NCBI RefSeq assembly: GCF_004402235.1
Contig: NZ_SOFS01000043.1
Coordinates: forward strand, 62,001 to 126,000
DNA length: 64,000 nt
DNA from: Cryobacterium glucosi
GTDB taxonomy: Bacteria; Actinomycetota; Actinomycetes; Actinomycetales; Microbacteriaceae
Direction: 5' to 3'
Made by a program: the position numbers and the translations under genes. How positions within the stretch are numbered: the first letter of the stretch is position 1; every line of letters begins with the position of its first letter. Positions 1 through 64,000 of the stretch are shown here, piece by piece. Below the pieces are notes generated by a model that saw only the letters and a list, made by a program, of their open reading frames with translations, was not told the DNA's origin and ran no database searches.

Positions 1-681
1 GAGGGCGGGCACGATGTCGCCGACGTAGGAGAAGCAGCGGGTCTGTCGTCCGTCGCCGAAGACCGTGAGTGGTTCCCCTCGCTGCGCCTGGCCGACGAGG
101 TTGGGAAAGACCATGCCGTAACGCCCGGTCTGCCGCGGCCCGACCGTATTGAACAGGCGCACGATGGCAACCGAGAGTCCGAACTCACTCCAGTAGGCGT
201 GCGCGAACGCCTCATCGATCCCCTTCGCGGCGGCGTACGTCCACCGGGACTTGAGGGCGGAGCCGAGAATGCGGTCGGACTCCTCGTCGAGGCTGTCAGC
301 GGTGTTCTTCCCGTAGACCTCGCTGGTCGACGCGAGCAACAGGGTCGCCCCCGCGGCGACGCACGCGTCGAGGACGTTCTCGGTGCCGTGGATGTTGGTG
401 CGCAGGCTCGTCAGGGGCTCCTCGACGATGAGCTTGACGCCGACGGCCGCGGCGAGGTGGAAGACCCGGTCACGCCCGGAGATGAGGTCGGTGACGAGTG
501 CCCTGTCGAGGATGCTGCCCTGGACGAACCGCAACCGGGGGTTGTCACTGACCCTGGCGAGGTTGCGGAGCGAACCCGTCGAGAGGTTGTCGAGCACGAT
601 GACGTCGTCACCCTGCTCCAGCAGGTATTCGGTGAGGTGGCTGCCGATGAAGCCGGCGCCGCCGGTGATCAATGATTTCAC
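1..681 (-). CDS. NAD-dependent nucleotide-sugar epimerase/dehydratase, partial
   Basis: Extended short-chain dehydrogenase acting on a nucleotide sugar. The reading frame is open from a GTG start at 681 to the window edge, so 227 codons are seen and the C-terminus lies outside. The N-terminus reads MKSLITGGAGFIGSHLTEYL, with the GxxGxxG NAD-binding loop; TSEVYG and then TYAAAK (YxxxK catalytic pair) follow at about residues 117-150, and RLFNTVGPRQTGRYG is typical of UDP-sugar 4-epimerases and UDP-glucuronate decarboxylases. It lies downstream of a UDP-sugar 6-dehydrogenase on the same strand, separated by an 84-bp gap that holds a hairpin. The exact substrate cannot be read from the sequence; a polysaccharide-precursor role is inferred from the neighbours. 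Confidence 0.88.
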   Translation of the reverse strand, partial: MKSLITGGAGFIGSHLTEYLLEQGDDVIVLDNLSTGSLRNLARVSDNPRLRFVQGSILDRALVTDLISGRDRVFHLAAAVGVKLIVEEPLTSLRTNIHGTENVLDACVAAGATLLLASTSEVYGKNTADSLDEESDRILGSALKSRWTYAAAKGIDEAFAHAYWSEFGLSVAIVRLFNTVGPRQTGRYGMVFPNLVGQAQRGEPLTVFGDGRQTRCFSYVGDIVPAL

Positions 682-715
682 GGTGGTTCTCCGATCGAAG
701 GGGTGGGCAGGGCAA

Positions 716-749
716 CGGATGCCGGGGGCCGAGCGGCCCCCGGCATCCG
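716..749. terminator. Intergenic hairpin made of inverted CGGATGCC motifs
   Basis: Perfect inverted repeat with 15-bp arms (716-730 and 735-749) and loop GAGC. The outer part of each arm is the octamer CGGATGCC / GGCATCCG that is over-represented across the window. It lies between two minus-strand genes (stop at 766, next start at 681). No T-run follows, so it is at best a non-classical terminator, attenuator or mRNA-stabilising structure. Confidence 0.6.
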
Positions 750-765
750 CCCGGGAAAGAAGGGG

Positions 766-2127
766 TCAGAGCTGCACGCGGCGGGGCAGGTCGGTGCGAC
801 GGTAGGTCGTGTCGAGCACGAGGACCTCCGGGGACAGCCACTCCCAGTCGACGTTGTCGTGGTCGGTGTGCAGGACCACGAGGTCGGCGCCGAATGCGTC
901 CGGGTCGACCGTCGCGGTGAGCTCCCTGCCGTTCCTGAGCCGGACGGACCCGAAGAACGGGTCGTGGAACCCGACGTCCGCGCCCTGGTCGGCCAGCATG
1001 CTGAGGATATCCAGCGCAGGCGACTCACGGAGGTCGGCGACGTTGGGCTTGTAGGAGACTCCGACAACGAGCACGCGTGCGCCGCGGAGAGGCTTGCCCT
1101 GGTCGGCGAGGGTTTCGCGCACCCGCTCGAGGACCCGGCGCGGGCGGCCGGCGATCTCGCTCATCGCGTGTTCGATGACCGGCGCGTCGACGTGAGCCTT
1201 GCGGAGCTGCCAGAGCAGGTAGTGCGGGTCGCACGGGATGCAGTGCCCGCCGACGCCGGCGCCGGGGAAGAAGGGCATGAAACCGTAGGGCTTGGTCGCT
1301 GCGGCGTTGATGACCTCGATGACCGACAGCCCGAGGGCGAGGCACGCCTCGGCGAATTCGTTCGCGAGGGCGATGTTCACCGCCCGGAAGGTGTTCTCGA
1401 GGAGCTTGCTCATCTCGGCGACCTCGAGGGAGCTGACACCGTGGATGTTGCGGGCATAGCGGCCGAGGAGGGCGGCTCCTGCGGCCTGGCAGGCCGGGGT
1501 CGCGCCGCCGACCACCCGCGGCACGTCCTCGTGGGCGTAGCGGTCGTTGCCGGGGTCGATGCGTTCCGGGCTGAAGGACACGAAGATGTCCTTGCCTGCG
1601 GTCAGGCCGCGAACGAGCAGCGGGGTGACGAGGAGGTCCCTGGTGCAGCCGGGGTACGTCGTGGAAGTGAGCATCAGGAGCTGGCCGGGAACGGCGGCGT
1701 CGACGACCATCGTGCACGCGCTCGCGAGGATCTCGAGGTCGGGCGTGAGGTGTTCGTCGATCGGCGTGGGGACGCAGATGATGACCGCTGCCGCGTCGCC
1801 GAGGAGGTAGGTGTCACCCGTGATCTGGAAGTCGTCGCCCGACATCGCCGTCTCGAGGCGCTCCCGGTCTGACTCGAGGAGGTCGGCTTCACCGCTGCGG
1901 ATCACGGCGAGCCGGCGTTCGCTCACGTCGACGCCGAGTACGCGGAGACCTGCGGCGTGCAGGGACAGCGCCGTCGGCAGCCCGACGTATCCGAGGCCCA
2001 CGATGGCGACGTCGAAGTCGAACTGGGTGCGGGGGATGACCGGGATGAGCAGGGCGTCCGCGTTCGTGCGCTGGCGGCCCTGGTGCGTGAGCGGCAGGGA
2101 AGAGTCGTCGACGATTTCGATTGACAT
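766..2127 (-). CDS. UDP-N-acetyl-hexosamine/UDP-mannosamine 6-dehydrogenase (nucleotide sugar dehydrogenase)
   Basis: NAD-dependent four-electron oxidation of a UDP-sugar at C6 to the uronic acid, a precursor for surface polysaccharide. The 453-residue length is normal for the WecC/WbpA/TuaD superfamily. The Rossmann motif VAIVGLGYVGLP is near residue 40. The catalytic-cysteine block GVGGHCIPCDPHYLLWQL resembles the UDP-ManNAc/UDP-GlcNAc dehydrogenase branch more than UDP-glucose dehydrogenases. The C-terminal UDP-binding domain (VLVVGVSYKPNVADLRESPA) is intact. Same strand as the downstream epimerase and close to a glycosyltransferase. Substrate branch is inferred from the cysteine motif; family assignment is firm. 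Confidence 0.9.
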   Translation of the reverse strand: MSIEIVDDSSLPLTHQGRQRTNADALLIPVIPRTQFDFDVAIVGLGYVGLPTALSLHAAGLRVLGVDVSERRLAVIRSGEADLLESDRERLETAMSGDDFQITGDTYLLGDAAAVIICVPTPIDEHLTPDLEILASACTMVVDAAVPGQLLMLTSTTYPGCTRDLLVTPLLVRGLTAGKDIFVSFSPERIDPGNDRYAHEDVPRVVGGATPACQAAGAALLGRYARNIHGVSSLEVAEMSKLLENTFRAVNIALANEFAEACLALGLSVIEVINAAATKPYGFMPFFPGAGVGGHCIPCDPHYLLWQLRKAHVDAPVIEHAMSEIAGRPRRVLERVRETLADQGKPLRGARVLVVGVSYKPNVADLRESPALDILSMLADQGADVGFHDPFFGSVRLRNGRELTATVDPDAFGADLVVLHTDHDNVDWEWLSPEVLVLDTTYRRTDLPRRVQL

Positions 2128-2437
2128 TCCAGGTCCTTTGTTCGGGTAAGTCTGTGTGGTTAGGTGCGGTTCGGTGGTTAGGTGCGGTTCGCGGATGCGC
2201 CGCCGTCAGTCGAGGAGTTTCGGGACTCGGCGAGGTGCGGCGTGTGGTGTTCCCTCGGCCAGTCTCTGCAGATGTTGCGATCCGGGCAAGCCATGGCCGG
2301 GACTCTGCGGGATCGTGTGGGCATCCCGCACCCGGATGTGGTTAACCGCACCTGTCTGCCGTCGCGGGCGCCCCGTCCCGCGTGTACGGTCGGACCACCG
2401 GAGCGACCCCGCGTCCGGCCGGTCGACGGAGAATCAC
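2128..2437. other. Intergenic divergent regulatory region of polysaccharide genes
   Basis: About 310 bp without a convincing gene between the minus-strand dehydrogenase and the plus-strand glycosyltransferase. It holds an exact 18-bp tandem duplication (2156-2191) and, near 2340-2353, GTGGTTAACCGCAC, a near-palindrome whose right half resembles the complement of the repeated GGTGCGGTT. Divergent promoters are expected here but I cannot place -35/-10 boxes with confidence. Confidence 0.5.
2156..2191. repeat. 18-bp exact tandem direct repeat (2 copies)
   Basis: GTGGTTAGGTGCGGTTCG occurs at 2156-2173 and again at 2174-2191 with no spacer or mismatch, just upstream of the start of the minus-strand sugar dehydrogenase (start at 2127). 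Iterated sites 18 bp apart could be binding sites for a regulator, or a recent slippage duplication. Confidence 0.85.
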
Positions 2438-3775
2438 ATGCTGAGCCTGGTCGTGGTGCTCGTCCTCGTGGTCGGGGTGAACACCGCCCTGTGGGGCACG
2501 GTCGGTCTGGGCCGTGTTGTCGCGCAGGCGTTCCGGAAGCGGCCGCGGAGTGCGCGCCACCGGCTCGCACAGCAGGCCGCTGGCGGGGCGGCCTCCGGAG
2601 CAGGCGGCCGCGTCACCCCGAAGGACGTCGCCGTGCTGATCGCGGCGCACAATGAAGAACTCGTGATCCGCAACACGATCCGCTCGGCCGCCAGGCTCGT
2701 GCCCGTCGGCAATATCTTCATCGCCTCGGACGCGTCTAAGGACACGACGGCGGTGATCGCGGAGGAGAGCGGGGCGAACGTCGTCGAGCTCCTGCCCAAC
2801 CGCGGCAAGGCCGGTGCGCTCGTCGCCGCGATCACGCACTTCCGGCTTGCCGAACGCTTTGAGATCGTGATGCTGCTCGACGCGGACACGCAGCTCGCGG
2901 ACGACTACATGGAGACGGGCCTGCCGTACTTCGATGATCCCGGGGTCGTCGCCGTCGCCGGCCGCGCCGCGACGGTGACGGACCCGCCATCACCGACCCG
3001 GCTCGGCCGTTTTCTCGTGGCGTACCGCGAACGCTTCTATGTGGTCGTGCAGTTCCTCCTCAAGTACGGCCAGGCCGCCCGCTTCGCGAACGTGGTGTCG
3101 ATCGTCCCCGGCTTCGCGAGCATGTATCGCAGCCGGATCCTCGCCGACATCGACATTTCCGCCCCGGGGCTCGCGATCGAGGACTTCAACATGACATTCG
3201 AGGTGCATGCCAAGAGGCTCGGCCGCATCGCCTTCCACCCCCTCGCGGCGATCGCGTACACCCAGGACCCCGACACCTTCCGGGACTACACGAAACAGCT
3301 GCGCCGGTGGACGCTCGGCTTCTGGCAGACGGTCCGCCGGCACGGTTTCCGGTTCGGGACCTTCTGGGGAGCCCTCGCCCTCTACGTCTTCGAACTCGTG
3401 ACGAGCAGCATCATGATGCTGATCTTCCTGCCGCTGCTCCTGATGTCGCTTGCGGCCGCGGCCTGGGGCGAGGTCTCGGCAGACCCGGTGTCGATCGCGG
3501 TCGCGCAGGCCGTCCCTCCGGCGTCCATCGTCATCGGGGTGCTGGTGCCGGACTACCTGCTCACGATCCTGGTCGTGATCGTGACCGGGCGGGTGCATTA
3601 CCTGGTGCTCGGGATCGGCTTCCCGCTCGTGCGCATCGTCGACGCGTTCATCTGCCTCCGGACCATCCCGCAGGCGTTCTTCGGCCGGTCGAGCGGCACC
3701 TGGAAGAGTCCGGAACGACGGAGCAACACGGCGGCGACACCCGGGATCGCGGTCGGCGACGCCCTGCCGGGGTAG
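2438..3775 (+). CDS. Family 2 glycosyltransferase, membrane-bound (cellulose/hyaluronan synthase-like)
   Basis: Transfers sugar from a nucleotide donor at the membrane, probably making or extending surface polysaccharide. 445 residues. An N-terminal membrane helix (about 1-25) is followed by a GT-A domain: VAVLIAAHNEE, DASKDTT, then the DxD-type LLDADTQL near residue 150. Later come EDFNMTFEVH and the QLRRWTLGFWQT block (QxxRW signature of processive GT2 enzymes). Several C-terminal membrane helices follow (about 320-410). The ATG at 2438 was chosen because GGAG lies just upstream and the hydrophobic anchor starts there; the frame itself is open from 2156. It is divergent from the two sugar-nucleotide genes. 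Confidence 0.88.
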   Translation: MLSLVVVLVLVVGVNTALWGTVGLGRVVAQAFRKRPRSARHRLAQQAAGGAASGAGGRVTPKDVAVLIAAHNEELVIRNTIRSAARLVPVGNIFIASDASKDTTAVIAEESGANVVELLPNRGKAGALVAAITHFRLAERFEIVMLLDADTQLADDYMETGLPYFDDPGVVAVAGRAATVTDPPSPTRLGRFLVAYRERFYVVVQFLLKYGQAARFANVVSIVPGFASMYRSRILADIDISAPGLAIEDFNMTFEVHAKRLGRIAFHPLAAIAYTQDPDTFRDYTKQLRRWTLGFWQTVRRHGFRFGTFWGALALYVFELVTSSIMMLIFLPLLLMSLAAAAWGEVSADPVSIAVAQAVPPASIVIGVLVPDYLLTILVVIVTGRVHYLVLGIGFPLVRIVDAFICLRTIPQAFFGRSSGTWKSPERRSNTAATPGIAVGDALPG

Positions 3776-3816
3776 CGCGACCTGACCGGTCCCTTTCGAT
3801 CAGACCATCCCGTATA

Positions 3817-6540
3817 TCAGACCATCCCGCTTGCCGCACCGTCTGACAGCACCGTGCCGGTGCCGGAGAGCAGCGCGATCAGGTGCGACCGGGACTTGGC
3901 ACCGAGCTTGTTGTATGTGCGGGTGAGGCGTACCTCCACGGTGCGCAGGGAGACGAAGAGCTCGGCGGCGATCTCCTTGTTGCGCTTGCCCTGTTGCACG
4001 AGTTCGGCGACGAGCCGTTCGTCGGGGGCAAGGGTCGCGAGGAGGGGATTGACGCTCGGGGCGTGGGTGCCGAGACGGACGGCATCCGCTTTTCTGGCCC
4101 ACGGGATGGCACCGAGCTGGGTGAAGATCATCCGCGCGGCCAGGTACTGGTCTGCGCCTTCCCTGCCGTGCCCGAGGCTCACGAGCCGGTCGGCGAAGCT
4201 CAGGAGGGTGCGGCCCTGCTCGAATTGCGAATCGCCAGGCTGCCAGAGGCCGGCGGCCTGTTCGAAGACGGCGATGGATGCCTCGCCGGGTGTCAACAGG
4301 GCCTCGGCCCGTGCCGTGGCGAGCACCGTCCACCGGGTGTGGAAGGGCCGGGCCCTGGCCCGGAACTCACGGAACTGGATCACGGCCTCCCGCAGCCGGC
4401 CGGACAGCACGTATGCCTCGATCAGGTCGACCTGGCTCCGGAGCAGCGAGGGGTTGCGGAATGCTGACCCTATTGCTCCGGCCCGGTGCAGGAATGCGAT
4501 CGCATCGTCGAACCTGCCCTCCATGAGGGCGAACCGGCCCTGGTCTGCCACGAGCCGGGCGGCGAGAGCCGGATGGTCGCTCGTCGCGAAGCTGCGGTTG
4601 CAGAGCTCGATCGCCGCGTCCGCGCGCGCTCGGTCTCCGCGGGCCTGCCAGTACCAGGCCGTCAGCAGCTGGAGCGGGCGGCGATGCACCTGTTCCGTCC
4701 CGGATCCTGTGAGCGATTCGATGATGGCCATGGCCTCGAATTGGTTGCCGGCGAGGATCTCGTTCTCTGCGAGGTAGTACCTGGCCGTCTGCAGGACGAT
4801 CGGGTCCGGCGGGGGCTCGAGGCCGACGACGGTGCGCAGCACGCGCCTGGCGTCGCCGTATCGGTCGATGAACGTGAGGCTGCGGCCGAGGACGGACAGT
4901 GCCCTGGCGCTCGTCTCCTCGGTCCAGCCGTGCCGGGACAGCCGCTCGAACATCCGGGTCGAAGGGCCGGGGTCACCCTCGAGAGCAGACAGCAGCAGTG
5001 CGGACAGCTCGTGGAGTTCGATGGACTCCGGGGTCGCGCTTTCGAGGAGGTGACGGCCCCTGGCGAGGGCTTCCCGCGCGGCGTCGACCTCCCAGCGCTC
5101 GGCGTGACTGAGGGCGCTCATGCCGAGCAGGCGCGCGAGGTCTTCCGCCCTGCCGCTCGCGCCGCGCGGTCCGACCCAGTCGTCGAGGTCGGTCGTGAGC
5201 AGCTGGTGGGTCGACATGAATTCGATCCCGCTGCGGAGGGTCGCGAGCTTTGTGACCGTGGCGATCGAGCCGGGCCTGCGCTGGCCGAGCCTGGCATAGC
5301 GGGCCGCATAGGAGAGTTCGCCCTGCAGGTACAGCGCCTCCGCGACCTCGAGCAGGGCTTCGGGGCTTCCGGTGGCGTCGAGCGCGAGGGCGAGGGCGCG
5401 TTCGGCGAGTTCGACGGACTGCCAGATCAGGCCCCTGCGGCCGAATTCGGCAGCGGAGGCGAGCAGTTCGTCCGAGGAGAGGCTGCCGGCATCCGCCCAG
5501 CTGCGGTGCCACGCGGCGAGGCCGGGATCCCCTCCGGGTGCGTCCTCGCTGCGGGCGGCACGGGCATGGAATTCGGCGCGGGTACCGGCGTCGATGGACC
5601 AATAGAGGTGGGAACGCAGCGCTGAGTCCGAAATCCGGAGGTACCGGCCGTCGCGGATGACGGTTCCCGCCGACAGGAGTTCTTCCAGGGCGCCGCGGAT
5701 GGGGTCGCCGCTCTGGCGGATCGGATCCTGGCTGCTGAGGTAGGAGCAGGACAGCATCGCCAGGAGGAGGTGCTGGTCGTCCGGTTCCTGTGAGGTCCGG
5801 GTCGAGGGAGCGCGGGAGGCGCGGAACGGCAGGGCGACGGGGGCGGCGTTCCCGAGGTGCCTGCTGGTCAGGAGCCGGGCGTTCCTGGCGATTTCGGACG
5901 GACTTCCCGATGAGGAGGATGCCAGCATCCGCCGGAGTGCCTCGTCGGACTGGGGCCCGAGAAGCTCGGTGGCGAGGAGCATCGATTCGGCGAAGGTGAG
6001 GCGGTCGAGGGTGATGCGCGGGAGCGAGGCGAGCGGGCCGACGGGGGGCTCCGCGCACACGGTGCCCACGAGGCGCAGCCCCGTGCCGCCGAGGCGCGCC
6101 GCGACCATCGCGAAGACGGTCTGGCTCGGGAGGTCCATCAGGTCGAGGTCGTCGATCAGGAGGAGGGTTGTCTCGGGGGTGAAGTCGCGGATCAGGGCGA
6201 GGAGTTCCGCCGCGCGGGCGGCGAGCTGGGCATCCGCTTCGCCGGGGATGAGGAGTTCGCTCGAGAGCGCTGCGGCGGCCGGGGTCTGGAACGAGGCGAC
6301 GAAGGCCGAGAGGCCGGAGAGCGGGAAGCCGGCTTCCGCAGGATTGATCCTGACCCGGAAGATCTCGATCCCTGGGATCGGTTCGACGGAGGCGAGCAGG
6401 CGCGATTTGCCGGATCCGGGCTCCCCGACGACCAGCATGGCTGACTCATGAGGGGCGGTTGCGAGTTCGAGGATCGCGCCCAGCGTGTCGCGGTGGATGC
6501 TGGACTTCATGCGACGACCCCAGGAATCATTCCGGGCCAT
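3817..6540 (-). CDS. Large ATP-binding LuxR-type transcriptional regulator (LAL family)
   Basis: 907 residues, the usual size for LAL/MalT-like signal-transduction ATPases. The N-terminal AAA-type module has a Walker A loop (VGEPGSGKS, about residues 38-46) and a Walker B-like stretch LLLIDDLDLMDL. A long helical-repeat middle (TPR-like, Ala/Arg/Leu-rich) follows. The C-terminal LuxR helix-turn-helix (about 835-895) reads LAPDERLVAELVQQGKRNKEIAAELFVSLRTVEVRL in two overlapping blocks. An internal ATG at 6510 (MKSSIHRD) is an alternative start; neither has a strong ribosome site. The gene is transcribed away from a 336-bp region carrying a G/C-box palindrome, a plausible target. Inducing ligand unknown. 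Confidence 0.88.
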   Translation of the reverse strand: MARNDSWGRRMKSSIHRDTLGAILELATAPHESAMLVVGEPGSGKSRLLASVEPIPGIEIFRVRINPAEAGFPLSGLSAFVASFQTPAAAALSSELLIPGEADAQLAARAAELLALIRDFTPETTLLLIDDLDLMDLPSQTVFAMVAARLGGTGLRLVGTVCAEPPVGPLASLPRITLDRLTFAESMLLATELLGPQSDEALRRMLASSSSGSPSEIARNARLLTSRHLGNAAPVALPFRASRAPSTRTSQEPDDQHLLLAMLSCSYLSSQDPIRQSGDPIRGALEELLSAGTVIRDGRYLRISDSALRSHLYWSIDAGTRAEFHARAARSEDAPGGDPGLAAWHRSWADAGSLSSDELLASAAEFGRRGLIWQSVELAERALALALDATGSPEALLEVAEALYLQGELSYAARYARLGQRRPGSIATVTKLATLRSGIEFMSTHQLLTTDLDDWVGPRGASGRAEDLARLLGMSALSHAERWEVDAAREALARGRHLLESATPESIELHELSALLLSALEGDPGPSTRMFERLSRHGWTEETSARALSVLGRSLTFIDRYGDARRVLRTVVGLEPPPDPIVLQTARYYLAENEILAGNQFEAMAIIESLTGSGTEQVHRRPLQLLTAWYWQARGDRARADAAIELCNRSFATSDHPALAARLVADQGRFALMEGRFDDAIAFLHRAGAIGSAFRNPSLLRSQVDLIEAYVLSGRLREAVIQFREFRARARPFHTRWTVLATARAEALLTPGEASIAVFEQAAGLWQPGDSQFEQGRTLLSFADRLVSLGHGREGADQYLAARMIFTQLGAIPWARKADAVRLGTHAPSVNPLLATLAPDERLVAELVQQGKRNKEIAAELFVSLRTVEVRLTRTYNKLGAKSRSHLIALLSGTGTVLSDGAASGMV

Positions 6541-6876
6541 TCCGGGGGTCGGTGAAGGAGTTCATTCATGAGACGGCGCTTCGTTTCGGGTAACGAGTGC
6601 GTGCGGATCACTCTGTTGGGGGAGTACAGCAGCCGCCTCGGGGATGAGTCGGTGCTCTGCATTACTACCTGTGTGCGGTCCCGGAATGGGTGGTCCGGGA
6701 CCTGTCACCCCCGGTGAAGGGGGTTCCTGTTATGCAAGGTACGCTCATTTTCTTCCAAGGTATCCCCCACTAGTGGGGGATTACGGCGCGCCGAAAGCCT
6801 GGGGGTGCGCGGAGGGGCATCCGCTGTGATACCGGTACTGGGCGGTTCTGCCACGACTAAATCGTGTTTGACCGCG
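6541..6876. other. 336-bp non-coding regulatory region upstream of the LAL regulator
   Basis: No supported gene. It contains a hairpin GGTCCCGG...CCGGGACC (6677-6702, 8-bp stem, 10-nt loop), several five-base G or C tracts (near 6613, 6707, 6719 and 6762-6781) and a 20-bp perfect palindrome. The downstream end (about 6816) carries one CGGATGCC-type octamer. The region is the 5' leader of the LAL regulator on one side and the 3' flank of the alcohol-dehydrogenase gene on the other. Confidence 0.55.
6762..6781. promoter_or_regulatory. 20-bp perfect palindrome, candidate LuxR-type operator
   Basis: The two 10-bp halves are ATCCCCCACT and AGTGGGGGAT with no spacer, centred on ACTAGT. It lies about 220 bp upstream of the LAL regulator start. 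LuxR-type regulators of actinobacteria such as RamA are known to prefer short G/C-tract sites, so autoregulation is a reasonable inference. No protein-binding evidence is available from sequence alone. Confidence 0.6.
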
Positions 6877-7893
6877 CTATTCGTGGATCGCGACGACCGT
6901 GCGCCCGTGCAGCCGACCCGCGAGGATGTCATCGGCCGCCGGGATCGCTTCCTCGAGCGTGATGCTCGACGTCAGGCCGTCGAGGAGCGCCAGGTCGAGG
7001 TCGGATTCGAGCCGCGACCATGCCTGTTCCCGGAGGGCCAATGGAGCCTCGACGGAATTGATGCCGACAAGGCTGACCCCGCGCAGGATGAAGGGCATCA
7101 CCGTCGTCGGGAGGTCGGCGCCCTGGGCGAGGCCGCACGCGGTGATCACGGCCCCGTAGTTCGCCTGGGCGAGGACATTGGCGAGGGTGGCGCTTCCGAC
7201 GGAGTCGACGGCCGCGGCCCAGCGCTGAGCCTGGAGCGGTTTTCCGGGCTCGGAGAGGCTGCTCCGGTCCAGGATCGCCTCGGCCCCGAGGCCGCGGAGG
7301 TAGTCGCCGAGTTCGTCGACGCGACCGGTCGATGCCGTCACCCGGTAGCCCCTGGCCGAGAGCAGGGCCACCGCGATCGAACCGACTCCGCCTGCGGCGC
7401 CGGTGACGAGCACAGGGCCGGAGTCCGGCGTTGTCCCGGCGCGTTCGAGCGCGAGCACGGCAAGCATGGCGGTGAATCCGGCCGTGCCGATCGCGGCGGC
7501 CCTGAGGGCGCTGATTCCGGCGGGCAGGCGTACCAGGGACGCGCCGGAGACCCTCGCGCGTTCGGCGAGGCCGCCGTGGTGGGTCTCGCCCAGGCCTGAG
7601 CCGTTCAGGATGACCCGGTCTCCTGGCGCCCAGCGCGGGTCCTCGCTCGACTCGACGGTGCCGACGAGGTCGATCCCGGCGATGAGGGGCCAGGAGCGGA
7701 TGACCCCGGGGCGACCGGCGAGCGCGAGCCCGTCCTTGTAGTTGAGGCTCGAGTAGTCGACGGTGATGGTCACGTCACCCGGCATCAGGAAGGAATCGTC
7801 GACGAGCGTGAGCGCCGCGTGCTGCGACGTGGCGCCGTCCTCCGCAACGGTTCGTTCGACGACGATGGCGCGGAACTGAGTCTCAGGAGTCAT
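6877..7893 (-). CDS. Zinc-independent MDR oxidoreductase, YhdH/AcuI (acrylyl-CoA reductase) family
   Basis: NADPH-dependent quinone or enoyl-thioester reductase of the medium-chain dehydrogenase superfamily. 338 residues. The N-terminal GroES-like domain has VDYSSLNYKDGLALAGRPGV and PLIAGIDLVGTV, both characteristic of the YhdH/AcuI group. The cofactor domain has VLVTGAAGGVGSIAVALL near residue 160. Structural zinc cysteines are absent, as usual in this group. It may reduce acryloyl-CoA or a related electrophile. It stands alone on this strand between a regulator and a divergent membrane-protein gene. Confidence 0.87.
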   Translation of the reverse strand: MTPETQFRAIVVERTVAEDGATSQHAALTLVDDSFLMPGDVTITVDYSSLNYKDGLALAGRPGVIRSWPLIAGIDLVGTVESSEDPRWAPGDRVILNGSGLGETHHGGLAERARVSGASLVRLPAGISALRAAAIGTAGFTAMLAVLALERAGTTPDSGPVLVTGAAGGVGSIAVALLSARGYRVTASTGRVDELGDYLRGLGAEAILDRSSLSEPGKPLQAQRWAAAVDSVGSATLANVLAQANYGAVITACGLAQGADLPTTVMPFILRGVSLVGINSVEAPLALREQAWSRLESDLDLALLDGLTSSITLEEAIPAADDILAGRLHGRTVVAIHE

Positions 7894-7943
7894 GCTCCGA
7901 GCCTACTTCCCGCCCCTCGCCCGCGTTCGGCCTAGTCGGTAGC

Positions 7944-9389
7944 ATGAGCGCTATGACCGCCGCCGTCGTGCCAGAGAAGGTGCGGGTCGTGCCGCGCCGG
8001 CTCTCGGTGAGCGCGGGAATCGACGCCTTTTTCTTCGTCTTCGCGGGGTTCGCCGCGGTCTGGCTCGCCGTTCTGCTCGTGAACGAGAGTTTTCAGCTCG
8101 GCTGGGGTGCGCTCTGGTTCGCTGTGCTCTTCTGGGTGCTTCTGGCCTACCTTGTGCTTCCGAGGCTGCACCGGATCCTGACCCAGCTGTACGTTCCCCG
8201 CTACTTCATCGGCAGGACCCGCACAAGCGACGGCCTCCTCGGCGACCCGGTCAACCTCGCTATCACCGGCACGGCGGAGCAGCTGCAGCAGGCGCTCGCC
8301 GCGGCAGGCTGGACGCGGGCGGACGACATCACGCCAGGCACGACCTGGAGGATGGTCTCGGCGACGCTCGCGAGGCGCAGTTATGACGAGGCGCCCGTCA
8401 GCCCGCTGTTCCTGTTCGACCGGATGCAGGACTTCGCCTACCAGCAGGAGGTCGCCGAGAATCCGGCCAAGCGGCACCACGTGCGGTTCTGGCGCTGCCC
8501 GGACGGCTGGCTGCTCCCCGGAGGGACGAGGGTCGACTGGCTCGCGGCGGGGACCTTCGATCGTGCCGTCGGCTTCTCGCTGTTCACCCTGCAGATCACG
8601 CACAAGATCGACGAGAACACCGACATCGAGCGGGACCACATCGTCCACTCGCTTCTGCACGCCGGCTCGGGGGCTCGGGTGCACCTGATCCGGGACTTCT
8701 CGAGCGGATACCACGCACGCAACGGCGGCGGCGACACGATCCAGACGGACGGCGACCTGCCCGTCGTCGACGTGTCCGGCATCGCGGTCTCCGGCGCTGC
8801 GGCTGCACGTGCGGGGTCTGCCGCGCCGGAACCGGCACCGACCGCGGCAGCGGCAGCGGCATCGACGGTGGCATCGACCGCGGCACCGACCGGGAACGCG
8901 GTGCCGTCCGAGCCCGGCACTCACCGGCGGCGGCCGGCATCGATCAGCGTCGGAGCCCTGATGCTCGGCGCGCGGGTCCTGTCCGGTCTCGGTGTCATCG
9001 TCCTCGCGGCGCTCGACTGGCCGGAGTTCGTCTCGGCCGTCGCACTCGACGGCACGACGGCGGGCACCGTCGACCCCGCGACGGCCGGGGTCGCCCTCGG
9101 GATCCTGCTGGCCGGCTACGGAGTCGTCCTCGCCCTCAACATCGGCTTCGCCGCATTCGTGTACTTCGGCCGGAACTGGGCACGGATCGTCGCGATGTCC
9201 TTCGCGACGGTGAGCATCGTCACGAGCTTCGTCGACTATGCCGTCAACGGGGCCGCGATCACCCTGCGGACCTCGCTCGTGAGCGTCACCTTCGACATCC
9301 TGATCCTGCTCGCCCTCTCGGCCAGGGACGCGAGGGAGTTCGCCCGCGCGCGGCCGGTCAGGAGTGCGCGGGGCAGGCGGGCGCCGTAG
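7944..9389 (+). CDS. LssY C-terminal-domain membrane protein
   Basis: 481 residues. Two N-terminal membrane helices (about 25-75) precede a soluble core (about 90-270) with the conserved series [63 protein letters not shown], which I recognise as the LssY_C domain fold often fused to PAP2 phosphatases. A low-complexity Ala/Pro/Thr linker (about 280-325) leads to three or four C-terminal helices. No PAP2 phosphatase domain is present here. Biochemical function is unknown. Its last 32 bp overlap the convergent trhO. Two ATGs (7944, 7953) could start it. Confidence 0.75.
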
Positions 9390-10251
9390 CGGCGCAGTCA
9401 GGGCAGACGACGAGCTGTGCGCGGCAGGACGGCTCGCGGCAGTTCTGCATCCGGTTGGTCGCTGCCGCGCAGCAGGCGCAGCGGCCGAGGACCGCGGTGT
9501 CCCCTGCGAAGTCGACGGACATCCGCTGGTCGAAGACATAGAGCGAACCGTCCCAGAGACCGGCATTCCCGTAGGCCTCGCCGTACCCCACGATGCCGCC
9601 ATCGAGCTGGTAGACCTCGCCGAAGCCGCGGTCCTTCATCAGTGAGCTGAGCACCTCGCAGCGGATGCCGCCGGTGCAGTACGTCACGACCGGCCGGTTC
9701 TTGAGGTGGTCGTACCGGCCGCTGTCGAGCTCTGCGGCGAAGTCGCGGGTCGTCGCGACGTCGGGAACGACGGCGCCCCGGAAGCGTCCGATCTCCGCTT
9801 CGAAGGAGTTGCGGCCGTCGAAGAAGACCAGGTCGTCGCCGTGCTCGGCGGCGAGTTCGTGCAGCGCGGCGGGGGAGAGCCGGGTGCCGCCGCCCTGCAC
9901 TCCTGCCGCGGTGACCGTGAGGTCGCCGGGAGCGCCGAAGCTCACGATCTCCTCGCGCACCTTCACCACGAGGCGCGGGAAGTCGAGGCTCAGGCCGGCC
10001 TCGTCGAGCCCGGTGCCTTCGCTCCACCGGAAGTCGATGTCGTGGAACGCCGGGTACTCGCGCGTCTTCCGCACGTAGCGTTTCACGGCCGGGAGGTCGC
10101 CGCCGATCGTGCCGTTGAGCCCGTCCTTCGAGATCAGGATGCGGCCGCGGAGGCCGAGGGCTTCGCACAGGTCGCGCTGCCAGAGCCGTACGGCCTCGGG
10201 GTCGGCGAGCGGCGTGAAGACGTAGTAGAGCAGGATCTTCGGAATGGCCAC
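9358..10251 (-). CDS. trhO: tRNA uridine(34) hydroxylase (rhodanese-like)
   Basis: TrhO (formerly YceA) makes 5-hydroxyuridine at the wobble position of certain tRNAs. 297 residues, near family size. The N-terminal domain starts [13 protein letters not shown]; the rhodanese domain holds the active-site loop [11 protein letters not shown] at about residues 190-200. The C-terminal cysteine-rich tail (CACC, NCREPSC, VVCPDC) is a normal family feature. The 3' end overlaps the convergent LssY_C gene by 32 bp. Confidence 0.92.
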
Positions 10252-10363
10252 CGCGCCATGTTACCCGTCCTGGTTCGGCATAACTCCTGCAGATTCCCGC
10301 GGTTGACGGCCGGCGCCCCGGAATCACGCGGCAGGAATTCCACCGCCGGGGAATGTGCAGGAG

Positions 10364-12064
10364 TCATGCCCAGGGGTTGGAGGACAGCCGGGTTTCCTCG
10401 AGGTCGAGCATGCGCTGGGCCCTCTCGATGAGGTGCGAGCCGTATGCCCCGGTCTCACGGGCGTCGAGCAGGGCGGCGCGCTCACGTGCGAGCACGTGCA
10501 GCCGCAGCGCACGGTGCTGGTGGTGCGGGGCGCCGGTGGCCGGGGCCGCCGTCTCGTCGAGCGCCTGTGCACGGCGGATGCTGTCCGCACGCACCCGGGA
10601 CAGCGCCTCCGCGGTGAACGGTTCACCACCGTCCTGCGCGAGCGCAGGGTTGCCGAGGCTCTCGAGACCGGCCGCGCTGATCTGGCCGACGAGGGCTGCG
10701 AAGCCACGCTGGTCATCCGCCTCGGCGCTTCCGGTGAGCCCGAGCCTGCGGATCAGCAGAGGCAGGGTGCCGCCCTGCACGAGCAGGGTCACGAGGGCAA
10801 CGGTGAACGCGATGAAGATCAGCTGCGGCCGGTAGGGGATGCCGGTCGGCAGCGACTGCGCGGCGGCGAGTGCGACGACGCCTCGCATCCCCGACCAGCC
10901 GAGCACAGCGCCGTCCCGCCAGCCGAGGCTCTCGACCGTCTGGAAGTCGAGGTCCGCCCGCTTCCTGGTCAGCCTCCTGTGGGCCCTGGCCTGGGCGACG
11001 TCCTCGTGCCTGGCCGTGCGCAACCGCCGCAGTGCGGAGTCGACCTCCCGGCCGCCGGCGCGGGCCCTCCGCTCTTGTCGTTTGAGCTGGGCGATAAGGG
11101 GGACGACGAAGGCGCCCCGGACGACGACGAGGACGACGGTCGCGAGAAGCCCGATGCCGACGGCCTCGATGACGCTGACATGGTCCTCGTGCACCTCGCC
11201 GACCAGGTATTTCAGTTCGAAGCCCATCAGGAGGAAGACGCCGTTCTCGAGCACGAACTGGATCGTCCGCCAGTTCACCCGTTCGCTGATCCGCACCTCC
11301 GCCGTGAAGACCAGCGGCCCCCGATGCCCGGTCACGAGCCCGGCGACGACGACGGCGAGCACCCCGGACGCGTGGACGTGGTCGGTCGGGATGAACGCGA
11401 GGAACGGCACCGCGAATGAGATCGTCGTGTTGAGTACGACGTTCCCCAGGCGCGACCTCAGCCACACGGTCAGGTGCCCCACGACGAGACCGATCCCGAT
11501 CGCGACTCCGACCGCGAACGCGAAGTCCCCGGCCACGCCGATCAGGGACACCCCGCCTGCCGTCGCCGCGATCGCACAGCGGAGCAGCACGAGGGCCGAG
11601 GCGTCGTTGAGCAGTCCCTCACCCTCCAGCAGGGTCACCACCCGGGGTGGAAGTCCCAGCCGGCGCCCCATCGAGGTCGCGGCGACCGCATCCGTCGGAC
11701 TCACGACCGCACCGAGCGCGAGGGCGCCGGGAACGCTGAGTCCGGGCAGTAGCCAGTGGAACAGTGCTCCGCTCGCGACGGCGCTCACGATCACGAGCAG
11801 CACAGAGAGTCCGGTGATCGCCGTCGCGTTGCGGCGGAAGTCGTGCAACGGCACGTTGACCGCCGCCGAATAGAGGAGTGGAGGGAGGACGACCGCGAGG
11901 ATGAGCTCGGGCGGGAAATCGAAGGCCGGTACGCCGGGGACGAGGCTCGCCGCGATCCCGATGAGCACGAGGAGGAGCGGGGCGGCGACTCCGAGCCGCG
12001 GCGCGATGACGGCAACCGACACGATGGTCAGGATGCCGAAGACGCCGAGAAGGGGATAGTCCAT
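10364..12064 (-). CDS. Na+/H+ antiporter, CPA1 (NhaP) family
   Basis: Membrane exchanger for monovalent cations against protons. 566 residues: about twelve hydrophobic helices in the first 410 residues, then a hydrophilic C-terminal tail. Signature segments are VLPPLLYSAAVNVP, AVVSPTDAVAATSMGRRLGLP and LEGEGLLNDASALVL, the last containing the ND pair of CPA1 electroneutral exchangers, and WSGMRGVVALAAAQSLP. Monocistronic as far as seen. Na+ or K+ preference is not decidable here. Confidence 0.92.
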   Translation of the reverse strand: MDYPLLGVFGILTIVSVAVIAPRLGVAAPLLLVLIGIAASLVPGVPAFDFPPELILAVVLPPLLYSAAVNVPLHDFRRNATAITGLSVLLVIVSAVASGALFHWLLPGLSVPGALALGAVVSPTDAVAATSMGRRLGLPPRVVTLLEGEGLLNDASALVLLRCAIAATAGGVSLIGVAGDFAFAVGVAIGIGLVVGHLTVWLRSRLGNVVLNTTISFAVPFLAFIPTDHVHASGVLAVVVAGLVTGHRGPLVFTAEVRISERVNWRTIQFVLENGVFLLMGFELKYLVGEVHEDHVSVIEAVGIGLLATVVLVVVRGAFVVPLIAQLKRQERRARAGGREVDSALRRLRTARHEDVAQARAHRRLTRKRADLDFQTVESLGWRDGAVLGWSGMRGVVALAAAQSLPTGIPYRPQLIFIAFTVALVTLLVQGGTLPLLIRRLGLTGSAEADDQRGFAALVGQISAAGLESLGNPALAQDGGEPFTAEALSRVRADSIRRAQALDETAAPATGAPHHQHRALRLHVLARERAALLDARETGAYGSHLIERAQRMLDLEETRLSSNPWA

Positions 12065-12199
12065 TGCTGGACCGTAGCGAGCCGGGCTGGACCCGACCGC
12101 TGTGCGACCTTGGCGGCGCCTGAGGATCTTCGAAGCGAGGACGCCTGGCGCCTAAACTGGGGGCAGCCCGCACAAGAACCCCCGCCGCCAGGAGGACCC

Positions 12200-12745
12200 A
12201 TGACCACCGCCGATCCGCTCGCCGTCTACGGCGAGGTGCCGCTCTTCACGCTCTCGAGCACGGATGTGACCGACGGGGCACCGCTTTCGGCCGCGCAGTT
12301 CGGCGAGGAAGCCGATGGCCTCGACCGGTCGCCGCAGCTGTCCTGGAGCGGGTTCCCCGCCGACACGAAGAGTTTTGCGGTCACTCTCTACGACCCGGAT
12401 GCCCCGACCGGCTCTGGCTTCTGGCACTGGGCGGTCTTCAACCTCCCGGCCGCCGTCACGTCCCTTCCCGCCGGAGCCGGCGCCCCCGGCGGTACCCAGT
12501 TGCCCGCCGGCGCGGTCACCCTGCCCAACGAGCTGCGGCTCACCTCCTTCATCGGTGCCGGCCCGCCGCCCGGAACCGGCACCCACCGCTATCAGTTCAT
12601 CGTGCACGCAGTGGATGTCCCCACTCTCGACCTCGACCCCGGGTCGACTCCCGCCGTGCTCGGCTTCACCCTCCGGTTCCACACCCTCGGCCGCGCGGTC
12701 ATCGAGGCGACCGGAGCATTCGGCGGGGCGGCGCTGCACCCCTAG
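12200..12745 (+). CDS. YbhB/YbcL (Raf kinase inhibitor/PEBP-like) family protein
   Basis: 181-residue soluble protein of the phosphatidylethanolamine-binding fold. The conserved block AVTLYDPDAPTGSGFWHWAV (DPDAP...HW) and the later GTHRYQFIVHAVD are diagnostic. The ATG at 12200 was chosen over upstream in-frame possibilities because AGGAGG sits at 12190-12195. Its function in bacteria is not well defined. Confidence 0.92.
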   Translation: MTTADPLAVYGEVPLFTLSSTDVTDGAPLSAAQFGEEADGLDRSPQLSWSGFPADTKSFAVTLYDPDAPTGSGFWHWAVFNLPAAVTSLPAGAGAPGGTQLPAGAVTLPNELRLTSFIGAGPPPGTGTHRYQFIVHAVDVPTLDLDPGSTPAVLGFTLRFHTLGRAVIEATGAFGGAALHP

Positions 12746-12841
12746 AAGGCCTGTCCCCGACAGGAACATGAGGGCTTCTCAGGTCGCTCACACGCGCGGG
12801 ACCTAGGTTCGTGCTGTGAACCAGATCCGCAGCACCCTCGC

Positions 12842-13822
12842 ATGACCGCAGGAACCACCCTGAAACCCCGAGAAACCAGCCTCCGCCGTGTGCCCGTATG
12901 GGTCTGGCGGGCCTTGATGATCCGGCTCTCACCCGGCGAACTGCACAAGTTCAACCTCCAGCCGATCGATACTGTGGACTACCACATCGACGTCGACTAC
13001 GTCGGGGATGAGAGCCGTGACCACCGGCTCGACGTGATGGTGCCGCACGACCCTGCCGGGCCGCTTCCGGTCTACGTGTACTTCCACGGGGGCGGCTGGA
13101 CCTCCGGCGACAAGGCGCCGCTCACCAAGTACTGTGCGAGCCAGGCCGCAGACGGCATGGTCGTCGTCAACGCCAACTACCGGATGGCCACCCGGTTCCA
13201 GCTCAGGCACATGCTCGAGGACGGCAATGCGGTGCTCGACTGGGTGGCCCGCAACATTGCCGACTTCGGCGGGGACCCCACCCGGATCGTGCTCGGGGGG
13301 GATTCGGCCGGCGGTCACATCGCGGCGCTCCTGGCGGCATCCGCTTTCGAGCCGGAGCTCGCGGCCCACTACGGCATCGAACCCCACGTGGATCCGGGCA
13401 ACCTCCGCGGTCTCGTGCAGCACTGCAGCATCGCCGACCTCTCGGTGATGTTCGAGCGCGGCTTCGTGCTGAGCCTCAACTTCCTGCGCATGCTGCTGCC
13501 CGAGCGGGGGCGCGGAGTCGTGCTGCGGGCCGCGGCGCGGTTCATGAACCCGATCGAATGGCTCGACAGCGGGTTCCCTCCGGTCTTCGTCACGACGAGC
13601 GAACGGGACTACTTCTACCGGGCGAACCTGAACTTCATCGCGGCGCTCAAGCGCAGGTCGATTCAGGTGGACAGCCTGATCTACGACCGGCGACAGGCGA
13701 ACACCCATCACACCTGGCAGCAGGACGCGCGGCATCCGGAATCGCAGGAGGTGTACCGCCGTCTCGGCGCGTTCGTCCGTCGCGTCGCGGCCCTGCCCGT
13801 CCCGGTCCCCGTCGCCGTCTAG
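12842..13822 (+). CDS. Alpha/beta-hydrolase, carboxylesterase of the HSL type
   Basis: 326 residues. Oxyanion-hole motif HGGGW at about residue 81, nucleophile elbow GGDSAGGH at about 154, an acid candidate in TSERDYFYR and a histidine in NTHHTW complete the catalytic triad of hormone-sensitive-lipase-like esterases (family IV). The substrate is unknown; a small ester or acyl group is likely. Upstream gap 12746-12841 has a small hairpin CCTGTC-CCC-GACAGG at 12754-12768 (approximate) and no gene. Confidence 0.88.
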   Translation: MTAGTTLKPRETSLRRVPVWVWRALMIRLSPGELHKFNLQPIDTVDYHIDVDYVGDESRDHRLDVMVPHDPAGPLPVYVYFHGGGWTSGDKAPLTKYCASQAADGMVVVNANYRMATRFQLRHMLEDGNAVLDWVARNIADFGGDPTRIVLGGDSAGGHIAALLAASAFEPELAAHYGIEPHVDPGNLRGLVQHCSIADLSVMFERGFVLSLNFLRMLLPERGRGVVLRAAARFMNPIEWLDSGFPPVFVTTSERDYFYRANLNFIAALKRRSIQVDSLIYDRRQANTHHTWQQDARHPESQEVYRRLGAFVRRVAALPVPVPVAV

Positions 13823-13832
13823 GGACGGCGGG

Positions 13833-14471
13833 TCAGCTCTGGGCGCCGGTCGCGGCGAGGACGCCGCCGAGGCCGATCATCATGACCCCGCCGCCCGCTG
13901 AAAGCTTCTCCAGCCGTTTCGGCGACTTCGCGAACCGGTCCCGCGCCGAGCCGGCGGCGATGGCCCAGACGCTGTCTCCGGCGAGGGCGAGCACCACGAA
14001 GACCGTGCCGAGGGTGAGGAGTTGCAGCGGCACCGCGCCCGCACGGTAGTCGACGAACTGGGGAAGCACGGCGACGAAGAACACGATGGACTTGGGGTTT
14101 GTGGCGCCGACGACCGACCCTTCGGCGAGCAGCCGCCACCACGGCCGGGCGACGAGCGTGACGCCGCGGGTCCGGGTGACCGCGCCGCGGTACCGGATCG
14201 CGTGGATGCCGAGGTAGACGATGTATGCGGCCCCGACGACCTTGACGATCGTGAACACCACGATCGACTGGGTCACGATCGCGCCGAGGCCGAGCGCGAC
14301 GGCCGCGATGAGGGGCAGCATCCCGAGGGCGTTCCCGAGCACGCTCAGGAATCCGCCGAGGCGCCCGAGCGCCAGGGAGCGTCCGATCACGAACAGCACG
14401 GTCGGCCCCGGAAGCGCGATGAGGGCGACGGAAGCGAGCGCGAAGGTGAGCAGGTGATCGATCGGGACCAT
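13833..14471 (-). CDS. LysE/RhtB family amino-acid exporter
   Basis: 212 residues with about six hydrophobic helices. The N-terminal signature ALPGPTVLFVIGRSLALGRLGGF and the middle AAYIVYLGIHAIR and TNPKSIVFFVAVLPQFV are standard for LysE/RhtB exporters of amino acids or homoserine lactones. The stop lies 10 bp from the convergent esterase stop. The cargo is unknown. Confidence 0.9.
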   Translation of the reverse strand: MVPIDHLLTFALASVALIALPGPTVLFVIGRSLALGRLGGFLSVLGNALGMLPLIAAVALGLGAIVTQSIVVFTIVKVVGAAYIVYLGIHAIRYRGAVTRTRGVTLVARPWWRLLAEGSVVGATNPKSIVFFVAVLPQFVDYRAGAVPLQLLTLGTVFVVLALAGDSVWAIAAGSARDRFAKSPKRLEKLSAGGGVMMIGLGGVLAATGAQS

Positions 14472-14513
14472 ACCGGAATGCTACCCAATCGCCCGAGGCG
14501 TTAACATCGCAGG

Positions 14514-15077
14514 ATGCATATGCTGATCCGCACCCTCTTCCACGGCTGGCTGTCGAAGCGGGGCCCCCGCGTCGGGTCCTACGACGTCGTCAGAACCCGG
14601 TTCGTGACCCTCCCGACCGACCAGGACATCCTGCGGCACATGAACAACGGGGTGTACCTGTCGATCATGGACATCGCCAGGCTCGACCTGCTGCACCGTA
14701 CCGGCATCTGGCCGATCTTCACCGCACGCGGCTGGTACCCCGTCGTCGTGAGCGAGACCATCAGCTTCCGTAAATCGCTCACCGTCGGCCAGCGGTTCAC
14801 CGTCGAGTCGCGCATCCTCGGTTTCGACGAGAAGGCCGTCTACGTGGAGCAGCGCTTCGTGCGACCGGATGCCGACGGTAACCCCGAGATCCTCGCGCTC
14901 GGCTTCATCCGGGGCCGCTTCCTCAAGCGCAGCGGGGGCGTCGTCGGAATCGAGGAACTGCTCGCCGCCGTCGGACCGGCGCCCGCCGGCCTCACCGTCC
15001 CGGCGTGGCTGCTCGAGTGGAGCGCCGACGTCGCCCTGCCCGCGACCCGCGCGGCCGCGCCGAGTCTCTGGGAGTAG
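14514..15077 (+). CDS. Hotdog-fold acyl-CoA thioesterase (4HBT family)
   Basis: 187 residues. LRHMNNGVYLSIMDIARLDLL carries the hotdog central helix with the HMNN active-site signature; VVVSETISFRKSLTVGQRF follows. It probably hydrolyses an acyl-CoA or acyl-carrier thioester. ATGs at 14514 and 14520 are both possible starts. Divergent from the LysE gene with only 42 bp between starts. Confidence 0.87.
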   Translation: MHMLIRTLFHGWLSKRGPRVGSYDVVRTRFVTLPTDQDILRHMNNGVYLSIMDIARLDLLHRTGIWPIFTARGWYPVVVSETISFRKSLTVGQRFTVESRILGFDEKAVYVEQRFVRPDADGNPEILALGFIRGRFLKRSGGVVGIEELLAAVGPAPAGLTVPAWLLEWSADVALPATRAAAPSLWE

Positions 15078-15168
15078 CCGGCGGCAGCGGCCGTTTCGGC
15101 AGCGGGCACAGCAGCTTTGGCGCGCCGACGTCCGGGAGGGCTCGCACCCTCGGGGACGGTCGGCAGGA

Positions 15169-15702
15169 CTATGCGCGCGGCGGTGCGGGGACGGGAACGA
15201 CCGGGGGCTTGTCCGGGACGATGAGCTCGGAGTAGTAGAGCTCGTGCGCGCCCGCGTAGTGCTCGTGGCCGGGCACGGGGTGCCCCGTGCGCATCGCGAC
15301 GAGGCGATCCAGGTAGTAGTCCCAGAACGGCCCGACGCGTGCCGCATCCGCAGCGGAGTGCAGGCGCTGCCCGAGGGTGAGCGTGGTCATGCCCGCGCCT
15401 TCGACGAGGTGCAGGATCAGGTGCCTCGCCGCGTCCCCTTCGCCGAGGTTGATGGTGAACCGCTTCGGCGGGATGCACTTGAGGATCGTCACGTACGTCC
15501 ACTCGGCATCCGTTTCGGAGAGCTTGAAGCGCACGGCGCCTGTCTCCGGCGCACCGGTGTACGTGCCGATCCACCCGGCGAGGCCGCCTGGCCGGCTGAC
15601 GCTCGCCCAGACGTCGTCGATGGGGGCGGTGAAGAGCCGATCGAGCATGAGGTACAGCCCGTCCTCGCGATGGGCAAGGCGACCGGTGGGTTTGGCTGAC
15701 AT
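15169..15702 (-). CDS. SRPBCC (AHSA1/START-like) domain protein
   Basis: 177 residues of the Aha1-like ligand-binding fold: FTAPIDDVWASVSRPGGLAGWIGTY near the N-terminus and VTILKCIPPKRFTINLGEG, HLVEGAGMTTLTLGQRL, FWDYYLDRLVAM later. Such proteins bind hydrophobic ligands or act as small stand-alone effectors. No specific role can be inferred. Confidence 0.85.
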   Translation of the reverse strand: MSAKPTGRLAHREDGLYLMLDRLFTAPIDDVWASVSRPGGLAGWIGTYTGAPETGAVRFKLSETDAEWTYVTILKCIPPKRFTINLGEGDAARHLILHLVEGAGMTTLTLGQRLHSAADAARVGPFWDYYLDRLVAMRTGHPVPGHEHYAGAHELYYSELIVPDKPPVVPVPAPPRA

Positions 15703-15827
15703 GGGGACCTCCGCGATGAGTGAAACACGAGCCGTGCCTTCAGGCTAAACCCGTTGGGCGTCCCCGTGCCACAGCATCGCCCGACGGCTCCGTCAGCGAG
15801 CCCCCGGCCGCGGGTTCGGCCGTCGTT

Positions 15828-17444
15828 TCAGTCGTCGAGCTCTGCCTCGAGGACCGCCATTGCGGCGTTGTGCCCGCCGATGCCGCTGACCCCGCCGCCG
15901 CGCCGGGCGCCCGCGCCGCAGACCAGGATGCGCGGGTGCCGGGTCGCGACGCCCCAGCGCTCCGCCGCGGTGTCCCTCGGGGCGTCGTCGTCGAGGAACG
16001 GCCACTCGAGGGGACCGTGGAAGATGTTCCCGCCCGGCATTGCGAGGGCGTGTTCGAGGTCGAGGGTCGTCTTCGTCTCGATGCAGGGCCTGCCGGCGGC
16101 ATCGGTCAGCATCAGGTCCTCGATCGGCTCGGCGAGAACCGAGTTGAGCGAGGCGAGCACGGCCTCCTGCAGCCTCGTCCGGGTGGCGTCGTTGTTCTCG
16201 TCGCTCAGCCAGCGGTTCGGCGCGTGCAGGCCGAAGACGGTGAGGGTGTGTGCGCCGGATGCCGCGAGTTCCGGCGAGAGGATGCTCGGGTCGCTCAGGG
16301 AGTGGCAGTAGATCTCGCACGGCAGCCGGTCCGGGATGATCCCGCGGACGGCCTCGTCGTACGCGCCTTCGAGCTGGGTGTACGTCTCGTTGATGTGGAA
16401 GGTTCCGCCGAACGCAGCCTCGGGGGAGACCGTCGTGTCGCGGAGCCGCGGCAGCCGGCGCAGCAGCAGGTTGACCTTGACCTGGGCGCCCTCCGGCTTC
16501 GGGAGGGCCCCTGGCGCGTCCGCACGCGCGGCCCCTGTCGTGCCCCGGCCGCCGGCATCCGCTTCGAGGAGCTGCTCGAGCACCCAGGGGGCGACCCCCG
16601 AGAGCACGACCGTCCCGGCGACCTCGCGGATGCTGCCGCCGCGCCGGTAGCGCACGGTTCCGTCCGGGCTGACGCTCGTCACCTCGGCGTCGGTCACGAT
16701 CCGGGCGCCCGCCTGCCGCGCCGCCTTCTCGAGTTCGCCCGTCACGGCGCCCATCCCGCCGATCGGAACGTCCCAGTCCCCGGTCCCGTTGCCGATCACG
16801 TGGTAGAGGAAGCAGCGATTCGCGGCGAGGTCGCCCGCCTCCGCCGACGTGAAGGTGCCGATCAGGCCGTCGGTCGCGACGACGCCGCGCACGAGGTCGT
16901 TCGTGAATGCCTCGGTGATGGTCCGGCCGAGCGGATGTTCGACGAAGCGCTCCCACAGGGAGTCGTCGCCGAGCAGGCGCCTGGCCTCTGAGCGGGTCGG
17001 CAGGGGTTCGCAGACCGTGGGGAAGAGCGCCAGGGCGAGCCGCCCGGTGTCGGCGTAGAAGGCGGCCCAGGCGTCGGAATCGGCTCCGGCGCCGATCCGG
17101 TCGAAGCTCGCCCTGGTGGCTTCGGCGTCGCCGTTGTCGACGAGGAGGCCGCCGGCCGGGTCGGCCGGGTTCGGCGTGTATGAGGAGAAACGCCTGCGGG
17201 CGAGGTCGATCTCGAGGCCGAGTTCCTCGATGATCCGCTGCGGCAGCAGGCTGACGAGGTAGGAGTAGCGCGAGAGGCGGGCGTCGACGCCTGCGAACGC
17301 CTCGGCGGAGACCGCGGCACCGCCGACGTGTTCCGCGCGCTCAAGCACGATCACGCTGCGGCCGGCGAGGGCGAGGTACGCGGCGGCGGTCAATCCGTTG
17401 TGGCCGCCGCCGACGATGACAACGTCATGAGTGGGTTCCGTCAC
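15828..17444 (-). CDS. FAD-dependent oxidoreductase, phytoene-desaturase/PYROXD2-like
   Basis: 538 residues. The dinucleotide-binding N-terminus is VVIVGGGHNGLTAAAYLA (GxGxxG) followed by an ADP-binding ERAEHVGGAA stretch. YHVIGNGTGDWDVPIGGMGAV and the C-terminal ILVCGAGARRGGGVSGIGGHNAA match the amine-oxidase/phytoene-desaturase superfamily branch that includes PYROXD2. No carotenoid genes are adjacent, so a carotenoid role is not supported. Confidence 0.87.
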   Translation of the reverse strand: MTEPTHDVVIVGGGHNGLTAAAYLALAGRSVIVLERAEHVGGAAVSAEAFAGVDARLSRYSYLVSLLPQRIIEELGLEIDLARRRFSSYTPNPADPAGGLLVDNGDAEATRASFDRIGAGADSDAWAAFYADTGRLALALFPTVCEPLPTRSEARRLLGDDSLWERFVEHPLGRTITEAFTNDLVRGVVATDGLIGTFTSAEAGDLAANRCFLYHVIGNGTGDWDVPIGGMGAVTGELEKAARQAGARIVTDAEVTSVSPDGTVRYRRGGSIREVAGTVVLSGVAPWVLEQLLEADAGGRGTTGAARADAPGALPKPEGAQVKVNLLLRRLPRLRDTTVSPEAAFGGTFHINETYTQLEGAYDEAVRGIIPDRLPCEIYCHSLSDPSILSPELAASGAHTLTVFGLHAPNRWLSDENNDATRTRLQEAVLASLNSVLAEPIEDLMLTDAAGRPCIETKTTLDLEHALAMPGGNIFHGPLEWPFLDDDAPRDTAAERWGVATRHPRILVCGAGARRGGGVSGIGGHNAAMAVLEAELDD

Positions 17445-17510
17445 GCCTCGAGACTAGCAACGGGTGCCGCAGCGTGCGGGCCGGCGCGGGACATCCGGCC
17501 CGGACGGCGA

Positions 17511-18446
17511 TCAGGGAACGATGTGCCCGGCGGCGCGGAACAGCTCGTACCACTCGGCCCTGGTGAGGGTCACATCGGATCCCTGGGCCGCCCCGGTGAC
17601 GCGTCCGGGGGTGGTGGTGCCGAGAACGACCTGCATCCTGGCGGGGTGGCGGAGGATCCAGGCGGTCGCGATGGCGATCGGCGGGACGCCGTAGTGGGCG
17701 GAGAGCCTGTCGATGACGGAGTTGAGTTCGGGGTACTCGGGAGAGCCGAGGAAGACCCCCGTGAAGAAGCCGGCCTGGAACGGCGACCATGTCTGGATGG
17801 TGATGTCGTTCAGGCGGCAGTAATCGACGATTCCGCCCCCGTCGCGGGTCACGGCCTGCTCCTGCCCGCTCATGTTCGCGGCGACCCCCTGCGCGATGAT
17901 CGGCGCATGCGTGAGCGAGAGCTGCAGCTGGTTGACGACGATCGGCTGGCGCACGTGCTTCCGGAGCAGGTCGATCTGGCGCGGTGTGTGGTTCGAGACG
18001 CCGAATGCCCGGACCTTGCCCGTGGCTTCGAGTTCGTCGAACGCGCGGGCGACCTCCTCGGGTTCGACGAGGGCGTCGGGGCGGTGCAGCAGCAGGATGT
18101 CGATGTGGTCGGTCCGCAGGGCTGCGAGGGACCCCTCGACGGATTCGATGATGTGCTCGTAGGAGAAATCGAAGTACGGCCCGTCCCCGACGATTCCCGT
18201 CTTGGTCTGGATCGTGATCTCGTCACGCTGGGAGGGGGTGAGCTGCAGCGCCTCCCCGAAGCGGCGTTCGCAGCCGTGCAGTTCGGAGCCGTAGATGTCG
18301 GCGTGGTCGAGGAAGTCGATCCCGGCGTCGCGGGCGGTGCGCACGAGTTCGCGGACCTCGTCGTCGCTCTTCTCCTGGATGCGCATCAGGCCGAGGATGA
18401 CGTTCGGAGCGACGATATCGGTGCCGGGCAGGGTGAAAGTCTTCAT
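17511..18446 (-). CDS. Aldo/keto reductase
   Basis: 311 residues forming a TIM barrel. Catalytic-type residues appear in GIDFLDHADIYG (Asp and Tyr) and ILLLHRPDAL (His); IQTKTG supplies the lysine strand. The pattern is nearest to the YdhF/oxidoreductase group. Reduces carbonyls with NADPH; substrate unknown. The 147 bp upstream (18447-18593) contain its promoter region and the 3' end of the lipoprotein gene. Confidence 0.9.
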   Translation of the reverse strand: MKTFTLPGTDIVAPNVILGLMRIQEKSDDEVRELVRTARDAGIDFLDHADIYGSELHGCERRFGEALQLTPSQRDEITIQTKTGIVGDGPYFDFSYEHIIESVEGSLAALRTDHIDILLLHRPDALVEPEEVARAFDELEATGKVRAFGVSNHTPRQIDLLRKHVRQPIVVNQLQLSLTHAPIIAQGVAANMSGQEQAVTRDGGGIVDYCRLNDITIQTWSPFQAGFFTGVFLGSPEYPELNSVIDRLSAHYGVPPIAIATAWILRHPARMQVVLGTTTPGRVTGAAQGSDVTLTRAEWYELFRAAGHIVP

Positions 18447-18593
18447 GTGGATTCACGCTAGGCGAGGCGGGTACAGAAGTAAAACAACTGACGGTGATGC
18501 GATTGAGAAGGGCGAACGATCAATGTGTCGGCCGGGGCGGCGCGGTCGCCAGCGCCGCTCACCGCGGTCGCTGCTCCCCGCTGGCGTTGCCGA

Positions 18594-18986
18594 TCAGGTC
18601 GGGTTGCTCGTCGGCTGGCGTTCGAGGGTGCCGATCTCTTTCCCGCCCTGGTCCGTGAGGGTCATCGTGGAGCCGTCGATGGTCGCGGACGTCGCGGATC
18701 CCAGCCAGGTATCGACACCCTCGCAGGCCATCAGGGTCGAGGCGATGGGCCCGAACTCGATCCGGTCCCCGCTCGTCTTCCAGGTGCCCACGAGCCGGTT
18801 GCAGCCGTCGGTGCCCGAGAGCGAACGGTCCTCGTGGAGCTCGAGGCTCGGCATCCGCGTGGCGTTGGGGTCGCCCCAGACGCCTGTCGCGGCGCTTTCG
18901 GCGGATGCCCCGCACCCGGACAGCGCGACGGCGACGCTTGCCGCCGCCGCGCCCACGAGAATTCGGCGGGCGAGGATGGTGATCAC
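18594..18986 (-). CDS. META-domain (HslJ-like) lipoprotein
   Basis: About 130 residues. The signal sequence has an RR pair, a hydrophobic core and a lipobox VALSGC, so it should be lipid-anchored outside the membrane. The mature part has GTDGCNRLVGTW and STLMACEGVD, the cysteine-containing core of the META/HslJ domain. GTG at 18986 was chosen because GGGAG lies five bases upstream; ATG at 18998 and GTG at 19025 are in-frame alternatives. Function unknown; META proteins are linked to envelope stress and heat resistance in other bacteria. Confidence 0.78.
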   Translation of the reverse strand: MITILARRILVGAAAASVAVALSGCGASAESAATGVWGDPNATRMPSLELHEDRSLSGTDGCNRLVGTWKTSGDRIEFGPIASTLMACEGVDTWLGSATSATIDGSTMTLTDQGGKEIGTLERQPTSNPT

Positions 18987-19053
18987 GGATGCTCCCATTC
19001 CGCACGCTGTCGCGGGCGTGCTCACCCCATTGAAGGCCCGCCCGTGACCATCG

Positions 19054-19986
19054 TCAAGGCGTGAGCATCGTCGCGGCGCGACCGTCGTCGCGGCGCGACC
19101 GTCGTCGCGGCGCGACCGCGCGGGCGAGCGCGTCGCGCACGGCGACGACGCCCGGCCGCTTCGTGCTCGAGCGGCGTGCCGCCGAGAAGAGGGTGCGGCG
19201 CGGGTGGCCGGGCAGGTCGACGAGGCGCACCGTGGGTTCGGCGCCGGCCCAGACCAGGTCGGGCAGGATGCCGACGGCGTTCCCCGATTCGATCAGGCGG
19301 ATGTGCGCGATCAGGTCCGCGGTCTCGAACCGGACATCGGGTTCGAACCCGGCTTCGCGGCAGAGCTGGCTCGCCCACGACCGGGAGACGGTTCCTTCCG
19401 GTTCCATGACCCACGGCATCCGCGCCAGGCCTGCGAGATCAGCGCTCGCGCTCGCGGACGGCAGCGCGAGTCGCAGCGCATCCGTCGCCAGGTTGACCCT
19501 GTCGAGGTCCGCCCTGTGGGCACGCCCGTGCCCCGGGTACTGCTCGGCGAGGACGAGGTCGAAGTCCCTGGCACTCACTTCGAACAGGCCGCGCTCCGGC
19601 TCGCGCTCGGTCACCTCGACACGCAGCTGGGGGAATTCGGCGGCCAGGAGGGTCAACGCCCGGGGGATCACGGCGTGGGACGCGGACTGGAAGACCGCCA
19701 CCCGCACGGTGCCCGAGACGGTCGTGAGCGAAGCCATCATCTCGGCCTCGGCGATCTCGAGCCGTTCGAGCAGGTGGGTGGTGTGGTCGACGAGGATCTC
19801 GGCCTGCGCTGTGAGCTGCACGCGGCGACCCACCTTGTGCAGGAGCTCGACGCCCGCCTCCTTCTCGAGCAGGGCGAGTTGCTGGGAGACCGCGGACGGG
19901 CTGTACGAGAGCGCCTCGGCGACCCCGGCGAGGGTCCCGCGGATCTTCAGTTCACGCAGCAGGCGCAACCTCCGGACGTCCAGCAT
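19054..19986 (-). CDS. LysR family regulator, probably of putA
   Basis: About 310 residues. The N-terminal winged helix LDVRRLRLLRELKIRGTLAG / ALSYSPSAVSQQLALLEKEAG is followed by a substrate-binding domain. ATG at 19986 was chosen since GGAAGG lies upstream and homologues begin close to MLDVRRL; an upstream in-frame start exists at 20019. It is divergent from putA, the usual arrangement for a proline-catabolism activator. The C-terminal codons run through three 17-bp tandem repeats (19068-19118), giving an Arg-rich tail of unusual sequence. Confidence 0.87.
   Translation of the reverse strand: MLDVRRLRLLRELKIRGTLAGVAEALSYSPSAVSQQLALLEKEAGVELLHKVGRRVQLTAQAEILVDHTTHLLERLEIAEAEMMASLTTVSGTVRVAVFQSASHAVIPRALTLLAAEFPQLRVEVTEREPERGLFEVSARDFDLVLAEQYPGHGRAHRADLDRVNLATDALRLALPSASASADLAGLARMPWVMEPEGTVSRSWASQLCREAGFEPDVRFETADLIAHIRLIESGNAVGILPDLVWAGAEPTVRLVDLPGHPRRTLFSAARRSSTKRPGVVAVRDALARAVAPRRRSRRDDGRAATMLTP
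19068..19118. repeat. Three tandem copies of a 17-bp unit in the LysR 3' end
   Basis: TCGTCGCGGCGCGACCG occurs at 19068-19084, 19085-19101 and 19102-19118 without mismatch. Seventeen is not a multiple of three, so each copy is read in a different frame, and a gain or loss would change the last ~20 residues of the regulator and its stop. Confidence 0.9.
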
Positions 19987-20149
19987 CCCGTGCACCTTCC
20001 GCTCGGCTCCATTGCACACAAATCCTAACCACTACTCTGCACAAACGGTCGCTTTTACTTATCGGAAGTTCCCGCGACACTGGACTCAGATTCCGTCCCC
20101 CCGGAACGGCTCCCGGCCGTTGCGCGAGCGAAAGACTACCCTCGTGACC
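19987..20149. promoter_or_regulatory. LysR-putA divergent intergenic region
   Basis: About 160 bp between the chosen LysR start (19986) and the putA ATG (20150). It is locally less G+C-rich (around 20020-20075) than its surroundings, and holds repeated CACAAA words (near 20017 and 20040). LysR regulators bind such gaps at T-N11-A sites; I cannot single out one site with confidence. Confidence 0.5.
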
Positions 20150-23100
20150 ATGAGCAACTCACCGTCCGTCGTGCACCAGGCCCAGAGCGCGGAGGTTGTC
20201 ACGCTCGTCAGGAAGTGGCTCGCGGAGAGCACCGCCATTCCGGCGGACGTCTCCGCGGAACGCCTCGCCGGCGTGCTCAAGGACCCGAACGGCCTCGACT
20301 TCACGGTCGGCTTCGTCGACGGCGTCATGCGCCCCCAGGACCTCATGGTCGCCGGCTACAACCTGCAGGCCGTCGCGAAGAAGGCCCCCGGCTTCCTGCC
20401 AGGGTACCTGCGCGGCGCCATCGGCCTCGGCGGCGTGCTCGGCCCCGTGCTGCCGTGGGTCGTCATCCCGGCCGCCCGCAAGGTGCTGCGACAGATGGTC
20501 GGCCACCTCGTCGTCGACGCGACGCCGGACAAGCTCGGTCCCGCGATCGCGAGCCTGCGCGAATCCGGCAACCGGCTCAACATCAACCTGCTCGGCGAGG
20601 CCGTGCTCGGAGAGAAGGAAGCCCTCCGCAGGCTCGAGGGCACGAGGGAACTGCTCGCCCGCCCCGACGTCGACTACGTCTCGATCAAGGTGTCTTCGAT
20701 CGCGAGCCAGCTCTCGATGTGGTCGTTCGACGAGGCCGTGACCCGGGTCGTCGAGAGGCTGACCCCGCTCTACGAGCTCGCCGTGGCATCCGCTGTGCCG
20801 AAGTTCATCAACCTCGACATGGAGGAGTACCGCGACCTCGACCTCACGATCGCGGTCTTCGAACGCATCCTGGACCAGCCCCGCCTGCTCGGCCTCGAGG
20901 CCGGCATTGTGCTGCAGGCGTACCTGCCCGACGCGCTCGGCGCCCTCCAGGGCCTGACCCACTGGGCGCAGAACCGGCGCGCGGCCGGGGGAGCCCCGAT
21001 CAAGGTGCGCGTCGTCAAGGGCGCCAACCTCGCCATGGAACACGTCGACGCGATCGTGCACGACTGGCCGCTCGCGACCTACGGCACCAAGCAGGACGCG
21101 GACACGAACTACAAGCGGGTGCTCAACTGGGCGCTGACCCCGCAGAACACGGATGCCGTCCGCATCGGCGTCGCCGGGCACAACCTCTTCGACGTGGCGT
21201 GGGCCCACCTCCTCGCCAAGCGGCGCGGCGTCGACGACCGGGTCGAGTTCGAGATGCTGCTGGGCATGGCGACGAGCCAGGCAGAGGCCGTGAGCCGGGA
21301 CGTCGGCAGGCTGCTGCTCTACACGCCCGTCGTCAACCCGGCCGAGTTCGACGTGGCGATCAGCTACCTGATCCGCCGCCTCGAGGAGAACGCGAGCCAG
21401 GACAACTTCATGTCCGCCGTGTTCGAACTCACGACCTCGCCCCCGCTCTTCGAACGCGAGAAGGAGCGCTTCCTCGCCTCACTCCGGGCTCTCGAATCAT
21501 CGGCCGGCCCCGAGGCCTTCGTGCCAGCGCCGAACCGAAGCCAGGACCGTTCTGCGGTCACCCAGCTCGAGGCGACAGAGTCGGCGGCCGAAGCGGCGCA
21601 GCACACCGACGATGACCTCGGCCTCACCAATGCCGTGCTCGGCTTCACCCGCGGCTCGCTCAGCGACACGGCCGCGGTCCTGACCCACGCGGGCGCGGGC
21701 GACGTGGCCGCCGGCATCCGCCGTTTCCACAACGAGCCGGACACCGACCCCTCGCTTCCGGCGAACCGCGCGTGGGGGCGCCGGATCCTCGCCCAGGTCG
21801 AGGGGTCACGCCTCGGCATCGACACGATCCTCGCCGCCCGCGTCGATACAGAGGAACAGCTCGACGCCATCATCGACACCGTCGCCGCGAGCGGCAACGA
21901 ATGGGGCCAGCGCCCCGGCGGGGAGCGGGCCGCGATCCTGCACCGCGCCGGCCTCGCGCTCGCCGCGAACCGCGACCGCCTGATCGAGGTGATGGCCGCA
22001 GAGACCGGCAAGACCATCGCAGAGGGCGACCCCGAGGTGAGCGAGGCTATCGACTTCGCGCACTACTACGCCGAGAGCGCCCGGGCGCTCGACGCCGTGC
22101 AGGGCGCCATCTTCGTGCCCCCGCGCCTCACCGTCGTGACCCCGCCGTGGAACTTCCCCGTCGCGATCTCCGCCGGCGGGGTGCTCGCCGCACTCGCGGC
22201 AGGCTCCGGCGTCATCGTGAAGCCCGCGAAGCTCGCCCAGCGCTCCGGAGCGGTCATGGTCGAGGCGCTCTGGGAGGCCGGAGTGCCCCGCGACCTCCTC
22301 GCGCTCGTCGACCTCGCCGACCGGGAGCTCGGCACCCGGCTGATCGGGCACCCCGCGGTCGACCGGGTCATCCTCACCGGAGCATACGAAACCGCGCAGC
22401 TGTTCCGGAGCTTCCGCGAGGACCTGCCGCTGCTCGCAGAGACGAGCGGCAAGAACGCGATCATTGTGACCCCGTCCGCCGACCTCGACCTCGCCGCCGC
22501 CGACGTCGTCAAGAGCGCGTTCGGGCACGCCGGACAGAAGTGTTCCGCAGCGAGCCTCGTCATCCTCGTCGGTTCCGTCGCCAGGTCCGAGCGTTTCCTC
22601 GGCCAGCTCGTCGATGCCGCGACGAGCCTGCGGGTCGGACGACCCTCCGACCCGGTCACCCAGATGGGCCCGCTCATCGAACCTGCCAACGGCAAGCTCC
22701 TGCACGCCCTCACCGAACTCGGCGTCGGCGAGAGCTGGCTCGTCGAACCGAAACAGCAGGGCGAGGACGGCGCGCTGTGGTCGCCGGGCATCCGCACGGG
22801 AGTCGCTCCCGGTTCCTACTTCCACCTCACCGAGTTCTTCGGGCCCGTGCTGGGAGTGATGCATGCGCGCACACTCGAGGAAGCCATCCGCTTTCAGAAC
22901 GCGGTCGACTACGGGCTCACCTCCGGACTGCACTCGCTCGATCCCGAGGAACTCGCGACCTGGCTCGAGACGATCGAGGCGGGCAACCTGTACGTCAACC
23001 GGGGGATCACGGGCGCGATCGTGCAGCGCCAGCCGTTCGGCGGCTGGAAGCGCTCGTCGGTGGGAGCAGGCACGAAGGCCGGCGGCCCGAACTATCTCTA

Positions 23101-23776
23101 CGGCCTCGGCAGCTGGGTGACCAACCCGGGCAGGAACAGTTCGACCCTGCACCTGCGCGGCCTCGAACCGAGCGTCACGCAGCTCATCGAGGGGTCGCAG
23201 CCCGTGCTCGACTATGCCGACTTCGACGTACTGCGCCGCTCGGCCCTCAGCGACGCGCTCGCCTGGCGCGAGGAGTTCGCGGCGGTCAGGGACGTCTCCG
23301 CGCTCGGCGTCGAACGCAACCTGTTCCGCTACCGGACGTTGCCCGTCACGGTGCGCCTCGCCGAGGACGGCACCCTGTCGAACCTGCTGCGGGTGCTCAT
23401 CGCCGCGACCCTCTCGAAGTCGCGTTTCACGGTGTCGAGCGCGCTGCCGATGCCGCCGATCGTGCGGGGCGCCCTCGCCGAGCGTGAGATCCCGGTCACG
23501 GTCGAGAGCGACGCCGAATGGCTCGCCCGCGCCGCAGCCGGCGGCATCACGACGAGCCGGGTTCGGCTGATCGGCGGCGACCCGCTGACCGGGGCGACGG
23601 ATGCGGCGGCCCAGCTCGCGCACGCCCTCCGCGGCAGCCCCGACGTGGCCGTCTACGCCCACCCGGTCACCCAGGCAGGCAGGGTCGAGTTGTTGCCGTT
23701 CCTCCGTGAGCAGGCGATCTCGATCACGGCGCACCGCTTCGGCAACCCGAGCACCCTCTCCGCCGGCATCATCTGA
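20150..23776 (+). CDS. putA: Bifunctional proline dehydrogenase / L-glutamate gamma-semialdehyde dehydrogenase
   Basis: Oxidises proline to P5C (FAD, membrane-associated) and then P5C to glutamate (NAD+). 1208 residues. The proline-dehydrogenase barrel (about 40-400) includes VDYVSIKVSSIASQ, RVVKGANLAMEHVD and the RRLEENAS tail. The aldehyde-dehydrogenase half has PPWNFPVAIS (about 664), LAETSGKNA (about 762) and the catalytic cysteine in FGHAGQKCSAAS (about 798). About 190 further residues follow. No N-terminal DNA-binding domain is present, consistent with the separate divergent LysR gene. GTG at 20144 is an alternative start. It could also finish arginine breakdown with rocD. Confidence 0.95.
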   Translation: MSNSPSVVHQAQSAEVVTLVRKWLAESTAIPADVSAERLAGVLKDPNGLDFTVGFVDGVMRPQDLMVAGYNLQAVAKKAPGFLPGYLRGAIGLGGVLGPVLPWVVIPAARKVLRQMVGHLVVDATPDKLGPAIASLRESGNRLNINLLGEAVLGEKEALRRLEGTRELLARPDVDYVSIKVSSIASQLSMWSFDEAVTRVVERLTPLYELAVASAVPKFINLDMEEYRDLDLTIAVFERILDQPRLLGLEAGIVLQAYLPDALGALQGLTHWAQNRRAAGGAPIKVRVVKGANLAMEHVDAIVHDWPLATYGTKQDADTNYKRVLNWALTPQNTDAVRIGVAGHNLFDVAWAHLLAKRRGVDDRVEFEMLLGMATSQAEAVSRDVGRLLLYTPVVNPAEFDVAISYLIRRLEENASQDNFMSAVFELTTSPPLFEREKERFLASLRALESSAGPEAFVPAPNRSQDRSAVTQLEATESAAEAAQHTDDDLGLTNAVLGFTRGSLSDTAAVLTHAGAGDVAAGIRRFHNEPDTDPSLPANRAWGRRILAQVEGSRLGIDTILAARVDTEEQLDAIIDTVAASGNEWGQRPGGERAAILHRAGLALAANRDRLIEVMAAETGKTIAEGDPEVSEAIDFAHYYAESARALDAVQGAIFVPPRLTVVTPPWNFPVAISAGGVLAALAAGSGVIVKPAKLAQRSGAVMVEALWEAGVPRDLLALVDLADRELGTRLIGHPAVDRVILTGAYETAQLFRSFREDLPLLAETSGKNAIIVTPSADLDLAAADVVKSAFGHAGQKCSAASLVILVGSVARSERFLGQLVDAATSLRVGRPSDPVTQMGPLIEPANGKLLHALTELGVGESWLVEPKQQGEDGALWSPGIRTGVAPGSYFHLTEFFGPVLGVMHARTLEEAIRFQNAVDYGLTSGLHSLDPEELATWLETIEAGNLYVNRGITGAIVQRQPFGGWKRSSVGAGTKAGGPNYLYGLGSWVTNPGRNSSTLHLRGLEPSVTQLIEGSQPVLDYADFDVLRRSALSDALAWREEFAAVRDVSALGVERNLFRYRTLPVTVRLAEDGTLSNLLRVLIAATLSKSRFTVSSALPMPPIVRGALAEREIPVTVESDAEWLARAAAGGITTSRVRLIGGDPLTGATDAAAQLAHALRGSPDVAVYAHPVTQAGRVELLPFLREQAISITAHRFGNPSTLSAGII

Positions 23777-23808
23777 CCGCCCCGCCCCGCCCCGCGCGCT
23801 CACCCGAA

Positions 23809-23871
23809 CCGCGAGAGCGGAGATTTGGCCCTTAAACCACGATGTTAAGGGCCAAAACTCCGCTCTCGCGG
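23809..23871. repeat. 63-bp palindrome A (CGCGAGAG family)
   Basis: Inverted repeat with 27-bp arms (23809-23835, 23845-23871), one A-A mismatch and a 9-nt loop. It begins CCGCGAGAGC and ends GCTCTCGCGG. It lies 33 bp after the putA stop. No T-tract follows. Related elements are at 35945, 45921, 50841 and 59521. Confidence 0.9.
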
Positions 23872-23995
23872 ACGGGGTGGGCGGTCAGGGGGGAGCGGCA
23901 CACAGCCTGCATACGAGGAACGATCAGTTGAGTGGGGGATAATACCGGGGACCGTGGCGTGCCAGCGGCGCCACAATTCGACAGGGGAACAGCAC

Positions 23996-25018
23996 TTGGA
24001 CGGAAACGCAACGACGTCGCACACAAACGTCGCGCTCTTGGCGGTCGCGAGCACCCTCGCACCGATCGTCACTACCTCGATCGAGATCGACCGTCGACTG
24101 CAGCCGGCCCTGAAACGCCTGCGTCTCCCGAGCGGCCTGCTCCAGCGCGTCGCCGGCGTCTACGAACGCCGCAACTGGGGCAGCGACCTCGCCTTCGACG
24201 ACGCGGCCGTGTCAGCGGGCAAGCGTGCCCTGCGCGACGCGGGCGTCGAGCCGGGCCAGGTCGGTCTCCTGATCAACACCTCGGTCACCCGCAAGCACCT
24301 CGAGCCCTCCGTCGCCGTGCGCATCCACCACGGCCTCGGCCTGCCGTCGTCCGCCACCAACTTCGACATCGCGAACGCGTGCCTCGGGTTCGTGAACGGG
24401 ATGACCCTCGCCGCGCAGCTGATCGACTCCGGCCAGGTCGACTACGCCGTGGTGATCGACGGCGAAGACGCCGACGAAATCCAGTCCAACACGATCGACC
24501 GGCTCGGGCGGCCCGACATCGGCCGCAAGGACTTCATGAGCGAATTCGCGAGCCTGACCCTCGGGTCAGGGGCGGCCGCGGCCGTCCTCGGACGTGCAGA
24601 CCGGCATCCGGAAGGCCATCGCATGCTCGGCGGCGTCACCCGCGCCGCTACCCAGTTCAACGGGCTCTGCGTCGGCAGCGTCGACGGCATGTTCACCGAC
24701 GCCAAGGCGTTGCTCAAGGGCGGCATGGAACTGGTCGTGTCGGCCTGGACGGAGGCGAAGCGCGACTGGAACTGGTCGAGCATGGACCGCTACATCCTGC
24801 ACCAGGTCTCTGACGTGCACACCAACGCGATCGTGAAGGCCACCGGGCTCGACCGGGCGAGGGTGCCCCTCACCTACCCGCTGTTCGGCAACGTCGGGCC
24901 GGCGTCGATCCCGATCACCCTGGCCGAAGAGGCCAAGACCCTGCGTCGCGGCGACCGGGTGCTGCTCATGGGGGTCGGCTCCGGCCTCAACACCGCCATG
25001 ATGGAACTGGCCTGGTGA
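23996..25018 (+). CDS. oleA: Acyl-CoA condensing thiolase of olefin biosynthesis
   Basis: Head-to-head condensation of two fatty acyl-CoAs to a beta-keto acid, the first step of long-chain olefin synthesis. 340 residues, related to FabH. The nucleophile cysteine is in FDIANACLGFVNGM (about residue 128); histidine in YILHQVSD (about 268) and asparagine in PLFGNVGPAS complete the thiolase site. The TTG at 23996 is preferred: AGGGGA precedes it and the product MDGNATTSHTNVALLAV matches how OleA proteins begin; GTG at 23954 is the alternative. The stop overlaps the next start by GTGA, so it is the first gene of an oleA-oleBC-oleD operon. Confidence 0.9.
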   Translation: MDGNATTSHTNVALLAVASTLAPIVTTSIEIDRRLQPALKRLRLPSGLLQRVAGVYERRNWGSDLAFDDAAVSAGKRALRDAGVEPGQVGLLINTSVTRKHLEPSVAVRIHHGLGLPSSATNFDIANACLGFVNGMTLAAQLIDSGQVDYAVVIDGEDADEIQSNTIDRLGRPDIGRKDFMSEFASLTLGSGAAAAVLGRADRHPEGHRMLGGVTRAATQFNGLCVGSVDGMFTDAKALLKGGMELVVSAWTEAKRDWNWSSMDRYILHQVSDVHTNAIVKATGLDRARVPLTYPLFGNVGPASIPITLAEEAKTLRRGDRVLLMGVGSGLNTAMMELAW

Positions 25019-27873
25019 CCGGCCGCACCATGACCCACCCCCGGCAACAGCACCAGTACCGCCTGCCGCGCGCCGCTGCGACGCCCGCGCCGGCGTCCCT
25101 GCCGCCCGAGGGGCTGCCGGGACTCGACCCCGCGTTCTCGAGGCTGGTCGAGGCAGGGGAGCCGGGCGCCGGCATCCGCACCTGGCACCTGCTCGACAAC
25201 GGGCCCGTGCTCGCGTCCCGCGGCATCACCCCGGTCGGCACGGTGCTGTGCGTGCACGGGAACCCGACCTGGTCGTACCTGTGGCGGTCGCTCGTGACGC
25301 AGGCGACGGATGCCGCCACGCGCGGCGAAGAGGCCTGGCGCGTGATCGCCGTCGACCAGCTCGAGATGGGCTTCTCCGAGCGCACCGGGACGGTGCGCCC
25401 GCTCGCCCGCCGGGTCGCAGACCTGGGCGACCTCACGGACGCGCTCGGCGCGGAACCGCTGGGACTCACCGGCCCGGTCGTCACCTTCGGCCACGACTGG
25501 GGCGGAGTCGTCTCGCTCGGCTGGGCGATCGACCACCCGGACCTGCTCGCGGGCGTGCTGCTGCTCAATACCGCCGTGCACCAGCCGGAGGACGCCGCGA
25601 TCCCGGCGCCCCTGCGGCTGGCACTCCAGGGCGGCGTGCTCGGCACCGCGACCGTCACGACGCCCGCGTTCCTCGACACGACGCTCGCGCTCGCGCATCC
25701 GCCGCTGTCCGCCGCCGTCAAACGCGCCTACCGGGCGCCGTACCGGGGAGCGGCCCGCCGGGGCGGGATCGGCGCGTTCGTCGCCGACATCCCGGTCGGT
25801 CCCGGATCCGTCAGCACGCCGGAACTCGACCGCATCGCCTCTGGCCTTCGCGGCCTCGAGGTGCCGGCCCTGCTGCTCTGGGGTCCCACCGATCCGATCT
25901 TCAGCGACCGGTATCTCGACGATCTCCTCGACCGACTGCCCGACGCCGACGTTCACCGCTTCGAGGGGGCCGGGCACCTGGTGGCCGAGGACGTCGACTA
26001 CGCCGCGGCCGCACTGACCTGGCTCGCCGACCGCGCCCCGCTCGCCGCCGTGCCCGCCGCCCTCACCGCCGCCGGGCCCGTTCCGGTCGAGAGCGCACGA
26101 TCAGCAGGTCACTCTCGACCGGAACAGGACGTTTCGGACGGGGAACCCGCGCCCGAATCCGGCCGCGGCGACTACCGGCCGCTCTGGCACTACCTCGATG
26201 AATTCCGGGAGAGCGACGACATCGCCCTCGTCGACATGGCGCCCGGTCACGGTGCCGCCCAGCTCAGCGTCAGCTGGCGCGAGCTGTCCGCGCGCGTGCG
26301 CCGGCTGGCCGCAGGGCTCTACCAGATCGGCGTCCGCAAGGGCGACCGGGTCTCGCTTCTCGTTCCTCCGGGCGCCGACCTCACGGCCGTGTTGTATGCC
26401 TGCGTGCGCATCGGCGCCGTCGTCGTGGTCGCGGATGCCGGTCTCGGCCTCCGCGGCCTGACCCGGGCCGTCCGGGGCGCGCGCCCAGACCACGTCATTG
26501 GAGCGACCCCCGGGTTGGTCGCCGCCCGGGCGCTCGGCTGGCCCGGCCAGAAGATCGCCGCGGTCACCCTCGCCAGGCCGCTTGCCAGGCTCCTCGACGT
26601 CTCCTTCACCGTCGCCGAGCTGGAGTCGCTCGGCGCGGATGAGGGCCTGCCACCAGAGCCCACCGCGGCAGACACGGCAGCCGTGCTCTTCACGTCCGGG
26701 TCGACAGGGCCGGCCAAGGGCGTCGTCTACACGAACGGCCAGCTCGCCGCGGTCAGCCGGGCGCTTCGCGAGCAGTACGGCGTGGGCCCAGGGACGGGCC
26801 TCGTCGCCGGCTTCGCGCCGTTCGCCCTCCTCGGCCCCGCCCTCGGCGCACGCTCGGTGACCCCCGACATGGACGTCACGTCGCCGAAGACGCTCACCGC
26901 GACCGCGGTGGCCGCCGCTGTCGCCGCGATCGACGCATCCGTCGTGTTCCTGTCTCCGGCAGCCCTCACGAACGTCGTCGCGACCGCGGCACGCCTCACC
27001 CCCGCCGACCGGGCGTCTCTCGCCGCGGTGCGCAGCTTCCTGTCCGCAGGCGCGCCGGTCGCAGAGCCGCTCCTCGCGGCCGCAGCGCGGTTGATGCCGG
27101 ACGCGACAGCGCATACCCCGTACGGCATGACCGAGGGCCTCCTGATGACGGATATCACCCTCGAGGGCATCCGGGTCGCGACCGCGGCCTCCGCTGGCGG
27201 CGTCTGCGTGGGATGCCCGACCGGGACCACCCGGATCCGGATCAGCGCTCTCGACGACCGGGGCGCGGCCACAGGCGCACTGTCCGAGGAGACCGGTGTC
27301 ACCGGTGAGATCGTCGTCTCCGCGCCCCACGTCGAAGACCACTACGACCGGCTCTGGCTCACCGACCGGGCCGCCAGGCGCGGCGCGATCGCGGGCGAAC
27401 GCTGGCACCGCACCGGCGACGTCGGCCACCTCGACGCCGACGGCCGGCTCTGGGTCGAGGGCCGGCTGCCGCACGTCATCGTCACCGCGGAGGGCGTCGT
27501 CACGCCGGTCGGCCCCGAGCAGGCCATCGAACGCGTTCGTCTGACCCCGCGCGATGCGGTCACCGCGGGCATGTCCGGCAGGCCGAACCCCGGACACCCC
27601 GGTGTCGCCCGTGCGGCCCTCGTCGGGGTCGGACCGGTGGGCACCCAACAGCTGGTCGCCGTCGTCGAGACGAGCCCGCCCGCCCGGCGGGTCGGACTCG
27701 CGACGGAGGCACTCGCTGCCGCGATCCGAACGGCATCGCCGGCACCTCTCGCTGCGGTGCTCGTGGTTCCCCAGCTGCCGACGGACATCCGGCACAATTC
27801 CAAGATCGACCGCAGCCGGCTCGCCCGGTGGGCGGGCGGCATCCTCTCCGGCGGGCGGATGACGCGACCGTGA
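25015..27873 (+). CDS. oleBC: Fused OleB (beta-lactone decarboxylase) and OleC (beta-lactone synthetase)
   Basis: 952-residue two-enzyme fusion. The N-terminal alpha/beta-hydrolase (about 40-345) resembles haloalkane dehalogenases: HGNPTWSYLW, nucleophile Asp in FGHDWGG (about 161), LLLWGPTDPIF, and His in FEGAGHLVAED. After a linker rich in Ala/Pro/Glu, the AMP-forming domain (about 380-945) has VLFTSGSTGPAKGVVYTNGQ (about 560), TPYGMTEGLL (about 703) and RWHRTGDVGHLDADGRLWVEGR. OleC closes a beta-hydroxy acid to a beta-lactone with ATP; OleB removes CO2 to give the alkene. A single-chain OleBC is known from Actinobacteria such as Micrococcus. Starts inside oleA's stop (GTGA) and overlaps oleD the same way. 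Confidence 0.9.
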   Translation: MTGRTMTHPRQQHQYRLPRAAATPAPASLPPEGLPGLDPAFSRLVEAGEPGAGIRTWHLLDNGPVLASRGITPVGTVLCVHGNPTWSYLWRSLVTQATDAATRGEEAWRVIAVDQLEMGFSERTGTVRPLARRVADLGDLTDALGAEPLGLTGPVVTFGHDWGGVVSLGWAIDHPDLLAGVLLLNTAVHQPEDAAIPAPLRLALQGGVLGTATVTTPAFLDTTLALAHPPLSAAVKRAYRAPYRGAARRGGIGAFVADIPVGPGSVSTPELDRIASGLRGLEVPALLLWGPTDPIFSDRYLDDLLDRLPDADVHRFEGAGHLVAEDVDYAAAALTWLADRAPLAAVPAALTAAGPVPVESARSAGHSRPEQDVSDGEPAPESGRGDYRPLWHYLDEFRESDDIALVDMAPGHGAAQLSVSWRELSARVRRLAAGLYQIGVRKGDRVSLLVPPGADLTAVLYACVRIGAVVVVADAGLGLRGLTRAVRGARPDHVIGATPGLVAARALGWPGQKIAAVTLARPLARLLDVSFTVAELESLGADEGLPPEPTAADTAAVLFTSGSTGPAKGVVYTNGQLAAVSRALREQYGVGPGTGLVAGFAPFALLGPALGARSVTPDMDVTSPKTLTATAVAAAVAAIDASVVFLSPAALTNVVATAARLTPADRASLAAVRSFLSAGAPVAEPLLAAAARLMPDATAHTPYGMTEGLLMTDITLEGIRVATAASAGGVCVGCPTGTTRIRISALDDRGAATGALSEETGVTGEIVVSAPHVEDHYDRLWLTDRAARRGAIAGERWHRTGDVGHLDADGRLWVEGRLPHVIVTAEGVVTPVGPEQAIERVRLTPRDAVTAGMSGRPNPGHPGVARAALVGVGPVGTQQLVAVVETSPPARRVGLATEALAAAIRTASPAPLAAVLVVPQLPTDIRHNSKIDRSRLARWAGGILSGGRMTRP

Positions 27874-28844
27874 CCCCGTTGCGGGTGCTCGTCACCGGGG
27901 CGAGCGGTTTCCTCGGTCGCGCGGTCGCGGCAGAGCTGGTCGCGGCCGGACACGAGGTGAGCTGCTTCCAGCGGCGGCCGTCCGGCGTCGCAGGGGCCAG
28001 GGACCTGCTCGGTTCCGTGACCTCGGCCCGGGACGTGGATCATGCCGTCATCGGCATGGACGCCGTCGTTCACCTCGCGGCCAAGGTCTCCCTCGCGGGC
28101 GACCCGCGCGATTTCGAGGCCGTCAACGTCGGGGGCACCCGCTCCCTGCTCGCCGCGGCCGCGGATGCCGGGGTCTCGCGCTTCGTCTTCGTGTCGTCTC
28201 CCTCTGTGGCCCACGCCGGGACATCCATCGTCGGCAGCGATGCCGGCCCGGCGGATCCCGCTTGTGCCCGCGGCGACTACGCCCGGACCAAGGCCCGCGC
28301 GGAATTGCTCGCGCTCGACGCCGACTCTCCACTCATGCGGGTCGTGGCCGTGCGGCCGCACCTGGTCTGGGGCCCCGGGGACACCCAGCTCGTCGCCCGG
28401 ATCGTCGAGCGGGCCAGGGCGGGGCGCCTTCCCCTGCTCGGGCACGGCGCAGCTCTCATCGACACGACCTACGTGGACAATGCGGCCACGGCGATCAGTG
28501 CAGCCCTCGACCGGGCGCGCGAGGTGCACGGCAACGCCTACGTGATCACCAATGGCGAGCCCCGGCCCGTCGCCGAGCTGCTCGCCGGCATGTGCCGGGC
28601 GGCCGGGGTCCGCCCACCGGCCTGGTCGGTTCCCGCCGCGCTCGCACGCGGCGGCGGCTCCGTGATCGAGGCCGCCTGGCGAGTGCGCCCGGGAGCCGAC
28701 GAGCCCCCGATGACCCGCTTCCTCGCCGAACAGCTCTCGACCGCGCACTGGTTCGACCAACGCCGCACGCGCGCCGACCTGCACTGGACCCCCCAGGTGA
28801 CCCTCGACGAGGGCTTCCGTCGCCTCGCCGCCGCATACACCTAG
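27870..28844 (+). CDS. oleD: 2-alkyl-3-oxoalkanoate reductase of olefin biosynthesis
   Basis: NADPH-dependent reductase turning the OleA beta-keto acid into the beta-hydroxy acid used by OleC. 324 residues of the 3-beta-hydroxysteroid dehydrogenase-like extended SDR group: VLVTGASGFLGRAV at the N-terminus and DYARTKARAE (YxxxK, about 137-141). GTG at 27870 was chosen because it forms a 4-bp GTGA overlap with the oleBC stop. Last gene of the operon; a half copy of the palindrome family (CCGCTTTCGCGG) follows at 28849-28860. Confidence 0.9.
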   Translation: MTPLRVLVTGASGFLGRAVAAELVAAGHEVSCFQRRPSGVAGARDLLGSVTSARDVDHAVIGMDAVVHLAAKVSLAGDPRDFEAVNVGGTRSLLAAAADAGVSRFVFVSSPSVAHAGTSIVGSDAGPADPACARGDYARTKARAELLALDADSPLMRVVAVRPHLVWGPGDTQLVARIVERARAGRLPLLGHGAALIDTTYVDNAATAISAALDRAREVHGNAYVITNGEPRPVAELLAGMCRAAGVRPPAWSVPAALARGGGSVIEAAWRVRPGADEPPMTRFLAEQLSTAHWFDQRRTRADLHWTPQVTLDEGFRRLAAAYT

Positions 28845-28889
28845 CTCCCCGCTTTCGCGGCTGGGCTGGGCGGGGCGCGTGCGGAGTGA

Positions 28890-29252
28890 TCAGGGGCGGA
28901 TGCCGAGCGCGGCCGAGACGAGCGCGAGCGCGTCGTCCGCGCCGAGGCCGAGCACGCGCATCCGTTCGGCGAAGTCGGCAGCGGCGCGTTGCGCCTGGCG
29001 CAGGGTCGGGTCGCCCGTTGCGGCGATGAAGGAACCCTGGCGGCCGCGGGTCTCGATCACCTCGCCCCGCTCGAGCTCGCGGTAGGCCCTGGCCACCGTG
29101 TTCGGGGCGAGTCCGAGTTCGTCGGCGAGCCGGCGCACGGTCGGCAGCTTGTCTCCGGGCGCCACGGCACCGGTCCGAACGGCCTCGAGCACCTGAAGCC
29201 GCAGTTGCTCGAACGGCGGCGTGGGGGAATGCTCGTCGATGGTCAGCTTCAT
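28890..29252 (-). CDS. GntR family regulator (YtrA-type, short)
   Basis: 120 residues. The winged helix-turn-helix at about 10-75 (PFEQLRLQVLEAVRTGAVAPG, KLPTVRRLADELGLAPNTVARAYRELE) is textbook GntR, followed by only about 45 residues of helical tail, as in the YtrA subgroup. The frame stays open far upstream; ATG at 29252 was chosen because the domain starts there. YtrA regulators usually control a co-transcribed ABC transporter, which is absent. It is convergent with oleD, 45 bp apart. Confidence 0.88.
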   Translation of the reverse strand: MKLTIDEHSPTPPFEQLRLQVLEAVRTGAVAPGDKLPTVRRLADELGLAPNTVARAYRELERGEVIETRGRQGSFIAATGDPTLRQAQRAAADFAERMRVLGLGADDALALVSAALGIRP

Positions 29253-29345
29253 GGTGCCGCACCCGGTTTCCTTGTGTTGGTTATGTACCAAGCTAGCCCG
29301 CAGGGACCCGTGCGCGGAACCGCTCGCTGCGGCATACTCGGTTCC

Positions 29346-29798
29346 ATGAGATTCACGACCGTCCTCGAGCTTTCCGGCAAATCGGCAACGGGCATCCGCG
29401 TTCCCGAGGAGGTCGTCGCGGGCCTCGGCCCCGGCAAGCGCCACGCCATCACGGTCACGATCGGCGGTCATACCTACCGCAGCTCCGTCGCCCCCTACCG
29501 CGGCGCATTCATGATCGCGCTCAGCGCCGAGAACCGTGAACAGGCAGGCGTCGCCGCAGGGGACGAGATCGAGGTCGACGTCGAGCTCGACACCGAATCC
29601 CGGGTGGTCGAGGTGCCCGCAGACTTCGCCGCAGCGCTCGACGAGCAACCGGATGCCCGGGCCGCCTTCACGGCGCTGTCGTACAGCAACCAGCGCGCCC
29701 ACGTCCTCGCGATCGAGAGCGCGAAGACGCCGGAGACCCGCCTGCGCCGGATCGAGGCGGCCCGGTCCGCACTCACGCCGGCCGCACCGACTCCCTAG
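29346..29798 (+). CDS. DUF1905 / YdeI-like (OmpD-associated) domain protein
   Basis: 150 residues. N-terminal beta-barrel domain (FTTVLELSGKSATGIRVPEEV...GKRHAITVTIGGHTYRSSVAPYRGAFMIALS) is DUF1905; the C-terminal helical part (FTALSYSNQRAHVLAIESAKTPETRLRRIE) is the YdeI/OmpD-associated motif. In other bacteria YdeI is linked to resistance to cationic peptides, but function here is unknown. Confidence 0.85.
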   Translation: MRFTTVLELSGKSATGIRVPEEVVAGLGPGKRHAITVTIGGHTYRSSVAPYRGAFMIALSAENREQAGVAAGDEIEVDVELDTESRVVEVPADFAAALDEQPDARAAFTALSYSNQRAHVLAIESAKTPETRLRRIEAARSALTPAAPTP

Positions 29799-29906
29799 CC
29801 TCCGGCCCGCCGTCGATTCCCGGTTCGGGAAGTGCTTTCCACTCAGAGGGCATGACTGACCCCGTGTGGAGCGAGGTCGAACCGGATGGCTCGCTAGGCT
29901 CAGAAG

Positions 29907-30680
29907 GTGACCTGGCCCGCCGACCTCCCCGCCGAACTGGGCGGACTCCTGCCCAGCCTCATCGGGGTGCTGCTGCTGATCGCGGTCGTGACCGCCCTGC
30001 TTCGCGGCTTCCACGTGCCCCGCCCGTACGCACCCGCCCTCGCGATCCTCCGGGGCACCCTCCAGCTCGCGGCGATCAGCCTCATCCTGAGCGGCATCAT
30101 CTCCGATCCGCTCTGGGTCGGAGTCGGGCTCAGCGTGATGTTCATCGCCGCCGTGAGCACGGTCAACCGGCGTCTCGGGGCGACCCGGCAGCACTTCGGC
30201 TGGATCGCCGCAGCGATGGGCCTCGGCATCCTTGCGACACTCATCGTGGTGTTCTCGGTCGGCGCCATCGAATTCTCGCCGCGGTATGTGCTCTCCTACG
30301 GCGGAATCATCATCGGCAACGCGATGTCGATTGCGACCCTGACCGGCCGGCGCTTCGGCGAGGCCGTCACCGAGCACTGGGACGAGGTCGAGGGCTGGAT
30401 GGCGCTCGGGGCGACCCCGCGGCAGTCGACGCTCGACCTGGCGCGCCGCGCCGTCTATTTCGCGATCATCCCCACGACCGACCAGACCAAGACCACGGGC
30501 CTCGTCACCCTGCCCGGAGCGTTCGTCGGCGCGATCTTCGGCGGAGCCTCGCCCCTCGAGGCCGGGCGCTTCCAGATCGTCGTGCTCGCCGGCATCCTCT
30601 GCGCCGGTGCGATCACGGCCGTCACCCTGATCCAGTTCCTCGCGCCGATCCGCATGAAGCCCGCCACGATCCCCACCTAG
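29907..30680 (+). CDS. UPF0014 (FetB-like) ABC-type membrane permease
   Basis: 257 residues with about seven hydrophobic helices. LLRGFHVPRPYAPALAILRGTLQLAAISLIL, GGIIIGNAMSIATLTGRR and LPGAFVGAIFGGASPLEAGRFQ are hallmark segments of the FetB/YbbM family, the membrane half of a putative iron exporter in E. coli. The matching ATPase FetA is not adjacent, so the partner would be encoded elsewhere. GTG at 29907 with a short GAAGG upstream. Confidence 0.85.
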   Translation: MTWPADLPAELGGLLPSLIGVLLLIAVVTALLRGFHVPRPYAPALAILRGTLQLAAISLILSGIISDPLWVGVGLSVMFIAAVSTVNRRLGATRQHFGWIAAAMGLGILATLIVVFSVGAIEFSPRYVLSYGGIIIGNAMSIATLTGRRFGEAVTEHWDEVEGWMALGATPRQSTLDLARRAVYFAIIPTTDQTKTTGLVTLPGAFVGAIFGGASPLEAGRFQIVVLAGILCAGAITAVTLIQFLAPIRMKPATIPT

Positions 30681-30696
30681 TCACCACCGACGAAGA

Positions 30697-30708
30697 CCGC
30701 TCTCGCGG
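30697..30708. repeat. Half copy of the CGCGAGAG palindrome family
   Basis: CCGCTCTCGCGG lies 16 bp after the FetB-like stop and is identical to the right end of palindrome A. The left arm is missing, so this looks like a remnant. A similar half (CCGCTTTCGCGG, matching palindrome D) is at 28849-28860 after oleD. Confidence 0.5.
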
Positions 30709-30720
30709 GCAGCGGCGCGG

Positions 30721-31158
30721 CTACTCGGCGGCGCGGTGGATGAGCCGGGAGAGCACGATCGCGCTGCGGGTGTGGTCGACGTTGGGTGCGAGGCGCACCT
30801 TCTCGAGTGCGGCCTCGAGCCCGGGAATGTCCCGCGCCCTGATGTGTACGATCGCGTCGGCGCTTCCCGTGACGGTTCCTGCGTCGACGACCTCCGGTAC
30901 GCCGGAGAGGATGCGCAGGAGTTCGTCGGGGGCGACGGTCCCTCGGCAGAAGAGCTCGACATATGCCTCGGTGCTCATGCCATCGATCGCGGGGTCGACC
31001 TGGATCGTGAACCCGCGGATGATCCCGTCGGCGACGAGCCGGTCGACCCGGCGCTTGACCGCGGAGGCGGACAGCCCGACGACCGAGCCGATGTCCCCGT
31101 AGCCCGCGCGCGCATTCTGTCTCAGAAGGTCGAGTATGCCGCGGTCGAGGTTGTCCAT
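30721..31158 (-). CDS. Lrp/AsnC family regulator
   Basis: 145 residues: N-terminal helix-turn-helix (LDRGILDLLRQNARAGYGDIG, SASAVKRRVDRL) and C-terminal RAM effector domain (AYVELFCRG...VVDAGTVTGSADAIVHIRARD). Divergent from the guanidino hydrolase and ornithine aminotransferase genes, so an arginine- or ornithine-responsive role is the natural inference. Confidence 0.88.
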   Translation of the reverse strand: MDNLDRGILDLLRQNARAGYGDIGSVVGLSASAVKRRVDRLVADGIIRGFTIQVDPAIDGMSTEAYVELFCRGTVAPDELLRILSGVPEVVDAGTVTGSADAIVHIRARDIPGLEAALEKVRLAPNVDHTRSAIVLSRLIHRAAE

Positions 31159-31433
31159 TCCGAGAGTCTAGGGGGAATTCCGCGCACTGGCGTGGAATTC
31201 CTGCGCATATGCCGACGATCACGCCGATTATGCGCGCATATTGGCGTGCAACGTTGATTCACGCTGTGTGAGAATGAGCACGGCGTCTTTGCGCGGTGCC
31301 GTTCACCCGTTCGTTGTTCACTGTTCGACGTTCACGTTCGACCGCGCGGAGCTCTCATGAGTGACCTGGTCCGCCATCCACCCCGCGTTCCGATTCCGTC
31401 AGTAGCAGACGGAGCGCAGCCGAAGGAGACCTC
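31159..31433. promoter_or_regulatory. Divergent control region with Lrp-type palindromes
   Basis: 275 bp between the Lrp gene and ddaH. Contains two GGAATTCC palindromes 20 bp apart (about 31174 and 31193), GCATATGC near 31205, and a perfect 12-bp palindrome TATGCGCGCATA (31229-31240). The A+T-richer stretch 31170-31270 contrasts with the surroundings. These are reasonable Lrp/AsnC binding sites and promoter material for both genes, though which site matters is not decidable. Confidence 0.6.
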
Positions 31434-32291
31434 ATGACCATCGATCTCGACCCCACAACGACGCCGGAGACCGCGGCCACGGCCCCGGTGCGCACGGCCG
31501 TCAAGCGTACGGTGCTGATGTGCAAGCCCGACTACTTCACCGTCGTCTACCGGATCAACCCGTGGATGGACCCGGCCATCCCGACCGACACGAGCCTCGC
31601 CGTCGCCCAGTGGCAGACCCTCTACGACACCTACATCGGCCTCGGCTTCGACGTGCACCTGGTCGACCCGATCGACGGCCTGCCCGACATGGTCTACGCC
31701 GCCAACGGCGGTTTCGTCATCGACAACATCGCCTACGGCGCCGCGTTCACCTACCCGGAGCGCCAGCCGGAGGGCCCCGCCTACATGGACTGGTTCCGCG
31801 ACAACGGCTTCGACGTCCGCGTGCCCGTCGAGATCAACGAGGGCGAGGGCGACTTCCTGCTCGTCGGAGACGTCATCCTCGCCGGCACCGGCTTCCGCAG
31901 CGCCTCGAACAGCCACGAAGAGGTGTCGGCGATCTACGGCCGCCCGGTGATCACGCTCAACCTCGTCAACCCGAGCTTCTACCACCTCGACACCGCGGTC
32001 GCCGTGCTCGACGACACCAACATCGCCTACCTGCCGAGCGCCTTCGACGAGCAGAGCCTCGCCGTGCTGCGCGAACGCTACCCCGACGCCATCATCGTCA
32101 CCGAGGAGGACGCGGCGATCCTCGGCCTCAACTCCTACTCCGACGGCTACAACGTCGTCATCGCCGCCCGCGCGAAGGACTTCGAGCGCCAGCTCCGCGA
32201 ACGTGGCTACAACCCGATCGGCGTCGACCTCTCCGAGCTCCTGCTCGGCGGCGGCGGCGTCAAGTGCTGCACCCTGGAGCTGCGCCGATGA
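31434..32291 (+). CDS. ddaH: Guanidino-group hydrolase: dimethylargininase or arginine dihydrolase
   Basis: 285 residues of the guanidine-modifying (pentein) superfamily. Catalytic features: LPDMVYAANGGFV (about 83-95), EGEGDFLLVGD (about 137), His in PSFYHLDTAV (about 183), and Cys near the C-terminus in GGGGVKCCTLELRR (about 278). Automatic annotation would say dimethylarginine dimethylaminohydrolase. The Asn in AAN and the 4-bp overlap with rocD suggest that it may instead convert arginine directly to ornithine like the cyanobacterial arginine dihydrolase domain. That second reading is inference. Confidence 0.82.
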   Translation: MTIDLDPTTTPETAATAPVRTAVKRTVLMCKPDYFTVVYRINPWMDPAIPTDTSLAVAQWQTLYDTYIGLGFDVHLVDPIDGLPDMVYAANGGFVIDNIAYGAAFTYPERQPEGPAYMDWFRDNGFDVRVPVEINEGEGDFLLVGDVILAGTGFRSASNSHEEVSAIYGRPVITLNLVNPSFYHLDTAVAVLDDTNIAYLPSAFDEQSLAVLRERYPDAIIVTEEDAAILGLNSYSDGYNVVIAARAKDFERQLRERGYNPIGVDLSELLLGGGGVKCCTLELRR

Positions 32292-33586
32292 GCACCGACA
32301 CGAACATCCGTCCGGACGCGAACCGGGCCGACCAGACGAAGGATGCCGCACTCGGCACGCCGGGACAGGCATCCGCAACGCCCGCCGCCTTCATCGCCCT
32401 CGAAGAGGAGCATGCGGCCCACAACTACCACCCGCTTCCCGTCGTCGTCGCGACCGGCGACGGCGCCTGGGTGACGGATGTCGACGGCAAACGCTACCTG
32501 GACTGCCTCGCGGCGTACTCCGCGGTCAACTTCGGCCACTCGAACCCCGTGCTTCTCGATGCCGCCCGAGCCCAGCTGGGCCGGATCACGCTCACGAGCC
32601 GCGCGTTCCACAACGACCAGCTCGGCCCGTTCGTCACGGCTCTCGCCGAGCTCGCCCACAAGGACATGGTGCTCCCGATGAACACGGGCGCCGAGGCCGT
32701 TGAGTCCGGGATCAAGGTCGCCCGCGCCTGGGGTTACCGCGTGAAGGGCGTCGCGCCGGACCAGGCGAACATCATCGTCGCCGGGGGCAACTTCCACGGC
32801 CGCACCACCACCATCATCAGCTTCTCCGACGACGAGTCGGCCCGCGCCGGCTTCGGCCCGTTCACGCCCGGGTTCCGCACCGTCCCGTTCGGCGACGCCG
32901 CGGCCCTCGAGGCCGCGATCGATGAGAACACGGTCGCCGTGCTGCTCGAACCCATCCAGGGCGAGGCCGGCATCGTCGTGCCGCCCGCCGGGTACCTCCC
33001 CGCTGTGCGCGAGATCACCACGCGCCGCAACGTGCTCTTCATCGCCGATGAGATCCAGTCCGGTCTCGGCCGCACCGGAGCGACCTTCGCGTGCGACCTC
33101 GTCGGCGTCGTGCCCGACCTGTACCTCCTGGGCAAGGCCCTCGGCGGCGGGATCGTGCCCGTCTCTGCGGTCGTCGGCAACCGGGACGTCCTCGGCGTCC
33201 TGCAGCCCGGCGAGCACGGCTCGACCTTCGGTGGCAACCCGCTCGCCGCGGCCGTCGGCCTCGCCGTCGTGCGGATGCTGGCCGAGGGCGAGTACCAGGA
33301 GCGCGCCCGCGTGCTCGGTGCGCACTTGCACGAAGCCCTCAATGGCCTCGTCGGGCGAGGAGTCGTCGCGGTCCGTGGCGCCGGGCTCTGGGCCGGAATC
33401 GACATCGACCCGTCGCTCGCGAGCGGCCGCGCCGTGTGCGAGGCACTCATGGTCCGCGGCGTCCTGGCCAAGGACACCCACGGCTCCACGATCCGGCTCG
33501 CCCCGCCGCTCTGCGTGTCCGAGGCCGACCTCGACTGGGCCGTCGCCCAGCTCGCGGCCGTCCTCGACGGGTTCGCCGTCGCCTAG
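32288..33586 (+). CDS. rocD: Ornithine aminotransferase
   Basis: PLP enzyme converting ornithine and 2-oxoglutarate to glutamate-5-semialdehyde (P5C) and glutamate. 432 residues, class III aminotransferase: MNTGAEAVESGIKVAR, NFHGRTTTIISFS, FIADEIQSGLGRTG, and the PLP lysine in LLGKALGGGIVPVS (about 283). ATG at 32288 overlaps the ddaH stop (ATGA), so the two are translationally coupled. A 30-residue Thr/Asp/Ala-rich N-terminal extension precedes the core. Product P5C can be oxidised by PutA. Confidence 0.93.
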   Translation: MSTDTNIRPDANRADQTKDAALGTPGQASATPAAFIALEEEHAAHNYHPLPVVVATGDGAWVTDVDGKRYLDCLAAYSAVNFGHSNPVLLDAARAQLGRITLTSRAFHNDQLGPFVTALAELAHKDMVLPMNTGAEAVESGIKVARAWGYRVKGVAPDQANIIVAGGNFHGRTTTIISFSDDESARAGFGPFTPGFRTVPFGDAAALEAAIDENTVAVLLEPIQGEAGIVVPPAGYLPAVREITTRRNVLFIADEIQSGLGRTGATFACDLVGVVPDLYLLGKALGGGIVPVSAVVGNRDVLGVLQPGEHGSTFGGNPLAAAVGLAVVRMLAEGEYQERARVLGAHLHEALNGLVGRGVVAVRGAGLWAGIDIDPSLASGRAVCEALMVRGVLAKDTHGSTIRLAPPLCVSEADLDWAVAQLAAVLDGFAVA

Positions 33587-33652
33587 CGTCCGCGTCAGGT
33601 CGGCGCGAACTTCAACGAGTCGGCTCGGCTGAAACGGGCCGTCTCGGCCTCG

Positions 33653-34915
33653 CTAGCTTCGCGTCGCGGTCACGCCCTCCGGCCGGGCGATACGGCTCAG
33701 CCGGGCCAGCTGGGTGACGTGCCCGGGCTCGAGCTCCTCGAGGGACTTCACGCCGAGCAGTCGCATCGTGCGGGTGATCTGCTCCGACAGGATCGCGATC
33801 GCCCGGTCGACGCCGGCCTCGCCGCCGGCCATCAGCCCGTAGAGGTAGGCCCGGCCGACGAGGGTGAACCGTGCGCCGAGGGCCACGGCCGCGACGATGT
33901 CCGCGCCGCTCATGATGCCGGTGTCGAGGTGCACCTCGAGGTCGTTGCCCACCTCGCGGGCCACCTCGGGCAGCAAATGGAACGGGATCGGCGCGCGGTC
34001 GAGCTGGCGACCGCCGTGGTTGGAGAGGATGATCGCGTCGATGCCCATTTCGGCGAGCCTGGCGGCATCCGCCACGTTCTGAACGCCCTTGACGACGACC
34101 TTGCCCGGCCACTGCGCCTTGATCCAGGCGAGGTCTTCGAAGGTGACGGTCGGGTCGAACATGGTGTCGAGCAGTTCGCCGACGGTGCCGCTCCAGCGGT
34201 CGAGGGAGGCGAAGGCGAGCGGCTCGGTCGTGAGGAAGTTGATCCACCACTCCGGGCGCGGCAACGCGTTGACCACGGTGCCCACGGTGAGCTGCGGCGG
34301 GATGGAAAAGCCGTTGCGCTTGTCGCGGAGGCGCGCTCCGGCAACGGGCACGTCGACCGTCACGAGCAGCGTGTCGAAACCGGCCTTGGCGGCCCGGTCG
34401 ACGAGCGCCATCGAACGGTCCCTGTCCTTCCACATGTAGAGCTGGAACCAGTTGCGTCCTGTGGGGTTGGCGGCCTTGACGTCCTCGATAGCGGTCGTGC
34501 CCATCGTGGAGAGCGAGAACGGGATGCCGGCCTTCGCTGCCGCGTGCGCGCCGGCGATCTCGCCCTCGGTCTGCATCATCCGGGTGAACCCGGTCGGTGC
34601 GATCCCGAACGGGAAAGCGACCGGAGCCCCGAGCACGTCCCAGCCCGTCGAGACCGTCGAGACGTCGCGGAGGATGGCGGGGTGGAACTCGATGTCCTCG
34701 AAGGCCTGGCGGGCGCGCGCGAGCGAGATCTCCGCCTCCGCTGCCCCCTCGGTGTAGTCGAAGGCAGCCTTGGGAGTGCGCCGCTTGGCGATCGCGCGCA
34801 GGTCATAGATGGTGAGGGCGCTCTCGAGGCGGCGCTTCTTCGCGTTGAGCTCCGGCACCTTGAACTGCATGAGTGGGGCGAGGTCTTTGATCTTGGGGAT
34901 GCGTCGTTGGACCAT
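33653..34915 (-). CDS. lldD: FMN-dependent L-lactate dehydrogenase (quinone)
   Basis: 420 residues, alpha-hydroxy-acid oxidase family. [57 protein letters not shown], and the FMN/substrate block [15 protein letters not shown] (catalytic His about 297) are present. Closest in style to actinobacterial LldD (for example LldD2 of mycobacteria). Oxidises lactate to pyruvate at the membrane. It follows lldR on the same strand, 86 bp apart. Confidence 0.9.
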
Positions 34916-34989
34916 GGTCAGGATTTCCGTTCTGGGGTTGGGCAGGGCGGGTCGGGGGCTGCGGCGGTCGGGAGATCGGGTGATCGGTG

Positions 34990-35013
34990 GGTCAGGTCAG
35001 GTCAGGTCAGGTC
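34990..35013. repeat. GGTCA pentanucleotide microsatellite
   Basis: Four exact GGTCA units (34990-35009) plus GGTC. On the minus strand it reads TGACC repeated, and the stop codon of lldR (35002-35004) is within it. Because TGA recurs every five bases, all three frames stop inside the tract, so copy-number change would alter only a residue or two of LldR. Confidence 0.9.
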
Positions 35014-35811
35014 GGCTCGGGAGGGGAGCGGCGCCCGGACGGGGTCGGGATCGCGCGGTCCCGCCGTGAGCCGGGTCTCGGCGTAGTACCCGGCGATGTG
35101 GGCCTGGACGGCCCGGCGGGCCGCGGCGGGGTCGGCCGCGCGAATGCACGCGACGATCTCGCGGTGTTCGAGCCTGAGGCGGGCGGATGTCTCCGCCCAC
35201 GACCCGAGCGCGGCAACGCCCGCGCGTGCGTACGCTTCGATCGCACTGCGTAGTCCGGCCATGGTCGCGGTGATGACCTGGTTCCCGGTTGCCTCGGCGA
35301 GGGCGAGGTGGAACTGGGCGTCGAGCGCGAGGAACTCGGACTCGGTCCGGCCCGGCGCATCCATCGCGTCGAGGAGCTGTTCAGCCGGTTCGAGCGACGC
35401 CGGTTCGAGCGACGCTGGGTCGTGCGCCTCGGCGAGTTCTGTGACGACGGCGGCCTCGAGCACGAGCCTGGTCTTCACGACGTCCTCGACCGGGAAGCCC
35501 TGGGCCGCGACCTGCAGCCGCATCAGCGCGGACATCCCGCCGCCGGGAAGCGCCACGATGATCGCCCCCGATGTCGGCCCGGAGCCCGTCGCGGTACGGA
35601 TGAGTCCGAGCACCTCGAGCACCCGGATGGCCTCGCGCACGCTCGACCGGCCGACGCCGAGGGAGGCGGCGAGGGAGCGTTCGGGTGCGAGGCGATCCCC
35701 GGGTCGCAGCCGACCCGAGAGCAACTCGCCCTCGATCGATTCGAGCACGAGTTGCCAGGCCCTGCGCTCGTCGGGGAGTGCGCCCTGCGCGGGCACGGCG
35801 TCAACGGTCAC
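35002..35811 (-). CDS. lldR: FadR-subfamily GntR regulator of lactate oxidation
   Basis: 269 residues. N-terminal winged helix (GELLSGRLRPGDRLAPERSLAASLGVGRSSVREAIRVLE) and C-terminal all-helical FCD effector domain (FHLALAEATGNQVITATMAGL). GTG at 35811 is the start: GAGGAGG precedes it, although the frame is open upstream. A duplicated ASLEP block (about 134-144) reflects a 15-bp internal tandem repeat near 35386-35415. Adjacent lldD and the upstream palindrome indicate a lactate-responsive, autoregulated repressor. Confidence 0.9.
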   Translation of the reverse strand: MTVDAVPAQGALPDERRAWQLVLESIEGELLSGRLRPGDRLAPERSLAASLGVGRSSVREAIRVLEVLGLIRTATGSGPTSGAIIVALPGGGMSALMRLQVAAQGFPVEDVVKTRLVLEAAVVTELAEAHDPASLEPASLEPAEQLLDAMDAPGRTESEFLALDAQFHLALAEATGNQVITATMAGLRSAIEAYARAGVAALGSWAETSARLRLEHREIVACIRAADPAAARRAVQAHIAGYYAETRLTAGPRDPDPVRAPLPSRADLT

Positions 35812-35875
35812 GGGCTCCTCCTCGGCAATGGGGTGGTGTCGGTCGTTGCGGCGGCGGCCGTGAGACGAAGCCGCT

Positions 35876-35888
35876 GTGGTCTGACCAC
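35876..35888. promoter_or_regulatory. FadR/LldR-type operator
   Basis: GTGGTC-T-GACCAC, a perfect 13-bp dyad 65 bp upstream of the lldR start. It contains TGGTCTGACCA, which fits the TGGTNNNACCA pattern known for FadR-subfamily GntR regulators including LldR of corynebacteria. Autoregulation of lldR-lldD is inferred. Confidence 0.82.
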
Positions 35889-35944
35889 ACACTACACGGC
35901 GACGCCTGCCCGGGTCCAGCCCTCTCCCCAACCCGCCCCTCCAA

Positions 35945-36007
35945 CCGCGAGAGTACGAAAATGGCCCCTTCACGTCGTGCGGAGGGGCCATTTTCGTACT
36001 CTCGCGG
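35945..36007. repeat. 63-bp palindrome B (CGCGAGAG family)
   Basis: Perfect 25-bp arms (35945-35969 and 35983-36007) with a 13-nt loop. Unlike the other family members it sits between divergent genes, in the 5' region of the dienelactone-hydrolase gene (start 36074), so it is not a terminator for either annotated gene. Confidence 0.92.
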
Positions 36008-36073
36008 AGTCGAAGGCGCGAACCATTGCGATAGGGTTCCTCCAACCCGAGCACGTCCAGGCCAGGAGGCCCC

Positions 36074-36841
36074 ATGACCGCGAACCCAGCTCCCCAGCTG
36101 ATCGACCTCGAACTTCCGGCCGCGAACGGCGGAAGCGCCGGACTCCGCGCGGTGCTCGGAGTGCCTGCCGGCTCCGGTCCCTGGCCCGGGGTTGTGCTCG
36201 TGCACGAGGCCTTCGGCATCAGTGACGTGATGCGCCGGCAGGTCGAACGACTGGCGGCGGCCGGCTACCTCGCACTGATGCCCGACCTCTTCACGGAGGG
36301 CGGCGCCCGGAAGTGCCTCGTCGCGACCTTCCGCGCCCTGACCGCGGGCGAGGGGCGCGCGTTCGTCGACATCGAGAACGCGCGGCACGCGCTCATCGCC
36401 CGGGCGGACTGCACGGGTGAGGTGGGTGTGCTCGGCTTCTGCATGGGCGGCGGCTTCGCGCTCGCGGCCGCCACGCGGGGGTTCGCCGCGGCATCCGTCA
36501 ACTACGGCCGGCTGCCGAAAGACCTCGACGCAGCCCTGGCGGGTGCGTGCCCGATCGTCGGCAGCTATGGCGGCAGGGACCGCTCTCTCGTCGGCGCCGC
36601 TGCCCGGCTCGAGGGCGCGCTCGAGGATGCCGGCGTGCCGCACGACGTCAAGGAATACCCCACGGCCGGGCACTCCTTCCTCAACGATGCCGAAACAGGC
36701 CCGGCCGCGGTGCGCTTCCTCACGCAGCGTATCCTCGGCGCCGGCCCCGACCCGGAGGCCGCCGCTGACGCCTGGATCCGCATCGAGGCGTTCTTCGCCG
36801 AGCACCTCGCCTCGGCCGCGGACCCCGCGCCCGCCGACTGA
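36074..36841 (+). CDS. Dienelactone hydrolase family protein
   Basis: 255 residues, alpha/beta-hydrolase with a cysteine nucleophile: VVLVHEAFGISDVMRRQVERLAA, VGVLGFCMGGGFALA (Cys about 121), GGRDRSL (acid) and PTAGHSFLND (His). Dienelactone hydrolases open cyclic esters in aromatic degradation, but no aromatic pathway genes are near, so the natural substrate is unknown. The start is preceded by CAGGAGG at 36062-36068. Confidence 0.9.
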   Translation: MTANPAPQLIDLELPAANGGSAGLRAVLGVPAGSGPWPGVVLVHEAFGISDVMRRQVERLAAAGYLALMPDLFTEGGARKCLVATFRALTAGEGRAFVDIENARHALIARADCTGEVGVLGFCMGGGFALAAATRGFAAASVNYGRLPKDLDAALAGACPIVGSYGGRDRSLVGAAARLEGALEDAGVPHDVKEYPTAGHSFLNDAETGPAAVRFLTQRILGAGPDPEAAADAWIRIEAFFAEHLASAADPAPAD

Positions 36842-36847
36842 CCGGTC

Positions 36848-37438
36848 TCAGCGAGCCGATGCGAGGGCGGGTTCGGTGGGAGTGACACCGGATGCCGCGA
36901 GCAGCTTCATGAATTCGCGCATCCAGCTGGGGTGGTCCGGCCAGGCCCTGCCGGAGACGAGGTTGCCGTCGACGACGCCCGCGCCGTTCTCGAACACGCC
37001 CCCGCCGAGTTCGACGTCGATCTGCAGGGCCGGGTACGCAGAGCTCGTGCGGCCGTGGAGCACCCCGGCGGCGGCGAGCAGCATCGGGCCGTGGCACAGT
37101 GCGGCGACGGGAGCGTTCCGTTCGAAGAAGTGCCGGACGATCCGCTTCGCGTCCTCGTCGTTGCGGATGTACTCCGGTGCGCGGCCGCCGGGGACGACGA
37201 TGGCCGCGTAGTCGGCCGGGTCGACGTCCTTGAACGCAACGTCGGCGTCCCAGGTGTGGCCGAGCTTCTCGGTGTAGGTGTCGAAGCCGTCCACGAAGTC
37301 ATGGACGACGAACTGGAGCTTCCTCTTCTCCGGGGCGCCGATATGCACCTCGAAGCCCTCCTCGAGCAGCCGCTGGTAAGGGTAGAACACCTCGAGGGTC
37401 TCGGCGGCGTCGCCGGTGAGAATGAGGATCTTGGTCAT
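36848..37438 (-). CDS. DJ-1/PfpI family protein (class I glutamine amidotransferase-like)
   Basis: 196 residues: KILILTGDAAETLEVFYPYQ at the start, VVPGGRAPEYIRND, and the nucleophile cysteine in VAALCHGPMLLAAAG (about 109). Family members are glyoxalases, deglycases or proteases; the exact role is open. Stops 6 bp from the convergent dienelactone hydrolase. Confidence 0.9.
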   Translation of the reverse strand: MTKILILTGDAAETLEVFYPYQRLLEEGFEVHIGAPEKRKLQFVVHDFVDGFDTYTEKLGHTWDADVAFKDVDPADYAAIVVPGGRAPEYIRNDEDAKRIVRHFFERNAPVAALCHGPMLLAAAGVLHGRTSSAYPALQIDVELGGGVFENGAGVVDGNLVSGRAWPDHPSWMREFMKLLAASGVTPTEPALASAR

Positions 37439-37591
37439 GACGTTCCTCTCTGAACGGTGTGAATCTGAACGTTGCTGAACTCAGCGGACGGGTCGTCCGT
37501 TGACGCCTTCAGTGTTCCCCCGACCGGCGCGCCGGGCAAGTGCCACCGGCGCAGGCCGGTGCGGAACAGCTGGGAAAGGGTCCAGGCCGGC

Positions 37592-37987
37592 TCAGACGAA
37601 CATCAGCACGACGCCGAGGACCGCCGATGCGAGCCCGGTGCCGAGCAGGATCAGCCCGGTCAGGCGCAGGGCCTTGCCCTCCGATTCCGGGGCATGCGTC
37701 ACCCCGCGGGATGCGTCACGGGAGTGGTACCAGACCTGCACGTCGTCGCCCGGCGCGAGCCGGTGGCTCTCGTGCGTGTTCGCGGCCCGCTCGTGCACGT
37801 CCCCCGAGCGGTCGAACCAGCGGATGACCGTGTGCGATCCCGAGGACGCGATCACGCCATCCGTGGCGACCCAGCCGCCCTTGACACCGCGGATCGCAAG
37901 CCCGAGGACATAGAGGACGGCGCCTCCGACGAACCCGACGAGGGTCAGGACCTCGCTGATGAGCCCGATGAGGTCGTGCGCGTCCAT
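37592..37987 (-). CDS. DUF3592-like small membrane protein
   Basis: 131 residues: a membrane helix (about 10-32), a beta-rich extracytoplasmic stretch (VATDGVIASSGSHTVIRWFDRSGDVHE, PGDDVQVWYH) and a second helix (about 108-130). This layout and the GDxVxVWY element fit DUF3592. ATG at 37987 was chosen because it opens the first helix; the frame continues upstream to 38188. Function unknown. Confidence 0.75.
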   Translation of the reverse strand: MDAHDLIGLISEVLTLVGFVGGAVLYVLGLAIRGVKGGWVATDGVIASSGSHTVIRWFDRSGDVHERAANTHESHRLAPGDDVQVWYHSRDASRGVTHAPESEGKALRLTGLILLGTGLASAVLGVVLMFV

Positions 37988-38114
37988 TCGCCCCACTCTC
38001 GCCCGCACGTCTCGTGCTCGTTCGCCCTGTGACCACGATCGTATCGTGCCCCGGCGCGGCGCCGTGAGGGTCCCCGATGCCCCTGATCCGGGGGCCAGCG
38101 GATACAGTCGAGAG

Positions 38115-39581
38115 ATGACCACGGTCGAAAAACCCGTCCCCGCCCACAAAGACCGCAGCTTCTTCGGGCAGCCGCGAGCTCTCGCCAATATCTTCGGCGT
38201 GGAAATGTGGGAGCGGTTCTCCTTCTATGGGATGCAGGGCATCCTGCTCCTGTACCTGTACTACTCCGCCGCCGAGGGCGGCCTGGGGATCGAGCAGGCG
38301 ACGGCCGCCGGCATCGTCGGCGCGTACGGCGGAGGGGTCTATCTCTCGACGATCCTGGGCGCCTGGATCGCCGACCGGGTGCTCGGCAGCGAGAGGGTGC
38401 TGTTCTACAGCGCCATCGTGATCATGCTCGGGCATCTCGCCCTCGCCCTCGTGCCCGGCGTCGCAGGCGTGACCGTCGGACTCTTGCTGATCGCGCTCGG
38501 CAGCGGTGGCCTGAAGGCCAATGCGACGAGCGTCGTCGGTTCGCTGTACACACGGGACGACCCTCGCCTCGACGCAGGCTTCTCGCTCTTCTACCTCGGG
38601 ATCAACCTGGGCGCGTTCTTCGGCCCGATCCTGACCGGGCTCCTGCAGACGACGGCCGGCTTCCACTTCGGCTTCGGCCTCGCCGCCGTCGGTATGGCGA
38701 TCGGGCTCACCCAGTATTCCTTCGGACGCAGGAGCCTGCCCGAGATCGTGCACCAGGTTCCGAACCCGCTCCCGCGCTCGCGCTGGACCCCCTACCTCGT
38801 CGGCGCGGTTGCCGCCGCGGCGCTCGTCGTGGTGCTCGTGTTTGTCGGCGTGATCACAGCGGACGGCCTCGTCACCCTCGTGATCGCCCTGACGGTCATC
38901 GCGACGATCAGCTACTTCGTCGTCATCCTGCGCAACCGACAGATCAGCATCGTCGAGCGCAAGCGGGTCTACGCCTTCATCCCGCTCTTCCTCGCGAGCG
39001 CCGTGTTCTGGTCGCTCTCCCAGCAGCAGTTCACGGTCGTCACGATCTACACGGACGAGCGCCTCGACCGACACTTGTTCGGATGGGAAATCCCGGTGTC
39101 CTGGATCCAGTCCTTCAACCCGGTCTTCATCATCCTGCTCTCCGGCGTCTTCGCCGCGCTCTGGACCCGCTGGGGTAGCCGCCAGCCGTCGACTCCGGTC
39201 AAGTTCGCGCTCGGCACCGCGGTGATGGGCGTGGCCTTCCTCGGCTTCCTGCCGTTCGTGGGCGGCGGTGCCAACTCGACGCCGATGCTCGCGATGATCG
39301 GCATTCTCTTCGTGCTCACGGTCGCCGAGCTCCTGATCGGCCCTGTCGGCCTCGCGCTCACCACGAAGCTCGCGCCCGCGCCGTTCCGAACCCAGATGGT
39401 CGCCCTGTTCTTCCTGTCGATCGCCCTGGGCACTGCCGTGTCCGGTTCGCTTGCCCAGTGGTACACCGAGGTCCCCGAGACGCTCTACTTCAGCGTGATC
39501 GGCGGCGTCGCGATCCTGTTCGGCATCGGGCTCGCGGTCTTCGCCCGTCCGGTGCTCCGCCTCATGGGCGGCGTGCGCTAG
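38115..39581 (+). CDS. POT family proton-coupled peptide transporter
   Basis: 488 residues with about fourteen hydrophobic helices. The N-terminal signature EMWERFSFYGMQGIL (ExxER motif for proton coupling) and FSLFYLGINLGAFFGPIL mark the PTR2/POT family. Imports di- and tripeptides. The ATG at 38115 follows GAGAG. Start region upstream (37988-38114) is divergent with the DUF3592 gene. Confidence 0.93.
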   Translation: MTTVEKPVPAHKDRSFFGQPRALANIFGVEMWERFSFYGMQGILLLYLYYSAAEGGLGIEQATAAGIVGAYGGGVYLSTILGAWIADRVLGSERVLFYSAIVIMLGHLALALVPGVAGVTVGLLLIALGSGGLKANATSVVGSLYTRDDPRLDAGFSLFYLGINLGAFFGPILTGLLQTTAGFHFGFGLAAVGMAIGLTQYSFGRRSLPEIVHQVPNPLPRSRWTPYLVGAVAAAALVVVLVFVGVITADGLVTLVIALTVIATISYFVVILRNRQISIVERKRVYAFIPLFLASAVFWSLSQQQFTVVTIYTDERLDRHLFGWEIPVSWIQSFNPVFIILLSGVFAALWTRWGSRQPSTPVKFALGTAVMGVAFLGFLPFVGGGANSTPMLAMIGILFVLTVAELLIGPVGLALTTKLAPAPFRTQMVALFFLSIALGTAVSGSLAQWYTEVPETLYFSVIGGVAILFGIGLAVFARPVLRLMGGVR

Positions 39582-39612
39582 CGGGGTCCCTGCCGCCCTG
39601 CGTATCGGCGAG

Positions 39613-39643
39613 CGGATGCCGCTGGCCGGGCCCACGGCATCCG
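39613..39643. terminator. Intergenic hairpin of inverted CGGATGCC motifs
   Basis: Arms CGGATGCCG (39613-39621) and CGGCATCCG (39635-39643) with a 13-nt loop, 32 bp after the POT-transporter stop and in a convergent gap (next stop at 39736). Candidate bidirectional terminator; no T-run. Confidence 0.6.
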
Positions 39644-39735
39644 TCGCCCCGCCGGTGCGGTCGCCGCCGCGCCGCTTTCGTCAGCCCGCTCCCGAAACGG
39701 CGGGCGCGGCCTGCCGAAACCGGCGCGGGCGCGAC

Positions 39736-41058
39736 CTAGCGGGTCGCCTCGATGATCGCGATCTCGCGGGTGGCGGTCTCCACGTCGATGGGGTCGTGGT
39801 CGCGTCCGTCGCCGTCGTGGTGCACCTGCATGTGGGGCACGACCCCTCTGCGGTACCGAACGCGCAGGCTGCGGTACCTGATCAGCCAGAACAGCATGGC
39901 CCCCGCGGCCAGGATGCCCGAAAGAGCCGCGACGCCCAGCGCCCAGCGCGGGCCGAAGCGGTCGGCGACCCACCCGACGAACGGGGCGCCGAGCGGGGTG
40001 CCGCCGGCGAAAATGGCCATGTAGAGCGCCATCACCCGGCCACGCATCGCGGGCTTCGTGGTGGTCTGCACATAGGCGTTCGCGGTCGTCATGAGCGTGA
40101 GCGAGAACAGCCCGACGAAGACGAGCGAGACCGCGAAACTGAGATACGTGGGCATCACCGCGGCGATTCCGCACGCCACGCCGAAGAGCGCGGCGCCGGC
40201 GACGACGAGGCGCAGTCGCGGGCGGCTGCGACGGGCCGACAGCAGCGCGCCCGCGACCGAGCCGACGGCCATGATGGAACTCAGCAGCCCGAATTCGCCG
40301 GCGCCCATGTGGAATTCGACCGTCGCCATGGTTGCGGTGAAGATCGCGAAGTTGAGCCCGAAGGTTCCGATCAGGAAGACCGCGATCAGCACGACGATGA
40401 TGTCTGGCCGATGCGCGACGTAGCGGAACCCGGCCATCAGCTGGCCCCGCTTCCGCGGCGCCCGCGGCTGGGGGCGCAGCTCGCTCGTGTGCAGCAGGGT
40501 CATCGCGACGACCGTCGCGGCGAAGGTGACGGCGTTGATCAGGAACACCCAGCCCGCGCCGACCGCGACCGTCAGCAGGCCGGCGACGGCCGGGCCGATC
40601 AGGCGGGCGCCGTTGAACGAGGCCGAATTCAGTGCGACCGCGTTGGACAGGTTGCTGTCGGGGACGAGCTCGGAGACGAAGGTCTGCCGTGCGGGAGAGT
40701 CGATCGCGGCGACGATCCCGAGTCCGAGCGCAAAGAGGTAGACATGCCAGAGCTGGGCGACGCCGGTCACGACGATCAGCCCGAGCCCGAGGGCCAGGAC
40801 GCCCATCAGGCTCTGGGTCATGATCAAGAGCCTGCGCCGGTTGAACCGGTCCGCGATCAGGCCGGACCACGGCATCAGCAGGAGTTGCGGCCCGAACTGC
40901 AGGGCCATCACGATCCCGACCGCCGTTGCGTTGTGGTCGGTGAGCATCGTCAGGACGATCCAGTCCTGGGCGGTGCGCTGCATCCACGTTCCGATGTTCG
41001 ACACGAGGGCGCCTGCGAACCAGATTCGATAGTTCGGGACGCTCAGGGAGCGGAACAT
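39736..41058 (-). CDS. MFS transporter (DUF894/enterobactin-exporter-like)
   Basis: 440 residues, about twelve helices: MFRSLSVPNYRIWFAGALVSNIGTWMQRTAQDWIV is the usual start of this MFS subgroup; the loop GLIADRFNRRRLL is the inter-helix 2-3 motif. The ATG at 41058 is preferred to a TTG at 41067. A histidine/aspartate-rich C-terminal tail (PHMQVHHDGDGRDHDP) is unusual and might bind metal. Downstream of, and nearly overlapping, the MarR gene, which probably controls it. Confidence 0.88.
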   Translation of the reverse strand: MFRSLSVPNYRIWFAGALVSNIGTWMQRTAQDWIVLTMLTDHNATAVGIVMALQFGPQLLLMPWSGLIADRFNRRRLLIMTQSLMGVLALGLGLIVVTGVAQLWHVYLFALGLGIVAAIDSPARQTFVSELVPDSNLSNAVALNSASFNGARLIGPAVAGLLTVAVGAGWVFLINAVTFAATVVAMTLLHTSELRPQPRAPRKRGQLMAGFRYVAHRPDIIVVLIAVFLIGTFGLNFAIFTATMATVEFHMGAGEFGLLSSIMAVGSVAGALLSARRSRPRLRLVVAGAALFGVACGIAAVMPTYLSFAVSLVFVGLFSLTLMTTANAYVQTTTKPAMRGRVMALYMAIFAGGTPLGAPFVGWVADRFGPRWALGVAALSGILAAGAMLFWLIRYRSLRVRYRRGVVPHMQVHHDGDGRDHDPIDVETATREIAIIEATR

Positions 41059-41063
41059 GGTAC

Positions 41064-41540
41064 TCAACTGTCGGTGAGCTCCTTCATGACGGTGATGGCC
41101 TCGGTGAGCACGCTGCGCTGTTCGGGGTTGAGCTTGGCGATGCGGAGGGCGAGCCAGGCATCCCGTCGGTTGCGGGTCTCGTGCATGAGGGTGCGACCGG
41201 AGTCGGTCACGGTGAGGATGATCTTGCGGCCGTCGTCCGTGGAGCCCGCCCGGTGGACGAGGCCGGCCGATACGAGCACCCCGACGGTGCGGCTCATCGA
41301 GGGCGGAGTGACCCGCTCATGCTCGCTGAGTTCGCGCAGGGTGAATGGACCGTTGAAGAAGAGGGAGCCGAGGGCGGAGAACTGGCTCGCGCTCAGCTCG
41401 TTGTCGGCCTTCTCCTGGCGCAGGCGGCGGGCGAGGCGACCGTTTGCGACGCGGAAGTCATGGCTGAGCTCTGCAACGCTCGGCCGATGTCCGGCGTGGG
41501 TGTCCGGCGGGGTCACGGCCGGTTCGAGCATGGATTCCAT
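41064..41540 (-). CDS. MarR family regulator
   Basis: 158 residues: winged helix with LSASQFSALGSLFFNGPFTLRELSEHERVTPPSMSRTVGVLVSAGLVHR and the wing GSTDDGRKIILTVTD. Five bases upstream of the MFS start on the same strand, hence a two-gene operon in which the regulator senses an exported compound. The divergent gap upstream has a 19-bp tandem repeat. Confidence 0.9.
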   Translation of the reverse strand: MESMLEPAVTPPDTHAGHRPSVAELSHDFRVANGRLARRLRQEKADNELSASQFSALGSLFFNGPFTLRELSEHERVTPPSMSRTVGVLVSAGLVHRAGSTDDGRKIILTVTDSGRTLMHETRNRRDAWLALRIAKLNPEQRSVLTEAITVMKELTDS

Positions 41541-41582
41541 AACTCATAACTGTAACCGTTTAGCGAGGCTAAGTATTCCCGT

Positions 41583-41620
41583 GAATTCTCCCGTTCTGAC
41601 AGAATTCTCCCGTTCTGTCA
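41583..41620. repeat. Two 19-bp tandem direct repeats in the marR-hydrolase gap
   Basis: GAATTCTCCCGTTCTGACA (41583-41601) and GAATTCTCCCGTTCTGTCA (41602-41620) differ at one base. The junction TTCTGACAGAA is itself a palindrome. The repeats end 10 bp before the GTG start of the hydrolase, so they could be a MarR operator overlapping the hydrolase leader. Confidence 0.8.
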
Positions 41621-41630
41621 GACTGGCCGC

Positions 41631-42494
41631 GTGCCTACCTATACGGATGACTATGGCGTCACCTTCGAGTACTACGTCTGGCCGGTGCCGCGCCCGCGGG
41701 CGGTCGTTCAGGTGGTGCACGGCGTCGGTGAACACGCCAACCGCTATACCGAGCTCGTCGGCCGGCTGAACGAGGCCGGCTACACCGTGTACGCGGACGA
41801 CCACCGCGGCCACGGGCAGACCGGGCTGCGACAGTATGCCGGCGACACGACCAGGCTCGGACGGCTCGGCCCCGGCGGGTTGCGGGCCGCGGTCGCCGGC
41901 GTGTATCAGCTGAGCGGCATCATCCGCTCGGCGCACCCGCACCTGCCGCTCGTTCTGCTGGGGCACAGCTGGGGCTCGTTCATGGCGCAGATGATCCTCA
42001 ACGAGCACGCGGATGCCTATGCCGCGGTGGTCCTGACCGGTACCGCCTATCGCTGGCCGGGCTACCTCAACGGCGGGGACCTCAATGCGCGGCACAAGCA
42101 CCTCGGAACGACGGGCGTCGAATGGCTCAGCCGTGATCCCGCGGTCGCGGACGCCTTTGTCGCCGATCCGCTGACGACCATGACGCCGCTCGCGAAGCTC
42201 TTCGGCCTCCGGGAGGCCGCGCGGCTCTTCGGACGTCCGGCGCGCGGACTGCCGGCCGACCTCCCGCTCCTGATCCTCGTCGGCGGGGACGACACCGTTG
42301 GCGGGGAGCGCAGCGCAACCATGCTCAAGAACGCATACGCGCGGCGCTCAGGGTTGCGGGACATTCGCCTGGTGGTATATCCCGGTGCCCGGCATGAAGT
42401 CTTCAACGAAACGAACCGCGCCGAGGTCTTCGACGAGCTGATCGGCTGGCTCGACAGGCAGTTACCCCCGGGGGTCGGCGGGATCGACGGTTAG
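41631..42494 (+). CDS. Serine hydrolase, monoacylglycerol-lipase-like (Hydrolase_4)
   Basis: 287 residues: VVQVVHGVGEHANRY, ADDHRGHGQTG, nucleophile LLGHSWGSFMAQM (Ser about 106), acid region LILVGGDDTVG, and His in YPGARHEVFNE. The layout equals bacterial monoacylglycerol lipases/lysophospholipases. GTG start at 41631. Divergent from marR by 90 bp. Confidence 0.88.
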   Translation: MPTYTDDYGVTFEYYVWPVPRPRAVVQVVHGVGEHANRYTELVGRLNEAGYTVYADDHRGHGQTGLRQYAGDTTRLGRLGPGGLRAAVAGVYQLSGIIRSAHPHLPLVLLGHSWGSFMAQMILNEHADAYAAVVLTGTAYRWPGYLNGGDLNARHKHLGTTGVEWLSRDPAVADAFVADPLTTMTPLAKLFGLREAARLFGRPARGLPADLPLLILVGGDDTVGGERSATMLKNAYARRSGLRDIRLVVYPGARHEVFNETNRAEVFDELIGWLDRQLPPGVGGIDG

Positions 42495-42503
42495 GCTGGC
42501 CTC

Positions 42504-43553
42504 ATGCATGGTGAATACAAGGTCCCTGGTGGCAAGCTCGTGGTCGTCGACCTGGACGTCGTCGACGACACGATCGTCAATTTCCGGCTGGCTGGGGACT
42601 TCTTCCTCGAGCCAGACGATGCCCTCGGGGCGATCAATGCGGCCGTGACCGGCCTGCCGGCCGGCACAGATGCTGCAGGGCTCGCCGCCGCGGTGCGCGC
42701 GGCCCTGCCACCCCAGGCCACCCTGCTCGGGTTCTCCCCCGAGGCCGTGGCGGTCGCGATCCGCAGGTCCCTCGCGCAGGCGAGTGGCTGGCGGGACTAC
42801 GACTGGCAGCTCGTGCACTCCAAGGCCGTGCCCCCGGTGATGCAGATGGCGCTCGACGAGGTGCTCGCGATCGAGGTCGGCGAGGGCAGGCGTAAGCCCA
42901 CGCTGCGGATCTGGGAGTGGACGGAGCCCGCCGTCGTCATCGGAAGCTTCCAGTCGCTCCGGAACGAGGTCGACGCCGAGCAGGCGGAGGCCCACGGCTT
43001 CACCGTCGTCCGCCGGATCAGCGGCGGCGGCGCCATGTTCATGGAGGCAGGCTCGGTCATCACATACTCGATCTACGCTCCCACCGCGCTCGTGCAGGGA
43101 ATGACCTTCGCCGACTCCTACGCCTTCCTCGACGAATGGGTGCTCACCGCGCTGCGCTCGCTGGGCATCGACGCGCACTACCAGCCGCTCAACGACATCA
43201 CGAGCCCGACCGGCAAGATCGGCGGCGCCGCGCAGAAGCGTCTCGGCAGCGGTGCCGTGCTGCACCACGTGACTATGAGCTACGACATGGACGGCGAGAA
43301 GATGGTGCAGGTACTGCGCATCGGTCGCGAAAAGCTCAGCGACAAGGGCATCACGAGCGCCGTCAAACGGGTCGACCCGCTCCGCAGCCAGACCGGCCTC
43401 AGCCGTGCCGAGATCATCGACAGGATGAAGCAGACCTTCACAACCCTGTACGGCGCGGTAGACGGGGACATCACCGAGGCGGAATACGCCGCCGCCGAGG
43501 CGCTCGTGGCGAGCAAGTTCGGCACCGACGAGTGGATCGCCCGCGTCCCCTGA
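42504..43553 (+). CDS. lplA: Lipoate-protein ligase with N-terminal fused accessory domain
   Basis: 349 residues. The N-terminal ~90 residues (HGEYKVPGGKLVVVDLDVVDDTIVNFRLAGDFFLEPDDALGAI region) resemble the lipoate-ligase accessory (C-terminal/LplB) domain. The catalytic part follows: LRIWEWTEPAVVIGSFQSLRNEV, VVRRISGGGAMFMEAG (lipoyl-AMP loop) and SPTGKIGGAAQKRL with the catalytic lysine. It ligates free lipoate (or octanoate) to 2-oxoacid dehydrogenase and glycine-cleavage proteins. Domain order is swapped compared with E. coli LplA. Nine bp after the hydrolase stop. Confidence 0.85.
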   Translation: MHGEYKVPGGKLVVVDLDVVDDTIVNFRLAGDFFLEPDDALGAINAAVTGLPAGTDAAGLAAAVRAALPPQATLLGFSPEAVAVAIRRSLAQASGWRDYDWQLVHSKAVPPVMQMALDEVLAIEVGEGRRKPTLRIWEWTEPAVVIGSFQSLRNEVDAEQAEAHGFTVVRRISGGGAMFMEAGSVITYSIYAPTALVQGMTFADSYAFLDEWVLTALRSLGIDAHYQPLNDITSPTGKIGGAAQKRLGSGAVLHHVTMSYDMDGEKMVQVLRIGREKLSDKGITSAVKRVDPLRSQTGLSRAEIIDRMKQTFTTLYGAVDGDITEAEYAAAEALVASKFGTDEWIARVP

Positions 43554-43589
43554 CCGACGGTCGAGGCCTGCTCGAGGGGGGGACGGCGG

Positions 43590-43943
43590 CTACCGGCCGC
43601 GGGTCAGCAGGTCCTGGTATTCGGCGTGCTTGTCGATCCACGCGACGACATAGGGGCAGACGGCGACGACCGTCAGGTCAGTGCGCTCGCGCATGTCGTC
43701 GAGGGCCTGCTCGACGAGGATGCTCGCGAGTCCTTCGCCCCGGTGCCGGGGGTCGACTTCGACGTGGGTGAAGAGCACCCGGGAGCCGTCGATCTCATAG
43801 TCGGCGAAACCCGCGGTCGTGTCCCCGAAGAGCAGGCTGTACCGGGAGAGGGCCGGCTCATGCCGGAAGGTGGGCCGCGCGGTATCCTGCGTCGTCGCAT
43901 CCGCCGGAGTCGTTGATTCGGTCGTCGGGGAGTCTGTAGTCAT
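43590..43943 (-). CDS. GNAT-like N-acetyltransferase (YjdJ/Acetyltransf_CG type)
   Basis: 117 residues. A Thr/Ser/Asp-rich N-terminal ~25 residues precede the short GNAT core SRYSLLFGDTTAGFADYEI, VLFTHVEVDPRHRGEGLASILVEQALDD (acetyl-CoA loop RGEGLA) and CPYVVAWIDKHAEYQDLL. This is the small one-domain type with the CPY..W motif. ATG at 43949 is also possible. Substrate unknown. Divergent from the methyltransferase gene. Confidence 0.85.
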   Translation of the reverse strand: MTTDSPTTESTTPADATTQDTARPTFRHEPALSRYSLLFGDTTAGFADYEIDGSRVLFTHVEVDPRHRGEGLASILVEQALDDMRERTDLTVVAVCPYVVAWIDKHAEYQDLLTRGR

Positions 43944-43977
43944 CCCCATAGAGTAAGCCGACTGACACAATGAGGGA

Positions 43978-44934
43978 ATGCCAACCGCGTGGTCCCCGTC
44001 CTCCCCCAACCGTGTCGTCCATGCAGACAACCTCGAAATCCTGCCTGCCCTTCCCGACGGGGCGTTCACGCTGATCTATCTCGACCCGCCCTTTAATACC
44101 GGTCGCAAGCAGAATCGGCGCACGACCACTTCGGTGCGAGTGGCTGCGGTGACCGGGTCTGTCCCTGACCCGGCATCGGCGGACGCCCCCCTGATTGGGG
44201 TCGCTGTGTCTTCGCCGCGAGCGGGCGGTTTGGCGGCCGCCGGCACCATCACGGGGTTCAAGGGGCAGCTCTACGAGCGGATCAAGGGCGACCTGCTCGG
44301 CTACGACGACCAGTTCGAGGACTACTGGGCCTTCCTCGAACCCAGGCTGATCGAGGCCTGGCGACTCCTCGCCGAAGACGGCACGCTCTACCTGCACCTC
44401 GACTACCGCGAGGCGCACTACGCCAAGGTCCTCCTCGACGCGCTCTTCGGCCGCGACTGCTTCCTCAACGAACTGATCTGGGCATACGACTACGGCGCGA
44501 AGTCCAAGAACCGCTGGCCGACCAAGCACGACACGATCCTCGTCTACGTGAAGAACCCGCAGCACTACTACTTCGACTCGACGACGGTCGACCGCGAGCC
44601 CTACATGGCCCCCGGCCTCGTCACGCCGGAGAAGGTCGCGCGCGGCAAGCTGCCCACGGATGTCTGGTGGCACACGATCGTGTCGCCGACGGGCAAGGAG
44701 AAGACCGGTTACCCCACGCAGAAGCCGGTCGGCATCCTGCGGCGGATGATCCAGGCCTCGAGTCGCGAGGGCGACTGGGTGCTCGACTTCTTCGCGGGCA
44801 GCGGCACGACGGGTGCCGTCGCCGAGTCCCTCGGCCGCCGCTTCCTGCTCGTCGACCAGAACCCGGAGTCGATCCAGGTGATGCGCACCCGGTTCGCGGC
44901 CCTTCCAGAGGTCGAATTCCTCGACGCGTCCTGA
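43978..44934 (+). CDS. Beta-class DNA methyltransferase (orphan, probably N6-adenine)
   Basis: 318 residues. Catalytic motif IV LIYLDPPFNTG (about 34-43) comes before the AdoMet motif I VLDFFAGSGTTGAVAE (about 262), the beta-class order; DPPF suggests adenine-N6 methylation. No restriction endonuclease or specificity gene is adjacent. The stretch right after motif IV (about 50-95) is Ala/Val/Pro-rich and looks like an insertion, while the rest (LLGYDDQFEDYWAFLEPRLIEAWRLL, GTLYLHLDYREAHYAKVLLD, TDVWWHTIVSPTGKEKTGYPTQKP) is strongly patterned. Target sequence unknown. Confidence 0.88.
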   Translation: MPTAWSPSSPNRVVHADNLEILPALPDGAFTLIYLDPPFNTGRKQNRRTTTSVRVAAVTGSVPDPASADAPLIGVAVSSPRAGGLAAAGTITGFKGQLYERIKGDLLGYDDQFEDYWAFLEPRLIEAWRLLAEDGTLYLHLDYREAHYAKVLLDALFGRDCFLNELIWAYDYGAKSKNRWPTKHDTILVYVKNPQHYYFDSTTVDREPYMAPGLVTPEKVARGKLPTDVWWHTIVSPTGKEKTGYPTQKPVGILRRMIQASSREGDWVLDFFAGSGTTGAVAESLGRRFLLVDQNPESIQVMRTRFAALPEVEFLDAS

Positions 44935-44961
44935 TTCCGGGCCGTCTGGGAGACTGGACGG

Positions 44962-45885
44962 ATGAGACTCCGCATCTTCACAGAACCCCAGCAGGGCGCC
45001 AGCTACGACGACATCCTCGCGGTCGCGCAGGCCACAGAGGCGCTCGGGTTCGATGCGTTCTTCCGCTCAGACCACTACATGGTCATGGGCGACGGCGGCG
45101 GGCTGCCCGGACCGACGGATGCCTGGACGACCCTCGCCGGACTCGCCCGCGAGACCAGCCGCATCCGCCTGGGCACCCTCGTCTCCTCGGTGACCTACCG
45201 GGCGCCGGGGATCCTCGCGATCCAGGTCGCCCAGGTCGACCAGATGTCGGGAGGCCGGGTCGAGCTCGGGCTCGGCACCGGCTGGTTCGAGAAGGAGCAC
45301 CTCGCCTATGGCATCCCGTTCCCGGCCAAACGCTTCGGCATGCTCGAGGAGCAGCTCGAAATCGTCACCGGGCTCTGGGAGACGCCTGTCGGCGATCGAT
45401 ATGACTTCACCGGTGAGCATTACACCCTCGTCGTTTCCCCCGCCCTCCCGAAGCCCGCCCAGCAGCGGGTTCCCGTGATCGTCGGCGGCGGCGGGGCGAA
45501 GCGCACCCCGGCCCTCGCGGCCCGCTTCGCGACCGAGTTCAACCTGCCGTTCCCCGAGTTCGCCGATATTCCCGGCAAGTTCGCCGGCGTGCGGGCGGCG
45601 TGTGCGACGATCGGGCGGGACCCGGGGGAGTTGCACTATTCCGTGGCGCTCATCGCGGTCGCCGGGCGCGATGAGTCCGAGTTCGCACGCCGGGCCGCTG
45701 CGGTCGGCCGGGAGCCCGCCGAGCTGCGCGAGCACGGCCTCGCCGGTACCGCCGCGGAGGTCGTCGACCGTCTCGGCGCCCTCGCAGAAGCCGGCGTCGA
45801 CACCGTCTACCTTCAGATCATGGACCTCGCCGACCTGGACCACCTCGACTTCATCGCCCGCGAGGTCGCACCCCGGCTTCCCTGA
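44962..45885 (+). CDS. LLM-class flavin oxidoreductase (F420-dependent type)
   Basis: 307 residues, luciferase-like barrel: YDDILAVAQATEALGFDAFFRSDHY, RIRLGTLVSSVTYRAPG, SGGRVELGLGTGWFEKEHLAYGIPFP, and VPVIVGGGGAKRTPALAARFA. This pattern is usual for actinobacterial LLM enzymes using F420 or FMN. The substrate is unknown. Confidence 0.88.
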   Translation: MRLRIFTEPQQGASYDDILAVAQATEALGFDAFFRSDHYMVMGDGGGLPGPTDAWTTLAGLARETSRIRLGTLVSSVTYRAPGILAIQVAQVDQMSGGRVELGLGTGWFEKEHLAYGIPFPAKRFGMLEEQLEIVTGLWETPVGDRYDFTGEHYTLVVSPALPKPAQQRVPVIVGGGGAKRTPALAARFATEFNLPFPEFADIPGKFAGVRAACATIGRDPGELHYSVALIAVAGRDESEFARRAAAVGREPAELREHGLAGTAAEVVDRLGALAEAGVDTVYLQIMDLADLDHLDFIAREVAPRLP

Positions 45886-45920
45886 GCGTTCGAGCGCGGC
45901 TGTGGCCGGGCGCGAAGTTC

Positions 45921-45981
45921 CGCGAGAGTACACTTTCGGCCCCTAAACCGCGGGTTTAAGGGCCACAAGTGCACTCTCGCG
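45921..45981. repeat. 61-bp palindrome C (CGCGAGAG family)
   Basis: Arms of 29 bp (45921-45949, 45953-45981) around GCG, with four mismatches. It is a near-duplicate of palindrome E (59521-59581), including the following GAGCAGG. Lies between the convergent LLM and LacI genes. Confidence 0.88.
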
Positions 45982-46018
45982 AGCAGGGGGCGGTGCGGGG
46001 CGGATGCTGCGGAGCGGG

Positions 46019-47047
46019 TCAGGCGGACTCGCGCAGCACCAGGCTGGTCGGCATGATGTTGCGGTGCGGCACGGTCTCGTCGTCCGCGAGCAGGCGCAGG
46101 AGCAGGTCCGCCATTGCGAAGCCCATCTCCTTCGAGGGCTGGCTCACGGTGGTCATCCCGATCGGCCCCGAGGTGGCTGCCGGGCTGTCGTCGTATGCGA
46201 CAACCGCGATGTCCCTCGGCACGGCCCTGCCCAGCTCGGCGAGGACGCCGAGCGCGCCGGTCGCCATCAGGTCACTCGCCACGAAGAGGGCGTCGATGTC
46301 CGGGCAGCGCTCGAGCAGGCGGCGGGTGGCCGCCGCGGCACCGGAGGCCGTGAAGTCGGCGTGCTCGACGGCATCCGTCGCGAGGCCCGCGTTCTCGAGC
46401 ACCCGGCGGAACCCGGTGAGGCGGTCGATGCCTGCCGGCATGTCGACGGGCCCGGTGATCGTGCCGATCCGGCGCCTGCCGATGTCGACAAGGTGCTGGA
46501 CGCCGCTCATGGAGCCCGCGATGTTGTCGACGTCGACGAAGTAATTGTTCGCGCCGGAGTCGTTGGTCGGGCGCCCACCGAAGACGACCGGCATCGTGGA
46601 TTCGAGGTCGGCGACGAAGTTGTCCCCGGTGTGGTGCGAGATGACGAGTGCCCCGTCGACGTTTCCCGCGCGCAGGTAACGCATGGTCTTGTGACGCGGG
46701 TCAGTGGAGGCGACCAGAAGGTTGAGCGTGTAGTCGCTCTCGTCGAGGCGCTGGGTGATGCCCTGCACGACGGCGGCGAAGTAGGGATCGCCGAAGAACT
46801 TCGTCATGTCTTCCGGCACGACGAGGGCGACAGACTGGGTCTGCCGGCTGGCAAGCGAGCGGGCAGCGCGGTTGGGCACGTAATTGAGCCGTTCGATCGC
46901 GGCCGTGACCGACACGACGACCTCCGGCCGCACCTTGGGCGACCCGTTGACGACGCGGCTCACGGTGGCGCGGGACACGCCGGCCTCGGCCGCCACCATT
47001 TCGAGCGTCGGCTGCGGCGGACGCGCGTTGCGGACTCCCGATGTCAT
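46019..47047 (-). CDS. LacI family sugar-responsive repressor (CebR-like)
   Basis: 342 residues: N-terminal helix-turn-helix TLEMVAAEAGVSRATVSRVVNG and hinge NRAARSLASRQT, then a periplasmic-binding-like domain (VALVVPEDMTKFFGDPYFAAVVQGI, ALFVASDLMATGAL). Divergent from a sugar ABC transporter, whose leader has two 14-bp palindromes of the LacI type. The similarity of these boxes to the Streptomyces/Thermobifida cellobiose box suggests a CebR-like cello-oligosaccharide sensor; that is inference. Confidence 0.9.
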   Translation of the reverse strand: MTSGVRNARPPQPTLEMVAAEAGVSRATVSRVVNGSPKVRPEVVVSVTAAIERLNYVPNRAARSLASRQTQSVALVVPEDMTKFFGDPYFAAVVQGITQRLDESDYTLNLLVASTDPRHKTMRYLRAGNVDGALVISHHTGDNFVADLESTMPVVFGGRPTNDSGANNYFVDVDNIAGSMSGVQHLVDIGRRRIGTITGPVDMPAGIDRLTGFRRVLENAGLATDAVEHADFTASGAAAATRRLLERCPDIDALFVASDLMATGALGVLAELGRAVPRDIAVVAYDDSPAATSGPIGMTTVSQPSKEMGFAMADLLLRLLADDETVPHRNIMPTSLVLRESA

Positions 47048-47161
47048 GGGGTCAGTCTATTTGGATGCGCGCAGCGCGCTGGCACACCGGAGCCGGAGCG
47101 CCGTCCCGAGGCGGGCGCGGGGCACTCCGCAGGGTCGCGGCCGAATGGGTTTCGTGTCGCC

Positions 47162-47191
47162 TTGACAAGGGATCGGTGGGTGACCTAGTGT
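47162..47191 (+). promoter_or_regulatory. Candidate promoter of the sugar ABC operon
   Basis: A perfect -35 TTGACA (47162-47167) and, after an 18-bp spacer, TAGTGT (47186-47191) as -10. The operators start 13 bp further, so a bound LacI protein would cover the start site or early transcript. The leader downstream (47318-47345) is a CA-rich run ending in AAAGGAG. Confidence 0.6.
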
Positions 47192-47203
47192 TGCGTTGAT
47201 CAG

Positions 47204-47239
47204 TGAGAGCGCTCTCATACCAAAATGAGAGCGCTCTCA
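47204..47239. promoter_or_regulatory. Two LacI-type operator palindromes
   Basis: TGAGAGCGCTCTCA is present exactly at 47204-47217 and 47226-47239, centres 22 bp apart (two helical turns). The box differs from the known CebR/CelR box TGGGAGCGCTCCCA at one base per half. They lie between the LacI gene and the sugar-binding-protein gene and probably control both. Confidence 0.9.
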
Positions 47240-47353
47240 CAACCCCGTTGGGCGGGCGCCTCTCCCTGAGAGCCACCCGCCAGGCGCCGGTCGCTTGCAA
47301 CACACATTTCTCGCATTACACACACGCACAAACACGCACACAAAGGAGTGACA

Positions 47354-48685
47354 GTGAAGTTCTCACGACGCACCAAGGTCGGGGCAGCAGTAGCCTGCGC
47401 CGCATCCTTCGCCCTCATTGCGACGGGCTGTTCATCGGCAGGAACCGGCACCTCAGCCAGTGCCGCACCGGTCGAGCTGACCGTCACGACGTTCGGCACC
47501 ATGGGCATGGATGCTCTCTACGCCCAGTACGAGGCCTCGCACCCCGGTATCACCATCAAGGCCAACAACATCGACACCGGTGGCAATGCCCAGACGGATG
47601 CCTTCACCAAGATCGCGGCAGGCAGCGGCCTCTCCGACGTTCTCGCCGTCGAGGAAGGCTGGCTGGGCGCGATTCAGAACGTCTCGAGCCAGTTCACCGA
47701 CCTCAAGGCTTACGGTGCAGACTCGGTCAAGGACCGCTGGGTTTCGTGGAAGGTCGACCAGGCCACCGACAAGGACGGTCGCATCATCGGATACGGCACG
47801 GATATCGGCCCGGAGGGCATCTGCTACAACAGCAAGGCCTTCGCAGCAGCCGGTCTCCCGACCGACCGCGCCGCAGTCGCCACCCTGCTCGGGGGCAGCG
47901 GCTCCACCTGGGACAAGTACTTCGCGGTGGGCGAGCAGTACCAGAAGGCAACCGGCAAGGCGTGGTTCGACCAGTCCGGCTTCATCTGGAACTCGATGGT
48001 CAACCAGCTCCCCGAGGGCTATTACACCAAGGACGGCAAGCTCAACGTCGAGAACAACGCAGACCTGAAGTCCGCATGGACGAAGCTCGCCGCCGCAAAC
48101 GCGGCCGGCCTCTCCGCCAAGCAGACCCAGTGGGACTGGAACAAGGGCACGTCGTTCACCGACGGCACCTTCGCAACCTTCATGTGCCCGGGCTGGATGC
48201 TCGGAGTCGTCCAGGGCCAGGTCAAGACCGCCGGCGGCGACGCCGTCGGCGCGACGGCCGGCTGGGACTTCGCCGACGTCTTCCCCGGAGGAGCCGCCAA
48301 CTGGGGCGGTTCGTTCCTGACCGTTCCGACGCAGTCCAAGCACCCGAAGGAAGCCGCTGAACTGGCCACCTGGCTGACCGACGCCAAGCAGGAAGTCGCC
48401 GAATTCCAGGCGGCAGGCGCGTTCCCGAGCGTCACGGCCGCCCAGACCGATCCTGCACTCGCTGCGGGGACCGGCATCTCGGCCTTCTTCAACGACGCAC
48501 CGATCGCATCCATCCTGAGCAAGCGCGCCGACGGCGTGAAGGCCCAGTACAAGGGACCGGATGACTCCACGATCCAGGAGAAGGTCTTCGGACCGTCCAC
48601 GATCTCCCTCGATCAGGGCGTGTCAGGCGACAAGGCCTGGTCCGACGCCATGACGCTGTTCAACCAGCTCATCGTCAACAAGTAG
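47354..48685 (+). CDS. Sugar ABC transporter, solute-binding lipoprotein
   Basis: 443 residues. Signal peptide with lipobox ALIATGCSS, so it is exported and lipid-anchored. The mature protein is a family 1 extracellular binding protein (ELTVTTFGTMGMDALYAQYEASHPGITIKANN, FMCPGWMLG). GTG at 47354 is chosen over GTG 47348 because AAAGGAG (47343-47348) is correctly spaced. First gene of a binding-protein/two-permease operon; oligosaccharide (cellobiose-like) substrate inferred from the operators only. Confidence 0.92.
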   Translation: MKFSRRTKVGAAVACAASFALIATGCSSAGTGTSASAAPVELTVTTFGTMGMDALYAQYEASHPGITIKANNIDTGGNAQTDAFTKIAAGSGLSDVLAVEEGWLGAIQNVSSQFTDLKAYGADSVKDRWVSWKVDQATDKDGRIIGYGTDIGPEGICYNSKAFAAAGLPTDRAAVATLLGGSGSTWDKYFAVGEQYQKATGKAWFDQSGFIWNSMVNQLPEGYYTKDGKLNVENNADLKSAWTKLAAANAAGLSAKQTQWDWNKGTSFTDGTFATFMCPGWMLGVVQGQVKTAGGDAVGATAGWDFADVFPGGAANWGGSFLTVPTQSKHPKEAAELATWLTDAKQEVAEFQAAGAFPSVTAAQTDPALAAGTGISAFFNDAPIASILSKRADGVKAQYKGPDDSTIQEKVFGPSTISLDQGVSGDKAWSDAMTLFNQLIVNK

Positions 48686-48769
48686 CAGCAAGCATCCGCT
48701 CGGTGGGAGTGCCCCGGTACCTGCGCCCGCAGGCGCCGGGGCACTCCCGCTCGAAGGCAGAAAGCCACC

Positions 48770-49897
48770 ATGACACTCACACGTGAACCAGAAGCCAGCA
48801 GCCCGCCGCGGCCCGACCGTACCGGTCGCAAGAGCGCCCTCACCTACAAGCACCGGCTCAGCCGCCTGGACGTGAAGCTCTCGCCCTACCTGTACATCTC
48901 GCCGTTCTTCGTGCTCTTCGGCGTCGTCGGCCTGTTCCCGCTGGTCTACACCTTCGTGGTGTCGCTCAACCACTGGAACCTGCTGAGCGGCCCGGGGGAG
49001 TGGGTCGGATTCGACAACTACGCCGCCGAACTGAACGACCCGCTGTTCTGGAACTCGCTATTCAACACGATGAGCATCTTCCTGCTCTCGAGCATCCCGC
49101 AGCTCATCGCCGCGACCTTCATCGCGGCGGTTCTCGACCAGAACCTGCGGGCCAAGACCTTCTGGCGCATGAGCGTCCTGATCCCGTACGTGGTGACTCC
49201 GGTCGCCGTCGCGCTGATCTTCTCGAACATGTTCAGCGAGCAGAACGGCATGATCAACCACCTCCTGAGCTTCGTCGGCGTCGATCCGGTGATGTGGAAG
49301 ACGGATGTCTTCCCCAGTCACATCGCGATCGCCAGCATGGTGAACTGGCGCTGGACCGGGTACAACGCCCTCATCCTCCTCGCCGCCATGCAATCGGTGC
49401 CGCGCGACATCCACGAATCGGCAGCCCTCGACGGGGCCGGATTCTTCCGCCGGTTCTTCTCGATCACGCTGCCGAGCATCCGCCCCACCATGATCTTCGT
49501 GATCATCACCGCCACCATCGGTGGCCTGCAGATCTTCACGGAGCCTCGCCTGTACGATGCGACGACCCCGACGCCGGGCGGCGCCCACCGGCAATTCCAG
49601 ACCACCGTGCTCTATCTCTGGGAGATGGCGTTCCAGCGGCAGAACTTCGGCAAGGCCTCGGCCGTCGCCTTCATCCTGTTCCTCATCATCGTGGCGTTCG
49701 GCGTCCTGAACTTCCTGATTTCTCAGCGCATCGCCACCACGGATTCCCGCACGGACGTCAAGTCTGCGAAACGGGTGCTGCGGCGCAAGGCCGCGGCCGA
49801 CCGGGAGGCTGCACTGGCGGCATCCGGAGCGGGCGAGCCCGTTGATTCCCCTCCATCCAGCACGCTCCCCACCGGCGCGAAGGAGCCCAGATCATGA
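48770..49897 (+). CDS. Sugar ABC transporter permease (MalF type)
   Basis: 375 residues, six main helices, and the ATPase-contact EAA loop HESAALDGAGFFRRFFSITLP (about 222-242). A long hydrophilic C-terminal tail (about 325-375; Ala/Arg/Ser-rich) is unusual for the family. ATGA overlap with the next permease. Second gene in the operon, 84 bp after the binding protein. Confidence 0.92.
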   Translation: MTLTREPEASSPPRPDRTGRKSALTYKHRLSRLDVKLSPYLYISPFFVLFGVVGLFPLVYTFVVSLNHWNLLSGPGEWVGFDNYAAELNDPLFWNSLFNTMSIFLLSSIPQLIAATFIAAVLDQNLRAKTFWRMSVLIPYVVTPVAVALIFSNMFSEQNGMINHLLSFVGVDPVMWKTDVFPSHIAIASMVNWRWTGYNALILLAAMQSVPRDIHESAALDGAGFFRRFFSITLPSIRPTMIFVIITATIGGLQIFTEPRLYDATTPTPGGAHRQFQTTVLYLWEMAFQRQNFGKASAVAFILFLIIVAFGVLNFLISQRIATTDSRTDVKSAKRVLRRKAAADREAALAASGAGEPVDSPPSSTLPTGAKEPRS

Positions 49898-50823
49898 CCG
49901 GCACACTCACCCCAACTCCCACCGAGCCGGTTCGGCCGGCCCGGCCCGTCAAGCTCCGCGCCGAGAAGAACCCCGCCGGGCGGATGAAGGGCCACAAGGG
50001 CCTGGGGATCGACAGACGACCCGGTTTCCTCACGTACGGCATCCTGCTCGCCCTGTTCCTCGGTGGTGCGTACCCGCTCTGGTGGTCGGTCGTCGTCGGC
50101 TCGAGCTCGTCATCCGTATTGAGCCAGGAATGGCCGCCCCTCCTCCCGGGCGGACAGTTCTGGATCAACGTCGCCGCCGTCTTCGACACGATCCCGTTCT
50201 GGCAGGCGCTGCTCAACAGCGTCGTGGTGTCGACGATCATCACGGTCTCCGTGGTCTCGTTCTCCACGCTCGCCGGCTACGCCTTTGCGAAGCTGCGCTT
50301 CCGAGGCAGCAACGGGCTGATGGTCTTCGTCGTCGGGACCATGGCGATTCCCACCCAGCTTGGGATCATCCCGTTGTTCATCCTGATGCGTCAGTTCGGC
50401 TGGACCGGTTCCGTCGGTGCCATCATCATCCCGACCCTCGTCACCGCGTTCGGCGTGTTCTTCATGCGGCAGTACCTCGTCGACGTCATCCCCGACGAGC
50501 TCATCGAGGCAGCCCGTGTCGACGGCGCGAACATGATCACGACCTTCTGGAACGTCGCGGTGCCCGCGGCACGACCGGCGATGGCGATCCTTTCGCTGTT
50601 CACCTTCATGATGGCCTGGACGGACTTCCTCTGGCCGATGATCGTGTCCCCGCAGAACCCGACACTCCAGGTCGCGCTCAGCCAGCTCCAGTCCGCCAAG
50701 TACGTGGACTATTCCGTCGTCCTCGCCGGCGCCGTGCTCGCGACGCTTCCCCTGCTGATCCTGTTCGTCCTCGCCGGCAAGCAGCTCATCTCCGGCATCA
50801 TGGCGGGCGCCGTCAAGGGCTGA
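49894..50823 (+). CDS. Sugar ABC transporter permease (MalG type)
   Basis: 309 residues, six helices, EAA loop IEAARVDGANMITTFWNVAVP (about 206-226). The start overlaps the previous stop. No nucleotide-binding subunit is encoded here; such cello-oligosaccharide systems commonly share a general MsiK-type ATPase encoded elsewhere. No glycosidase follows. Confidence 0.92.
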   Translation: MTGTLTPTPTEPVRPARPVKLRAEKNPAGRMKGHKGLGIDRRPGFLTYGILLALFLGGAYPLWWSVVVGSSSSSVLSQEWPPLLPGGQFWINVAAVFDTIPFWQALLNSVVVSTIITVSVVSFSTLAGYAFAKLRFRGSNGLMVFVVGTMAIPTQLGIIPLFILMRQFGWTGSVGAIIIPTLVTAFGVFFMRQYLVDVIPDELIEAARVDGANMITTFWNVAVPAARPAMAILSLFTFMMAWTDFLWPMIVSPQNPTLQVALSQLQSAKYVDYSVVLAGAVLATLPLLILFVLAGKQLISGIMAGAVKG

Positions 50824-50840
50824 TTCCCGCCCGATCAGAA

Positions 50841-50903
50841 ACGCGAAAGCGGGTGAATCGTCGTTCTCGAATGGTGAGAACGACGATTCACCCGCTTTCG
50901 CGT
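50841..50903. repeat. 63-bp palindrome D (CGCGAAAG variant)
   Basis: Perfect 28-bp arms (50841-50868, 50876-50903), 7-nt loop. The ends ACGCGAAAGC...GCTTTCGCGT match the family's ends but the inner core is unrelated to the others. It lies 18 bp after the permease stop in a convergent gap. Confidence 0.92.
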
Positions 50904-50916
50904 GCTACCGCCCGGG

Positions 50917-51597
50917 TCAGGCGAGGGCGGAGACCGCAGCCTGGACCGGCGTGCGGCCGGAGACCAGGTACAGCGTCTCGAGGGCGCCGGAGCCCGAGAC
51001 GATGAGCGCGGCGAGAACCGCCGCGACGTCCGCGCGGGGGATCGTGCCGCGTACCTCCGGGATACCCGGACCGGTGTGCTCGAGGGTCACGAGCCCGGCG
51101 GCCGGCTCGTCAGTGAGACCGGCCGGGCGCACGATCGTCCAGGCGAGGTCCCGGCGCACGAGATCCTCCTCCGCGGCGAGCTTGGCACGGAGGTAGGCCA
51201 CGAAGTCCGCGGGCACTCCGGCAGGCTCGGCGTCGTCGCGCACGAGGTCGGCCCCGGTCGACGAGACCTGCAGGAACCGGCGCACGCCTGCTGTCTCCGC
51301 CGCATCGGCGAGTAGAACGGATGCCCCCAGGTCGACGCTCGTCTTGCGCGCGTCGCCGCTGCCCCCGCCTGCGCCTGCGGCGAAGACGGCCACGTCGGCC
51401 CCGGACAGAACCTCCGCGAGCTCGGCGGGAGTCGTTGCCTCGAGATCGAGCACGACCGGGGTCGCGCCGTCGGTGCGGAGGTCGTCCGCCTGGTTCGGGT
51501 TCCGGATCAGTCCGATCACCTCGTGGCCGTCAGCCGTGAGGTCCCGGGTCAGAAGCCGGGCGATCTTTCCGTGTCCACCTGCAATTACAATACGCAT
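50917..51597 (-). CDS. NAD(P)-binding, NmrA/YwnB-like atypical SDR protein
   Basis: 226 residues: RIVIAGGHGKIARLLTRDL (GxxGxxG-like), VAVFAAGAGGG, LQVSSTGAD, LAWTIVRPAGLTDEPAAG. This matches NAD(P)H-binding atypical short-chain dehydrogenases lacking a standard YxxxK. Activity unknown. Confidence 0.87.
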   Translation of the reverse strand: MRIVIAGGHGKIARLLTRDLTADGHEVIGLIRNPNQADDLRTDGATPVVLDLEATTPAELAEVLSGADVAVFAAGAGGGSGDARKTSVDLGASVLLADAAETAGVRRFLQVSSTGADLVRDDAEPAGVPADFVAYLRAKLAAEEDLVRRDLAWTIVRPAGLTDEPAAGLVTLEHTGPGIPEVRGTIPRADVAAVLAALIVSGSGALETLYLVSGRTPVQAAVSALA

Positions 51598-51677
51598 CTC
51601 AAGGACAACGCCGCCGGGCGCTCCCGAATTCCCGCGCCCGGCATCCGCCCGCCAACCGCCCGTGTCGGGCGCCCGTG

Positions 51678-53462
51678 TCAGGCGCGGCCCGGGCGTTCGA
51701 ATTCGTCGGTGTCGAGCCCCGGCTCGACGAGGGCTCCCATCGTGTCGGCGGCGTGCTGCGCGATCATGGCCTCGGAGGCCCGCTCGGTTGCCTGTGTCGC
51801 GGCGTGCTCGTCGGCCGCTTCCTGCATGGCGCTCGTCTTGCGGAGCGGATCGACCCTGAGGAAGAGGCTCAGTACGAAGGCGATCAGCACGACGACGAGG
51901 CTCACCCAGAACACCGTGACCGTGGCGTCGTTGAAGCCGACGAGGAAAGGCTGCGAGAGCCGAGGGTCCGCCGCGTTCAGGAACGAGGTGTCCCCGTCGA
52001 GGGCCGTCCCGAGCCCGGCCGGTTTCTGCAACAGGGCCAGGATGCCGGCGTTGGCTGGGTCGGCGAGCACGGCCGGATCGGAGGCGGCCGCCTTGACGCC
52101 GGCGACGATCGTCGGATTGCCGAATGCCGCGCCGAGGGTGTCCGGGATGCGGGTGAAGAGCACCGAGAACAGCACGGCGGTGCCGAGCGTGCCACCGATC
52201 TGACGGAAGAACGTCGAAGCGGATGTCGCGACGCCGATGTCCCGCGGTCCCACCGAGTTCTGGCTCGCGATGGTCAGCGTCTGCATGAGCTGGCCGAGAC
52301 CGAGACCCACGAGGAGCATGCCCGTCATCATGAACCAGACCGGCTTGTCCGCGGTCGCGAAGGTGAAGAGCAAGAACCCGCCGGCCATGAACGCGGTGCC
52401 GACCGTGGGGAAGACGCGGTACTTGCCGGTGCGGGCGATGATCTGGCCGCTCACGATCGAGGAGATCATCAGGCCGAGGATCATCGGGAGCATCATGAAG
52501 CCGCTCTCGGTCGGGGTGGCGCCGTTCACGAGCTGCAGGTAGAGCGGGACGGTCATCATCGCGCCGAACATTCCGAAACCGACGAAGACGCCGAGCACTG
52601 TCGCCATCGAGAACGTCGCCGACCGGAAGAGCTTGAGCGGGATGAGCGCGTCATCGCCCATCAGTCGCTCGGCCACGATGAACAGCACGATGCCGAGCAC
52701 GCCGGTCACGTAGCAGGCGACCGAGGTGAACGACCACCAGCCCCAGGTGCGGCCCTGTTCGGCGACGAGCAGCAGCGGCACTGCGGCGACGATGACTGTA
52801 ACGGCACCCCACCAGTCGATCCGTACGGGACGCTTGAAGTGCGGGATGTGCAGGAAGCGGATCACGATGATGAGCGCGACGATGCCGATCGGGATGTTGA
52901 TCAGGAACACCCACCGCCAGCCGGTGATGCCGAGGATCGTCGTCGCGCCGGAGAGGACACCGCCGATGAGCGGGCCGATGACGCTCGAAATGCCGAAGAC
53001 GGCGAGGAAGTAGCCCTGGTACTTGGCGCGCTCCCGCGGCGCGAGCATGTCGCCCATGATCGTGAGCGGAAGGGCCATCAGGCCGCCGGCGCCGAGGCCC
53101 TGGATTGCCCTGAATACCGCGAGCTCATACATCGAGTGCGACATCCCGGCCAGGAGGGACCCGATCAGGAACACGGTGATCGCGATCAGGAACAGCGGCC
53201 GGCGCCCGAAGATGTCACTGAGTTTGCCGTAGATCGGCGTGCTGATGCACGAGACGATCAGGTACGCGGTCGTCACCCAGGCCTGCAGCGACATTCCGTC
53301 GAGGTCGTCGGCGATGGTGCGCATCGACGTCCCGACGATGGTCTGGTCGAGAGCCGACAGGAACATCCCGGCCATCAGGCCGAAGATGACGAACAGGATC
53401 TGCCGGTGCGACATCAGGGGAGCGGAGGCGGGCGAGGAGGCGGAAGCGGGAGGAGTTTGCAT
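51678..53462 (-). CDS. MFS multidrug exporter, DHA2 (EmrB/QacA) family
   Basis: 594 residues, about fourteen helices: FLSALDQTIVGTSMRTIADDL (motif D1), GKLSDIFGRRPLF (motif A), FRAIQGLGAGGLMALPLTI and ISSVIGPLIGGVLSG (motif C). A 60-residue hydrophilic C-terminal tail follows. ATG at 53462 is preferred to a TTG at 53471. Cargo unknown; likely toxic hydrophobic compounds. Confidence 0.93.
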   Translation of the reverse strand: MQTPPASASSPASAPLMSHRQILFVIFGLMAGMFLSALDQTIVGTSMRTIADDLDGMSLQAWVTTAYLIVSCISTPIYGKLSDIFGRRPLFLIAITVFLIGSLLAGMSHSMYELAVFRAIQGLGAGGLMALPLTIMGDMLAPRERAKYQGYFLAVFGISSVIGPLIGGVLSGATTILGITGWRWVFLINIPIGIVALIIVIRFLHIPHFKRPVRIDWWGAVTVIVAAVPLLLVAEQGRTWGWWSFTSVACYVTGVLGIVLFIVAERLMGDDALIPLKLFRSATFSMATVLGVFVGFGMFGAMMTVPLYLQLVNGATPTESGFMMLPMILGLMISSIVSGQIIARTGKYRVFPTVGTAFMAGGFLLFTFATADKPVWFMMTGMLLVGLGLGQLMQTLTIASQNSVGPRDIGVATSASTFFRQIGGTLGTAVLFSVLFTRIPDTLGAAFGNPTIVAGVKAAASDPAVLADPANAGILALLQKPAGLGTALDGDTSFLNAADPRLSQPFLVGFNDATVTVFWVSLVVVLIAFVLSLFLRVDPLRKTSAMQEAADEHAATQATERASEAMIAQHAADTMGALVEPGLDTDEFERPGRA

Positions 53463-53575
53463 CGTCTGCAAAGTTACACGACGGGCAGGGAATCATCAAC
53501 AGATTCCCGGACCCCGTTCCCGGCCGTTGGGGGGTGTTTCGGCACGCTCGTGGGGCGAGTCCCGGGACTAGGCTC

Positions 53576-54463
53576 ATGAGCGTGCGTACAGAAGGTCAAA
53601 CGGGGGGTTCACACAGGATGGGTTGGCGACGGATCACGGCTATCTCCCTCGCTGCCGTTCTCGTGGCCGGCGGGGCCGTCGCGCTCGGTTTTTTCGCGAC
53701 GCACGCCCCGGCATCCGTCGCAACGGCGCTGCCCGGCGCGACGCCAGACCCCGGGTCTCCCGCGACGCACACGCCCGGCGACCGGCCGACACCCACGGAT
53801 GCCGCGCGCCCGGCCCCGACCGCATCACCGACGCCGATAGCGTTGGTCCCGCGCTTCGACAAGGCGGCGCGTTCGCACGATGACCCGACCAGCATCTGGG
53901 TCGTCGTCGACAAGGACCGCCCCCTGCAGCCGGCCGATTACACCCCGCCGGATCTCGTGACCGTGCCCGTGCCGCACGTCTGGGAACCGCAGCTCCGCCG
54001 GGAGGCATCCGACGCCGTCGTGGCCCTTTTCGCCGCCTTCACGGCCGAGACCGGGCTGAAGCTGCAGTCGCAGAGTTCCTACCGCAGTTATCCCACCCAG
54101 GTCGCGGTGTACAACGACGACGTCTCGGCCCACGGGCAGGCCGTCGCGGACACGAGCACCGCCCGGCCGGGCACGAGCGAACACCAGACCGGCCTCGCGA
54201 TCGACATCAGCGCCCTGCCGGCGAGTTGCTCCCTCGACGCCTGCTTCGGGGCGACTCCCCAGGGCACCTGGCTCGCGCACAACGCCTGGAAATACGGTTT
54301 CCTGCTCCGTTATCCGGAGGACAAGGTCGCCGTGACCGGCTACGCGTATGAACCGTGGCATTTCCGCTACATCGGCGTCGACCTCGCGACCGAAATGCAC
54401 ACGGATGGCGTGACCACTCTCGAGGAATTCTTCGGTCTCCCGGCGGCCCCGACCTATCACTAG
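53576..54463 (+). CDS. VanY-like D-alanyl-D-alanine carboxypeptidase (M15)
   Basis: 295 residues. An N-terminal membrane anchor or signal (WRRITAISLAAVLVAGGAVALGFF) is followed by a Pro/Thr-rich wall-spanning linker and the M15 peptidase domain: SSYRSYPTQVAVYN, zinc ligands in GTSEHQTGLAIDIS, and catalytic Glu/His in AYEPWHFRYIG. It trims the terminal D-Ala of peptidoglycan stem peptides outside the cell. ATG at 53618 is a second possible start. Followed by two further cell-wall-type proteins. Confidence 0.9.
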   Translation: MSVRTEGQTGGSHRMGWRRITAISLAAVLVAGGAVALGFFATHAPASVATALPGATPDPGSPATHTPGDRPTPTDAARPAPTASPTPIALVPRFDKAARSHDDPTSIWVVVDKDRPLQPADYTPPDLVTVPVPHVWEPQLRREASDAVVALFAAFTAETGLKLQSQSSYRSYPTQVAVYNDDVSAHGQAVADTSTARPGTSEHQTGLAIDISALPASCSLDACFGATPQGTWLAHNAWKYGFLLRYPEDKVAVTGYAYEPWHFRYIGVDLATEMHTDGVTTLEEFFGLPAAPTYH

Positions 54464-54525
54464 GTCCGGCTCACGCATGGGTTTCGGAGGTTCCGCACAG
54501 GGTTCTGGCATGTGCGCGTGTTCGC

Positions 54526-55932
54526 ATGTCGGGTCCCCGTCCGCCGTCCAGAAACGATTTCGTGCGCCCCCATACACGTCCTGAAGGTCCCGCCCGCTCC
54601 CGCCATCGCCGGGAAGATCCACTGCCCCTCCGCCCCATCAGCCCTCCACGGCCGACCGATTCGCCGTCCTCGGACTCCCTGTCGACAGGCTCCCTGGCGA
54701 CCGCCGCCCGCTCCTCCGACTCCCTCGGCGTCGTCCGTTCCCGGCACCGCCTCGAGAAGGCGCCGTCCGGCCACCGCCCGCTGATCTGGCTGGCCGGCTC
54801 GGCCGCCGCCGCCAGCCTGTGCTTCGGCCTCTTCGTCCCGCTCTCGAGCCAGGCGTCCCCCGGGGTCGCCACCGCGGCATCCGCCCCACTCGCGGCCTCG
54901 CGCCCGGTGCCGGCGAGTGTCGTGGCCGCCGTGCCCGTCGTGGCCGGCAGCCCCGTCATCTACAGCGCGGTGAGCGCCGGCGACGGCGGCTCTGCCGGAC
55001 CTGTCACCGGCGGAACGGTCGTGAGCGTCACCGGCTCCGGGCTCGCGGGAGTGTCGGGCGTGAGCTTCGGCGGCAACGCCGGCACCGTGCTCTCGGCGAC
55101 CGACACGACGGTCACCATCTCGACGCCCGCGTCGACCGACTACGGCACCGGTTCCGTGGCGGTCTCGCTCGTCGACAGCACCGGGGCGATCGTTCCCGTC
55201 GCGAGCACCCCTGCGGATGCCGCGAACGCCGCCGCAGCGGCCGCGACAGCAGCCGCCGCGTCGAAGGCGTCTTCGGTCGCGTCGCTCTCGCAGGCGATCA
55301 CGCCCCTCGTGGATGCCGCGGCCCCCCTCGCCGCCGCGACCCCGACCCCGGCCCCGAGCGGCGCAGCGAGCGCCCTCGCGAGCACCGGCGCCGCGGCCGA
55401 CACCGCACCCGCTGTGGCCGTCGCCGCCGGCGTGAGCCCGCTCACCTTCCAGTACGTCCCCGACCCGCGCATCACGGCCCAGATCGGCTACGTGCGCGCC
55501 CACTGGAACTCATACAACTCCGCCGTCTACGGCGCCATCGGCGGCAACGACTGCGTCAACTTCACGAGCCAGTCGCTGATCGCGCGCGGGTGGACGATGG
55601 ACGCCGAGTGGTCCTATAGCGCTGCAGGCGCCGGATACAGCTCCGCCTGGTCGAGCTCGACCGCGTTCGCCGCGTACCTGTCCGCCCACCCCGAGCGTGC
55701 CACGCCGCTCACCGCCGGCGAAAGCAGCCGGGTCAAGGTGGGCGACATCGTGCAATTCGACTGGGACCGCTCCGGCGACAAAGACCACACCGGAATCGTC
55801 ACCCGCGTCGTCAAGGACGCCTCGGGAACGCACCTCTATTACGCAGGTCACACCGAAGATAGCCTCGACAAGTCCGTCGAGGAATCCCTCGCGAACACCG
55901 GGGGAACGGTGAGCTACTGGAGCGTCGCCTAG
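54526..55932 (+). CDS. Secreted/anchored TIG-domain plus amidase-domain protein
   Basis: About 468 residues. A basic, Pro/Ser-rich N-terminal part (1-85) leads to one membrane helix or late signal (about 86-107), then an IPT/TIG beta-sandwich (about 144-226, GGTVVSVTGSGLAGVSGVSFGG), an Ala-rich linker and a putative amidase domain (about 315-468) with NDCVNFTSQSL (Cys 343) and KDHTGIVTRV (His). The Cys/His pair suggests a peptidoglycan amidase or peptidase. The start is uncertain: ATG at 54526 has no ribosome site and the frame opens at 54355. Confidence 0.75.
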   Translation: MSGPRPPSRNDFVRPHTRPEGPARSRHRREDPLPLRPISPPRPTDSPSSDSLSTGSLATAARSSDSLGVVRSRHRLEKAPSGHRPLIWLAGSAAAASLCFGLFVPLSSQASPGVATAASAPLAASRPVPASVVAAVPVVAGSPVIYSAVSAGDGGSAGPVTGGTVVSVTGSGLAGVSGVSFGGNAGTVLSATDTTVTISTPASTDYGTGSVAVSLVDSTGAIVPVASTPADAANAAAAAATAAAASKASSVASLSQAITPLVDAAAPLAAATPTPAPSGAASALASTGAAADTAPAVAVAAGVSPLTFQYVPDPRITAQIGYVRAHWNSYNSAVYGAIGGNDCVNFTSQSLIARGWTMDAEWSYSAAGAGYSSAWSSSTAFAAYLSAHPERATPLTAGESSRVKVGDIVQFDWDRSGDKDHTGIVTRVVKDASGTHLYYAGHTEDSLDKSVEESLANTGGTVSYWSVA

Positions 55933-56029
55933 CCCGGCGATTCAGCGACACTTCATAGCTTGGCGGGCAGTTTTCCCATTGAAGTGTGATTATCTGGATA
56001 TATCCCCCCCCAAATGAGACGAGGAATTC
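55933..56029. promoter_or_regulatory. A+T-rich leader with hairpin and C8 tract
   Basis: Contains an 8-bp stem ACACTTCA (55948-55955) / TGAAGTGT (55980-55987), then GATTATCTGGATATAT and a run of eight C (56004-56011) just before the GAGGA ribosome site of the next gene. Both terminator and promoter roles are possible; the C8 run is a slippage-prone tract. Confidence 0.45.
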
Positions 56030-56794
56030 GTGCAGTTCACCCGACGCTTTCGCATCAGCGCAGCCGCGCTCGCGTTCGCTGCTCTCGTGATCGGCACCGC
56101 CGCCGTCGCATCCTGGGGCGACGACGATTCAGACTCGGCGCGAGCGGAGATCGCCACATCGGTGACCCCCACAGACACCGCGACCCCTCGGGCGACGCCG
56201 GCGGATGCCGGTGCTCCCGTCGCCGTCGACACCGCGCCTGTCGCGACCGCAACGCCGACACCCGCTCCGGCGCCCGTGACGACCGCCGCGCCCGCCCCCG
56301 TCGCGGCGGCTTCGACCGGCGGAGTGCAGGCCCAGGTCGACTACATGATCGCGCACTGGACGAACTACAACACGGCGGACTACGGCGTCGTCACCGACAA
56401 CGACTGCGTCAACTTCACGAGCCAGTCCCTGATCCAGCGCGGCTGGGCCATGGACGGCAGCTGGTGGTCCAAGGGCACCGGCTCGTCCTTCACCCACTCG
56501 AACGCCTGGGTCAGCTCGACCGCGTTCCGCAACTACCTCGCGAGCTCTGGGCGTGCGACCGCGCTCACCGACCAGCAGCGCGACCAGGTCAAGGTCGGCG
56601 ACGTCGTGCAGTTCGACTGGGACAACTCGGGCGACCGCGACCACACCGGCGTCGTGACCCGCATCGAGGGCAGCGGCGACGACATCGTCATCTACTACGC
56701 AGGCCACACCGACGACACCGACTACCGTTCCGTCGACTACGCGATCACCGTGAAGCACCCGGGCGCCACCGCGTACTACTGGAGCATCCCCTAA
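56030..56794 (+). CDS. Exported amidase-domain protein (paralogue of the upstream gene)
   Basis: 254 residues. Signal peptide or anchor RRFRISAAALAFAALVIGTAAVASW, a Pro/Thr/Ala-rich linker (about 40-95), then the same amidase domain as the previous gene (about 98-254): NDCVNFTSQSL (Cys 126) and RDHTGVVTRI. The two domains are strongly similar over ~150 residues, so this is a tandem duplication in which one copy has a TIG module. GTG start with GAGGA five bases upstream. Confidence 0.82.
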   Translation: MQFTRRFRISAAALAFAALVIGTAAVASWGDDDSDSARAEIATSVTPTDTATPRATPADAGAPVAVDTAPVATATPTPAPAPVTTAAPAPVAAASTGGVQAQVDYMIAHWTNYNTADYGVVTDNDCVNFTSQSLIQRGWAMDGSWWSKGTGSSFTHSNAWVSSTAFRNYLASSGRATALTDQQRDQVKVGDVVQFDWDNSGDRDHTGVVTRIEGSGDDIVIYYAGHTDDTDYRSVDYAITVKHPGATAYYWSIP

Positions 56795-56812
56795 CCACCG
56801 GCCGCGTCACAC

Positions 56813-56868
56813 GACGGATGCCGCCGCCCGCGCCCGCCGACCGGCGAACGTGCGCGACGGCATCCGTC
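56813..56868. terminator. Inverted CGGATGCC pair in a convergent gap
   Basis: GACGGATGCCG (56813-56823) and CGGCATCCGTC (56858-56868) are exact inverted copies, 34 bp apart, filling the 85-bp gap between the convergent amidase and phosphoglucomutase genes. Possible bidirectional terminator built of the over-represented octamer; loop is large and no T-run follows. Confidence 0.5.
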
Positions 56869-56879
56869 TACGAAAGTGT

Positions 56880-58496
56880 CTACGCGATGGCGGCGTCGAC
56901 GATCGCCTTCGCCTCGAGCTGCACCTGGCGGAGGTGCTCCGGGCCCTTGAAGGACTCGGCGTAGATCTTGTAGACGTCCTCTGTGCCGCTCGGCCGGGCG
57001 GCGAACCAGGCGTTCTCGGTGACGACCTTGAGGCCGCCGATCGCGGCCCCGTTGCCTGGGGCGTGGCTGAGCTTCGCGAGGATCTTCTCGCCGGCGAGTT
57101 CGGTCGCGGTGATCGCGTCGCCGTCGAGCTTGCCGAGCTGGGCCTTCTGCGCGGGCGTCGCCGCGGCATCCACCCGGGCGTACGCCGGGTCGCCGAAGTG
57201 CTCGACGAGTTCGGCGTAGCGCTGGCTCGGGCTCTTGCCGGTGACGGCGAGGATCTCGGAGGCGAGCAGGGCCAGCAGGATACCGTCCTTGTCCGTCGTC
57301 CAGACCGTGCCGTCGAAGCGCACGAAGCTCGCACCGGCGCTCTCCTCGCCGCCGAACGCGACCGAACCGTCGATGAGCCCGGGCACGAACCACTTGAACC
57401 CGACCGGCACCTCCCAGAGGTCGCGGCCGAGGAAGCCGGCGACCCGGTCGATCATCGTCGAGGAGACGAGCGTCTTGCCGATCGCGGCGTCAGCGCGCCA
57501 GCCCTCGCGGTGGCTGTAGAGGTAGTCGATCGCGACGGCGAGGAAGTGGTTCGGGTTCATCAGGCCGCCGTCCGGCGTGACGATGCCGTGCCGGTCGGCG
57601 TCGGCGTCGTTGCCGGTGAGGATGTCGAAGTCGTCCTTGTGGGCGATGACCGAGGCCATCGCGGAGGGGCTCGACGGGTCCATCCGGATCTTGGAGTCCC
57701 AGTCCAGGGTCATGAAGCGCCAGGTCGGGTCGACCTTGGGGTTCGTGACGGTGAGATTGAGCTCGTAGCGGTCGCGGATCGCTCCCCAGTAGCCGACGCT
57801 CGCACCGCCGAGGGGGTCTGCGCCGATGCGGATGCCGCTCGCCTTGATGGCGGCCATGTCGATGATGTTCTCGAGGTCGTTCACGTACGCACCGCGGAAG
57901 TCGTAGGTCTCGACCGCGCTCGGTTCGCTCATCTTCACGTCGACGAGTCCGCCGGCGATGAGCTCGTTGGCGCGCGCGGCGATCCAGGAGGTGGCGTCGC
58001 TGTCGGCCGGTCCACCGTGCGGGGGGTTGTACTTGAAGCCGCCGTCGGTCGGGGGGTTGTGGCTGGGGGTGACGACGATGCCGTCGGCCTCATCGGTGTT
58101 CCCTGCCCGGTTGTAGGCGAGGATCGCGTGCGAGAGCGACGGGGTGGGCACGTAGTCGTCGAACTCGTCGACGAGCACGCGCACGCCGTTGCCGACGAGC
58201 ACTTCGAGCGCCGTCGTGTACGCCGGGGCGCTCAGCGCGTGCGGGTCCGTCCCGATGAAAAGGGGGCCCGTGATGCCCTGATTGGTGCGGTACTCGACGA
58301 TGGCCTGCGTCGTCGCGATGATGTGGTTCTCGTTGAAGGCCGTGTTCAGCGAACTGCCACGGTGCCCGGAGGTGCCGAATGCCACCCGTTGGGCGGGCAC
58401 GGTCACATCGGGTTTCAGGTCGTAGTACGCCTTGATCAGCGCGTCGACATCGATCAGGTCTGATTCCAGGGCCGGAGTGCCCGCACGTTCATTCAT
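56880..58496 (-). CDS. pgm: Phosphoglucomutase, alpha-D-glucose specific
   Basis: Interconverts glucose-1-phosphate and glucose-6-phosphate. 538 residues. [14 protein letters not shown] near the start, active-site phosphoserine in [19 protein letters not shown], metal loop [13 protein letters not shown], sugar-binding [10 protein letters not shown], and phosphate-binding [18 protein letters not shown] at 58496 follows GGGGAC; an upstream start at 58517 is unlikely. It may feed the polysaccharide precursors made at the start of the window. Confidence 0.95.
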
Positions 58497-58531
58497 GTCC
58501 CCAGTCTGGCACTGCAAGTAGGCTGTGAGCC

Positions 58532-59467
58532 ATGTCCGAGACGCGCAAAGCCAGCTACAGCTTCCTGGGGCCGGCGGGCACCTTCACCGAGGCGGCACTC
58601 GCCCAGGTGCCCGAGGCGCGCGGCCAGGCCTGGCGCTCCGTCAACAACGTGGGCGAGGCGCTCGCCGACGTCGTCTCCGGTCGCAGCGTCGCCGCGATGA
58701 TCGCGATCGAGAATTCCGTCGACGGCGGCGTGTCCGCCACCCAGGACGCGCTCGCGAAGGTGCCGGACCTCCGGATCATCGGCGAGTATCTCGTGCCGGT
58801 GAACTTCGTGCTCGTGGCCAGGCCGGGCACGACGCTTGCCGACGTGAAGATCGTCGCCGCGCATCCGGTCGCATACGCCCAGTGCCGGAACTGGCTCGAG
58901 ACGAACGTTCCGCACCACGGCCACATCCCCGCCTCGAGCAATGTGGCGGCGCCGGCCTCACTGCTCGAGACCGAACAGGCGGATGCCGCGGTCGCCCCTC
59001 CGGGGATCGAGAACCATCTCGACCTCACGGTTCTCGCCACCGACATCGGTGACAACCCGAACGCCGTCACCCGGTTCGTGCTGGTCAGCCGCACGACCGT
59101 GATCCCGGAACGCACCGGTGCGGACAAGACGAGCCTCATCGTCGAGCTGCCGGAGGACCGCGCGGGGGCGCTCCTCGAATTGCTCGAGCAGTTCGCGACC
59201 CGCGGGGTCAACCTTTCGCTGATCCAGTCGCGTCCGATCGGCGACGCGCTCGGTCGCTACCGGTTCGTGATCGACGCCGACGGGCACATCCACGACGAAC
59301 GCGTCGCCGACGCCCTGCTCGGCCTGCGCCGGTTCAGCCCGAAGGTGATCTTCCTCGGCTCGTACCCCCGGGCCGACCTGCAGCAGAACGAGTACACCAA
59401 GCGCTACGACGACGACGTCTACATCGGCGCGCGCGCCTGGCTCGACGCCCTCCTCCGCGGCGCCTGA
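58532..59467 (+). CDS. pheA: Prephenate dehydratase
   Basis: Makes phenylpyruvate, the penultimate step to phenylalanine. 311 residues: [33 protein letters not shown] (TRF catalytic motif) and a C-terminal ACT domain ([36 protein letters not shown]) for Phe feedback inhibition. A short tail ([25 protein letters not shown]) follows. 35 bp from the divergent pgm. Confidence 0.93.
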
Positions 59468-59520
59468 CCCGCCACCCCCGCCCCGCGCCCCGCCGCGCCG
59501 CTCCCCGGTCTCCTTCGGTC

Positions 59521-59581
59521 CGCGAGAGTACACTTTTGGCCCTCAAACCGCGGGTTTAAGGGCCAAAAGTGTACTCTCGCG
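59521..59581. repeat. 61-bp palindrome E (CGCGAGAG family)
   Basis: 29-bp arms (59521-59549 and 59553-59581) around GCG with one mismatch. Nearly identical to palindrome C 13.6 kb away. Lies 53 bp after the pheA stop in a convergent gap. Confidence 0.92.
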
Positions 59582-59620
59582 AGCAGGAAAGCAGGCGGAG
59601 TGGGGCGGGGCCGGGGGGCG

Positions 59621-60622
59621 TTACGCGGAAGCGGGCGCGGGCATCCGCACCGTGAGCGCGCCGGGGTCGGCACGCAGGGAGACGGCGCGCACCGGGCCGA
59701 ACTCGTCGCCGTCGATCTCGAACTCCTGCGGGTGCTCGAGCACGATCCTGATCCGTGAACCCCGAAGCGTCGTCATCACCCGTTCGTTGCTCGACTCGCT
59801 CTGGGCGATGATCCTGCGCCCGACCGCGGAGCGGCGCAGCACGCCGTTCTCCCACGTCACCCTGCGCCAGATGGTCAGCCAGCCGAGGACGCCCTTGGGC
59901 TGCAGCACGGCGATGTCGAGAATCCCGTCGTCCACCTGGGCATCGGGCAGGAACTGGATGTTGCCCGGCAGGACCCCGCAGTTCGCGACCAGGATCGTGC
60001 TCACGTGCGCCGGCCGGTCGGTGCGACCCTCGAGGCTATAACGGATGCGGAATGGCTTCGACTTCGGGATCACCCGCATGCCGGCATCGACATACGCGAG
60101 CCAGCCGACCTGTTTCTTGAGATCGGCGCTCGTGTTGGCGATCATCTGGGCATCGAGCCCGAGGCCGGCCATCACCAGGAAGACGTGTTCGGCTTTCTCA
60201 CCCTCGGTGTCGGTGAGCACTGCGACGCCGAGGTCGATCGCCCGGTCCACGCCGCCGAACGCGATCTCCACCGCCGCATCGAGGCTCGCGAGCGGCAGCG
60301 CCAGGTTTCGGGCCAACAGGTTCCCCGTGCCGGCCGGCACGATCGCGAGGGCAACGCCCGTGTCGCGCAGGGCCTCGGCGACCGCGCGCACGGTGCCGTC
60401 CCCTCCCGCCGCGAGCACCACGGATGCCCCTTGTTCGATCGCCGTCCGGGTCGCCCGCTGACCGGCATCCGTCTCGGTCGTCGACAGCCACACCGTGCCC
60501 GACCACCCGGCGGCGGACTCGGCCGCTGCGACGCTCGCGCGGAGCTTGACCACGTCAACCTTGATCGGGTTGTACACGACGGCCGCTCGACGGCCGCTCG
60601 GAGTCTCACCGGGAGTATTCAC
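59621..60622 (-). CDS. Diacylglycerol kinase-like lipid kinase (YegS/DagK family)
   Basis: 333 residues: AAVVYNPIKVD, nucleotide loop VVLAAGGDGTVRAVAEAL, IVPAGTGNLLARNL, and the C-terminal beta-domain FLPDAQVDDGILDIAVL. Phosphorylates diacylglycerol or a related lipid alcohol, possibly in phosphatidylinositol or glycolipid metabolism. Divergent from serS by 48 bp. Confidence 0.92.
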   Translation of the reverse strand: MNTPGETPSGRRAAVVYNPIKVDVVKLRASVAAAESAAGWSGTVWLSTTETDAGQRATRTAIEQGASVVLAAGGDGTVRAVAEALRDTGVALAIVPAGTGNLLARNLALPLASLDAAVEIAFGGVDRAIDLGVAVLTDTEGEKAEHVFLVMAGLGLDAQMIANTSADLKKQVGWLAYVDAGMRVIPKSKPFRIRYSLEGRTDRPAHVSTILVANCGVLPGNIQFLPDAQVDDGILDIAVLQPKGVLGWLTIWRRVTWENGVLRRSAVGRRIIAQSESSNERVMTTLRGSRIRIVLEHPQEFEIDGDEFGPVRAVSLRADPGALTVRMPAPASA

Positions 60623-60670
60623 GGGGTAAGGCTAGCAAGGCGCTCCGGCGGGCGCTTGTAGACTGGCACG

Positions 60671-61936
60671 GTGATTGATCCTGTACTGCTGCGAGAGAAT
60701 CCCGATCTGATCAAGCGTTCGCAGAAGGCGCGGGGCGCTTCGGTCGAAGCTGTCGACGCCGCGCTCGCCGCGGACACGGCCAGGCGCACCTCGATCAAGG
60801 CCTACGAAGACCTGCGCGCCGCCCAGAACCAGTTCGGCAAGCAGGTCGCGAGCGCGCCCCCCGCCGAGAAGAAGGCCCTCGTCGCAGAGGCCCAGGCCCT
60901 CGCCGCCCGGGTCAAGGCCGCTGCGGCGACCGCGACGGATGCCGAGGCGGACTTCACCGGGATCGTCCGCACCCTCGCCAATCCCATCATCGACGGCGTC
61001 CCGGCCGGAGGCGAGGAGAACTTCACCACGCTCCGCACCCACGGCGAGATCCCCACCTTCGACTTCGAGGCCCGCGATCACCTCGAGCTGGGCGAAATGC
61101 TCGGCGCGATCGACATGGCCCGCGGCGCGAAGGTGTCCGGAGCGCGCTTCTACTTCATGCGCGGCATCGGAGCCCGGCTCGAGATCGCCCTGATGAACAT
61201 GGCCCTCGACCGCGCGCTCCAGGCCGGGTTCATCCCCCTGATCACGCCCACGCTCGTCCGCCCGGAGATCATGGACGGCACCGGCTTCCTCGGCGAGCAC
61301 GCCGACGAGATCTACTACCTTCCCGCCGACGACCTCTACCTCACCGGCACGAGCGAGGTCGCGCTCGCCGGGTACCACTCCGACGAGATCCTCGACCTGA
61401 ATGATGGCCCGCTGCGCTACGCCGGCTGGTCCACCTGTTACCGCCGCGAGGCCGGCTCCGGCGGCAAGGACACCCGCGGCATCATCCGGGTGCACCAGTT
61501 CAACAAGCTCGAGATGTTCACCTACGTCCTCCCCGAGAACGCCGAGGCAGAGCACGACCGCCTCGTCGCCCTGCAGGAGGGCATGCTGCAGTCCCTCGGT
61601 CTCAGCTACCGCGTGATCGACGTCGCAGCGGGCGACCTCGGGTCGAGCGCGGCCCGCAAATTCGACATCGAGGCGTGGGTGCCCACCCAGAACGCCTACC
61701 GCGAGCTGACCAGCACGAGCAACTGCACCACGTACCAGGCCCGACGTCTGGACATCCGCTATCGCACCGAATCGGGCAAGACCGCGCCGGTCGCCACCCT
61801 CAACGGCACCCTCGCGACCACGCGTTGGATCGTCGCGATTCTCGAGACGCACCAGCGAGCGGATGGCTCGGTGCTCGTCCCCGAGGCGCTGCGGCCCTGG
61901 CTCGGCGGCCTCGAAGTCCTCGAGCCGATCCGATGA
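60671..61936 (+). CDS. serS: Serine--tRNA ligase
   Basis: 421 residues. The N-terminal coiled-coil tRNA-binding arm (about 25-100) is followed by the class II core: motif 2 in [32 protein letters not shown] and motif 3 near [23 protein letters not shown] start. The stop overlaps the next start by ATGA. A tRNA-Ser gene lies 950 bp downstream. Confidence 0.96.
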
Positions 61937-62742
61937 CCGCGACCGTCTCGCCCTGGCTCGTCGCCCTCGACATCGACGGAACCACCGTGCACGAAGACGG
62001 TTCGATCAGCCCCTCCGTGCTCGAGGAAGTACAGCGGCTCACCCGCTCCGGGCACGAGATCATGCTCGCAACCGGTCGTTCGACGGCGGCCACCCTGCCG
62101 GTGCTCGAGCGCCTCGACATAACGCCCCGCTACGTGGTCTGCTCTAATGGCGCGATCACCCTGCGCCGGGACCTGACCGCGCCGACCGGGTATCGCCGCG
62201 AATGGGTCGAGACCTTCGACCCGAGCGAGGTGCTGCTCTCGATCCGCTCGCACCTCGGCGACGCACGCTACGCCGTCGAAGACGAGCACGGCTTCTACCG
62301 GTACACCGAACCCTTCCCGGATGCCACCATCGGCCTCGACAGTGAACACGTCGAGTTCGACGAGCTGCTCCGCCACGAGGCCACCCGCGTCGTCGTCATC
62401 TCGCCTGACCACGAGATGGAAGACTTCCTGCAGGTCGTCGAGCAGATGGGCCTCAACCGGGTGAGCTACTCGATCGGCTGGACCGCGTGGCTCGACATCG
62501 CGCCCGACGGCGTCAACAAGGCCACCGCAATGGAGCGGGTCCGAGCCGAGCTGGACATCCCCCGTGCCCGGGTGATGGCCGTCGGTGACGGACGCAACGA
62601 CATCGAGATGCTCGAGTGGGCCGGGCTCGAGGGCCGCGGCGTTGCCATGGGCCAGTCCCCCCATGAGGTGCTCGCGGCGGCCGGGGAGATCACGGGAGCC
62701 GTGCTCGACGACGGCCTCGCCACGGTTCTCGCGTCGCTCTGA
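61933..62742 (+). CDS. HAD superfamily hydrolase (Cof type)
   Basis: 269 residues: [15 protein letters not shown] (Asp nucleophile motif I), MLATGRS (motif II), NKATAMERV (motif III Lys) and [14 protein letters not shown] (motif IV). The type IIB cap between suggests Cof-like sugar-phosphate or FMN phosphatase activity. Translationally coupled to serS, a conserved actinobacterial pairing as far as I recall; why is not known. Confidence 0.92.
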
Positions 62743-62820
62743 CGCCGCTCCGGCACCCCTCCGAACCGCCTCGCTGCGGGCGTCCCAGCCTGCTGGCAGG
62801 GTGAGGAAGGCGCGATCGGC

Positions 62821-62826
62821 TAGAAT
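62821..62826 (+). promoter_or_regulatory. Candidate -10 box of tRNA-Ser
   Basis: TAGAAT, five of six matches to TATAAT, 58 bp upstream of the tRNA 5' end. No clear -35 TTGACA is visible at 17 bp, so this is tentative. Confidence 0.4.
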
Positions 62827-62883
62827 CGGTCGGTATTCGTGTGTTGTCGACCGGGCGTTCTTCGCCGGACCGGGCCGCGAACG

Positions 62884-62968
62884 GGAGGGCTGTCCGAGCG
62901 GCCGATGGAGCCAGTCTTGAAAACTGGTGGACAGAAATGTCTCGTGGGTTCGAATCCCACGCCCTCCG
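62884..62968 (+). tRNA. tRNA-Ser (anticodon TGA)
   Basis: 85 nt. Acceptor arms GGAGGGC (62884-62890) and GCCCTCC (62961-62967) pair fully; anticodon stem CCAGT/ACTGG encloses CTTGAAA with anticodon TGA at 62918-62920; a long variable arm (TGGACAGAAATGTCTC region) marks the class II serine tRNA; the T arm is GTGGGTTCGAATCCCAC. It reads UCA (and wobble UCN) codons. CCA is not fully encoded. It lies downstream of serS and the HAD gene. Confidence 0.96.
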
Positions 62969-63009
62969 CACGAACCCGTTACCCGGCCGGCACCACAGAA
63001 GGGATCTGA

Positions 63010-64000
63010 GTGAGCGACCAACCGAGACTCCGTTCCGCACGATCCCACAAGCTCAGCACCATCGCGCGGCACGGCCGGTTGAAGCACTCGAACCCGGTCG
63101 TCACCGTCGTCAAGTTCCTCGCAGCGGCCATGGCCGTCGTGCTCGTCAGCGGCGTCTCCGTCGCCGCGATCGCCACCCTCGACGTCGCATCGAGCGCGCA
63201 GCCCGGTGTGCACCTCGCCAACGAGACGAACGGCCCCGTCCCGCAGATCGGCGCCATCACAGGCGGCGTCAACCTCCTCATCGTCGGCAGTGACAGCCGC
63301 AAGGGCCAGGACCCGTCGTTCGGCCCGGAGGACTCCACCGGCGACCTCAACGACGTCACCATGCTCCTGCACATCTCGCAGGACCACACCAACGCCTCCG
63401 TGATCAGCTTCCCGCGCGACATGTTCGTGCCGATCCCGGCCTGCCCCGACCCGAGCGGCGGCACGTTCAATTCGATGAGCCGCCAGAAGATCAACACCAC
63501 GCTCACGTACGGCGGGCTCGCCTGCACGGTGCTCACCGTGGAGAAGCTCACCGGTCTGACCATCCCCTTCGCGGCCGAGGTCCAGTTCAGCGGCGTGATG
63601 GCCATGTCCACCGCCGTCGGCGGCGTACCGGTCTGTGTCGCCGAGGAGATCCAGGACGAGTACACCGGCACCTTCCTCAAGCCCGGCATGCACACCCTCG
63701 AGGGTGTTGCGGCCCTGCAGTTCCTCCGTACCCGCCACGGTGTGGGCGACGGCAGCGACCTCACCCGGATCAACAACCAGCAGGTCTTCATGTCGGCCCT
63801 GGTGCGCACCATCAAGAGCGCGAGCACGCTGTCGGACCCGCTCAAGGTGTATTCGCTCGCGAAGGCCGTGACCGCCAACATGAAGCTCTCCGATAGCCTC
63901 AACAACGTCTCCGTGATCGCGTCGATCGCGGTCGCGCTCAAGGACATCGACCTGAACCAGGTCGTCTTCGTGCAGGTGCCCACCGGCGGCACGACCGGCG
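63010..64000 (+). CDS. LytR-CpsA-Psr (LCP) family protein, partial
   Basis: GTG start at 63010 behind AGAAGGGAT; open to the window edge (330 codons). A short cytoplasmic part (HGRLKHSNPVVTVVK) precedes one membrane helix (about 37-60). The LCP domain then shows NLLIVGSDSR, VISFPRDMFVPIP and LQFLRTRHGVGDGSDLTRINNQQVF, which bind the polyprenyl-pyrophosphate-linked glycan. LCP enzymes attach wall polysaccharides (teichoic acid or capsule) to peptidoglycan outside the membrane. The C-terminus lies beyond the window. Confidence 0.92.
   Translation, partial: MSDQPRLRSARSHKLSTIARHGRLKHSNPVVTVVKFLAAAMAVVLVSGVSVAAIATLDVASSAQPGVHLANETNGPVPQIGAITGGVNLLIVGSDSRKGQDPSFGPEDSTGDLNDVTMLLHISQDHTNASVISFPRDMFVPIPACPDPSGGTFNSMSRQKINTTLTYGGLACTVLTVEKLTGLTIPFAAEVQFSGVMAMSTAVGGVPVCVAEEIQDEYTGTFLKPGMHTLEGVAALQFLRTRHGVGDGSDLTRINNQQVFMSALVRTIKSASTLSDPLKVYSLAKAVTANMKLSDSLNNVSVIASIAVALKDIDLNQVVFVQVPTGGTTG

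Follow-up and report, generated by a model that had tools for sequence, protein, structure and literature searches.

Origin of a recurrent octamer

The stretch of Cryobacterium glucosi DNA analyzed here (64 kb, hereafter the window) raises the question of why one octamer, CGGATGCC, read as GGCATCCG on the opposite strand, recurs in it so often. The exact count was 58 copies, 27 on the plus strand and 31 on the minus strand. A mean of 7.02 and a maximum of 14 were obtained in 100 dinucleotide-preserving shuffles of the window. A previous sequence-only reading had reported 56 copies (25 and 31) in ten-fold excess; the abundance and near-balance of strands held, but the count was slightly low and the over-representation is about 8-fold. 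Its example coordinates were correct within a few bases (12396 for 12402; 21150 for 21153). The copies, all exact matches, are as follows.

716..723, plus, CGGATGCC copy
742..749, minus, CGGATGCC copy
4081..4088, minus, CGGATGCC copy
5488..5495, minus, CGGATGCC copy
6229..6236, minus, CGGATGCC copy
6816..6823, minus, CGGATGCC copy
9662..9669, plus, CGGATGCC copy
12396..12403, plus, CGGATGCC copy
13336..13343, minus, CGGATGCC copy
13731..13738, minus, CGGATGCC copy
14866..14873, plus, CGGATGCC copy
15505..15512, minus, CGGATGCC copy
16256..16263, plus, CGGATGCC copy
16554..16561, minus, CGGATGCC copy
18850..18857, minus, CGGATGCC copy
18902..18909, plus, CGGATGCC copy
19415..19422, minus, CGGATGCC copy
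20785..20792, minus, CGGATGCC copy
21150..21157, plus, CGGATGCC copy
21713..21720, minus, CGGATGCC copy
22787..22794, minus, CGGATGCC copy
24603..24610, minus, CGGATGCC copy
25171..25178, minus, CGGATGCC copy
25307..25314, plus, CGGATGCC copy
26432..26439, plus, CGGATGCC copy
27166..27173, minus, CGGATGCC copy
28162..28169, plus, CGGATGCC copy
28897..28904, plus, CGGATGCC copy
29391..29398, minus, CGGATGCC copy
29650..29657, plus, CGGATGCC copy
32368..32375, minus, CGGATGCC copy
34064..34071, minus, CGGATGCC copy
36490..36497, minus, CGGATGCC copy
36889..36896, plus, CGGATGCC copy
39613..39620, plus, CGGATGCC copy
39636..39643, minus, CGGATGCC copy
42010..42017, plus, CGGATGCC copy
45116..45123, plus, CGGATGCC copy
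46370..46377, minus, CGGATGCC copy
47595..47602, plus, CGGATGCC copy
49819..49826, minus, CGGATGCC copy
51318..51325, plus, CGGATGCC copy
51640..51647, minus, CGGATGCC copy
53710..53717, minus, CGGATGCC copy
53796..53803, plus, CGGATGCC copy
54004..54011, minus, CGGATGCC copy
54876..54883, minus, CGGATGCC copy
55214..55221, plus, CGGATGCC copy
56202..56209, plus, CGGATGCC copy
56815..56822, plus, CGGATGCC copy
56859..56866, minus, CGGATGCC copy
57829..57836, plus, CGGATGCC copy
58980..58987, plus, CGGATGCC copy
59640..59647, minus, CGGATGCC copy
60421..60428, plus, CGGATGCC copy
60464..60471, minus, CGGATGCC copy
60936..60943, plus, CGGATGCC copy
62318..62325, plus, CGGATGCC copy

These copies were preceded by A or G in 47 of 58 cases and followed by G in 40, with otherwise no clear flank beyond the octamer. 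The whole 3.93-Mb genome contains 2300 copies (strand split, 1171/1129) versus 101 of the reversed word, a ratio that overstates the excess because the reversed word contains TAG; other families of the order give ratios of about 1 to 4. More realistic estimates come from the dinucleotide shuffle of the window (about 8-fold) and from the codon shuffle and Markov models (4- to 6-fold). This genome-wide count and the codon-shuffled control below were run as possible refutations of the earlier reading as a DNA-level signal and did not refute it. In 5-kb bins, the variance-to-mean ratio of the counts was 1.28 in this genome and 1.22 in the relative G253, indicating slight clumping, and over-regular spacing was not found in these bins in either genome. 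The earlier description "evenly spread" is thus not quite right, and the mild clumping weighs against an uptake signal.

Codon usage and location in genes

In 289 called genes (378 kb, part of the genome), 189 copies were found, compared with a mean of 43.3 and a maximum of 61 in 200 synonymous-codon shuffles, and CGGATGCC had the highest z-score among all 8-mers. The use of different reading frames, proposed earlier, was confirmed, with the 189 copies lying in at least three frames: 95 as xCG-GAT-GCC, 41 as xxG-GCA-TCC-Gxx (Ala-Ser), 36 as GGC-ATC-CGN (Gly-Ile-Arg), and 17 otherwise. The density was 0.61 per kb within genes and 0.53 per kb between them, and the lack of a raised intergenic density weighs against an uptake signal. 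The gene calls come from a simple codon-usage method of our own that marked 82% of the sequence as coding; because it is likely to overlook some genes, "between genes" contains some coding DNA. The observed-to-expected ratios under order-1 to order-3 Markov models were 4.7 to 6.0 in genes and 5.3 to 6.0 between genes, the models having been fitted on motif-bearing sequence, which itself lifts the expected numbers.

A bias in codons, dipeptides, or context-dependent mutation, producing a word without function, would be in line with 172 of the 189 genic copies falling into three frames. This explanation is nevertheless highly unlikely, given the 4.4-fold excess over codon-shuffled genes, the similar intergenic enrichment, and the conservation and inverted-pair excess described below. 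Codon usage does not explain the excess of CGGATGCC, and the codon-shuffled control and the genome-wide excess support the DNA-level signal suggested from the sequence.

Conservation between relatives

When relatives were aligned in pairs, the motif windows were identical in 39.9% of 276 cases in Cryobacterium, versus 19.6% for words of the same composition; the Agromyces values were 32.3% of 322 and 22.7%. These comparisons are non-independent. One-mismatch states were rarer for motif windows than for control words. Motif windows that were not kept often diverged strongly, with at least 3 mismatches in 32% versus 23% (Agromyces) and 28% versus 25% (Cryobacterium), which weighs against an uptake signal.

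Inverted pairs and hairpins

Across 11 sets, CGGATGCC closely followed by GGCATCCG as an inverted pair was found 22 times, versus about 6.8 expected. The C. glucosi genome has 9 such pairs, and none of 209 control words exceeded 6. Three of the four window pairs that were folded are hairpins.

716..749, no strand, inverted pair of the motif, terminator-like hairpin shortly downstream of the called gene 766-2127 (minus), -42 kcal/mol, z -6.3
39613..39643, no strand, inverted pair of the motif, hairpin shortly downstream of the called gene that ends at 39581 (plus), -33.2 kcal/mol, z -2.45
56815..56866, no strand, inverted pair of the motif, hairpin shortly downstream of the gene 56880-58517 (minus), -51.3 kcal/mol, z -5.9

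These hairpins sit at gene ends, where they may serve as terminators.

Strand polarity

The octamer could be the site of a DNA-binding protein unrelated to uptake, i.e., a Chi-like recombination site, a polar site for segregation or a translocase, or a nucleoid-protein site. The thousands of copies, their presence in many genera of the family, and their conservation above control words would fit such a site, and Chi-like sites vary between lineages. Like Chi and KOPS, CGGATGCC is an over-represented nonpalindromic octamer. Chi, KOPS, and FtsK-orienting sites in general are strand-polar, in contrast to CGGATGCC in G253, the one relative in which polarity was assessed (107 leading and 135 lagging copies in 400 kb; P = 0.08). 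The origin there was placed at dnaA, at base 236 of a single contig, and the leading fraction remained between 0.44 and 0.56 across 20 possible origin positions. Because polarity was absent in G253, the Chi-like alternative raised earlier loses weight. This argument does not reach a nonpolar nucleoid-protein site. Neither close inverted hairpin pairs nor dialects that shift about a constant core would be expected of a Chi or polar site, and a protein site of these kinds is on the whole unlikely.

Distribution in the family and dialects

A strong excess of CGGATGCC was met only in Microbacteriaceae among the families of the order compared. The motif-to-reversed ratio was above 7 in 16 of 18 genomes of family set f1. 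Among 150 family genomes, this ratio, overstated as above, was at least 5 in 76, at least 10 in 40, and below 2 in 24; the last group weighs against an uptake signal. Several relatives poor in CGGATGCC over-represent GCAGGATCC, GCGGATCC, GGATGCG, or GGAGGCG instead, with the shared core GGA[T/G], aligned by eye. The top 8-mers against codon shuffling were GCAGGATC in G294 (43 versus 7.0), CAGGATCC in G251 (34 versus 3.4), GCGGATCC in G281 (47 versus 12.5), CGGATGCG in G275 (29 versus 8.1), GGATGCCG in G295 (60 versus 21.7), GGAGGCGC in G302 (42 versus 16.2), and CGGATGCC itself in G304 (37 versus 5.0). The dialect GYGGATCG of G298 is based on Markov expectation alone. With AGGATCC and CGGATCC, reversal creates CTAG and the resulting word is useless as a control, and therefore genomes were compared with each other.

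Dialect words were frequently common to congeners, and the core can also change between congeners (GGATGCG in G369, GGAGGCG in G302). The GGAGGCG word of G282 failed the codon shuffle (60 versus 45.6; maximum, 55), with other words ranking higher. In 24 genomes surveyed, the top 8-mer was a GGAT word in 10, weakly so in 2, a GGAGGCG word in 2, and neither in 10. In the pooled named loci of Curtobacterium (9), Rathayibacter (2), and Aurantimicrobium (2), no GGAT word was among the seven best.

The dialects vary on both sides of GGAT, and some contain the palindrome GGATCC. The enriched words include GGATG, GGATCC, or GATGC, the type II targets of FokI, BamHI, and SfaNI, respectively, as would fit a target of a solitary or restriction-linked methyltransferase, enriched because the modified site is selected for or because mutation acts around it. 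HIP1 of cyanobacteria, an over-represented octamer of similarly high density and unclear function, lends this some plausibility. HIP1 is palindromic, unlike CGGATGCC, which is not its own complement. This asymmetry, the dialect changes on both sides of GGAT, and the usual avoidance rather than accumulation of restriction targets make a methylation target quite improbable.

Competence and pilus genes

The search for competence and pilus genes proposed earlier found comEA, comEC, two tad clusters, and a type IV pilus cluster (pilB-pilT-pilC-pilA-minor pilins-pilD-pilM-pilO) in the C. glucosi genome. Its comEC is split by a mobile element that carries one copy of CGGATGCC, and this interruption weighs against an uptake signal. 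A match to the comEC domain was obtained in 137 of the 139 family genomes examined (58 of 60 and 80 of 80 by sample), and in 3 of the 137 it was cut; the two genomes without it are draft assemblies, G259 (180 contigs) and G285 (420 contigs). The 80-genome sample, taken from 162, comprised every genome of g1-g3 (18) and 62 drawn from the 85 in G307-G391; most of the 23 left outside are small or incomplete, and G374, G376, G377, and G385 were omitted only for sample size. Loss of comEC as the cause of low motif counts was rejected, since the low-motif genomes G069 and G205 keep a full domain match. Some comEC-bearing genomes (G263, G261, and others) have no GGAT word on top, which weighs against an uptake signal.

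The cell's own PilB/PilT type IV pilus might read the word as an uptake signal through a minor pilin acting as a ComP-like receptor. The pil cluster would allow this, as would the full-length PilB present in 31 of the 60 family genomes examined. PilB was weakly associated with the motif in 60 genomes (Mann-Whitney, P = 0.025), but the association vanished in the 49 genomes of at least 2.4 Mb (P = 0.37), kinship being uncorrected. The type IV pilus was rejected as the determinant: PilB is missing from several motif-rich genomes (G021, G038, G083, G097, G304), and other families of the order have PilB without a strong excess. The minor-pilin types at the pilB locus, compared by eye in 20 genomes, did not correspond to the dialects. 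No receptor candidate, of the ComP type or other, was found, the comparison across genomes covering these minor pilins; this and the PilB results also weigh against an uptake signal. Reading by this pilus is very unlikely. At least one T2SSE-family ATPase was present in all 60 genomes and is presumably TadA in those without PilB. Because every genome has this ATPase, a Tad machine of the kind used by Micrococcus luteus (PMC4322843) is a likelier candidate for uptake than the PilB pilus.

Proposed uptake signal

We conclude that CGGATGCC is probably the local dialect of a self-recognition signal of Microbacteriaceae resembling a DNA uptake sequence (DUS). The dialects with a common core, the close inverted pairs, and the presence of com and tad genes fit the earlier choice of the DUS and the uptake signal sequence (USS) as the closest analogues. 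We infer a receptor, sequence-biased uptake, and recombination as the driving force. A putative competence-linked cell-surface receptor would favor double-stranded DNA bearing the word, and ComEA and ComEC would take in one strand. Homologous recombination would spread and retain word-bearing alleles, so that the word would accumulate genome-wide in any orientation, within and between genes. A change of receptor would let the word drift into dialects around the GGA[T/G] core. The chances seem about even that Microbacteriaceae, independently of Neisseriaceae and Pasteurellaceae, have evolved a third DUS system that would be the first of any Gram-positive lineage, its dialects built on a GGA[T/G] core and its receptor linked to Tad/Flp or ComEA, with mobile elements countering it by insertion at one comEC site.

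Comparison with known systems

Two other bacterial families use such self-recognition tags, and a Gram-positive case would be the first. If true, a third example, arisen by convergence in monoderm bacteria of high G+C content, would show that choosing self-DNA does not depend on having an outer membrane, and one more receptor would await discovery. With 85 genera sampled and dialects that can be measured, the family would offer a natural experiment on the evolution of uptake specificity and species isolation, and the genetics of soil and cold-habitat actinomycetes might become easier if the word were added to the DNA used.

The USS of Pasteurellaceae is a 9-mer with AT-rich flanks. The octamer differs in its unrelated sequence and in having no clear flank except A/G before and G after. 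The USS is a genome-wide self word, as proposed for the octamer. It also occurs in terminators (PMC13020248), and its two dialects share an unvarying inner core, GCGG (PMC12616744).

M. luteus, like C. glucosi, is a high-GC Gram-positive bacterium with comEA, comEC, and two tad clusters, and its transformation requires comEC and both tad clusters (PMC4322843). The term "uptake sequence" is absent from that paper, and a motif excess of this strength was not seen outside Microbacteriaceae.

The DUS of Neisseriaceae, whose receptor is ComP, is unrelated in sequence. The host of the putative system here is Gram-positive and without an outer membrane, and the pilus involved could be of the Tad/Flp kind instead of type IVa. 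Intergenic regions of Neisseria are described as particularly permissive for the DUS (PMC3630211), unlike those examined here. A raised intergenic density is not known to define the USS. The likenesses are that both are short words in thousands of copies, that both form inverted pairs (in terminators there, some as hairpins at gene ends here), and that the dialects of both keep an inner core unchanged, CTG in the DUS and GGA[T/G] here (PMC3630211, PMC13020248).

Abundance of the word and codon use

The window holds 58 copies of CGGATGCC or its reverse complement GGCATCCG (27 forward, 31 reverse), compared with a mean of 7.0 and a maximum of 14 in 100 dinucleotide-preserving shuffles. The over-representation and strand balance described in the sequence-only reading were confirmed, while its count of 56 (25/31) was slightly low. 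The genome-wide count that it proposed gave 2300 copies (3.93 Mb, 48 contigs; strands 1171/1129) against 101 of the reversed word, the octamer read backwards; this 23-fold ratio exaggerates the excess because the reversed word holds TAG and is itself rare in genes. The octamer was preceded by A or G in 47 and followed by G in 40 of the 58 window copies, which showed no clear flank extension beyond this.

In 378 kb of the same genome (the window and further stretches; 289 genes from our own gene caller), 189 genic copies were found, versus a mean of 43.3 and a maximum of 61 when synonymous codons were shuffled per gene in 200 runs, and the word had the top z-score among 8-mers. Genic copies occurred in both orientations relative to the gene (105/84), mainly as xCG-GAT-GCC (95), xxG-GCA-TCC-Gxx (41) and GGC-ATC-CGN (36). 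Enrichment over class-fitted Markov models was 4.7- to 6.0-fold in genes and 5.3- to 6.0-fold between genes. Codon use does not explain the excess, as had been argued earlier from the different reading frames.

Distribution across taxa

The word is a real DNA-level signal that spans many genera within a single family. LeuS groups the genome with Cryobacterium (C. zongtaii, 89%), which makes this family Microbacteriaceae. Of 248 genomes drawn from the order, 18 belong to Microbacteriaceae, and in 16 of these the motif/reversed ratio exceeded 7; the exceptions were G069 (2.6) and G205 (3.7). The top ratio found by eye in the table for the 230 genomes of other families was about 4 (G226, 313:79); for 269 genomes from other orders within the class it was 5.3 (G540, 264:50). 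The word density of G540 was about 98 per Mb, compared with 586 per Mb in the C. glucosi genome. Across 150 family genomes from 85 genera, the ratio was ≥5 in 76, ≥10 in 40, ≥20 in 13 and <2 in 24, and log word density correlated at 0.93 between congeners (62 pairs).

Two genomes of one genus (G298 and G365) were depleted of CGGATGCC, with 43 and 44 copies versus 115 and 114 of the reversed word. In C. glucosi, the first 20,000 bases of contig C14 (GC 0.61) carry 2 copies, where the genome-wide mean predicts about 12; this word-poor stretch of lower GC is perhaps recently acquired DNA.

Related words in other genera

The comparison with related genera suggested by the sequence-only reading revealed, besides the excess in many Microbacteriaceae genera, other over-represented words in relatives. 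Genomes of the family with few copies of CGGATGCC, and some with many, were searched with codon-shuffled genes as the control.

Top 8-mer by genome, observed versus codon-shuffled count
G294: GCAGGATC, 43 vs 7.0
G251 (Frondihabitans sp. Leaf304 locus L159 pooled in): CAGGATCC, 34 vs 3.4
G281: GCGGATCC, 47 vs 12.5
G275: CGGATGCG, 29 vs 8.1
G295: GGATGCCG, 60 vs 21.7
G302: GGAGGCGC, 42 vs 16.2
G304: CGGATGCC, 37 vs 5.0

No word of this type ranked top in G282, G263 or G261. In G263, CGAGCAGC/GCTGCTCG reached 93 versus 27.6 (loci L081-L083 and L213), possibly a codon-pair effect because it was weaker in other genomes.

In Markov-based surveys, a GGAT word ranked first in 10 of 24 genomes, and GYGGATCG was enriched over Markov expectation in G298. 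High genome-wide counts recurred in congeners for AGGATCC (2943 in G251, 1463 in G332), CGGATCC (5752 in G281, 6237 in G353) and GGATGCG (4904 in G275, 4756 in G348). Differences within a genus also occurred: G302 has GGAGGCG (GGATGCG, 1393) and G369 GGATGCG (4225), and G370 has 4111 CGGATCC and 3548 CGGATGCC versus 880 and 4041 in its congener G304.

Among named loci, CGGATGCC was in excess in Cryobacterium (57 vs 14.4), Agromyces (92 vs 15.1), Herbiconiux (32 vs 6.7) and Salinibacterium (23 vs 4.6). Raw counts were high for GGATGCG in Leifsonia sp. Root227, Arenivirga and Agrococcus, for AGGATCC in Frondihabitans, and for CGGATCC in Naasia and one Leucobacter. In the named loci of Curtobacterium, Rathayibacter and Aurantimicrobium, no GGAT word ranked among the top seven.

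Conservation, polarity and pairing

Sequences surrounding leuS and the com genes were compared within Cryobacterium (8 sequences, C. glucosi and 7 others) and within Agromyces (6 sequences). Identical aligned motif windows made up 39.9% of 276 comparisons in Cryobacterium and 32.3% of 322 in Agromyces, versus 19.6% and 22.7% for same-composition words; no p-value is attached because branches recur among the comparisons and windows with gaps were excluded. States with one mismatch were less frequent than among controls (19.2% vs 29.8% and 18.3% vs 31.0%, respectively), and states with at least three mismatches were somewhat commoner (27.6% vs 25.4% and 32.3% vs 23.0%). In these alignments the word is thus either preserved whole or its place has diverged. 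Many sites are not common to species, and therefore the word turns over and does not mark fixed places.

Strand relative to the origin, a further check proposed earlier, was mapped in the relative G253, whose genome is one contig with dnaA at base 236. Evenly spaced stretches totalling 400 kb held 107 leading and 135 lagging copies, hence no replication polarity (P = 0.08), and the leading fraction stayed within 0.44 to 0.56 for each of 20 origin choices. Forward and reverse counts were nearly equal across 150 family genomes (standard deviation of z, 1.17; largest, 3.1). This lack of polarity counts against both a Chi-like recombination site and an FtsK-orienting site.

Within 60 bases, the order CGGATGCC...GGCATCCG occurred in 22 pairs versus about 6.8 expected (11 sequence sets), the opposite inverted order in 8 versus 6.8, and direct pairs in 8 versus 13.5. 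The C. glucosi genome has 9 pairs in the favored order; 209 similarly frequent control words had at most 6 each. Four of the five close pairs in the window have this order:

716-749, directly behind a gene end, hairpin (z -6.3)
39613-39643, directly behind a gene end, hairpin (z -2.45)
56815-56866, directly behind a gene end, hairpin (z -5.9)
60421-60471, within a called gene, no hairpin on folding

Competence and pilus genes

The gene search recommended in the sequence-only reading located comEA, a split comEC, two tad clusters and a type IV pilus cluster in C. glucosi. The gene order is leuS-comEA-comEC-holA, and ComEA has an HhH domain. One tad cluster encodes TadA, TadE and a putative Flp-like small protein without a Pfam match; the second lies near topA. 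According to PMC4322843, transformation of Micrococcus luteus depends on comEC and on both tad clusters. Of the 139 family genomes examined for comEC, 137 proved to have it.

Locus L206 (contig C41), 4066-16749: type IV pilus cluster with pilB, pilT, pilC, pilA, pilD, pilM and pilO, three putative minor pilins and a putative pilN

This cluster sits in a high-GC Gram-positive. Full-length PilB was present in 31 of 60 Microbacteriaceae genomes and did not track the motif among the family genomes compared. The minor-pilin modules of 20 pilus loci fell into two or more kinds.

The C. glucosi comEC is split by a roughly 8.6 kb element (GC 0.61), outside the window, whose serine recombinase adjoins the comEC 3' half and which carries one word copy versus about five expected. 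In two further genera (G341 and G366), the comEC domain match is interrupted near the same conserved position, again with an adjoining serine recombinase; comEC is cut in 3 of the 137 comEC-bearing genomes, C. glucosi included.

Contig C27, about 78.2-86.8 kb (L025, 1217-9780): element in C. glucosi comEC
L228 (G341, contig C1, 340501-345500): cut comEC, recombinase 27% identical to that of C. glucosi
L229 (G366, contig C1, 333501-338500): cut comEC, recombinase 47% identical to that of C. glucosi

In Microbacteriaceae, integrative elements seem to use comEC repeatedly as an attachment site.

Comparison with known uptake sequences

With moderate confidence, an uptake sequence explains the whole pattern best; the step from pattern to uptake is inferred. 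Among the matches listed from the open-licence literature, titles and abstract openings revealed no account of an uptake sequence for Microbacteriaceae or the phylum, and no open-licence paper paired "DNA uptake sequence" with "Microbacterium"; this absence is not proof because only open-licence papers were covered. Among the matches listed, papers containing the octamer letters were on unrelated topics by title.

The insertions in comEC resemble mobile elements that are reported to disarm transformation (PMC11472951 and PMC4774983). The uptake words of Neisseriaceae (DUS) and Pasteurellaceae (USS) sit in terminators (PMC3630211 and PMC13020248), a placement like that of the hairpin pairs here behind gene ends. 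DUS dialects are described in PMC3630211 as changing the word around a fixed inner core, a pattern that the Microbacteriaceae words resemble.
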